IMG/VR virus record: IMGVR_UViG_3300033183_000101 | Location: 1-31,719 of that record | DNA from: a virus | Reading direction: 5' to 3' (one strand) | Length of the DNA: 31,719 nucleotides | Part shown: positions 1 through 31,719 of the stretch, piece by piece | How positions within the stretch are numbered: the first letter of the stretch is position 1 | Layout: every line of letters starts with the position of its first letter | The notes under the pieces: model-generated | What the model was told of the DNA's origin: nothing | What the model saw: the letters and a program-made list of their open reading frames with translations, nothing else | The model's database searches: none | Position numbers and translations under genes: made by a program

Positions 1-87
1 GTGAACAGATTGATATGTCAGGATCGTAACCGCCAGCATCATCAGCCGTGGCAGTATCTTCCAATCATCAATGAATGTCTTTGCCAT
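1..87 (-). CDS. Holin-like protein, N-terminal fragment cut by the contig end
   Basis: This holds the first 29 codons of the gene found complete at 31485-31685. It is interrupted only because the contig ends here. The ATG at 87 overlaps the TAA of the 158-aa gene (TAATG). An AAGGA ribosome binding site lies 8 nt upstream of this ATG, inside the end of the upstream gene. An ATG two codons further upstream is too close to the binding site. The visible part covers the cytoplasmic N-terminus and most of the first transmembrane helix. This is not a pseudogene. Confidence 0.8.
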   Translation of the reverse strand, partial: MAKTFIDDWKILPRLMMLAVTILTYQSVH

Positions 88-121
88 TACCATCTTCCTT
101 GTTTTTTGCCGATAAAATAAA
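1..121. repeat. Left copy of 121-bp terminal direct repeat
   Basis: Bases 1-121 are identical to 31599-31719. The simplest reading is that the contig closes into a circle and the overlap comes from assembly of a circular or circularly permuted genome. True short direct terminal repeats, as in T7-like phages, are the alternative. The repeat lies inside coding sequence (the 66-aa holin-like gene and the end of the 158-aa gene), which fits an assembly overlap better than a dedicated end sequence. Confidence 0.95.
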
Positions 122-563
122 TGACCACGCCGAAGATACCAACAGTGAATACCACAGCCAAAATGCCAGCAACCCACTCAATAATCGCTTGCTTAATCTC
201 CGCTTTGCGATACGCATGTTTACGGCGTTGCTCTTTAACCTCGCGCAGAATTTGCTTGTAGCGTTCTTTGCCTTTTGAACCATACGCATAGCCTATCATG
301 GTAAGTATTTCGGCACGTTGTTTATTCAGACGCTCTTGTGCAGCAAATAATTGCACCGCCTCTGCCTCTGGCGATCCAGTAAGCGACTTATACCAAGGTG
401 GGTTTTTGTGCTTTTGCTGTAGGAAAGCAATGTCAGATGCAGCACCCGCCCATTTAGACAGTTGACCTACGCAATCCTCAACCTCGCGGCCCATCTTCAC
501 CATCTTAATGAGGCCGTTGTACGCAGCAGTGGCTGTGGCAATCGTACTTATAGGATCAATCAT
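87..563 (-). CDS. Conserved phage protein with C-terminal membrane anchor
   Basis: A 158-residue protein starting at ATG 563 (MIDPIST...), with a GAGG about 11 nt upstream. An in-frame TTG at 587 is a weaker alternative. The N-terminal third is Ala/Met-rich. The middle is highly charged and likely coiled coil. The last 30 residues hold one strong transmembrane helix (about 128-150) followed by a short basic tail. From memory, similar MIDPIS-type proteins are common in marine phages and lack a proven function. It sits between the tail-fibre accessory genes and the two holin-like genes. A role in lysis (spanin-like, though the anchor is at the wrong end for a classical i-spanin) or in the virion is inference only. 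Confidence 0.7.
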   Translation of the reverse strand: MIDPISTIATATAAYNGLIKMVKMGREVEDCVGQLSKWAGAASDIAFLQQKHKNPPWYKSLTGSPEAEAVQLFAAQERLNKQRAEILTMIGYAYGSKGKERYKQILREVKEQRRKHAYRKAEIKQAIIEWVAGILAVVFTVGIFGVVIYFIGKKQGRW

Positions 564-617
564 GCTAACTGCAACCTCACAGGACAAACATACTCAGGAC
601 TTACACGATATACTCTA

Positions 618-716
618 TCATAATATCCGAAGCGTTTCGAGCCGCAGTCGTAAAAGCAGGCTTTGTAAAAGCCCAGTTGGAAACTCTGGCCCCAAGCTAT
701 CAGGACCAGAGTGCAT
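618..716 (-). CDS. Possible 32-residue micro-protein
   Basis: The 157-bp gap between the 74-aa and 158-aa genes holds this short ORF (MHSGPDSLGPEF...). It starts 4 bases after the stop of the upstream gene. It ends with a Leu/Arg-rich amphipathic stretch. Only a weak GAG lies upstream, so initiation would depend on coupling to the preceding stop codon. The tight packing of this genome makes an unused 157 bp unusual, which is the main argument for it. I do not recognise a family, and it could be noise. Confidence 0.3.
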   Translation of the reverse strand: MHSGPDSLGPEFPTGLLQSLLLRLRLETLRIL

Positions 717-720
717 ATCA

Positions 721-945
721 TTACTCAGCCGCTACATCAGTAGCGTCAGCCTCAAGGGACTGAGCCAACGCATTTACAAACGCTTCACGACCAAAGGCCA
801 ACTGATCTACGTTGAAACGCGCACTACCTAGCTTGCGGTCCAGATCAGTAATGTGGTTTACCATCGCTACTTGCTCTGGTGTTAGGTCGTCAACGTTGTA
901 TTCTTTGTCGTTGACTGTGATGGTTTTATTTTCATCTTTTGCCAT
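721..945 (-). CDS. Small conserved phage protein, DUF6447-like
   Basis: A 74-residue acidic protein with a strong AAAAGGAG binding site ahead of its ATG. The N-terminus (TITVNDKEYNVDDLTPEQ) followed by a helix with LDRKLG and a final Ala-rich helix matches my memory of DUF6447. Those are small proteins found next to tail-fibre genes in marine phages. Function is unknown. Its place right after the fibre and the DUF7936-like gene suggests a virion or fibre-assembly accessory. No signal peptide or membrane segment is seen. Confidence 0.7.
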   Translation of the reverse strand: MAKDENKTITVNDKEYNVDDLTPEQVAMVNHITDLDRKLGSARFNVDQLAFGREAFVNALAQSLEADATDVAAE

Positions 946-963
946 CGTAAGTCTCCTTTTGTG

Positions 964-1275
964 TTATTCAGCAGCCCACGGTAATCCTGATCCGCTAGTT
1001 GGGTTTTGCTCTGCGTTAATCTTATCCGCAATAGCTTGCTCAATCGCATCCACATCCAACTGAGCCTTAGCCCAACCGATTGCGTTTGCCTCTGTGACGC
1101 TATCGTATGCAATGAAGCCTGCATCTGATGCATCGTATTCGTGTGACGTGGTGCCATAGCTAGACGCAGAGTAATCTCCGTCTACGCCTGTCACTCGCCA
1201 GTGAATGACAGTGATGCCTCCGTCTGATAGGTTGCGTTCAGTGTTTGCTACTGACCAAGTGTAATTTACAGCCAT
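964..1275 (-). CDS. Small conserved phage protein, DUF7936-like
   Basis: A 103-residue protein opening MAVNYTWSVANTERNLSDGG, with a conserved pattern of HWRVTGVDGDYSASSYGT and a C-terminal helix. I recall this as a DUF7936-type protein, usual beside tail or fibre genes in marine podo- and myoviruses. The N-terminal half looks beta-rich and the C-terminal half helical. It starts 3 nt after the fibre stop codon, so it is probably co-translated with the fibre. A structural or fibre-accessory role is inferred from position only. Confidence 0.7.
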   Translation of the reverse strand: MAVNYTWSVANTERNLSDGGITVIHWRVTGVDGDYSASSYGTTSHEYDASDAGFIAYDSVTEANAIGWAKAQLDVDAIEQAIADKINAEQNPTSGSGLPWAAE

Positions 1276-1278
1276 AGT

Positions 1279-4008
1279 TTATGCTCCTTCTAGTGCCTCT
1301 AGTCGTGTTTCTATAGAAGCCAGACGTTGTTCTGTTGCAGCAGCTACGAAAGACAATAGCTGTGGGTAACGAATACCCTTGCGATTACGTTCTGTGGCAC
1401 CCTCTGGTGCTTCCTCTAGTGTCATGTAAGTATCAGTGCGTGTATAGGCTTCTTGTGCTTCTATACCGTTCTCCTCGTCTGCCTCAACCGCTGGAACCTC
1501 TGTCTGTGTTTCCCACCAAGTTGAACTGATAAAGAACGCATAGTCACCTGCATTTAACCCTGCATCAGTCATTGCAGTTTCTACTTGCTGTGCAATCACA
1601 CCTGTATGTGTTCGTGCTGCGTCACCTTTTTCGGTAACACTATCGTTCCACTTGAAGGTCTTGAACAGCTTGCTGATTGCCTTAGCTGCGGTGATCTCTG
1701 CATCTGTTAGTGATGCAATCTGTTGCTTTTCGTTTTGGTCAGATGTTTGGATTGTTCCGTTGCTGGCATATACGTCTTCCCATCTTGCGTTTGTGTAACC
1801 AAGGTCAACAACGCTATCATTTACACCTCCTGAAGTATTTGTCGGAACAAATCGTGGCTGTGATCCTTTAATAAACATAACACCAAAAGGATTTGTCCCA
1901 CTTGGTGAAGCAATATATAAATTACCATTATCAACAGAAATACTCCCCACCGTGGTGTCGTCTTTGCGGAATATTGCAATGTCGCCGTCTGAAGTCTTGC
2001 GGTTAAACAGAACAGGGTTAGTGCCGTCTGCTGTGGTTACAGTTTGACCCGTTGATTGGAATACCTTGAAACCAACATCATTGGTTACTGTACTCGTAGT
2101 CCCCACCAACAGATTACCGCTGCTGTCGATGCGCATGCGTTCAGCTTCAGCAGCACCACTACTTTGTGTTCCAAAAGTTATTGCACTGTTGTCTGTTGCA
2201 CCATCTTGGATGGCTATAATAGAAGCAAGGGCACTATCTACGTTTGTATTACCAAACCGCAGCTTACCCAAGTTGCCAGATGTTGCGCCTGATGTTCTGG
2301 TGAGAGTTAAAGTTGCTCCACTGCTATCGTCTGCGTGGAGTTTACCAATAACACTCGTAACGCCAATCCCGACATTACCGCTGCTGTCGATGCGCATGCG
2401 TTCAGTAGTGCCAGTACGAAAGCGAATAGAGCCACCAGTAGCAGAGGCCAAATCAGCGTAGTTCCCGCCTGTGTAATCTACGCCATTTAGTGTTAAAGCA
2501 GCACCGTTTCCTACCGAAGCAGAACTGCCCCCAAAAATGCGAACTCTTGAACTATTAGCGTTAGATCGTATGACGTTATCAGTGGCATGACTAAGAACAA
2601 CATTTTGCGCGCTTCCATCCACAGTCAGCCCATCAGCCGTGACAGTGCCAGTTACGTCAATACCTGTGGAGGTGACTTCTAGCTTCGTGCTTCCACCCGT
2701 TTGTAGCTTCAGTGAGCCAGTGCCGTTATCATTTATAATGCTGTCGGAAGTATCATGGTAAATCTGTAGGTCAGACCCTGCGCCAAAGATGGCTTTGTCG
2801 TTGTCGCCAAACGACAAATTACCTGTCATGGTATCGCCAGTAGTCTCAACAAAACCAGAGCTATCAAGAGCCGCAGTCTGCCATGCAGAACCGCTGTAAA
2901 CCTTTAACTTGTTATCAGTAGTGTTGAAGTACAGATCACCCGCAGTCAGTGCATCACCATCATTGTCTGTTGATGGATCAGATGCCTTAGAGCCTAAGTA
3001 AGTATCGTCGAATGTATCTGCGCTTAGAGCCGCAGCCGCTGCACTTGCTGCTGCCGCTGTTGCTGAGTTAGCTGCATTTGTTGCATTGGTTGCTGCGTTC
3101 TGAATTGCTGAAAGATTATCAGTAACATTCTGTAGATTTGTTGTTTGACCAGCAACAGTGGTTACATTTCCACTAATACCAGCAACAGTTGTGACATTAG
3201 CACTAATCCCAGCAACCGTGCCAATATCACTGCCATCCGCAGCAACAGTAGTCACATCACTGCTAATCCCTGCAACCGTGGTTACGTCAGAACTAATCCC
3301 AGCAACTGTGCTTACATTAGAGCTAATGCCAGCTACTGTTGTTACATTAGCATTGTTACCTGCAACCGTAGTCACATTGCCGCTAATACCAGAGACAGTA
3401 GTCACATCAGATGAAATGCCAGCAACAGTTTGGATTGCATCAGTTGCATCTGTGCCATCTTCAATGTGTGCTAGAGTCTGAATGTCAGCAGCAGCATCAG
3501 CAACAGACTGAACATTAGAAATAGTAGGGCCAGCTTCAACCGCACCACTTGTTGCATTAAATGCAAGTGTCTTACCCTTACGATCATCTACCTCTGGAAG
3601 TGTCAAAGAGGCAGCAACGTCAAAGTCAGTAAGCTGCAATGAACGGTCAGCTTGGTCTTTTAGGTCAGCGGCAATAGCAACGAAGCGATCCAACTCTGTG
3701 TTTAAAGAGGCGATATTAAAGGGGCCAGAGGAGGGAAAGTCTGTTGTGCGATCAAGGTCAATGTCACGCGTAATAACCACCTTAGAGCCGCCTGACGCGC
3801 CTGTGACAGACATTGTAACCGTACCAGTTGATCCATCACCGCCAGTAACAGTATAATCTGTAGTCAGAGTCTTTAGCGTACCATCAACATACACATTCAA
3901 ATCATCGTTGTCGAAGAACTCAAATGATACTGTAAATGATGTTTGCGTGACTCCCGCAGCAACGTCATAGGATACGCGTGGATCATTATCTGATAGGTTA
4001 ATTGTCAT
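1279..4008 (-). CDS. Tail fibre with T7-like N-terminus and S74 chaperone
   Basis: A 909-residue receptor-binding protein. Residues about 1-130 resemble the virion-anchoring N-terminal domain of T7 gp17-type fibres (SYDVAAGVTQTSFTV..., then a LDRFVAIAADL helix). Residues 195-294 are ten decapeptide repeats. A coiled Ala-rich segment and beta-rich shaft modules follow, including two copies of ERMRIDSSGN. From about residue 756 the sequence matches the Peptidase_S74 intramolecular chaperone: SDQNEK carries the Ser/Asp and the Lys five residues later needed for self-cleavage. The end is a coiled coil (EQRLASIETRLEALEG). The chaperone would trimerise the fibre and then release itself. The gene has its own AGAGG site and lies 45 nt downstream of a TTTGTGCGTTGC box. 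Confidence 0.92.
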   Translation of the reverse strand: MTINLSDNDPRVSYDVAAGVTQTSFTVSFEFFDNDDLNVYVDGTLKTLTTDYTVTGGDGSTGTVTMSVTGASGGSKVVITRDIDLDRTTDFPSSGPFNIASLNTELDRFVAIAADLKDQADRSLQLTDFDVAASLTLPEVDDRKGKTLAFNATSGAVEAGPTISNVQSVADAAADIQTLAHIEDGTDATDAIQTVAGISSDVTTVSGISGNVTTVAGNNANVTTVAGISSNVSTVAGISSDVTTVAGISSDVTTVAADGSDIGTVAGISANVTTVAGISGNVTTVAGQTTNLQNVTDNLSAIQNAATNATNAANSATAAAASAAAAALSADTFDDTYLGSKASDPSTDNDGDALTAGDLYFNTTDNKLKVYSGSAWQTAALDSSGFVETTGDTMTGNLSFGDNDKAIFGAGSDLQIYHDTSDSIINDNGTGSLKLQTGGSTKLEVTSTGIDVTGTVTADGLTVDGSAQNVVLSHATDNVIRSNANSSRVRIFGGSSASVGNGAALTLNGVDYTGGNYADLASATGGSIRFRTGTTERMRIDSSGNVGIGVTSVIGKLHADDSSGATLTLTRTSGATSGNLGKLRFGNTNVDSALASIIAIQDGATDNSAITFGTQSSGAAEAERMRIDSSGNLLVGTTSTVTNDVGFKVFQSTGQTVTTADGTNPVLFNRKTSDGDIAIFRKDDTTVGSISVDNGNLYIASPSGTNPFGVMFIKGSQPRFVPTNTSGGVNDSVVDLGYTNARWEDVYASNGTIQTSDQNEKQQIASLTDAEITAAKAISKLFKTFKWNDSVTEKGDAARTHTGVIAQQVETAMTDAGLNAGDYAFFISSTWWETQTEVPAVEADEENGIEAQEAYTRTDTYMTLEEAPEGATERNRKGIRYPQLLSFVAAATEQRLASIETRLEALEGA
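2113..2405 (-). repeat. Exact 32-bp direct repeat inside the fibre gene
   Basis: Bases 2113-2144 are repeated exactly at 2374-2405. Each copy encodes ERMRIDSSGN of the fibre shaft. Identity at the DNA level, including synonymous positions, suggests recent duplication or gene conversion of a shaft module. It could also serve as a recombination point for swapping fibre tips. Confidence 0.85.
3127..3426 (-). repeat. Ten imperfect 30-bp tandem repeats in the fibre gene
   Basis: These encode residues 195-294 of the fibre as ten decapeptides with consensus VAGISSNVTT. Units vary (for example VAGNNANVTT and VAADGSDIGT). Units 5 and 6 have the same peptide. The array is in frame, so slippage would change shaft length without breaking the gene. 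A regular 10-residue periodicity fits a trimeric coiled or beta shaft. Confidence 0.9.
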
Positions 4009-4053
4009 AGCTTACCTCTTTTTTTAATCGCATATCAGCGATTCAAAGAGGCA

Positions 4054-4065
4054 GCAACGCACAAA
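4054..4065 (-). promoter_or_regulatory. Late-box copy TTTGTGCGTTGC upstream of the tail fibre
   Basis: One of four exact copies of this 12-mer, all on the minus strand. It begins directly after the TAG of the upstream virion gene and lies 45 nt before the fibre ATG. A small perfect hairpin (AATCGC-TGATAT-GCGATT) follows between box and gene. Promoter or processing-site function is inferred from its recurrence and placement. Confidence 0.6.
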
Positions 4066-7000
4066 CTAGTACCGACCAAACCCGCTAATCTGACCCTCAT
4101 CGTCAATTGCATTGCCTAGCGCACCAGAAAACTCATTGGTTAGCTGTGATAAGAACCATAGTTTTGTGTAAGGCAGCTTACGAATTAAGTCCTTGGTTCC
4201 TTCGCCCAGGTCTCCAGTTACCATCTCATTCATTGCACTGTAATAATCGTATGCAATACTTGGACCTGCACCCGCCAATCCAGTAACAGCACCCATGTAA
4301 TCTTGTTCTTCTGGGAACTTAGGACGGACCAAACCCTCCATGTAGTTATCACCAGTCAATGCCATCGATGTATGCATAGAGGTGTAGAACATATCAGTGT
4401 ACAAACCAGCCGCACCAGAATAATCAAACGCGCGGATCATCTTGTCGCTCATGGGTGTATTATCCCAAGCCCTTTCACCACCTTTGGTTAGCTGTGACTT
4501 CATCTCCAAAGCCATATACGCCATGCCCATCATCCAAAGCGTACCAAACAATGGCGATTTCATCTGACCAGTTGTATATGCCGCTGTAGTTTTGTTGATT
4601 GCACCAAGGGTAAATGAGTAGAACTGGAACGGCAGCGCAAGCACTGGAGATTCCACTCGAGCAAAGCCTTTGTACTTTGGATCGGGCTTCATACCAAACT
4701 TGTTGGCAATACGCATTGGAATCAATGCAACCCCATCCATCATACGCGGACGATCAGCAGGTGTAGCCGTAATGATTGTGTTGAGAACACCGCTGCTTAA
4801 CGCAGTTTGCAGCTTCTCTTTTGCTTTTAATTGTGCTGTGCCCTGCCATGCATCTGTATTTGCATAGATCAAACCACTGTCAGATCGCTCCCAGTTAGCC
4901 TTACCCATTGTGTCTAGGGTCTTATCGTCTAAGTCATAGCGTCGAACGTATTCCATTTCCCATTGTTCGATGGGCTGATCGTTTACTTTACGCTGCGCAA
5001 TATCAATCAGCGTATCTTGGCGAAGAACAGCATCAACTTCTTTGAGATACTTGGTGATAGGCGTTAGCAAATTAAGAATGTAGAACGCATCCTTACCTTT
5101 TTCCCAAACAGAATGGTAAAGAGGATTGTTAGCAAGATCATCGCTAAACCGCATACCTGCACTTAGGAACATACCCTCTAGTGCCTCACCCGCCTTAGAT
5201 GCTTCTTTAACAGATAGCCTTACTTTTTGGTCAGTGTGACGCGCAATCAATGCTTTGAATGTTTTACCCACACCATGCTCTGCCATAATACGCCCAACCT
5301 CAGAGATCGATGCAATACCAGCAGAACCAAGATAGTTTAGCGCAGCAACATCACGCAGAACTTGGAAACTCTTCTGCGCTTTGGTGTGTGGTTTACGCAG
5401 CGCAGCATTCATAACACGATCATAGCTTGTGCGAATATCAGCAGTCGTTGCGAATATTTCTTCAATGCTCATGTCTGTGTTTTCAGCCAAATCAAAGAAT
5501 TGCTCATCAAGCATTTCATCAAAGCTGCGTCCATCAAACTTCTTAGCAAACGCATAACGTGGAGCAACCTTTGCATTGTACTGCATGGCTACCTCGAAAG
5601 GATTCGTAAAGATAAACTCAGTGACCAACTCATTTGGAATATCTAACTGTCTGTGCATCATGTGCTTAGACTTGCCATATCCAAAAAACGCATTCTCAAA
5701 CGCCGACTCATCATCCAAGCCAATAATCTTATCAGCCGTTTCATTTGCACGGCGAATAATTGCATCTGGACTAGTGTCCAAATCTACCCGAGTGATAGGC
5801 GACTCAGGTGTGAACATGATTGTTGTTGGATTCTTCTTGTACCAGTCACTTAGAATCGCAACAAACTTTTCACGGTTAGCTTTGATTGCGTCTGCATTCC
5901 AATATCTAGGAAAGAACACATCCTCATTGGGTGGTTTAATTTCGTCTTGTGTCTTTAGATACTCAAGCGTTTCATCAATGGTTTTCAAATGCGATTTGTA
6001 TTCAGCAATCTTGTTTTTGTATTCTGCAAGAATCTTACCATAGTTAGTCAGCTTTCCATTTAGCTTTACGGTACGATTTTGTTTTATTAAACGATCTAAG
6101 CCTTCTTCGCGCTTGGCAATAACCTTTTGCCAGAACTTCTGGTTATCTTCATAGAATTTGCGTGTACCAATCAGACCAGTATCAAGCAGACGTTTTTCCC
6201 ATGTGCTGTAAAACTCGTCCAGCATATTCATAATCTGGCCTTCGTACATGTTTGCTGGCTTTTGTTTTAGAATCCGTTTCTTAGATACTGTATCTAAGAA
6301 CTCCATCATGTCCCGCTGCCGTGGCTTTATGCCATCAAACGCATAATCAAAGATACGCGTAACACCTTTGTTATCTGCTTGAGCAAACACTGTGAACATA
6401 TCGTTATACATTTTGTACAGTTCAGCTTGGTATTGCTTTTGCTCCACAAACACACTGCGCCCTAGCGTCTGCCCATTTTGGTGCGCTTTGGTTAGCTGAC
6501 CATTATCGCCTACAATGTCGTAGTGGAATTTTTTACTGGCAATAGTTGCTTTCTCGTTTTGCATGTGACGCTTGAACGGCGATGTTGCAAACTTAAACGC
6601 CCAACTATCTGTGTACCAGTTTTGTGCTAGTGTAGGATCAGCAGGTCCAGAAAACTCAGCGACCTCGTCCGCAATATCTTTTGCTGTTTGCTGAATAATT
6701 GTACCAGAGTTTTTACTGCCAATAAAACCTACAATGCCACCTAGCGCACCACCAGCAATACCCGCAGTACCAATTCCAATGGCTGCTTCACCTAGTGTCT
6801 TAGTAGGATCAACAGAAGCAAATGCTGCCTCTTGACCTGCAACAATAGCTGCGTTTGCAATACCAGTACGCAAAGCAGACTTGGCAACGCTTGTCGTTAC
6901 ACCAATAGGCAATGAGATTAGGTTGATTGGATCAAAGAATGAAGCCAGCAATACATTGCCAGTGCTAGAGTTTTCAATCGTGCGCCGCCGCTCGATCATT

Positions 7001-7290
7001 GCATCGACCTTACCCCGCAGATACTCAAGATGATCATCGTTTCTAGCAAACAAAAACGTCGAACTGTATTGATGATACTCTGGTGGCATCTCAAATACAG
7101 ATTGCACAACGTCAAACTCAGGGTCTTCGCGCATCAACTCCTGATCGAACGCATCAACAAAGTTAGAAATAACTGGTTTGTATTGACCTAGAAGTGCGCC
7201 AGATGTTTCAAAGAATGTTGCTTGCTCTGGCCCCATTTCCAATTCACGACCAATATCAAAGTCAGGGGCAATAGTCTTAAATACATCCAT
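4066..7290 (-). CDS. Internal virion protein, gp16 position
   Basis: A 1074-residue protein between a second large virion gene and the fibre, the slot of T7 gp16, which is ejected and spans the host envelope. Residues about 111-190 are strongly hydrophobic and Gly/Ala-rich with several possible membrane-inserting helices. About 255-460 is charged and partly coiled coil. The rest is helical with further hydrophobic patches around 870-930. I see no lytic transglycosylase signature at the N-terminus, unlike T7 gp16. The ATG overlaps the previous stop (TAATG). Assignment rests on size, order and hydrophobic profile rather than recognised motifs. Confidence 0.7.
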   Translation of the reverse strand: MDVFKTIAPDFDIGRELEMGPEQATFFETSGALLGQYKPVISNFVDAFDQELMREDPEFDVVQSVFEMPPEYHQYSSTFLFARNDDHLEYLRGKVDAMIERRRTIENSSTGNVLLASFFDPINLISLPIGVTTSVAKSALRTGIANAAIVAGQEAAFASVDPTKTLGEAAIGIGTAGIAGGALGGIVGFIGSKNSGTIIQQTAKDIADEVAEFSGPADPTLAQNWYTDSWAFKFATSPFKRHMQNEKATIASKKFHYDIVGDNGQLTKAHQNGQTLGRSVFVEQKQYQAELYKMYNDMFTVFAQADNKGVTRIFDYAFDGIKPRQRDMMEFLDTVSKKRILKQKPANMYEGQIMNMLDEFYSTWEKRLLDTGLIGTRKFYEDNQKFWQKVIAKREEGLDRLIKQNRTVKLNGKLTNYGKILAEYKNKIAEYKSHLKTIDETLEYLKTQDEIKPPNEDVFFPRYWNADAIKANREKFVAILSDWYKKNPTTIMFTPESPITRVDLDTSPDAIIRRANETADKIIGLDDESAFENAFFGYGKSKHMMHRQLDIPNELVTEFIFTNPFEVAMQYNAKVAPRYAFAKKFDGRSFDEMLDEQFFDLAENTDMSIEEIFATTADIRTSYDRVMNAALRKPHTKAQKSFQVLRDVAALNYLGSAGIASISEVGRIMAEHGVGKTFKALIARHTDQKVRLSVKEASKAGEALEGMFLSAGMRFSDDLANNPLYHSVWEKGKDAFYILNLLTPITKYLKEVDAVLRQDTLIDIAQRKVNDQPIEQWEMEYVRRYDLDDKTLDTMGKANWERSDSGLIYANTDAWQGTAQLKAKEKLQTALSSGVLNTIITATPADRPRMMDGVALIPMRIANKFGMKPDPKYKGFARVESPVLALPFQFYSFTLGAINKTTAAYTTGQMKSPLFGTLWMMGMAYMALEMKSQLTKGGERAWDNTPMSDKMIRAFDYSGAAGLYTDMFYTSMHTSMALTGDNYMEGLVRPKFPEEQDYMGAVTGLAGAGPSIAYDYYSAMNEMVTGDLGEGTKDLIRKLPYTKLWFLSQLTNEFSGALGNAIDDEGQISGFGRY

Positions 7291-10265
7291 TAGAAGCCTC
7301 CAGACATAGGTCCGTTTTCTTTCAACCAGTTAATAATTTCCATATCGGCACCAAGTTCTTGAAGTGTCTTACCATCTTTTATTTCGAGACTAAGTGCAGA
7401 TGATTGATATTCAGCTAGTTCTTCTGCCATATCAAAACCAAGGCCTTTGCCATGAGGTGTAACAACCTGCTCAAGAACCTTTACGCCACCCTCATCAACT
7501 ATCTCATTAACTGCATATTGTTGCCTTTGCGGTGAAACATTTGCAAACAAAGGCACAAGAACAACAGGGCGATACCCTTTAGTTGTGCTTTCATCTTCAA
7601 CGTGATTGTGCAAAGTATACCCTAATGCATTTAACTGTCCTTCAAGGCTTTCTTGCAAATAGTCTAGGCGTTCTTCATCTTGGCTGGCGACTTGGTTTAA
7701 GGAATACTTTGATCGATTGCGATTGCCAATAGGCCGAGTGCCATCGTAAACAAAGCCAGCTTCTGAGTAGTGACGATTGTATCGACCTAGTATTTCACGC
7801 TCAATCTGTGATTTGCTAAAGTTTCGACCAGCAAGCAATGTAGCAATTTGACCTAACTCTTTTGTAAGCATAACGTCATTATCATCTATAATATTAGCTA
7901 CAAACTTAGATGCTGTAATTTTTTTACCTTCTTCATCCATAAGAAGATTTGCTACACGCTCCTGTGCTCCTGATGCATTTGGAGCGTGCAGTTTTGCTAC
8001 TTCTAAAATTGCTTCTTCAGCAGTGGCATAAATATTAGAAGATGTAGCAATAAGTATCTGGTTTAGTACCGCTTGATCATCTGCGCTAAAGAACCCGCTC
8101 AACACGTTCTGCTTATTATTGGTGGTAATGCCAGCACTTGTAATAGTCACATTGTAGTTTGCTAGTTGGTTAGCAATGTACAACAAGTTCTCTGAGTTGG
8201 CTGCTGGTTGTCCATCAGCCATAGCTTTTAACCCATTAAATACGCTTGTTGGAATACTACGCTGCGCCATCAATTTAATAACTTCTGGCGTAATCGTTTC
8301 CCTGTTTGAAAGATCAAAACCCATACGTTGAGTTAAAACAGCCTCGGCAATGTTCTTAGATTTTACGCTTGTCCTTTCTAGTGAGCCGTTGGCAAAGTCA
8401 TTTACATCTTGCGCTAAATCACGTTCTGCCTTGAGAACTGATTCTTCTTTCTTCATATCAGAAGATATGCTGCGAAGATGTGTCTCAATGTTTTCGCGCT
8501 GTATTGCGTTTAATCCAGCTAGATTTGAATCAACCAATGCAGCAACATCTGGTGCTAGCTCTGATTCACCACCAGTATTGATGTACTGAATAACCCGATC
8601 AACCGCTGTAGAACCTAGGTCGTTTTCACTAAGAATACCTGCGCTAAGAGCCAGCTTGCTAAACTCTTGCTTAGCAGCATTGAATGAAAACCCTTGTCTG
8701 AATGACTCAACACGCGTTGGATCAACACCCGCTTTTTCAGCAGCACCAATAAATATTACTACATCTTCAGGATCAAAGTTAGGTGAATCCATTTCAGTAA
8801 GAAGATTTAAGTAGTTTCTTTGAAAGTCTACTTCTGTTTGTTGACGCTGTAGTGATTCATTTAGTGATGATGAAGACTGTGAAATAAGAGGGCTAAAGAA
8901 CCCAGCATCTTCTTGGTTGCCAGCTTGCAGCAGCCCATACTTATGCAGCCCAATAACAACCTCACGCTGGTTGTCAGTAAGCTGATTCATCATTGTTGTT
9001 AGCGTTGGGCCGTTTACTAGCGCACTGCGGAATGCTTCACTATTACCTTCAGCAGCAGCGCGAGTAATCATTGGGGCTATTAAGTCACGACGAATCTCAT
9101 CTTTGCGCAGTTCTGGATTGATAAAGAACTCATTGGTTGCAGCTTCTCTATCAATGCCTTGACCTGCTACACCAATGCGCTCTCTTGTGTTACGGATCGC
9201 TTGATCGATAGACATTGATCCATCTACAAACGAATCAATTACATCTTGAGTGCTATCAACCTGCAAGCGATCAGAAACATTCTCAAGATCGTTGATATAG
9301 TTTTGCGCTGCTCTACGAGCATTATCATCAGCAATCTTATCTTGAATAGCCTCTAGTGCAGCTAAGTCAGAGTTAAGAGCCTCAACTTCTACAATGACAC
9401 CTTTAACATTGTTTGAGTTGATATACTTAGAAACATCACGATAGACTTCAGCCAGAACGCCAGTAAGTTCACCACCGCCCCCGCTTAGGTGAATAACTAA
9501 TTGCTTACGCTGCGCGGGTGTCATGCCCCCTAGTCTAGTCTTAAGATATGCAGCAGCAGCCTTACCGCCTAGATCATCGGCAACACTCAGGCTAGAACCA
9601 ACCTTTAACCCAGCACCCTCACCATCCTTGGTTGCTTGAACACGTTGCTCGATGTGTGCATCAACAGCATCGAACTTGCCCTCACGCGCATCAACCGCAA
9701 TCTGCTCTGCCGCTTCTGCATTTGTTGCAACGATATGCTCTGCGGATTGTACTCGCGCTCGATCACGCGCTTGCTTTACCAAGCCAAGATGAGTGCTTTC
9801 TTTAACGACTGTCCCCGCATCAATGATGAATCGTTGGAATCGACCATCGCTATTTTTAGCCATACCATCAAGATAGGCTTGCATAGCATTGTCATATTCC
9901 AAAGGACTACGGTCATACTTAACAGCTAACTCTTTAGATTTCAGACGAATGTCCGAATCCATCTGCTCAAAGAATCGACGCTCGATAACATTGCGATACG
10001 ATTCACGCGCTATACGTCCAAAACCCTCGGGTGCGCCCAAGGCAACAGGTTTACCATCAGCATCCAAAGCACGAAGATCAGCAGCAGCTGCCGTTTCCTC
10101 GCCAACTCGTTTAGCTTCCTGTGCATCAATTTTAAATGCAGCACGGCGTAGTTGCTCACCAGCTTCCGCAAATGCCAAGCCAACCTGATCTGCGCCAGTG
10201 TCCATGTTTACCACGCCAATAGGCTGGTTAAATGCTTGCTGTGTTCTGCGGATAACTCGTGCCAT
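7290..10265 (-). CDS. Internal virion protein, gp15 position
   Basis: A 991-residue, mostly helical, polar protein starting at ATG 10265 (MARVIRRTQQAFNQPIG...). A GGGA lies about 9 nt upstream, and the start is 2 nt after the previous stop. An in-frame TTG at 10301 is less likely because it would overlap the preceding gene. The N-terminal 150 residues are Ala/Glu/Arg-rich helices, and no enzymatic motif is visible. Size and position between a gp14-like and a gp16-like gene point to a core component ejected with the DNA. A tail-lysozyme-like activity cannot be excluded. Confidence 0.7.
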   Translation of the reverse strand: MARVIRRTQQAFNQPIGVVNMDTGADQVGLAFAEAGEQLRRAAFKIDAQEAKRVGEETAAAADLRALDADGKPVALGAPEGFGRIARESYRNVIERRFFEQMDSDIRLKSKELAVKYDRSPLEYDNAMQAYLDGMAKNSDGRFQRFIIDAGTVVKESTHLGLVKQARDRARVQSAEHIVATNAEAAEQIAVDAREGKFDAVDAHIEQRVQATKDGEGAGLKVGSSLSVADDLGGKAAAAYLKTRLGGMTPAQRKQLVIHLSGGGGELTGVLAEVYRDVSKYINSNNVKGVIVEVEALNSDLAALEAIQDKIADDNARRAAQNYINDLENVSDRLQVDSTQDVIDSFVDGSMSIDQAIRNTRERIGVAGQGIDREAATNEFFINPELRKDEIRRDLIAPMITRAAAEGNSEAFRSALVNGPTLTTMMNQLTDNQREVVIGLHKYGLLQAGNQEDAGFFSPLISQSSSSLNESLQRQQTEVDFQRNYLNLLTEMDSPNFDPEDVVIFIGAAEKAGVDPTRVESFRQGFSFNAAKQEFSKLALSAGILSENDLGSTAVDRVIQYINTGGESELAPDVAALVDSNLAGLNAIQRENIETHLRSISSDMKKEESVLKAERDLAQDVNDFANGSLERTSVKSKNIAEAVLTQRMGFDLSNRETITPEVIKLMAQRSIPTSVFNGLKAMADGQPAANSENLLYIANQLANYNVTITSAGITTNNKQNVLSGFFSADDQAVLNQILIATSSNIYATAEEAILEVAKLHAPNASGAQERVANLLMDEEGKKITASKFVANIIDDNDVMLTKELGQIATLLAGRNFSKSQIEREILGRYNRHYSEAGFVYDGTRPIGNRNRSKYSLNQVASQDEERLDYLQESLEGQLNALGYTLHNHVEDESTTKGYRPVVLVPLFANVSPQRQQYAVNEIVDEGGVKVLEQVVTPHGKGLGFDMAEELAEYQSSALSLEIKDGKTLQELGADMEIINWLKENGPMSGGF

Positions 10266-10267
10266 GT

Positions 10268-10714
10268 TTAGATTCCCATCTTGTAACCAGTAGATGCCCA
10301 ATCATGCATACCAGACATGAAGTTACTCATCGTTCGTATGCGTGTGGCTGCGGCTTGGTTCCTTCCGCGTTGTATTTCTACAAGTGCTGCAACAGTTCGT
10401 TTACCAGATTCCAGTGCAGCTTGCGTCTGCATCGTAGCTAGATCGTCAAACGCAACCTCTTTTTGATTTGCAAAGAATGCATCGATGCTTGCATCAAAGT
10501 CTCGGTTGTAAAGAAGTGTTGCTTCATTACTTGCTAAATCATCGAAGTATTGCTGATACCTCATGTTTTGTTGCTGTGCGGCTTGTGCTTCACTAATAAT
10601 TCTATCAGTGATCATGTTTTCCGCTGTGTCTCTGGATGCTTGCTCTTGTGCTTTGGCAGCAGCCATGCCGCCCATCAAGTTCACCCCAAGGCCGATTACC
10701 TGAAAGATACTCAT
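10268..10714 (-). CDS. Small internal virion protein, gp14-like
   Basis: A 148-residue protein opening with a hydrophobic Gly/Met/Ala segment (residues about 4-20, possibly membrane-active) followed by long helices rich in Gln, Ala and Arg. T7 gp14, a small ejected core protein that inserts in the outer membrane, has this build and this gene position. The ATG overlaps the stop of the tail tubular B gene by one base, so translation is probably coupled. The call rests on synteny and composition. Confidence 0.65.
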   Translation of the reverse strand: MSIFQVIGLGVNLMGGMAAAKAQEQASRDTAENMITDRIISEAQAAQQQNMRYQQYFDDLASNEATLLYNRDFDASIDAFFANQKEVAFDDLATMQTQAALESGKRTVAALVEIQRGRNQAAATRIRTMSNFMSGMHDWASTGYKMGI

Positions 10715-12957
10715 TAGAAGATCAACTCCGCTACTAGACCATTAACCTGCAAGTTTAGTGGTGCATCTTGCGTAATGGTAATCTGTGGGTCACGGTTGTA
10801 ACCCATCAATCTAAACTCTTTCTTTCCAGTAAACGCTGCCTGTTGCAAAGAAAGATCGTCGGTAACATTGCGCACAATCATTGCTGTGCCATTTACTTTG
10901 CATGACAATGTACTGTTAAGGTCGAGGATAACACTGCCAAGTCCACGCGGTGTACCAGTCAAGGGGCCGTTGCCAACAGATGCATCAATTGGATTTGTCT
11001 TTAACTCAACATCAAACTTATATCCAATCTCAGCAGAAGTTAACGTAGCGTCAACACCAGATACATCAATGTTGCCGCTAGCAACTGTAAACTTACCAAT
11101 AAAGTTGTTGCCATCTATAACCTGTAGAACAGCACCGTTATTGAAGTCAGCAGACACATCAAATACACCAGCCGTTCCAGTATATTCTTTTGCCATATCA
11201 GTATTGAAACCAGAGTCAAATTCACACAACACAATTTTATTAGTGCCATCTCCCAAGTCATATTCCACATTGGCAAAGACACGATCATCGATTGTAATTG
11301 TTGAATGGAATACTCCGTTAGTTGTGAACTCAACCCAACCCGCACGTTGCTCTGCGCGGTTAGAGTTAAACACAGCAAGCGTACCATCGTCGTTCAGCAC
11401 AAAGACATAGCTTTCTGAACGTGATAACGCACCATAAAGAGTGTTCATCTCAATAGGTGTTTTAATCAAGTGTGATGATATCGTTGATATTGGATTAGCA
11501 ACATACGCCGCTTCTGCATCGCTATAGATATACTCGCGAACAATCTGCCCACCTTTTTGAATAAACAGTGTTGCACCATCGATTGCTTGCGGTCTTTCAA
11601 ACCCAGAACCAAAAGGTGTTTGCCGCCGCACCTGGGCATTTGTTGGTGTCAGTGGTTGATTCTGGAATGCAGGTACATAGAACTCAGCAGATGCAGAAAA
11701 CACTTGCAAGTCACGATTTGAAACCAAGTGTCGAATCTGTTGAATCTCACCAACCGCCGCAGTCAACTGAATAGATTCGTTGTCTTTAGCCTCACCAACA
11801 TTGAAGTTGTAGTAGCTTGCAATCTTACTAAACCAGATTGTATCTGGCTGTGCTAATGTGCCAGCAAAAACTAGACGGTTTTCATGGAATGTTACCGCAG
11901 CAGGAAAACCTCTTAATGATGAATAAGATTGCTCATCCCAGCTTGTCGTTGGTGCATGTGTTGTAACATCTGGTGTGCCACCGCCAATCTCAGAATCACT
12001 AGCCGAAGAACCCGCTGTAAAAGTAAACTTATCATCGCTAATAACTTTGAGAATGGTACGCGCACCATTGATATCGCTTACAGAGATACCACCGACTGTA
12101 CCAGCATTAGAAAAAGTAATAGAATCACCTTCTTCCATACCATGATCAGCAAGCGTTACTTCAACAACATCTGATCCCTCATTTGTTTTGAGTGAGTTTG
12201 CACTAAGAGTAACAGTCAAAGCATCAAGAATATCTCCTGTTGCAACAGTAGAACTCGTTACACCTGTAATCTCAATTTCATTTCCATTGTATCGAACTGT
12301 TGTTCCAATATGCTTTGAGGGGCTTGATGTATCCCAATATGGCGAACTTGTTGTAAGCGTAATGCTGCTTCCGCTTGATGCAGATGGATCAAGAGTAGTT
12401 CCCGCAACTTGGAATGAATAGTAGGGCTGGTAAACTTGTTCTGCATTTGACTTCTGATCAAACAAGAAGGACTCAACTTGGAAAGTGGTTAGTCCAGTAC
12501 GTACTAATTGCTGCGGAACAAATGTCTGGTGTGCAATAAACATAACATCGCCAGCTTGAGCATATGTATATTCATGCAGGTAAGTGTGGCTAAACTTCAG
12601 AGTATTGCTATCAACGTCTTGGGTAATTGTTTGGACAAGTGATACCGCCCCTGTTGTTGGACTAATCTGAAATACTCGAATCTTTTGATGTTCAAGAGAT
12701 ACAATGTATTGTTCATCATCAGAAAAGATAAAAGGCAATAAGCGGCACTGTTGCCGCTTTGATGTGTCTATCGTTGTGTCAAACTCATAAATCTTTTTCA
12801 AACCAGAACGTTTAATTACACCGCCCTCAGATCGAAGAAAAAAGTTTTTTACACGTTGCGCAGACTGATTGTAGATTGGGGTGTCAGTTCGTGAATACAA
12901 AGAAGGACTAACTTCACCAAACTGAAAGTTTGTTAGTGGAACTTTAACCTTCTGCAT
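10714..12957 (-). CDS. Tail tubular protein B (nozzle, gp12-like)
   Basis: A 747-residue protein with the typical opening of podoviral nozzle proteins: LTNFQFGEVSPSLYSRTD, then a VKNFFLRSEGGVIKRSG stretch. The remainder is beta-rich, as expected of a propeller and platform that forms the tail tip. It directly follows tail tubular A with a one-base TAATG overlap. Length is close to that of T7 gp12 (about 790 residues). It would form the hexameric nozzle below the gatekeeper and carry the fibres. Confidence 0.93.
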   Translation of the reverse strand: MQKVKVPLTNFQFGEVSPSLYSRTDTPIYNQSAQRVKNFFLRSEGGVIKRSGLKKIYEFDTTIDTSKRQQCRLLPFIFSDDEQYIVSLEHQKIRVFQISPTTGAVSLVQTITQDVDSNTLKFSHTYLHEYTYAQAGDVMFIAHQTFVPQQLVRTGLTTFQVESFLFDQKSNAEQVYQPYYSFQVAGTTLDPSASSGSSITLTTSSPYWDTSSPSKHIGTTVRYNGNEIEITGVTSSTVATGDILDALTVTLSANSLKTNEGSDVVEVTLADHGMEEGDSITFSNAGTVGGISVSDINGARTILKVISDDKFTFTAGSSASDSEIGGGTPDVTTHAPTTSWDEQSYSSLRGFPAAVTFHENRLVFAGTLAQPDTIWFSKIASYYNFNVGEAKDNESIQLTAAVGEIQQIRHLVSNRDLQVFSASAEFYVPAFQNQPLTPTNAQVRRQTPFGSGFERPQAIDGATLFIQKGGQIVREYIYSDAEAAYVANPISTISSHLIKTPIEMNTLYGALSRSESYVFVLNDDGTLAVFNSNRAEQRAGWVEFTTNGVFHSTITIDDRVFANVEYDLGDGTNKIVLCEFDSGFNTDMAKEYTGTAGVFDVSADFNNGAVLQVIDGNNFIGKFTVASGNIDVSGVDATLTSAEIGYKFDVELKTNPIDASVGNGPLTGTPRGLGSVILDLNSTLSCKVNGTAMIVRNVTDDLSLQQAAFTGKKEFRLMGYNRDPQITITQDAPLNLQVNGLVAELIF

Positions 12958-13550
12958 TATGTTGCCCTTACATTAACAAGACCACGCGCGTTCAACCTAC
13001 GAGTTGTTTGTTGTTGTGAATCTAGGTTTCGTGCTTTGATCATGGAAACCTGTGCTTGTTGCTGCATCAAAGATGCTAATCCCTGATCTCTAGCAAGACC
13101 AATAGCAAAAACAGAAGCCAACTCATATTGCACTGCAACTGTAAAATATGAAGGCCAGTCCTGTTCTTCTGCTCGATATGTGTAATCTAGTATGAGTGTT
13201 TCGTTTGCGCTGGCATCAGTATAAATCTTGTTGCCGTATGTATCATACTCAATTGGGTGATCGTTTATTGTAACTGCATGAGTCATTAACCAACCACTTG
13301 GCAGTTGATATGCTGCATCAAAACGACCAGTTGGTGTATCACTCAAGCGGTTCATCACCACTTGGTTTGTAGCAAAACGCCAGCGACAGTTCACCAAAGC
13401 TGAACGTGCAACGTCTTCATACATGTTAGATGCAATGAGTGCTTCATTATTTCCATCATCGAATGATGTAATAGGATCAGCACCAATTAGGATTAAAGCG
13501 CGGCTACATACATCAATCGGTGAATTTGCGGGTGTACTCGAAACTGCCAT
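12957..13550 (-). CDS. Tail tubular protein A (gatekeeper, gp11-like)
   Basis: A 197-residue protein with features of T7 gp11 relatives: an N-terminal helix ending in ALILIGADPITSFDD, the RSALVNCRWRFA segment, and a LPSGWL motif before a beta region. Its role is the dodecameric ring joining portal to nozzle. Length matches the family (about 196 residues in T7). It is the first gene after a hairpin terminator and is coupled to the next gene by a one-base overlap. Confidence 0.93.
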   Translation of the reverse strand: MAVSSTPANSPIDVCSRALILIGADPITSFDDGNNEALIASNMYEDVARSALVNCRWRFATNQVVMNRLSDTPTGRFDAAYQLPSGWLMTHAVTINDHPIEYDTYGNKIYTDASANETLILDYTYRAEEQDWPSYFTVAVQYELASVFAIGLARDQGLASLMQQQAQVSMIKARNLDSQQQTTRRLNARGLVNVRAT

Positions 13551-13571
13551 ACCTAATCCTTATGTGGGAAA

Positions 13572-13587
13572 GGGGGCCGAAGCCCCC
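13572..13587 (-). terminator. UUCG hairpin between capsid and tail genes
   Basis: On the minus strand the sequence reads GGGGGC-TTCG-GCCCCC followed by TTT. This gives a six-pair all-GC stem with a stable UUCG tetraloop and a short U-run. It lies just after the small capsid-associated gene and before tail tubular A. The short U-tract suggests leaky termination or mRNA 3'-end protection that would make capsid mRNA more abundant than tail mRNA. Confidence 0.6.
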
Positions 13588-13592
13588 GATCA

Positions 13593-13862
13593 TTAGTCTG
13601 TGTCAGTCGCTGTGACTGTTAGGCCATCGGTAACGTCGATTGCAGATGAAGATACATCTTTCGCATATACCAATGAAACAACAGGTGTACCGCCAGTAGA
13701 AGTAACTGCGATGATTACATCATTCTTTGCAATCATGCCGATTGCATCGTTGAAGTAACCAGCAGTGTTTACTGTGGCGATAGTGTCCGCTGTTGAGTAG
13801 TGCCACAAGGACATGCCTGAAGCACCAGCCAAACGGTTCAAACTAGAAGCTGTGTAAGCCAT
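13593..13862 (-). CDS. Small capsid-associated protein, possible decoration
   Basis: An 89-residue Ala/Thr/Val-rich protein (MAYTASSLNRLAGASGMSLWHYSTADTIATV...) located 12 nt after the major capsid gene and before the hairpin terminator. Small beta-rich proteins of this type, opening MAYT and carrying a SLWHYSTAD-like motif, often follow the capsid gene in marine phages. Capsid decoration or head-fibre function is inferred from that position. No known catalytic motif is present. Confidence 0.6.
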   Translation of the reverse strand: MAYTASSLNRLAGASGMSLWHYSTADTIATVNTAGYFNDAIGMIAKNDVIIAVTSTGGTPVVSLVYAKDVSSSAIDVTDGLTVTATDTD

Positions 13863-13874
13863 TACTCAGTCTCC

Positions 13875-14684
13875 TTAGTTGTTATCTAGAACTTCGTACA
13901 CACCGTTGTCGTCAATAACGACAGAACCCATAGACATCATTGATGTTGCTAGGTGTGATACTTTCTGTGGTACATAGTTAACTTCTGTCTGTACGTCAGA
14001 GTTAATACCAATACCAACAGCACGCATATGGTACGCAAAGTTCTTACCGCCAGATACAGCAGACGTTGAGAAAATCTTGAAGCCCAAGAACTCTTTCATT
14101 GTCATGCCACCAGCAAATGGTAGGTTTTGTGGTCCAACAAAGTCGCTTGATGCAAACTCATTAATGTTGAACAAGTCAGCAAAACCAGCAGGTGCCATTG
14201 CGATATAACGCTGTCCATCTTCTGGAATGTCGGCTGCGCCGAATGTCTCGAAGATTGATAGTAGGTCAGCCTTAACTAGCGCACCTGATGTGTCGTTGAT
14301 CTGTGTTGAGTTCGCACCTGCATCCATTGCAGTTGTGATGATCTCATCAGTCTTACGACCTAATGCTGCCGCCGCAGATTCAGCAACCGCTTGACGCTCG
14401 TTGATGTTGATCTTCAACTCGTCTAGCTTGTCGATGTATTCCGCTGCATAATAGTCAGCCATAGTCGCTTCAACATTGGTGTGTGTTAGTTCCATTGCTG
14501 AAACGTCACCGTTGCGTGACTTTGTTGACGCTGTACCAGCACCGATTTTTTGGAAACGTGCAACTGATCCTGTTACGTTTGTTGAGCGGATCGTGTTGCG
14601 TAGTTTGGAACCCATGCGCTGATAAGCCAAATGCACATCGGTTTCAAACTGCTTGATAAAGGCTTGGTCAATTGTATTAGCCAT
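13875..14684 (-). CDS. Major capsid protein
   Basis: A 269-residue protein between scaffold-region and tail genes. It starts with a helical arm (MANTIDQAFIKQFETDVHLAYQRMGSKL), followed by an Arg/Thr-rich E-loop-like stretch (IRSTNVTGSVARFQKIG) and an alternating alpha/beta body ending in a beta domain. This fits a compact HK97-fold capsid of the short podoviral type. The length is below T7 gp10A (about 345 residues) but usual for this marine family as I recall it. The leader between the upstream gene and the ATG is 78 nt. A TTTGTGCGTTGC box lies 132 nt upstream, inside the previous gene. Confidence 0.88.
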   Translation of the reverse strand: MANTIDQAFIKQFETDVHLAYQRMGSKLRNTIRSTNVTGSVARFQKIGAGTASTKSRNGDVSAMELTHTNVEATMADYYAAEYIDKLDELKININERQAVAESAAAALGRKTDEIITTAMDAGANSTQINDTSGALVKADLLSIFETFGAADIPEDGQRYIAMAPAGFADLFNINEFASSDFVGPQNLPFAGGMTMKEFLGFKIFSTSAVSGGKNFAYHMRAVGIGINSDVQTEVNYVPQKVSHLATSMMSMGSVVIDDNGVYEVLDNN

Positions 14685-14762
14685 TTTACAGTCCTATTGT
14701 TGAGTTTCTTCGCATTCGGGTATCCGCGCCGCATCCTCAACGAAGGTATCCTGTCGGGCTTC

Positions 14763-15305
14763 TCAGTGCATTACGGGCCTAGCTACATCCTTTACAACAA
14801 AATTTTTATTTGGATTGCAACGCACAAATTCAACATATTGTGTTTTTTTGTACTCAGACATACCAACAGGCTCAAAACCTAGCCATGCTGCCCAGTTCAA
14901 CATAGCCTCATATTCTGCGTTAATTGTCATGGTTAACAGCGGATATGTCTTATCAAAGAAGTTTGTTAGCATCTTTGATCCACGCGCAAGCAAGGTAAAA
15001 TTATCTCTGATCTTTGTTGTAAACAACGCAAACATCTGTGGATTCTCCACATCTAGAATCACTCCGCCCACAAACACAATCTCTCCATTGCCATCACGCA
15101 CAAGATAAACTTCACTTGTTTCAGCAACCTCAACTAGAGCATCAACTACATTCGTATGACCTAGCTGAGTAAACTCACGAATGTTTTCTGGGTGAATAAT
15201 GTGAACAAACTCATAGACATGTTCTTCTAAAAAGGGGGTCAAGTAATATGACCCCCGCTCCATTATTCTGACTTCGTTATCCATAGAGTTTCTTAAACCC
15301 TTCAT
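14763..15305 (-). CDS. GNAT-like protein, T7 gp13 type
   Basis: A 180-residue alpha/beta protein. The pattern of a strand with VYLVRDGNGEIVFVGGVI, the helix DNFTLLARGSKML and a C-terminal NWAAWLGFEPVGM resembles the acetyltransferase-like fold of the gp13 group of phage proteins. In T7 that protein is needed for virion assembly. I cannot confirm a working acetyl-CoA site. The start is uncertain: ATG 15305 has AGG close upstream and a 29-base overlap with the scaffold gene, while ATG 15284 gives an 8-base overlap. The C-terminal FVRCN is encoded by one TTTGTGCGTTGC box, so the tail of this gene also contains a regulatory site. Confidence 0.65.
   Translation of the reverse strand: MKGLRNSMDNEVRIMERGSYYLTPFLEEHVYEFVHIIHPENIREFTQLGHTNVVDALVEVAETSEVYLVRDGNGEIVFVGGVILDVENPQMFALFTTKIRDNFTLLARGSKMLTNFFDKTYPLLTMTINAEYEAMLNWAAWLGFEPVGMSEYKKTQYVEFVRCNPNKNFVVKDVARPVMH
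14817..14828 (-). promoter_or_regulatory. Late-box copy TTTGTGCGTTGC upstream of capsid
   Basis: An exact copy of the 12-mer, here inside the last codons of the gp13-like gene (reading FVRC) and 132 nt before the capsid ATG. An A/T-rich stretch (AAATAAAAATTTT) follows it within 6-20 nt, as at the copy near 21626. Confidence 0.55.
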
Positions 15306-15993
15306 CTACCTGCTTGATCCAATTAGAATCTCGCCGTGATGGATTCCAATATCGTTCGTCTTTCATCATCTCCTGAAGTTCTACTTCGTTGAAGTTTGCA
15401 GAGATGTTGTTTTGATCAGCAACACTTGGCTCCTTCATTGCATTCATAATAGCTTCTAGTGCAATAATACCTTCTGCACTTTCACACATACGCTCGATGG
15501 CTGGCATTGCTTCTTCTGGAAAGAAGTTGTTAGCAAAAAGGTTTGCTGCCTCAATACGCGCTTCTGAATTATCACCAAGACGTGATGCCTCTGCCTCAAG
15601 ATCAGGCTGTGGCCCCATGCCATTCATGTACATTTCAATACCCTTTTGGAACTCGTCGTGGGTATATCCATTCTCGTGACAATGCTCTGCCCATTGCTGG
15701 AGCAACTCATTGTCCATAGCTTCTTCTGCATCAACAAAATCAGGTAGTTCATACTCACCAGCTTTTTCAGGGACACCTTCAGATGCTTGCTGCTGCAACT
15801 CCTCCATGAGTCGCGCACGAACATCATCTTCCTTTTCACCTAGCTTTGTAGACAAAGCATTGTATGACTTTGCCATATCCTCTGGTGTATTAAACTTTTC
15901 TGGCAACCACTCAGGCCGCTCGGGTGCTGCTTCAGGTGTTGCTTCTACTGGTGCTGCTTCTGTTGCTTCACTTACTTGTGCTTCGTTTTCCAT
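15277..15993 (-). CDS. Scaffolding (capsid assembly) protein
   Basis: A 238-residue, very acidic protein. It has a low-complexity Ala/Glu/Pro-rich N-terminus (to about residue 28), a central helical region starting at PEWLPEKFNTPEDMAKSYNAL, and a basic C-terminal helix (NWIKQVDEGFKKLYG). The WLPEKF...PEDMAKSY segment and this location are typical of T7 gp9-type scaffolds, whose basic C-terminus contacts the capsid protein. It overlaps the upstream small gene by 26 nt and the gp13-like gene downstream. Confidence 0.88.
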   Translation of the reverse strand: MENEAQVSEATEAAPVEATPEAAPERPEWLPEKFNTPEDMAKSYNALSTKLGEKEDDVRARLMEELQQQASEGVPEKAGEYELPDFVDAEEAMDNELLQQWAEHCHENGYTHDEFQKGIEMYMNGMGPQPDLEAEASRLGDNSEARIEAANLFANNFFPEEAMPAIERMCESAEGIIALEAIMNAMKEPSVADQNNISANFNEVELQEMMKDERYWNPSRRDSNWIKQVDEGFKKLYG

Positions 15994-16249
15994 TTTCTTT
16001 TACCTTATGGGCGTGGTTCATACGGTTTTCTAAAAGGCCAACGATATAACGCTGCCCCTCCATGTGACGTAGTTCTTCAGTTGTGACATTAGGGCCATGC
16101 ACCATTTCGATGGTAATGGATCGCAAATACTTCAACACTGCCTGTCCTGTCGCAGAACCAAACAACGTTGCTACATTCTCACTGATCTCACGATCTTTAG
16201 CCTGTGGACGCTGAATCCCATCAATGCCCACGTTGATCTTCTGGCTCAA
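15968..16249 (-). CDS. Small Bbp19-like virion-assembly protein
   Basis: A 93-residue protein between portal and scaffold. The central part (LFGSATGQAVLKYLRSIT..., then a helix HMEGQRYIVGLLENRM) resembles the small Bbp19-type family found at this position in podoviruses such as BPP-1. The ends are charged. The function is unproven; position suggests a role in head assembly. It starts 3 nt after the portal stop codon and its tail overlaps the scaffold start by 26 nt. Confidence 0.65.
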   Translation of the reverse strand: MSQKINVGIDGIQRPQAKDREISENVATLFGSATGQAVLKYLRSITIEMVHGPNVTTEELRHMEGQRYIVGLLENRMNHAHKVKENGKRSTSK

Positions 16250-16252
16250 GCA

Positions 16253-17791
16253 TTACTCCATTGGTTGTGGTGCTTGCGCCTGATTCTGCTGCATCTGCTG
16301 CATAAATGCAATAACTTGTTGTCGCTCTTGTTCATCGCGTATCAAATTATCTGGTACGCCAAACTTCTTAGCTAAGTATGCTGCGGTTTGCTCTGAAGAT
16401 ATTAGAACCTGCATTAGCTCTGAGCCAAAGGCTCCACCCGCTAGTTCTAGGAAACGTGCAACGGCTGTAATGTCTTGGTTGGCTTGTGCTTGTGCCAAAG
16501 GCGATACAGATTTTACGCGAACCTCACGACCATTCACAGTCGGCAACTCAATGCGTCCCTGCTTCTTCAAAATGTAAATCACACGTTGAAGTACAGTTTG
16601 CACAAGTTCTTTTTGCAATCGACCAAAAGCTGCACCCATACGGCGAGACAAATCAGCCATGCGTTCAGCAACCTCTGTTGCAGATGCAGGTGTACGATTC
16701 GGATCACCAAGCATATCGTTATACAAATGCCTCTTGATATTGTTCTGTGCTTTATCAAGATTAAACTGCGCAATATCAAAGCGACCCGCAGGTTGAATAG
16801 GCTGCAATCCTTGTGATCCCATTGCCTTTGGAATGATTGTTCCAGGGACTAGGTTGATTGTATCAATGTTAATTACGCCATCATCTTCCATTTGATAAAT
16901 GCCAGAGATAGCCATCTGCGCATTTTCAAGAACCATCTCCATAACTTTGTTAGTTACTTTGATGTCAGACAGTGCATTGAACAACGGCCCACGACCATAG
17001 ACTTCACCAGCACAAGTTCCCCAGCGGAAACAAATAAACGGATTAGACCCAAGACCAACCATCTCACGCTTCATCAAAACAGAGTTGGTCGTCATGCAAA
17101 TAGCATAATGGTAGTATGCTTCTTGGTTTGTTTTTGTATAGTTTCGGCAAACAACCTCAAGAACTGTTGTTGTCTGATCGCCTTGGTTTGCCATCAATCC
17201 TTGAAGCTGGCTATTAAAATTACCTTTTGGATATAGAATAGCTAGTTGATCATATCGAATCTTTTTACGCTCACGAAAGATATGATCGATCTCATCGTCG
17301 GGACCAGTATCGAGAATGACATGTGGTAGGGGTATTGCTTTAAAACGAACTGGATGTACTGCGTCCCCTTCCTCGCAAACAAGAACCCCAGTCCCGACTG
17401 CCAAGTCCATAAAGGACTCATGCACCTCTTGAGCAAAGTTTGAGTTCTGCAAAACTTCAAACACATACTCGGTAACTTCTTCCAACTCATTGTTTACTGA
17501 ATCACGTTGTTCTTTTGGAACTTCTGACCCAGCATTTAAGTCAGCCCATCGTGAATAGTTTGGAACAATCCCAGACTGTAGTCGGGATGCAAATTCCTGA
17601 ACACCTACAACCGCAGTTGAGTCAAAGATTTTATCATCTCGCCTTTGACCCGATACCTCATAATAGAATGACTCGCGCTGGGGCAAAGCATACTCATAGC
17701 ATTCTTCAAATACATCAACAAAGTTAGTACGCTTTGCTTTGGCTCGTTCATACCGCTTTAGGTATTCTTTTGCGATTGGATCAGTAATCAT
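16253..17791 (-). CDS. Portal (head-tail connector) protein, gp8-like
   Basis: A 512-residue protein of the T7 gp8 family (Head-tail_con). It has an N-terminal helix with RYERAKAKRTNFVDVFEECYEYALP, then FDSTAVVGVQEFASRLQSGIVPNYSRWADL, and a C-terminal helical part ending in a Gln-rich tail (QQMQQNQAQAPQPME). Length agrees with T7 gp8 (about 536 residues). Twelve copies form the DNA channel at the head vertex, bind terminase during packaging and later hold the tail. The ATG overlaps the stop of the preceding gene (TAATG). Confidence 0.95.
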   Translation of the reverse strand: MITDPIAKEYLKRYERAKAKRTNFVDVFEECYEYALPQRESFYYEVSGQRRDDKIFDSTAVVGVQEFASRLQSGIVPNYSRWADLNAGSEVPKEQRDSVNNELEEVTEYVFEVLQNSNFAQEVHESFMDLAVGTGVLVCEEGDAVHPVRFKAIPLPHVILDTGPDDEIDHIFRERKKIRYDQLAILYPKGNFNSQLQGLMANQGDQTTTVLEVVCRNYTKTNQEAYYHYAICMTTNSVLMKREMVGLGSNPFICFRWGTCAGEVYGRGPLFNALSDIKVTNKVMEMVLENAQMAISGIYQMEDDGVINIDTINLVPGTIIPKAMGSQGLQPIQPAGRFDIAQFNLDKAQNNIKRHLYNDMLGDPNRTPASATEVAERMADLSRRMGAAFGRLQKELVQTVLQRVIYILKKQGRIELPTVNGREVRVKSVSPLAQAQANQDITAVARFLELAGGAFGSELMQVLISSEQTAAYLAKKFGVPDNLIRDEQERQQVIAFMQQMQQNQAQAPQPME

Positions 17792-18321
17792 TATAGGAAC
17801 CTGCTAAAATATCCCATTCCACCTGAAGACGATGTTAGTAGGCTGCGGCGTCCGCGTCCAGAACGAGTTGTTCTGCGTCTAAGTGCTGCTGCCGACAGTG
17901 CTTTTGGTGCAGTTGGTGCTTTCAGTCCAGTTGCAGTCATTTCCGATCCAGTAACACGCGGTGTAGTTTCATCAACTTTGGTGCGAACTGTTTCTGGCTC
18001 TGGTGCTGGCGCAGGTGTTGCTGCTCGTTCAGGTGCAGAGACTGACGTTACCAAAGACCCTGTGATTCTTGGTGCTGCCACTGGTCTTGGTGCTGGGGTA
18101 ACAGGAATAGATGATGCCATCTCAGCTTGGCGTTGTTCTTTAGCGCGATTTGCTGCTTCAGTTGCTGCCGCAGTAGCTTTAGCTTCTTTTTCTGCTTCTA
18201 GCTGTTTCTGGCGGTTTGCTTCCTGTTCTAGACGCGCTGCTTCTTTTGCGGCTTCCGCTGCTTCACGCTGGCGTCTTTGTTCTTCCTCAATACGCGGGTC
18301 ACGCTTTGGTTTGAAACACAT
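17791..18321 (-). CDS. Ala/Lys/Glu-rich phage protein with RGRRSLLT tail
   Basis: A 176-residue low-complexity protein. It opens MCFKPKRDP, runs through a strong coiled coil to about residue 70, a Pro/Ala/Thr-rich linker (75-150), and ends in a basic SGRGRRSLLTSSSGG motif plus YFSRFL. I recall this build and C-terminal motif upstream of portal genes in many marine podoviruses, with no defined function. It may be a virion or packaging accessory. It has an AAAGGAG binding site, and a TTTGTGCGTTGC box lies 48 nt upstream, so it begins a probable late transcript that continues into the portal gene. Confidence 0.75.
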   Translation of the reverse strand: MCFKPKRDPRIEEEQRRQREAAEAAKEAARLEQEANRQKQLEAEKEAKATAAATEAANRAKEQRQAEMASSIPVTPAPRPVAAPRITGSLVTSVSAPERAATPAPAPEPETVRTKVDETTPRVTGSEMTATGLKAPTAPKALSAAALRRRTTRSGRGRRSLLTSSSGGMGYFSRFL

Positions 18322-18369
18322 ATGCTATCTCCTTTGTTATATCCCTGTAAGCAGAGAAAAGGTTAGATT

Positions 18370-18381
18370 GCAACGCACAAA
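18370..18381 (-). promoter_or_regulatory. Late-box copy TTTGTGCGTTGC upstream of the portal pair
   Basis: An exact copy of the 12-mer, beginning with the first base after the TGA of the terminase large subunit gene and 48 nt before the ATG of the 176-aa gene. The intervening leader contains GATATAAC just before the binding site. The same placement, immediately after a stop codon, is seen at 4054-4065. Confidence 0.6.
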
Positions 18382-19905
18382 TCAGAAGCGCGACCAGAAT
18401 CCACTGCCACTTCTGCGATTAACAGGCTTCTTAAACACATCGAAACTACGACCAGCAACAACGGGACGCGCAGGTTTCTGGTTATTCATCAACGCTCGAC
18501 CCTCACCAGCACCAAGCATCATGTATTGCAGCGCATCGTGAATATGCGAGAACATATTTTTGTCAGGTTTGTCAGCGTACCGTTCACCGCTAACTTCCAT
18601 GCGCTTATACTGATAGCCACCTTCAAAACCCTTAATAAGCTGAGAACAACGGCGGTCTATTAAAAAGGCTGGCTTCCCCTCGATCATCTTAGTCAGTTGT
18701 GAGGAAACCGACTCAAGTCGAAGGTCAACAGAGTTGGAGGGCGCAGGGAAAGCCCTCAAGCCAGCCCCACGCAGAATATGAAAAGGTGTGGATTCATCAG
18801 TCTGCGCTCTAAAGTCACCAGCGGGATCACCATAGATATACACCTCGGATGCTTGGGAAAACCGCGTAGCAATCTCCTCGCGCAACACTTCAGCAAAACG
18901 AACGATGCCCATATCGAACGCAACAATCTCTGCTTGAACCAACCAGCGACCTCGGACTTTCTGACCCAATGTGGCAGCAGGGGTCAAACCAAAGTCCAAG
19001 CCAACATACAAAGGCGCACCCGCAGCAACAGGTATCTCCTCCTTTGCAACATGAACATCAGGCGCAAACATAGGATAGATCGGCTTACCATCCTGAATCG
19101 TGCCCAACCTGTTCATCACATAAACATCAATCCAACTCTTGGTCTTACCACGAATAAGATTCGGGTAGTAAGACTTCATCATGTGCTTTTGATTCTCAGC
19201 CTCGGTGTTAGGGGTATAATCCTGTATTTCACCCTCATCATCCTTGACCTCAACCATTCCCGCAGGTTGCGTAAAGAACTGCCAGTTGTCAGGCTTGACC
19301 AACATCTTAGCTTGTTCGCGCGGAATATGATCGGGAATCGGAACCTCGCCAGACATAATAGGCCACCAGTGATCTTCTTCAGGCGCGTTCGTGTCAGCAA
19401 TTACACCAGTCCAACTTGGGCCACCGTCTTTCATGCTAGGAAAACGACCAACACGCATAGTACATGCATCAATAATTGACTTGGGTATCTCCCTAGCCTC
19501 ATTGATCCAGATGCCAGTTAGTTCGAGAGAGAGAAGTTTCTTGACATCTTCGGGACGATCAAGGGCTAGGAAGATAACTTCAAGGTCGATCTCACCCTTC
19601 TTAATATGGTGCGTATATGGAACCGACCATGTGAACTTGCCCCAGTCTGCTTCTGGGAACCAATCAAGCCATGTCTTAATAGTTGTAGTTCGTAGCTGTG
19701 GGTTAGTGTTTCGGATGATGGCCCATCGAGATTTTCTAATCCCATCAGGTCCTTTCTTCTGTTCGAGTGCGCGGCGAAAAACTTCAACACAACAGCCAAC
19801 AGATTTACCACTTCCTACAGGCCCCCTAATCCCACGAAAAAATGTCTGATCCTTCATAAAGGATTTCAGCACTTCACCATCAGGCTTGTACTTAAAATCA
19901 ACCAC
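18382..19905 (-). CDS. terL: Terminase large subunit
   Basis: A 507-residue DNA-packaging motor. Walker A is GPVGSGKS at residues 28-35. A Walker B-like strand, LTGIWINEA, lies at 129-137 with the catalytic Glu at about 136. The C-terminal RNase H-like nuclease has candidate metal ligands D304 (YVGLDFG), D360 (YIYGDPAGD) and D457 (SHIHDALQY). It packages DNA into the prohead through the portal and cuts concatemers. The start is GTG, overlapping the previous TAG by one base. The cutting mode cannot be told from sequence alone. Confidence 0.96.
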   Translation of the reverse strand: MVDFKYKPDGEVLKSFMKDQTFFRGIRGPVGSGKSVGCCVEVFRRALEQKKGPDGIRKSRWAIIRNTNPQLRTTTIKTWLDWFPEADWGKFTWSVPYTHHIKKGEIDLEVIFLALDRPEDVKKLLSLELTGIWINEAREIPKSIIDACTMRVGRFPSMKDGGPSWTGVIADTNAPEEDHWWPIMSGEVPIPDHIPREQAKMLVKPDNWQFFTQPAGMVEVKDDEGEIQDYTPNTEAENQKHMMKSYYPNLIRGKTKSWIDVYVMNRLGTIQDGKPIYPMFAPDVHVAKEEIPVAAGAPLYVGLDFGLTPAATLGQKVRGRWLVQAEIVAFDMGIVRFAEVLREEIATRFSQASEVYIYGDPAGDFRAQTDESTPFHILRGAGLRAFPAPSNSVDLRLESVSSQLTKMIEGKPAFLIDRRCSQLIKGFEGGYQYKRMEVSGERYADKPDKNMFSHIHDALQYMMLGAGEGRALMNNQKPARPVVAGRSFDVFKKPVNRRSGSGFWSRF

Positions 19906-20105
19906 TACCGTAGTCCTTTATCAACCCCAGACCGAATCATCTTCTCGGCAGCTTCCGCGCCGATATTCTCAATCACATTGTCGATCATCTTGTTTGTCAC
20001 AAATGACGCGCCATGCTTCTGATCAAAATACTGAAAGTGAATGTTCTTAACAATGCGACGAAGCATTGTCAGTTCTTCTTGCTTTAAAGTGTTTACAAAA
20101 CTCAT
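19905..20105 (-). CDS. Small conserved protein upstream of terL
   Basis: A 66-residue basic protein (MSFVNTLKQEELTMLRRIVKNIHFQYFDQKH...) with two or three helices. I do not know a function. Small proteins of this kind just upstream of terL are common in marine phages. It overlaps the DUF5872-like gene by 4 nt (ATGA) and terL by 1 nt, so it is translated with them and may serve packaging. Confidence 0.65.
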   Translation of the reverse strand: MSFVNTLKQEELTMLRRIVKNIHFQYFDQKHGASFVTNKMIDNVIENIGAEAAEKMIRSGVDKGLR

Positions 20106-20338
20106 GTGCGATACTTCCTCACTTTTCTCGCAATAGTTTTCGGTTGAGCCACAAACTGCTTACCCTTAGCCTTACCCGCTCGTTTAGCTCTGGTTGTAGC
20201 TGCATATTCAGAATCACTAAGAGCAGCAATGGCCTTCTCAGGTAAATACCTTTCACCTGTTTCGCTAGACTTCTTCCCACTCTTGGTGCGCCACTTTTGC
20301 TTACCCCAATTAAGTAGAGACTTTTGCGGAGCCTTCAT
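20102..20338 (-). CDS. Small basic protein, DUF5872-like
   Basis: A 78-residue, very Lys/Arg-rich protein. The order WGKQKWRTKSGKKSS, then GERYLPEKAIAALSDSEYAATTRAKRAG, then VAQPKTIARKVRKYR matches my memory of DUF5872, frequent in marine phages and giant viruses. The charge suggests binding to DNA or RNA, but no role is proven. The AGAGGGAAG binding site upstream lies inside the preceding micro-ORF. Confidence 0.72.
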   Translation of the reverse strand: MKAPQKSLLNWGKQKWRTKSGKKSSETGERYLPEKAIAALSDSEYAATTRAKRAGKAKGKQFVAQPKTIARKVRKYRT

Positions 20339-20396
20339 TTGCTTCCCTCTGTTTCTTTAGTATGGCGTTTAGTGTGCCGCGATCTTCGTAAGTCAT
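20310..20396 (-). CDS. Possible 28-residue micro-protein (MTYEDRGTLNAIL...)
   Basis: This short ORF fills the 57-base gap between the 136-aa and DUF5872-like genes. Its ATG overlaps the upstream TAA (TAATG), and it overlaps the downstream gene start by 29 nt, carrying that gene's binding site. It has the one-base coupling seen across this block, which argues for translation, perhaps only to bring ribosomes to the next start. The predicted peptide is charged (MTYEDRGTLNAILKKQ). Confidence 0.4.
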   Translation of the reverse strand: MTYEDRGTLNAILKKQREANEGSAKVST

Positions 20397-20806
20397 TATA
20401 TCTGCCGCTTTTTCAACAATGACATGCGCGGACGCGCTGTTTCGTCAGGTGACTTAATGCTGCCGCCGCCGCCACCACCTTTTGGTGAAAGGTCCTTAGC
20501 ACCAGAAAATAAAGACTTTGCTTTTGACTTAAGTGCGGATTCAGCAGACTTAAATGCATCAGTCCCCGCAACTTTGTTTAACGTTTTTAGGTTTTTCTGG
20601 TTGTTTGCGTAGTTTTCGGCTGTAAGTTTTTTCATTTCAGCCGCAGAAACGCCTTTGTCTTTGGCATACGCAGTCATCTTTTTTGATGAATCAAGTCGCT
20701 CTTTTCTTTTCGCTTGCTCAACCTGAATGCGGTTGATCATTGTGCGAATCTGCCTAACATCGTACTCAGATGTTCCATCAGAAAGAGTGACCTTGAACTT
20801 AGCCAT
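20396..20806 (-). CDS. Unknown Lys-rich protein with poly-Gly linker
   Basis: A 136-residue protein opening MAKFKVTLSDGTSEYDV. Residues 20-90 form Lys/Ala-rich helices. A Ser/Lys region follows, then a run of six glycines (about 111-116) and a basic end (RMSLLKKRQI). I do not recognise a family. Composition suggests a nucleic-acid- or capsid-binding protein. It overlaps neighbours by one base on both sides, as part of the tiny-protein train before terL. Confidence 0.6.
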   Translation of the reverse strand: MAKFKVTLSDGTSEYDVRQIRTMINRIQVEQAKRKERLDSSKKMTAYAKDKGVSAAEMKKLTAENYANNQKNLKTLNKVAGTDAFKSAESALKSKAKSLFSGAKDLSPKGGGGGGSIKSPDETARPRMSLLKKRQI

Positions 20807-20976
20807 TACTTATAACCTCCACCCTTAGCCTTATATTCTTTAGCCAGTAGTTGCGCCTTACGCGCAGACCACTGACCAGCCGCAGTTCCGTGAGTCGCTC
20901 TGGCCTTGATCTTCTTAAACAAACTCTTGCGCATCTCTGGCTTTGTGTAATTGCCAGCCTTGTTTACCGTACTCAT
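20806..20976 (-). CDS. 56-residue conserved small basic protein
   Basis: This reads MSTVNKAGNYTKPEMRKSLF..., with AAGQWSARKAQLLAKEYKAKGGGYK at the end. The N-terminal KAGNYTKP and C-terminal GQWSARKAQ...GGGY signature is one I recall from small proteins of many marine phages. The start ATG overlaps the upstream gene by 4 nt (ATGA). The stop overlaps the next ATG by one base. Strong family-like sequence and perfect packing make this a real gene despite its size. Function is unknown. Confidence 0.75.
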   Translation of the reverse strand: MSTVNKAGNYTKPEMRKSLFKKIKARATHGTAAGQWSARKAQLLAKEYKAKGGGYK

Positions 20977-21233
20977 GGAAACTCTTTGTCCCCTAGTTTG
21001 TTTGCGTTTTTAAGCAAAGAAGCAGACATCTTCTTGAACTCAGCCTTGGCCTTCTTCAACTCCTTAGAGTCAGGCTCCATGTCAGCTAGCTTCAATCCTT
21101 GCTTGCTATACATCTTCAACACATTCCGCAAAGAACGCGTGAAGTTCGCACGGCTCATATTCTTAATATCAACCTGCTTTGCACCAGCGCGAGCAGACAT
21201 CAATGAAGTCGGTGTACCAGAACCTCTAGGCAT
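20973..21233 (-). CDS. Unknown small basic protein
   Basis: An 86-residue protein (MPRGSGTPTSLMSARAGAKQ...) with a Ser/Gly-rich N-terminus and Lys-rich helices (SKELKKAKAEFKKMSASLLK). There are no membrane segments or motifs I recognise. It is linked to both neighbours by start-stop overlaps (TAATG before, ATGA after), so it belongs to one translational unit with the DUF6321-like and 56-residue proteins. Confidence 0.6.
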   Translation of the reverse strand: MPRGSGTPTSLMSARAGAKQVDIKNMSRANFTRSLRNVLKMYSKQGLKLADMEPDSKELKKAKAEFKKMSASLLKNANKLGDKEFP

Positions 21234-21538
21234 TACGCTCTATCCTTCTTTGCTTTGTTTCTTCGACTTATCGCTCGAGCCTTTGCTTTTGCGTCCGCCT
21301 TGCTTGACGCTCCCCACGCTTTTAGACTTAGAAGCAACCTTGTCGGTCTTCCCTTGCTGTCTTTTTCTGGCCCCTTGGCTCCCCCCATCCGCGCTAGAAA
21401 GCTGGCTCGCCTTGGATTGTCCCCGCTTTTTACTGGCGGCTTTAACGTCCCGCCCTTGTAACTCGCCCGACCCTTGGCGTTCAATCCCCCCTTCGGGTTC
21501 TTGCCCTCCTTGCGAGTCCACGCTGGTGTCTTTGCCAC
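21233..21538 (-). CDS. Small basic protein, DUF6321-like
   Basis: A 101-residue protein starting at GTG 21538, with AAGGAG 8 nt upstream. A TTG at 21544 would sit too close to that site. It opens VAKTPAWTRKEGKNPKGGLN and continues with NAKGRASY, PPVKSGDNPRRASFLARM, GRPTRLLLSLKAWG and a Lys/Arg-rich tail, the pattern I know as DUF6321 in marine phages. Function is unknown. A second ORF in another frame (21240-21593, ATG with its own AGGGG site) covers the whole gene. Family resemblance supports the frame given here. Confidence 0.72.
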   Translation of the reverse strand: MAKTPAWTRKEGKNPKGGLNAKGRASYKGGTLKPPVKSGDNPRRASFLARMGGAKGPEKDSKGRPTRLLLSLKAWGASSKADAKAKARAISRRNKAKKDRA

Positions 21539-21625
21539 GAGCAATCTCCTTCAACTTAGACCACTTGGCCATAATCTTCGATACATCTACCATAATATAC
21601 CCCTACAACGAAAAATATTTATCGG

Positions 21626-21637
21626 GCAACGCACAAA
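21626..21637 (-). promoter_or_regulatory. Late-box copy TTTGTGCGTTGC upstream of the tiny-protein/terL operon
   Basis: An exact copy of the 12-mer in the gap between the terminase small subunit gene and the tiny-protein train. It is followed by CCGATAAATATTTTTCG, A/T-rich like the sequence after the copy at 14817. This is the only copy in a roomy intergenic space (21594-21747). A 7-bp inverted repeat (21668-21674 and 21711-21717) lies upstream of it. Confidence 0.6.
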
Positions 21638-21747
21638 CCTTAGAGGAAAAAAATGAGAGAGGAGGAGCACTAGCAAATTAGTATTAGCAGTTTTTTGACC
21701 CCCACCCCTAGCTAGTGAGCAGCTTGTGCCAGATGATACCCCCCTTA

Positions 21748-22125
21748 CTAGCCCAGATCGATGGACACTCGTATGTCCCCAGCAACTTGTACTTGCGATC
21801 TATCTATAGGCTTAAAGCCAGCGCGATCCAATATATCCTTACTTGCTTCAAGCTGGACATACTCACTCTTTGCACCTGTTGCTAGCTTCAATACCTTCGC
21901 TGCTGCGACAGTAGCGTTCATCCCCAACTGCTCGGATACGCGTTGCATCATGTACTGCTGCACATGTGGTTGGGCTAATGCTTTGGAAGCACTGACTCTT
22001 CCAGATTCACCTTCTGCGTATCCTGCTGCCTGTGCTGCTTCCTTAACGGTACACCCAGTTGCTACGAGCGTATCTACCAAAACGCGTTGTTTATCCGTAG
22101 GCTCTCTAACTTTTATGTTACTCAT
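21748..22125 (-). CDS. terS: Terminase small subunit
   Basis: A 125-residue protein. The N-terminal helix-turn-helix (about residues 8-50, with TDKQRVLVDTLVATGCTVKEAAQAAGY and a VSASKALAQPHVQQYM recognition segment) is followed by an oligomerisation helix. It ends with ASKDILDRAGFKPIDRSQVQVAGDIRVSIDL, a C-terminal pattern I know from small terminase subunits. It would recognise viral DNA and hand it to TerL. It is first in the minus-strand block and is separated from the rest by about 150 bp, with terL seven genes further on, a split arrangement. Confidence 0.85.
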   Translation of the reverse strand: MSNIKVREPTDKQRVLVDTLVATGCTVKEAAQAAGYAEGESGRVSASKALAQPHVQQYMMQRVSEQLGMNATVAAAKVLKLATGAKSEYVQLEASKDILDRAGFKPIDRSQVQVAGDIRVSIDLG

Positions 22126-22269
22126 TGTGTATCACCCAGTGTGCTTCAATGTGTTATCATCACCTGTGCTTGCATCAATTATTTACAATCAAGAGGTTTG
22201 TGATCCTCGTAATCACCCCCCCTGCAAGTCCCCCCCAAACTGCGTCTTTTGTCAATGGTCTGTCAAGTA

Positions 22270-22318
22270 GTGACGTTACGTCACATTGTTAGTTACGTGG
22301 GGTCACATTGCTAATTAC
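22270..22318. repeat. Palindrome plus direct repeats, iteron- or operator-like
   Basis: GTGACGT-T-ACGTCAC is a perfect 7+1+7 palindrome at 22270-22284. From its right arm, TCACATTGTTAGTTAC (22281-22296) recurs as TCACATTGCTAATTAC (22303-22318), 14 of 16 identical, with starts exactly 22 bp apart, about two helical turns. GTTACGT also occurs twice here. Spacing by whole turns suggests proteins bound on one DNA face. Confidence 0.65.
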
Positions 22319-22484
22319 AGGGTTGACTGGGCGATTACGCGCTCTCGTGAACCAAGCCTCCTTCAGAGTCTTGGCCCTTCGGGCTTCGATCGTTCCCTCG
22401 TTCCACTCGGCTATCGCGTCCTCGCTTCGCTGCGGCAAAGGAGATATAGCCTCGCTTACGCTCGAAGAGCTAGTCACCCCCCTT

Positions 22485-22506
22485 CCCCCCTCAAGGGGGG
22501 AGTTTT
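22485..22506 (+). terminator. Possible terminator hairpin
   Basis: C6-TCAA-G6 followed by AGTTTT on the plus strand. A second C6 (22477-22482) competes for the same G6, so two alternative stems are possible. No gene ends just before it, so it may instead act in a leader transcript or at DNA level. Confidence 0.3.
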
Positions 22507-22558
22507 GACCAACGCCAAGGCTCGCGTCTGGCCCCCACCGTCATGGATCACGTTCCAA

Positions 22559-22598
22559 CAGTTCGCAACACCGCTCGTTCCTCGGATATTGCGAACTG
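22559..22598 (+). other. 10-bp perfect inverted repeat, 20-nt loop
   Basis: CAGTTCGCAA (22559-22568) pairs with TTGCGAACTG (22589-22598). A second stem (TTGTCC...GGACAA, about 22633-22662, with an inner CCC/GGG pairing) follows before the first early gene at 22701. Together they could form a structured early leader RNA or a melted origin element. Confidence 0.5.
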
Positions 22599-22700
22599 CA
22601 AGCCTGCGGTTGGTACGCGCTCCCTGTCGTTGTTGTCCAGCCCCTCACCTTGGGTCGGACAAAACATGATAGCTAGATGAAACCAAAGGAGAACCTAATC

Positions 22701-23192
22701 ATGTCTAAGTTAGTAAATGCAATTGTTGAAACATACACTAACACCACTGAACTATACATTCGTGAGAACAACACGACAGGCCGCGAAGACGGATGGCGTT
22801 TTGTGGATACCTTGCGCTTCCATGCAGAGCGTAAACTGAAGCGCGAAATCCAAGACCTTGAGTTCTGGATCAGTCGCCAGTCAGACCGCGAAGCGAACGC
22901 GAAGCGGTGGGCGCAGAAATACCGCAGCCAATACGCGGGCGATGAGATCAGCACGACCAACCTCAAATCCAGTGTTGCACAGTGGGAAGCGGAGGCATTC
23001 GGCTTGCGTGTAATGCAAGACGAACTAGCCGCAGCGCAAGCAGCATTGCTTGATATGACAGGCGAGAAGTATACGTCAATCACTGACAAGCCAGATGCAG
23101 AGATTCCAGAAGACATTGCAGCAACCCTTGCTGCGATGGATGCGATGGATGCATCCAACGAGGCTCCAAAGGCCAAGCGTAAACGCGCTTGA
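22701..23192 (+). CDS. Unknown early protein, first gene of plus-strand block
   Basis: A 163-residue protein starting at ATG 22701 after AAAGGAGAAC. An in-frame ATG at 22677 lies upstream of that site and is rejected. It is mainly helical and charged (FHAERKLKREIQDLEFWISRQSDREANAKRWAQKY), with an Ala-rich middle, an acidic segment (ITDKPDAEIPEDIAATLAAMDAMDA) and a basic end (KAKRKRA). I do not recognise it. As first early gene behind the control region it is a candidate for takeover or replication initiation, but no motif shows this. Confidence 0.65.
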   Translation: MSKLVNAIVETYTNTTELYIRENNTTGREDGWRFVDTLRFHAERKLKREIQDLEFWISRQSDREANAKRWAQKYRSQYAGDEISTTNLKSSVAQWEAEAFGLRVMQDELAAAQAALLDMTGEKYTSITDKPDAEIPEDIAATLAAMDAMDASNEAPKAKRKRA

Positions 23193-23536
23193 GCCTACAC
23201 CAAACGAGGAACGAGTGAGGGGGTTGCGAAAGCAGCCCCCAAAAAATTTTCCGCTCGCTTCGCTCGCTCCACTGGTGCTTCTGAATACTGGAACAAGTGA
23301 TGATCGAGTGTGGTGAGTGCTGATGTGTTGCGCTGTGTAAGGCGCACCATTGATGCCAATCACATGATGATAGGTGATCAGGCACGTCGAAGCATGGCCC
23401 CACCCAGACCCGCCGAGCGGGGAGGGGGGACTGTCAAACTACTGCGGCTGCAAAGCCACAGAATCCAAGGTAAGGAAAACCTTACTTGAAATGACTGCAC
23501 ATATGCAGCATGGTTACAAAACAAAGGAGAACAACC
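23193..23536. other. Gene-free stretch with hairpins and an early promoter
   Basis: 344 bp without a credible gene. At 23219-23240 lies a strong stem (GGGGGTTGC-GAAA-GCAGCCCCC) followed by A6T4, a weak terminator at best, probably ending the first early transcript. A direct-repeat patch CGCTCGCTTCGCTCGCT follows at about 23252-23268. Near 23403-23430 is a GC-rich patch (CCCGC-CGA-GCGGG, then a G-rich run). The last 70 bp hold the promoter and operator described separately. The GC-rich islands differ in composition from the surrounding genes. Confidence 0.55.
23470..23514 (+). promoter_or_regulatory. Early promoter with palindromic operator (copy 1)
   Basis: TTGAAA (23486-23491), 17-bp spacer, then CATGGT (23509-23514), a weak -10. 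The spacer contains CTGCACATATGCAG (23495-23508), one of three related palindromes in the early block. A second inverted repeat, GTAAGG-AAAA-CCTTAC (23470-23485), abuts the -35. Predicted start is about 15 nt before the gene at 23537. A repressor on the palindrome would block RNA polymerase. Confidence 0.5.
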
Positions 23537-23728
23537 ATGGACGATCAACAAATGTATGAGACAAAACTAACGGCAGCAATCGTTGGTTTGATCAACAATC
23601 AAATATCTAAACGCATCGATGCACTGACTGAAGCAAAGTCATTCGATATAGAAGACTATCGAGGTGACATCGAGACAATGATCTCGGAGTACATTAACTA
23701 CAACGTAACCGTAACAATCGAGGGCTAA
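23537..23728 (+). CDS. Unknown 63-residue acidic protein
   Basis: Starts at ATG 23537 with an ideal AAAGGAGAACAACC leader; the upstream GTG-type extension precedes that site and is rejected. The sequence (MDDQQMYETKLTAAIVGLINNQISKRID...) is helical at first and ends in a short beta pattern (YNVTVTIEG). There is no known motif. It is the first gene after the operator-bearing promoter and sits 2 nt before the next gene. Confidence 0.65.
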   Translation: MDDQQMYETKLTAAIVGLINNQISKRIDALTEAKSFDIEDYRGDIETMISEYINYNVTVTIEG

Positions 23729-23730
23729 CA

Positions 23731-23904
23731 ATGAGCGTACATCCTATGCCTGTGTTTAACACACCCGACAACTGGGACGAACCGATGAAGTGGATTGAAC
23801 AACATCCTAAACAGTATCGCCCTTCACTTATAACAGCAGCAGCTATGTCTTGGAATCTAGCTGCGAAATTAACAACGGAGAACAGCAATGAGCTATCAAA
23901 CTGA
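23731..23904 (+). CDS. Unknown 57-residue protein
   Basis: MSVHPMPVFNTPDNWDEPMKW... followed by a helical C-terminal half (SLITAAAMSWNLAAKLTTE). It begins 2 nt after the previous stop and overlaps the next gene by 17 nt, carrying that gene's GGAGAACA site. The pattern MPVFNTPDNWDEPMKWIEQHP with several Trp looks like real protein. Function unknown. Confidence 0.55.
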   Translation: MSVHPMPVFNTPDNWDEPMKWIEQHPKQYRPSLITAAAMSWNLAAKLTTENSNELSN

Positions 23905-24133
23905 ACATTGTGCAACATCAAAGCAACTTTGGAAGCTAAATGATTTGGCATTCAAACGAGCTATGCTTGTCTTAGAAATACAAGACATGGGTGGCGAAAT
24001 CGATATTAGTTCAACTCTACATATTCCGATGCCACTTCTAAAGAAGTCAGCAAATGATTTGATAAGGGTCGAACTAGAGAAGATCGATCTGCTTACAGAA
24101 ATGAAACAGTTGTTATTAGAGGAGGCAAAGTAA
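23888..24133 (+). CDS. Unknown 81-residue helical protein
   Basis: A mostly helical protein (QLWKLNDLAFKRAMLVLEIQDMGGEID..., ending ELEKIDLLTEMKQLLLEEAK), with a leucine-rich C-terminal helix that could dimerise. It has a GGAGAACA binding site. The TAA overlaps the next ATG by one base. I recognise no family. Confidence 0.6.
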   Translation: MSYQTEHCATSKQLWKLNDLAFKRAMLVLEIQDMGGEIDISSTLHIPMPLLKKSANDLIRVELEKIDLLTEMKQLLLEEAK

Positions 24134-24498
24134 TGGCAATATATACATCATACGATCCAAAGCCTGTGGTTAATCAGGTTGCGTATCCCGATCATACACC
24201 AAGCGATTTAATGGAGTGGGCAGGGTTTCTGCCCCACTGGGTGCGTGAGTTCAATGTGTTTGGCGGCGATAGCCTGATCGATCACATGAGCGCACGGTAT
24301 GGATTCGGTGATCTACGCAATCGTGCAATGGATGGGAAGATCGACGACAAGGGAACGTATCGTTACCCTGAAGACCCTGACCTTGAGTTCATTGTGCGTA
24401 TGGAGACTAAGCTAGGTCACTTCTACGTTTACCCATACGGAATCACTGCTATCCCTGATGGCAAAAACAAACCACATCTAGTTGTAAGGATGGACTAA
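24133..24498 (+). CDS. Unknown 121-residue early protein
   Basis: A mixed alpha/beta protein (MAIYTSYDPKPVVNQVAYPDHTPSDLMEWAGFLPHWV...) with a Trp/Tyr-rich C-terminal beta region (LEFIVRMETKLGHFYVYPYGITAI). No catalytic motif is evident. It is coupled on both sides by TAATG overlaps and so belongs to the 23537-24882 operon. Confidence 0.62.
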   Translation: MAIYTSYDPKPVVNQVAYPDHTPSDLMEWAGFLPHWVREFNVFGGDSLIDHMSARYGFGDLRNRAMDGKIDDKGTYRYPEDPDLEFIVRMETKLGHFYVYPYGITAIPDGKNKPHLVVRMD

Positions 24499-24719
24499 TG
24501 AGAAGCACACCTAAATTCACACGCCGTGACTTTGAGTTTATTGCAGACGAAATTGCCCCGCTACTTGGCTGGGCAACTGGAGTCAAAGAAGTTGCACAGA
24601 AACTCAAGGCAACCAATCCCAACTTCGATTATGATCGCTTCGTTGATCGTGCCACTGAAGCATGGGAACGTAATCATCTTGCACAAGTAGAGGACATTGA
24701 TGATGAAATACCCTACTGA
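24498..24719 (+). CDS. Small conserved protein with SSB-like acidic tip
   Basis: A 73-residue protein with a pattern (TPKFTRRDFEFIADEIAPLL..., then NPNFDYDRFVDRATEAWERN) that I know from small marine-phage proteins of unknown function. The C-terminus, EDIDDEIPY, closely resembles the protein-recruiting tip of bacterial SSB (DDDIPF). This could let it dock on host SSB-interacting replication proteins, or may be chance. Its end overlaps the next gene. Confidence 0.62.
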   Translation: MRSTPKFTRRDFEFIADEIAPLLGWATGVKEVAQKLKATNPNFDYDRFVDRATEAWERNHLAQVEDIDDEIPY

Positions 24720-24882
24720 AATCGTTGCTTGCCCAGAATGCCTGGGCGATGGAACACTAACATACGAGCGGCCTGAACCTTGGGTCGCTCGAGATACACC
24801 GCCAAGCCTAGAAGAATATACTAAAGAATGCTGGGCTTGTCATGGCACAGGAGAAGCAGAGGTTGACGAGATTGATTTCTAA
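24700..24882 (+). CDS. DnaJ-type zinc-finger mini-protein
   Basis: About 60 residues with two CxxCxGxG motifs, CPECLGDG and CWACHGTG, as in the zinc-binding domain of DnaJ. One zinc ion would join the pair. There is no J domain, so it is a stand-alone zinc module. Start is ATG 24700 or 24703, with AGAGGA upstream inside the previous gene. The acidic C-terminus lies just before the operator at 24883. Its role is unknown. Confidence 0.68.
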   Translation: MMKYPTEIVACPECLGDGTLTYERPEPWVARDTPPSLEEYTKECWACHGTGEAEVDEIDF

Positions 24883-24896
24883 CTGCATAAATGCAG
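24863..24896 (+). promoter_or_regulatory. Promoter with operator over the -10 (copy 2)
   Basis: TTGACG (24863-24868), 17-bp spacer, CATAAA (24886-24891). The palindrome CTGCATAAATGCAG (24883-24896) covers the -10 box. The expected transcription start, about 7 nt past the -10, falls at the ATG (24899) of the following HTH gene, so its message would be leaderless, like lambda cI from PRM. There is no binding site before that ATG. Confidence 0.5.
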
Positions 24897-24898
24897 AC

Positions 24899-25183
24899 AT
24901 GAAATCTTATCTTGAATACTTAGAAGACGAAGCAGAAGATCGGGACGTTGAGCTATTGCAAGCGTTCCGAATCGCTGATGTTCCTACGTCTACATACTAT
25001 CGCAACATCAATGGTAAAACAGAACTAAGATATTCTACAGCTGTGAAAGTCTTGGAAGCTATTCACCATGAAGAACAAAGACGAGCCGCCGCTGCTTTTA
25101 CGAGGCAACTACGATCAGATGATCCAGATGTTAGTAGACGCACGGCACGAGCAAGGTTTAAGTCAGCCAAAGCTGGCACATAA
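24899..25183 (+). CDS. Small helix-turn-helix regulator
   Basis: 94 residues from ATG 24899. Residues about 14-50 (VELLQAFRIADVPTSTYY..., then AVKVLEAI) look like a Cro/XRE-type helix-turn-helix. The last 40 residues are basic and overlap the next gene in another frame, so they may be poorly conserved. A start at 24842 would overlap the zinc-finger gene and has no binding site. Operator copy 2 sits 2 bp before the ATG, consistent with autoregulation. With no integrase present, this could time early expression rather than maintain lysogeny. Confidence 0.6.
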   Translation: MKSYLEYLEDEAEDRDVELLQAFRIADVPTSTYYRNINGKTELRYSTAVKVLEAIHHEEQRRAAAAFTRQLRSDDPDVSRRTARARFKSAKAGT

Positions 25184-25307
25184 GATTGGTTGTACTGAAT
25201 CGCTTGTTCATAAATGGGAACAGCACAAGCGTGTTCCGTCTGGTTTCTTCCTGATGTGTTGGCTCGATGCATTAGGATACGACATTGAAGTCAAGAAAAA
25301 GAAGTGA
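25068..25307 (+). CDS. XRE-family helix-turn-helix protein
   Basis: 79 residues. Residues about 15-52 (YDQMIQMLVDARHEQGLSQP then KLAHKIGCTESLVHKWEQ) are a classic XRE/HTH_3 helix-turn-helix, and the rest a short helix and basic tail (EVKKKK). The start at 25068 has GGAAG 9 nt upstream and gives a 116-nt out-of-frame overlap with the previous HTH gene, unusually long for this genome. It likely binds DNA as a dimer. It is an alternative candidate for the protein reading the CTGCA-TGCAG sites. Confidence 0.7.
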   Translation: MKNKDEPPLLLRGNYDQMIQMLVDARHEQGLSQPKLAHKIGCTESLVHKWEQHKRVPSGFFLMCWLDALGYDIEVKKKK

Positions 25308-25608
25308 AACGATTACCTGTGTGGCATGTGAAATGGTCACGCAGTGGTTCGTTGCCATACTAAAACGAAACCATCGAGGCACGATGGAGAAACATTGGTA
25401 CGTCTGCCTCAATTGTTATGAGGAGGACAGATGGCAAACCGTAACAAGTCAAAAGGAACTTACCACGAAAAGTGGTTTGTCGATTGGCTCAACAAAATCA
25501 AAGCGAAGATCGAAGCGAAACGCGTACCCCTCTCGGGCAGCTTGGGAGGAGAGTATTCAGGGGACATCCACCTCTGGATCAACGGACAAAAACTGGTGGG
25601 AGAAGTAA
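25285..25608 (+). CDS. Possible zinc-ribbon protein overlapping the nuclease gene
   Basis: A 107-codon ORF with TTG start (AGGA 7 nt upstream). Residues 12-60 carry CVAC and, about 30 residues later, CLNC (with HWYV before it), a plausible four-cysteine zinc ribbon. The second half (from about residue 50) lies wholly over the start of the nuclease gene in another frame and is Ser/Lys/Thr-rich, probably not functional by itself. The gap between the XRE gene and the nuclease is otherwise empty, which supports the first half being real. Confidence 0.42.
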   Translation: MKSRKRSETITCVACEMVTQWFVAILKRNHRGTMEKHWYVCLNCYEEDRWQTVTSQKELTTKSGLSIGSTKSKRRSKRNAYPSRAAWEESIQGTSTSGSTDKNWWEK

Positions 25609-25883
25609 AGTATAGAGACAAGTCTAACTTCCCTAGTCCCTTCAGTGTTCTCGAGAAAAGAGACATTGCATTCTATAAAAGACGGCGGGGAACGCCGCAA
25701 ACGCTAGTCATAATGACTGGTGAACAATTCCAAAGTATTTTGGAATCACAACCCTCGAAAGAAAACTATAGGTCAATGGTCGAAGAAATATTTGGACCAG
25801 ACCTAGCAGAAGTTATGCTTTCTAAAAACAAACAGGAGAACAACGATGGAATCACAGAACAAGATGATCAAGGCGCACCTTGA
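25431..25883 (+). CDS. PDDEXK-type nuclease, Holliday-resolvase-like
   Basis: A 150-residue protein with the restriction/resolvase core. E13 lies in the first helix (GTYHEKWFVDWL), D45 in SGDIHLW, and E58-x-K60 in LVGEVKY; a Ser/Gly patch (PLSGSLGG) precedes the Asp. This layout fits archaeal Holliday-junction-resolvase-like and VRR-type nucleases. It would cut branched or recombining DNA before packaging. It has a strong GAGGAGG binding site. The substrate is inferred, not shown. Confidence 0.75.
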   Translation: MANRNKSKGTYHEKWFVDWLNKIKAKIEAKRVPLSGSLGGEYSGDIHLWINGQKLVGEVKYRDKSNFPSPFSVLEKRDIAFYKRRRGTPQTLVIMTGEQFQSILESQPSKENYRSMVEEIFGPDLAEVMLSKNKQENNDGITEQDDQGAP

Positions 25884-26049
25884 ATCAGGTAAAACTATTA
25901 CAGCTATCGAAGCACTATCAGAGTATGCTTGCTTTCGATTAGCATCACGCATCAGCGATCTTAAACAAGCAGGGTATCCTGTAGATAAGACAATGATTGA
26001 ACTGCCAAACGGCAAGCGTGTAGCCCAATACTTCAAGGTGGTAGAATGA
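25846..26049 (+). CDS. Small winged-helix protein, HTH_39-like
   Basis: 67 residues matching the helix-turn-helix family I recall as HTH_39: a first helix KAHLESGKTITAIEALSEY, recognition part FRLASRISDLKQAGYPVD, and a wing LPNGKRVAQYFKV. Proteins of this kind occur in many phages near recombination genes and probably bind DNA. It has the GGAGAACAAC leader and overlaps the nuclease end by 38 nt. Confidence 0.72.
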   Translation: MESQNKMIKAHLESGKTITAIEALSEYACFRLASRISDLKQAGYPVDKTMIELPNGKRVAQYFKVVE

Positions 26050-26408
26050 AGAACGAAGCAAAAGCAATAGGTCGTTTTATCCAAGACGATGTGTGGTCAG
26101 CCAGTGTTTCACGTGGATCACACGAGATATACAAGCGTGACCTTGAGCGAACTAAATCATGGACACCTGACAGTATGCGCATCAATGCAGAACGCATCTT
26201 GAATGGCGAACTGGTTGGTGAGCAATGGCTGTATGGTCGCATGGCTGTTGGTATGATTGCGACTGGGTTGCTAACTGAACGCCAGTTGCAGCCGCATCGT
26301 GATGCCCTCATTGCTGATATGCGCAAGGTCTTTCCAAACTGGGAATCGTTGAAGAACGAACTGGAAAAGAAACACGAAGAAGCAATTGCTATTGCTCGTG
26401 ATGCTTGA
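26046..26408 (+). CDS. Unknown 120-residue early protein
   Basis: A helical, charged protein (MKNEAKAIGRFIQDDVWSAS..., then WTPDSMRINAERILNGELVG and a KNELEKKHEEAIAIARDA tail). No motif is recognised. It overlaps the previous gene by 4 nt (ATGA) and ends 5 nt before the promoter at 26405-26433, closing this operon. Confidence 0.6.
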   Translation: MKNEAKAIGRFIQDDVWSASVSRGSHEIYKRDLERTKSWTPDSMRINAERILNGELVGEQWLYGRMAVGMIATGLLTERQLQPHRDALIADMRKVFPNWESLKNELEKKHEEAIAIARDA

Positions 26409-26433
26409 CCAAGCTGCATATATGCAGTAGTCT
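26405..26433 (+). promoter_or_regulatory. Early promoter with palindromic operator (copy 3)
   Basis: TTGACC (26405-26410), exactly 17 bp, then TAGTCT (26428-26433), with a more A/T-rich TCTAAT overlapping. The perfect palindrome CTGCATATATGCAG (26414-26427) fills the spacer, beginning 3 bp after the -35, the same geometry as copy 1 at 23495. It drives the recombination operon starting at 26461. Confidence 0.55.
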
Positions 26434-26460
26434 AATTACATAATAACAATGGAGAACAAC

Positions 26461-27225
26461 ATGGACCGCAAAGGTTTCATTGGTGGCAGCGATTGCACCA
26501 AGATTATGCAAGGGGACTGGCTAGACCTCTGGCAAATCAAAACGGGTCGCAAAGAATCAGAAGACTTATCACGCAACTTGGCTGTGCAAATGGGAATCCA
26601 CACCGAAGACTTCAACTTGCGTTGGTTCGAGCAAGAGTCTGGATCGGTTCTTAAGAATCACCAGAAAGAGTTCGAGGCCACAGTTGGAGATATCCCTGTG
26701 CGCGGCACAGTGGACGCTACAGTAGGCAAAGACATTGTTGAGGCCAAACATACCTTCGCAATGAATACCATGCCTAAGCTGCTAGAATATTACATGCCGC
26801 AACTTCAGTTGTATGCGCACATCAGTGATGCGGATGGGGTGTATCTCTCTGCATTGTTTGGGAACAATTCATGGGAGGCAACATACGTTGATCGCGACGA
26901 AGAGTATTTCAATTCAATGTGGGCAGTGGTGTCAGACTTCTGGGGTTATGTTGTTCGCGATGAAGAGCCGCTTGGTGTTGACGTATCGCCACTCTCAATC
27001 GACCGTGTGCCACTGGACAAAATGGTCGCAAGAGATGCCTCGATGGACAACCAGTTTGTCGATGCCGCAGTCACATACATCCACTGCTACGAAGCAAACA
27101 GAATCTTTGAGAACACCAAGAAGCAACTCAAAGAAATGGTCTCTGATAACGAACGAGAAGTTTACTGTGATCAGCTAACAATCAAGCGCGACAAGCGTGG
27201 TGCATTGAGGATTACAAAGCGATGA
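26461..27225 (+). CDS. YqaJ-type recombination exonuclease
   Basis: A 254-residue member of the YqaJ/lambda-exonuclease superfamily. Motifs: FIGGSDCTKIM at the N-terminus, GIHTEDF with E49 in a helix, D85 in GTVDATV, and E94-x-K96 in IVEAKHT, followed by PQLQLYAHI. These fit a two-metal PDDEXK core that resects double-stranded DNA to give 3' single strands. The partner is the annealing protein two genes downstream. The leader is GGAGAACAAC. The earlier in-frame start at 26449 lies within the binding site and is rejected. Confidence 0.85.
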   Translation: MDRKGFIGGSDCTKIMQGDWLDLWQIKTGRKESEDLSRNLAVQMGIHTEDFNLRWFEQESGSVLKNHQKEFEATVGDIPVRGTVDATVGKDIVEAKHTFAMNTMPKLLEYYMPQLQLYAHISDADGVYLSALFGNNSWEATYVDRDEEYFNSMWAVVSDFWGYVVRDEEPLGVDVSPLSIDRVPLDKMVARDASMDNQFVDAAVTYIHCYEANRIFENTKKQLKEMVSDNEREVYCDQLTIKRDKRGALRITKR

Positions 27226-27620
27226 TGGGAGTTTATAGTTTCATACCATCAAGAGGTCACAGCTTACCTTTGTATATTGGCTACTCTAAAAACATAGAAA
27301 AAAGAGTACGCCAACATTTCTTAGACAAGAAACCTTATGCACATGTAGATCACTGCATTGTTGTCCAAGAGTTTAGCGACAGAAGTAAAGCGTTAGACTG
27401 CGAAAAAGAACTAATTAAAAAGTTCAAACCTAAGTACAACATTCAAAATGCACAGCGAAACACCACAAGACTTCTTGATATGCCCGAAACATATGTTGTT
27501 GAAAGCATTGACCGCATGTTGAGTCGCATCGAACCTTACCCTTGGAGGAACTATTCGATGATTGACCGCATCACTTTTGAACTGAACAAAGAATGGATAA
27601 AGGAGAACAACCATGTCTAA
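27222..27620 (+). CDS. GIY-YIG nuclease
   Basis: 132 residues with a complete GIY-YIG domain: Y5 in GVYSF, Y18 in LYIG, Arg in EKRVRQH (about 28-30), Glu in CEKELIKKF (about 63) and Asn73 in KYN. The C-terminal 55 residues are not a recognised DNA-binding domain. It could be a free-standing homing endonuclease that moved in between the exonuclease and annealing genes, or a structure-specific nuclease of the recombination set. The 4-nt overlap with the exonuclease gene and 8-nt overlap with the next favour integration in the operon. Confidence 0.85.
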   Translation: MMGVYSFIPSRGHSLPLYIGYSKNIEKRVRQHFLDKKPYAHVDHCIVVQEFSDRSKALDCEKELIKKFKPKYNIQNAQRNTTRLLDMPETYVVESIDRMLSRIEPYPWRNYSMIDRITFELNKEWIKENNHV

Positions 27621-28086
27621 ATCAGTATGGGAAACACTAAGCAAGATCGATGTATCGGCTTACACCGAAAGCAAGAACGGCTTCACATATCTATCGTGGG
27701 CACATGCGTGGCGTGAGGTTAAGACCATCTACCCTCAAGCTACATTTATGAAGCACATGAGTGAAGACGGTACGCCCTGTCACATGGATGCCAATGGTAA
27801 TGCATATGTTGTTATCACTGTGACAATCATGACCGCAGATGAGAATGCATCAGCAACAGAAGTATATCCTGTGCTGAACCATGCAAACAGACCGATACAA
27901 AACCCGAACTCATTCGAGGTTAACAAAGCATTACAGCGTGGCTTAACCAAAGCTATGGCTTATCTAGGACTAGGCTTCAACATCTACGTTGGTGAAGACC
28001 TGCCCGAAGGTGATGGGGCAAGCGAGACCCCCAAGTCTCGAGCGCAGTCCCCAGCACCGCAAACTAAGCGCAACACAGATTGGTAA
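27613..28086 (+). CDS. Single-strand annealing recombinase, DUF1071
   Basis: 157 residues. The opening (VWETLSKIDVSAYTESKNGFTYLSWAHAW), then YPQATF, and the NKALQRGLTKAMAYLGLGFNIYVGEDLP segment are characteristic of DUF1071, an annealing-protein family related to Sak/Rad52-like recombinases. It would coat single strands made by the YqaJ exonuclease and anneal complementary ends, giving recombination-driven replication and concatemers. The C-terminal tail (about 137-157) is polar and disordered. The leader is AAAGGAGAACAACC. Confidence 0.85.
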   Translation: MSKSVWETLSKIDVSAYTESKNGFTYLSWAHAWREVKTIYPQATFMKHMSEDGTPCHMDANGNAYVVITVTIMTADENASATEVYPVLNHANRPIQNPNSFEVNKALQRGLTKAMAYLGLGFNIYVGEDLPEGDGASETPKSRAQSPAPQTKRNTDW

Positions 28087-28214
28087 CGCTTAAAAAAATA
28101 GAAGCCGCCAAAACCAGCAATGGCGGCTGGACCAAGGAGCAGCTTGCGCAATGGGGTGTTCCTTGGCCACCACCCAAAGGCTGGAAAAAAACTTTAACAA
28201 AGGAGCCAGAAGCT
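28080..28214 (+). other. In-frame extension upstream of the SSB-like gene
   Basis: 45 codons in the same frame as the SSB-like protein, with no stop between. They encode a GWTKEQLAQWGVPWPPPKGWKK motif that I recall at the end of separate small phage proteins. The only in-frame start is a TTG at 28080 without a clear binding site. It may be the rest of a formerly separate gene fused to the SSB-like one, or produce a long isoform of about 179 residues. Confidence 0.45.
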
Positions 28215-28619
28215 ATGGCAGATTATGATCCGAACAACAACGGCGCAGCATTCCCACCCTTCGATGATATGAAGATGATTCTGCAAGGCAAGATCAACGT
28301 CGAAGGACGTGACGGTAAGTACGTTGTTGTCCGCCGTGAATCCCGTGATGGTCGAGAGATCATGGAGATTTACGAAAAGGTTGGGGCAATGTTCCCCAAT
28401 GAAAACGATAACCCAGCAGCACCAAGCTATACTGGGACTATCTTCAACACCAATGACAAGCAGATGCCATACACAATGCCAACCCTTGATCGTCGCATTG
28501 CTGCATGGCGCAGAATGAAAGACAACAAACCATACTTGTCTTTCGTTGTCAGTGAACCCCAACAACGAACAGATCAGGTTCAGACTAACACTGGACCAGA
28601 CGATGATATTCCGTTCTAA
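28215..28619 (+). CDS. SSB-like single-strand DNA-binding protein
   Basis: 134 residues from ATG 28215 (MADYDPNNNG...), with AAAGGAG 9 nt upstream. The core is beta-rich and basic (KINVEGRDGKYVVVRRESRD..., then KPYLSFVVSEPQ), compatible with a small OB fold. The last residues are PDDDIPF, the exact acidic tip of bacterial SSB that binds host replication and repair proteins. It directly follows the annealing protein, the usual partnership. The reading frame stays open upstream to a TTG at 28080 (see the separate entry), so a longer form may exist. Confidence 0.68.
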   Translation: MADYDPNNNGAAFPPFDDMKMILQGKINVEGRDGKYVVVRRESRDGREIMEIYEKVGAMFPNENDNPAAPSYTGTIFNTNDKQMPYTMPTLDRRIAAWRRMKDNKPYLSFVVSEPQQRTDQVQTNTGPDDDIPF

Positions 28620-28679
28620 TAGAAATGTTCTCTGTGGGTGTTTACATGTTCGCTCATTTTGCCTCGACACCCACCAACT

Positions 28680-28705
28680 GGTCAGCCTTCGGGCTGGCCT
28701 TTTTT
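28680..28705 (+). terminator. Rho-independent terminator after the recombination operon
   Basis: GGTCAGCC-TTCG-GGCTGGCC with one G-T wobble, followed by six T. This is a textbook intrinsic terminator, 60 nt after the SSB-like stop. A second inverted repeat, GTGGGTGT (28634-28641) with ACACCCAC (28667-28674), precedes it and may stabilise the 3' end. The next gene starts 13 nt after the T-run, so its expression would need read-through or antitermination. Confidence 0.85.
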
Positions 28706-28718
28706 ACAGGAGCAGTCA

Positions 28719-28898
28719 ATGAAACTAAGTCCAGCAGACGAACACATTTTAAAATACTTGCGCAAGCAGGTGGATCGATTGCAAGATGAACGCTATCGAA
28801 CAGATGCCCGAAAGGGTATAGCCAACGAAATCTACGCAGCACAGCAAGAACTCAAACGGTACACAGCAGAGCTGCGCAAAAAAGGATACAACATCTAA
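28719..28898 (+). CDS. Unknown 59-residue helical protein
   Basis: From ATG 28719, with CAGGAGC upstream. The extension back to 28638 would run through the terminator and is rejected. It is a Lys/Arg/Glu-rich coiled coil (LKYLRKQVDRLQDERYRTD..., ending AELRKKGYNI). It is coupled to the next gene by TAATG. Possible DNA- or protein-binding adaptor; no family recognised. Confidence 0.6.
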   Translation: MKLSPADEHILKYLRKQVDRLQDERYRTDARKGIANEIYAAQQELKRYTAELRKKGYNI

Positions 28899-29248
28899 TG
28901 GTCAACATGACAGAAACTTTCACCAAGCTATACGGACGACCACCTTCCGAGTCAGAGATAGCAGCAATGTGGAAGATGAAAAGAGAACAAGAGGGTTACA
29001 GAAAACAAATCCTCAAAGAAAAAACAAAAGCACCAATGATACGAACCAAGCCAAGAGAGCCAAAAACACCCACCAAAATCAATGAGTACAGCTACAAATG
29101 GCCCAAGCGAGCATCACAACTAGCACAGCGAATCAATCGTATGCTGTGCGTACAAGTGATGATCAAAGATATTGCTTACATCGAAGGTGTTAGCGAGGGC
29201 GTTGTTATGGCCCAGATTGATAAATGGAAACTACCAAGAGAAAAGTAA
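28898..29248 (+). CDS. Unknown basic protein with possible HTH at the C-terminus
   Basis: 116 residues. N-terminal ETFTKLYGRPPSESEIAAMWKMK, a Lys/Pro-rich linker (about 45-65), then helices RASQLAQRINRML and VMIKDIAYIEGVSEGVVMAQIDKW, which look like a helix-turn-helix (KDIAYIEGVSEGVVMAQI). A late-gene activator would be expected near the end of the early block, so this is a candidate partner for the TTTGTGCGTTGC boxes. That link is speculation. Confidence 0.58.
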   Translation: MVNMTETFTKLYGRPPSESEIAAMWKMKREQEGYRKQILKEKTKAPMIRTKPREPKTPTKINEYSYKWPKRASQLAQRINRMLCVQVMIKDIAYIEGVSEGVVMAQIDKWKLPREK

Positions 29249-29252
29249 ATCG

Positions 29253-29304
29253 TGGGGGCGTTATAGTGTCGGGCTATATATGCAATGGGCTTGCATCGCC
29301 CCCA
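29253..29304 (+). ncRNA. Predicted three-way-junction RNA in the 5' leader
   Basis: Closing stem TGGGGGCG (29253-29260) with CGCCCCCA (29297-29304). Hairpin 1 is TATAG-TGTCGGG-CTATA (29262-29278). Hairpin 2 is ATGCAA-TGGGC-TTGCAT (29280-29296). All 19 pairs are Watson-Crick and only two bases of the junction are unpaired. It ends 33 nt before the ATG at 29338, after the stop at 29248. It lacks a U-run, so it is not a simple terminator. Confidence 0.55.
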
Positions 29305-29337
29305 GAACTTTCTATCAAAAATAAAAAGGAGAACAAG

Positions 29338-30243
29338 ATGAATTACATAACAAAAGAAAAACGTGACGAAGTGCTTGACAAAACATTTACTTTCCAAAAT
29401 GGAATAGTAGAGGCATATCAAGAATATAGAAACGTAAACGAACTACTCTATCAAGACCATGATGTAGACCCTGAAGTCCGTAATATGGCGCGTGAGCAAA
29501 TATTTCTACTTGATCGTGCACATTGCTTTGAATTGAGTAAAGATATTTTCCAATTTGCACTTAAATCAGAAATGACTTGCGATTTAGATATGCCAATTTC
29601 ACAAGAATGCAAACCCTGTGCTGACATTATGTTTGTCTATTACACAAATACATTAGCATGGATGTCATTAAGAGACTATAAAGACGATTGCTATCATATA
29701 TTTTATGGTTGCTTAGACGAATACGGACGCAAACTTCCTTCTGAAGTAAATGCTTGTCCATTAAATAAAGTAGCAATCTTAAAGGTTGGTGAGCCATTGC
29801 AACTTGTAAATCCTTTGCCTTATCAATCTGAGCATAGCAATGGGCCACGCGATTTGAGCTTTGATTTTATGCTTATGCTTAGAACTATCAACACATCGCG
29901 TATAGCAAAAAAAGAACCTGCTGGATCGCGTCAGCAAAGAAAATCAATACACCGCGGAATAGGGAAAGCAGTTGATACTTGGCACCGTGTGACTTGGAAT
30001 ATAGATGAACCACCTAAAGCAAAAGAGCCTTACGACAAAGGTTATCACAAAATGCCGCTGCATTTTAACAGAGGCCATTGGAAACGCGCGAAAGAACATC
30101 ATCCAAAGTCGCAGCAAAGACCACACGCATTGAACCCAGAACATCGTAATATGTGGTGGACATGGATAGACGGTTACTGGGCAGGCCACCCAGCGTTTGG
30201 CTTCAAGAAGCAATACCACGCACCAAAACTAAAGGTAAACTGA
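29338..30243 (+). CDS. Unknown 301-residue early protein, GHW-rich C-terminus
   Basis: From ATG 29338 with an AAAAGGAGAACAAG leader. The N-terminal 130 residues are helical and acidic with several Cys. After residue about 200 it becomes basic and aromatic: MPLHFNRGHWKRAKEHHP..., MWWTWIDGYWAGHPAFGF. The HFxRGHWK and WxxGYWxGHPxFGF pattern recurs, as I recall, in phage proteins of unknown function and looks like a metal- or nucleic-acid-binding module. It is the largest early gene of unknown function. Confidence 0.68.
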   Translation: MNYITKEKRDEVLDKTFTFQNGIVEAYQEYRNVNELLYQDHDVDPEVRNMAREQIFLLDRAHCFELSKDIFQFALKSEMTCDLDMPISQECKPCADIMFVYYTNTLAWMSLRDYKDDCYHIFYGCLDEYGRKLPSEVNACPLNKVAILKVGEPLQLVNPLPYQSEHSNGPRDLSFDFMLMLRTINTSRIAKKEPAGSRQQRKSIHRGIGKAVDTWHRVTWNIDEPPKAKEPYDKGYHKMPLHFNRGHWKRAKEHHPKSQQRPHALNPEHRNMWWTWIDGYWAGHPAFGFKKQYHAPKLKVN

Positions 30244-30244
30244 G

Positions 30245-30490
30245 ATGGAAAAATCACCTTGGATAAAAATAAACAAAGGGGACCGCAGACCAGAAGGAGA
30301 GGTACTTGTTATCCACCAATATCAGGAAGTGGACTACAGCGATCCCTTGAACGCAAAGATAGATTGTTGGGATATAGTACAAGCATACTGGAGCACAAGA
30401 TCGCAGAGTTGGATCGCGCATGGCAAACCAATACGCAATGTAACGTATTGGATGCCGCTGCCGAAAGCACCGTGGAAGTATGAAAGCTAA
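30245..30490 (+). CDS. DUF551-like small protein
   Basis: 81 residues with the DUF551 pattern: an opening PWIKINKGDRRPEGEVLVIHQ, a middle with W-rich beta strands, and the end VTYWMPLPKAPWK. DUF551 proteins are common phage accessory genes of unknown function. It begins 1 nt after the preceding stop and its TAA overlaps the next ATG. Confidence 0.72.
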   Translation: MEKSPWIKINKGDRRPEGEVLVIHQYQEVDYSDPLNAKIDCWDIVQAYWSTRSQSWIAHGKPIRNVTYWMPLPKAPWKYES

Positions 30491-30714
30491 TGGAAACTTT
30501 CTATATATTCTTAATTTCTTACTCGCTTCAGGGACATCCCATTGAGCGTACACTCATTCTAGAAAACTCAGAGCAATGTCAAATAGCGATCCGCGCTAAC
30601 GAACCGCTATCTAACAGCCTTGGTGCTGACATGTTTTGTTTAGATACAGGGAGGATATCTAAATCAATTCGACCAAGGCTTAAACCCCAATCTGGAAATG
30701 AGGCATATCAGTAA
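30490..30714 (+). CDS. Last early gene, unknown, hydrophobic N-terminus
   Basis: 74 residues (METFYIFLISYSLQGHPIERTLIL...) with a short hydrophobic start that could be a weak signal or membrane anchor, two Cys, and a basic C-terminal part. Its last 35 bases overlap the end of the endolysin gene on the other strand, so the two transcription blocks collide here. No intrinsic terminator is seen between them. Confidence 0.5.
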   Translation: METFYIFLISYSLQGHPIERTLILENSEQCQIAIRANEPLSNSLGADMFCLDTGRISKSIRPRLKPQSGNEAYQ

Positions 30715-31147
30715 ATACTCTACGGCCTTGGTCGGTTCTAACACGAACCATATCATCATATGCTTCAAGTGCAGTTCCGTCCCAATCAAGAATGTTATCA
30801 ATGTGCCAAGCACCACCCCATTTAAGTTGGGACATGCCAATTTCTTTTGCAGATTTGATAATTGTATCTGCTAAATCATCATAAAGAGCTAGTTCCCAAG
30901 ACGGTCTTGGCCCAACGTAAGCAACAACATCAAATGCATCCCCCTCAATGTGTTTTGACTTCATTGTAAAAGAAACTTTTTTCTTAACTAGCTCACGTTG
31001 ATCTTCAATTGTGCGCAAGCCACCCATCCACGGAATTCCAAAATCAATTGGTGTAATTGCAATTGCTCGTTTTACTACAGCAACTAATTCTTCATTTACA
31101 CCTTCAAGCCTATTAAGACTTGTTTTGCTTAATTTAAACTCACTCAT
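30680..31147 (-). CDS. Endolysin, M15 L-Ala-D-Glu-type peptidase
   Basis: 155 residues from ATG 31147 (GGGGA 7 nt upstream). The extension to 31219 would overlap the holin gene and is rejected. Zinc-site motif SKHIEGDAFD gives H66 and D73; the C-terminal DMPH gives D147 and H150. These match the SxHxxGxAxD and DxxH motifs of M15 endolysins such as that of phage T5. It cuts the peptide cross-links of Gram-negative peptidoglycan. There is no signal peptide, so export depends on holin. It overlaps the upstream gene by 4 nt (ATGA). Confidence 0.92.
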   Translation of the reverse strand: MSEFKLSKTSLNRLEGVNEELVAVVKRAIAITPIDFGIPWMGGLRTIEDQRELVKKKVSFTMKSKHIEGDAFDVVAYVGPRPSWELALYDDLADTIIKSAKEIGMSQLKWGGAWHIDNILDWDGTALEAYDDMVRVRTDQGRRVFTDMPHFQIGV

Positions 31148-31488
31148 TTTTTTAATCCCCGCATCGTTCGTATTCCAAACGAGGCCGCTATGGAAGCGTA
31201 CATTCCCCATTGTACCCATAGTGGTGTTGTCTCCAGATTAGCAAAACCTCTTGCCATTACATCCTGCATAGAAGGTATGAAGTTAGCAACTAATATTAGC
31301 ACGAAAACAATAGTCCATAGCTCGTCTTTCCAACTATCTTTCGATGCTTCGATTGCAGCTTGTTCCCAGTTGATTTCACCAGTGGCTTGTTTCAATTTAA
31401 TTTCTGCGTTTGCTTTCTGGATCGCAGTCTTGCCATCAATGTAAGACGTCGCCAAGCCGCTGAGAGCTTGTACTATACCACCAATCAT
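31144..31488 (-). CDS. Holin-like protein, GTA_holin_3TM type
   Basis: 114 residues. N-terminal amphipathic segment (MIGGIVQALSGLATSYIDGK), a charged helix, then WKDELWTIVFVLILVANFIP (transmembrane about 57-73) and a second helix at about 90-106. The WKDE motif before the first helix and the overall build match my memory of the holin family used by gene transfer agents. It has a GGAGG site and overlaps the neighbours by 4 nt on both sides, placing it next to the endolysin. Confidence 0.75.
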   Translation of the reverse strand: MIGGIVQALSGLATSYIDGKTAIQKANAEIKLKQATGEINWEQAAIEASKDSWKDELWTIVFVLILVANFIPSMQDVMARGFANLETTPLWVQWGMYASIAASFGIRTMRGLKK

Positions 31489-31685
31489 TTGTTAGCCTCC
31501 TTCCCCATCCAGATACCAAAGCAGCCTGTGAGTGCGCCCATACAGACGCTAACAAGCCCTGCCTGAGCATTGCTTGGCGCATCGAGGGACATAAACCAGT
31601 GAACAGATTGATATGTCAGGATCGTAACCGCCAGCATCATCAGCCGTGGCAGTATCTTCCAATCATCAATGAATGTCTTTGCCAT
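31485..31685 (-). CDS. Small two-helix holin-like protein
   Basis: 66 residues from ATG 31685 (AAGGA 8 nt upstream; an ATG at 31691 is too near that site). Two transmembrane helices, about 13-33 and 40-60, a short polar turn and a charged end (GKEANK), the layout of a class II holin. It stands directly before a second holin-like gene and the endolysin, so one may be holin and the other antiholin or pinholin. The contig-end fragment at 1-87 is the same gene. Confidence 0.72.
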   Translation of the reverse strand: MAKTFIDDWKILPRLMMLAVTILTYQSVHWFMSLDAPSNAQAGLVSVCMGALTGCFGIWMGKEANK

Positions 31686-31719
31686 TACCATCTTCCTTGT
31701 TTTTTGCCGATAAAATAAA
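31599..31719. repeat. Right copy of 121-bp terminal direct repeat
   Basis: Exact copy of bases 1-121. Joining the two copies restores a continuous minus-strand gene order: the 158-aa gene, then the holin-like gene (TAATG overlap), then the second holin-like gene, then endolysin. This supports circular closure. Confidence 0.95.

Follow-up and report, generated by a model that had tools for sequence, protein, structure and literature searches.

What reads a short repeated box ahead of the late genes of a phage that carries no recognisable RNA polymerase is the question raised by the virus contig analysed here (IMG/VR record IMGVR_UViG_3300033183_000101; the whole stretch of 31,719 nucleotides is referred to as the window). 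The 12-mer TTTGTGCGTTGC is present in four exact copies, all on the minus (late) strand. The virion genes of this 31.7-kb contig lie on the minus strand and its early genes, encoding XRE regulators, a RusA-like resolvase, a YqaJ exonuclease and a Sak annealing protein, on the plus strand. An initial sequence-only reading placed the copies upstream of the tail fibre, the capsid, the portal pair and the tiny-protein/terL operon, and an exact-match check of the window together with its ORFs and annotation agrees with these positions, strand and contexts (Table 1), the operon running from 21593. As that reading described, two copies begin at the first base after a stop codon (copy 1, after ORF 4066-7290, and copy 3, after terL), and copy 2 is located inside the 3' end of ORF 14763-15305. 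Its claim that such a repeat is not expected by chance was also borne out. No other 12-mer of the window reaches four copies, and none exceeded three same-strand copies in 100 simulated windows of the same first-order composition. Relaxing the search to at most two mismatches adds a single match (25579-25590) and gives a total in line with chance; the signal therefore resides in the exact copies.

Table 1. Positions of the boxes, promoter-like elements and genes of the window discussed in the text
Feature	Positions	Strand	Remarks
Box copy, site A	21626..21637	-	Exact; upstream of small-ORF/terL operon, first ORF 21240-21593
Box copy, site B	18370..18381	-	Exact; adjoins terL stop; upstream of ORF 17791-18321 and portal
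Box copy, site C	14817..14828	-	Exact; inside 3' end of GNAT-like ORF, upstream of major capsid gene
Box copy, site D	4054..4065	-	Exact; adjoins stop of ORF 4066-7290, upstream of tail fibre
Site E counterpart, upstream of terS	22230..22266	-	TTGACA, then GGGGGGG 30 nt on
Second element of site A, TGTAGGGG	21600..21607	-	Weakest of the -10-like elements
Extended -10-like TGCTTA, site B	18348..18353	-	29 nt from box start
-10-like TGTTG, site C	14795..14799	-	30 nt from box start
Extended -10-like TGATAT, site D	4032..4037	-	Offset-29 class
Hairpin GGGGGTCATATTACTTGACCCCC-TTTTT	15234..15256	-	Terminator-like; just after scaffold gene, upstream of site C
Terminase large subunit gene (terL)	18382..19905	-	
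Portal / head-tail adaptor gene	16253..17791	-	phrog_332
Major capsid gene	13875..14684	-	phrog_3437; first after site C
Tail fibre gene	1279..4008	-	
Small early gene overlapping the XRE gene	24842..25183	+	Kept in genomes without XRE gene and boxes
Candidate activator gene, early operon	25068..25307	+	79-aa XRE-family helix-turn-helix protein

Searches with the TerL, capsid, terS, RusA and XRE proteins gathered several hundred related loci, mostly on metagenomic and incomplete contigs. The box sites were classified by their neighbours: A between terS and terL, B directly after the terL stop, C about 150 nt before the capsid gene, D before the fibre gene and E before terS. The box is kept at the same places in more than 100 of these loci, almost always on the late strand; a motif search of related genomes, proposed as a check by the sequence-only reading, recovered it in most relatives, so that the absence from these places which would have refuted that reading did not occur. 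The first 154 loci contain 109 exact copies of the 12-mer, every one of them on the late strand; when up to two mismatches are tolerated, the matches number 348, versus 76 and 79 in the reverse-complement and reversed controls, respectively. The core TTGTGCGTTG was found, mostly in three to four copies, in 42 of 44 distinct contigs scanned whole (16/18, 12/12 and 16/16 in the three scan sets, two contigs of the second set being already in the first), and the exact-core matches are syntenic (capsid, after terL, terS-terL, fibre and before terS). At most one mismatch in the 10-base core is seen in 138 of 162 loci at site B and 110 of 120 at site C; the box is present in 11 of 14 loci at site D, and at site A it occupies the same place in relatives and is more variable than elsewhere (e.g. 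TTTGTGCATTGT). On the TerL tree, box B changes state 11 times, at least six of them on well-supported branches. Only two of 130 core copies, in G058 and G059, run against the majority strand of their contig. These two boxes (L273 contig position 4956; L274 contig position 3880) are on the early strand and precede early genes. Each is located inside an early ORF, reads GAA/GAG-TTT-GTG-CGT-TGT and is separated by some 1.2-1.7 kb from the XRE gene downstream.

Short stretches of the tail-fibre gene (window 2096-2674) share 94-100% DNA identity with Roseobacter phages CRP-1, CRP-5, CRP-7 and CRP-227, which suggests recent exchange and perhaps a Roseobacter-type host. Some of the related contigs belong to a Rhodobacterales MAG.

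At site C the box encodes Phe-Val-Arg-Cys of a GNAT-like gene, both in the window and at 101 loci. Six loci (L100, L108, L128, L137, L138 and L142) lack the GNAT gene; in these, the end of the scaffold gene immediately precedes the box, which is kept as non-coding DNA. Because it persists in these relatives without the GNAT-like gene, the box is a nucleic-acid signal and the constraint is not on protein. A first codon test at this site was motif-selected and hence biased, and the GNAT-less genomes were used instead. The start of the GNAT-like ORF also holds a hairpin, 15 to 50 nt past the scaffold stop, which was found in 39 of 65 non-redundant relatives, compared with 0-8 at other offsets. 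It displays matching changes on both arms and, in some copies, a T-run, and resembles an attenuator, or else a processing hairpin, separating scaffold from capsid.

Most site classes share a second element, TGnT(T/A), at a distance of 29-31 nt from the box start. Of 58 non-redundant site-B sequences, 42 have TGnTW at offset 29. The motif stands at offset 30 at site C (31 of 40 sequences) and at offset 31 at site E (6 of 12); at site D, 4 of 5 sequences show TGnTA at offset 29. The TTG at box positions 9-11 lies where a -35 element would be expected, and a -10-like hexamer follows after a spacer of 17-19 bp. A sigma-70-type promoter with an extended -10 would pair a -35 (TTG...) with TGnTAnnnT at 16-19 bp spacing and start transcripts 6-7 nt after the -10; here the TTG and the TGnTW recur in four site classes and the hexamers are weak, a tentative resemblance. 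Site A is irregular, its consensus tAgGGT lying about 34-38 nt from the box start, at the place expected for a -10 element. A scan with the consensus sigma-70 promoter gave no match at the boxes and fewer matches in all than in shuffled sequences, and is hence uninformative. The predicted start would be about 44 nt from the box start, which at B and D is just before the ribosome-binding site. At site A of the window the first ATG is at position 45, that is, at the predicted start, making the start there unsure. In box-less relatives, the terL stop at site B runs straight into the ribosome-binding site (e.g. GAATGTAGGAGATAGCTATG), which indicates that a segment of about 50 nt is gained or lost as one piece. 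Taken alone, a late-promoter function of the boxes is very probable.

Site E of the relatives reads TTTGTGCGTTGACA...TGcTAT...GGGGGG, including the TTGTGCG half, and the bases following the box complete a TTGACA; in the window the TTGACA and the G-run are kept and the TTGTGCG half is missing. Two G-runs stand just before terS (window 22216-22236, minus strand, GGGGGGGACTTGCAGGGGGGG; in relatives GGGGGGAGAGAGGGAGAGGGGGG) and might represent a packaging site or else a leader element. The capsid gene begins 133 nt downstream of the end of the site-C box. Its leader of about 100 nt from the predicted start to the ATG (window 14685-14785, minus strand) is strongly conserved in sequence, with GGCCCGTAATGCACTGA... 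and two GGATACCC repeats. A consensus RNA fold of this leader was considered and set aside, the conservation of the sequence being strong and the consensus structure weak.

The factor left as an unknown activator by the sequence-only reading can be given a candidate through co-occurrence with the box, namely the product of the early gene 25068-25307. The protein matches the HTH_3 profile above its cut-off and phrog_4836, annotated as CII-like (E 1e-6). Its predicted structure (pLDDT 77) has the helix-turn-helix fold of the XRE family, and XRE proteins head the list of its PDB neighbours (best E 0.005). The recognition-helix positions C, S, H, K, W and E are invariant in 114 distinct proteins. 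The gene is present in all ten box-bearing genomes first compared. Sixteen loci keep both neighbours of the XRE gene without the gene itself, and the 13 of their contigs that were scanned contain no box. Counted by distinct site sequences, in rows that are related and non-independent, the box accompanies the gene in 39 of 39 loci at site B, 25 of 25 at site C and 48 of 70 site sequences at site A, versus 0 of 4, 0 of 5 and 0 of 12, respectively, where the gene is lacking. The TerL tree contains two independent losses of the XRE gene on supported branches, both without box B, although two losses are too few for a significant sign test. The near-complete G080, G082 and G014 lack the XRE gene and have kept the remaining conserved early and late genes; at site C of this clade, which reads TTTGTTCGTTGC, the box is altered by a synonymous change. 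The small early gene overlapping the XRE gene remains in box-less genomes, which counts against it as the activator. It appears reasonably likely that the box is read by the XRE protein.

The pairing of gene and box is strong, but not absolute. L519 (contig G113, 32.7 kb) has a strong XRE gene and no canonical box, with GTTTTACATTGA at B and TTTCTACGTTGC at C. In the clade that it forms with L194, L224 and L230, the boxes are eroded or re-specified (GTTTTACATTGA, GTTTTCCATTGA at B), at least L519 keeping the XRE gene, and such a clade amounts to a natural experiment on recognition. L268 encodes a divergent XRE protein and lacks box B, and the XRE-minus contig G109 contains one TTGTGCATTG, away from the late sites. 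A different recognition helix (CSDGLVQKWE) is found in L038 and L193, and L038 nonetheless has a normal B box. Variants of the recognition helix were rejected as an explanation of the box variants, since the Leu-to-Ile change of L519 is also found in L205, which has a B box, and L038 is the reverse case.

We consider it likely that the host RNA polymerase uses a family of late promoters of which the box forms the upstream half, with the XRE protein most likely binding and activating them. The computations show that the box is conserved, oriented and consistently placed, that nucleic acid and not protein is constrained, that a second element follows and that two clades lost the boxes along with the gene; from these sequence patterns we infer promoter activity, start sites, DNA binding and activation rather than repression. 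The TTG at positions 9-11 would serve as the -35 element, followed after the 17-19 bp spacer by a weak extended -10 (TGnTW), and the TTGTGCG preceding it may be the recognition site that makes these promoters late and phage-specific. The early XRE protein encoded by the phage would bind TTGTGCG and recruit the host polymerase, and this recruitment would open the four blocks of virion genes. Among the points against this reading, the -10-like element is weak, and the box is not palindromic, while XRE dimers usually bind inverted repeats.

Other explanations differ in how they account for these features. Chance, or constraint on an FVRC peptide, has a practically negligible probability: copy 2 does lie in coding sequence, but the simulations and 12-mer counts exclude chance, and the box is non-coding at the other sites and, in six loci, at C itself. 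Promoters of a phage single-subunit RNA polymerase of the T7 type would be expected before the same genes, given the T7-like gene order. Consistent with the sequence-only reading, which saw no RNA polymerase gene, no T7-type polymerase (PF00940) was found in the window or in 19 long relatives, while the T7 control scored 360 bits; no cognate enzyme was thus identified, and the sequence 3' of the box varies, which would not be expected of a T7-type initiation region. Unless a very divergent polymerase is present, this origin is contradicted, and it is extremely improbable. Late promoters of the phiEco32 type would require a phage sigma factor, and sigma-70 region 4 (PF04545), the only sigma domain searched for, was absent from 20 records with positive controls. 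The two options of the sequence-only reading fared differently: a host-polymerase late promoter with an additional activator is well supported, and an RNA processing site is less likely, since the site classes share no hairpin but do share a promoter-like second element at a near-fixed distance. More broadly, an RNA signal in the late transcripts (a processing site, 5' stabiliser or antitermination site) would agree with the nearly constant late-strand orientation and with the enrichment of hairpins just downstream of the box in site-B sequences. These hairpins are enriched at site B only and were discarded as a common signal. Folding z-scores are about zero at A and C, the window has no Rfam match, TGnTW at its near-fixed distance and the TTGACA at E fit recognition of DNA, and loss of the box accompanies that of an XRE DNA-binding gene, so an RNA signal is very unlikely.

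The same co-occurrence of gene and box would also be produced if the box were an operator, with the XRE protein binding across the -35 and repressing ordinary host late promoters early in infection. The box does overlap the -35 position, and P22 c2 and other repressors are among the structural neighbours of the protein. Nevertheless, we regard repression as unlikely: the box is strictly oriented and non-palindromic, the weak -10 better fits an activated promoter, and relatives without the gene lack more than an operator at B, the entire promoter segment of about 50 nt being absent. These last two points, the weak promoter and the joint disappearance of the gene and the whole segment, are why activation is preferred over repression. 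Alternatively, the XRE gene may be a linked bystander, the promoters being read by the host polymerase alone or by another phage factor such as an SSB-like protein. In phage N4, its own SSB activates late host-polymerase promoters, and here the SSB-like gene 28080-28619, as well as gene 24498-24719, is also present in all ten genomes first compared. Both genes, however, stay in the box-less G080 and G082, where the XRE gene is missing, and ten near-invariant bases are more than host -35 recognition requires; a bystander role is conceivable but doubtful. Activation by the XRE protein remains the preferred reading.

The papers searched contained no description of this box or promoter, of the regulator or of the phage group. 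The nearest isolated relatives by TerL and capsid, with a similar gene order, are the OM43 phage MEP301 and Pelagibacter phage Hodr (OQ414635). MEP301 is reported to have no RNA polymerase (PMC8024684), and a search for one in Hodr was negative. The box is absent at the corresponding sites of both, and the XRE homologue of Hodr has a different recognition helix (GVADSLITAWE). In podophages phiEco32 and 7-11, late genes are transcribed by the host core polymerase with a phage sigma factor (PMC8948821); in contrast, no sigma region 4 was found in the window and its candidate is an XRE protein. T7-like phages likewise place promoters before the capsid, portal, fibre and terminase blocks, but no RNA polymerase gene was found in the window.

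The late timing of T7-like phages lacking an RNA polymerase is usually attributed to 'host machinery' without more detail. This group is represented by hundreds of contigs from ocean metagenomes, and a specific box, a promoter layout that is nearly fixed and one candidate regulator can now be named for it. If the proposal is true, the XRE gene and its boxes would form a removable late-switch module, widespread in a largely uncultured group, and the box would be a marker for annotating the late operons of uncultured relatives.

Possible parallels exist among well-studied phages. Many T4 middle promoters rely on a phage protein that takes over or assists recognition of the -35, the MotA box lying at a fixed distance from the -10. 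The box sequence and spacing differ from those of the window, in which no MotA or AsiA genes were seen. The promoters of lambda CII (pRE, pI and paQ) also combine a small phage helix-turn-helix activator, the host sigma-70 RNA polymerase and several promoters with a short oriented box of TTG repeats at the -35 region. CII sites are TTGC-N6-TTGC, whereas the box of the window is TTG-N4-TTG, its TTGs 7 bp apart, and is not a CII site; CII serves lysogeny, and the boxes of the window precede virion genes. A phage activator acting with host polymerase is, in general kind, known. Its particular form here, in which an XRE protein of largely uncultured T7-like marine podophages without an RNA polymerase would read an asymmetric 10-bp box and activate matching virion promoters, gene and boxes being lost together, is one to which we incline by a small degree.
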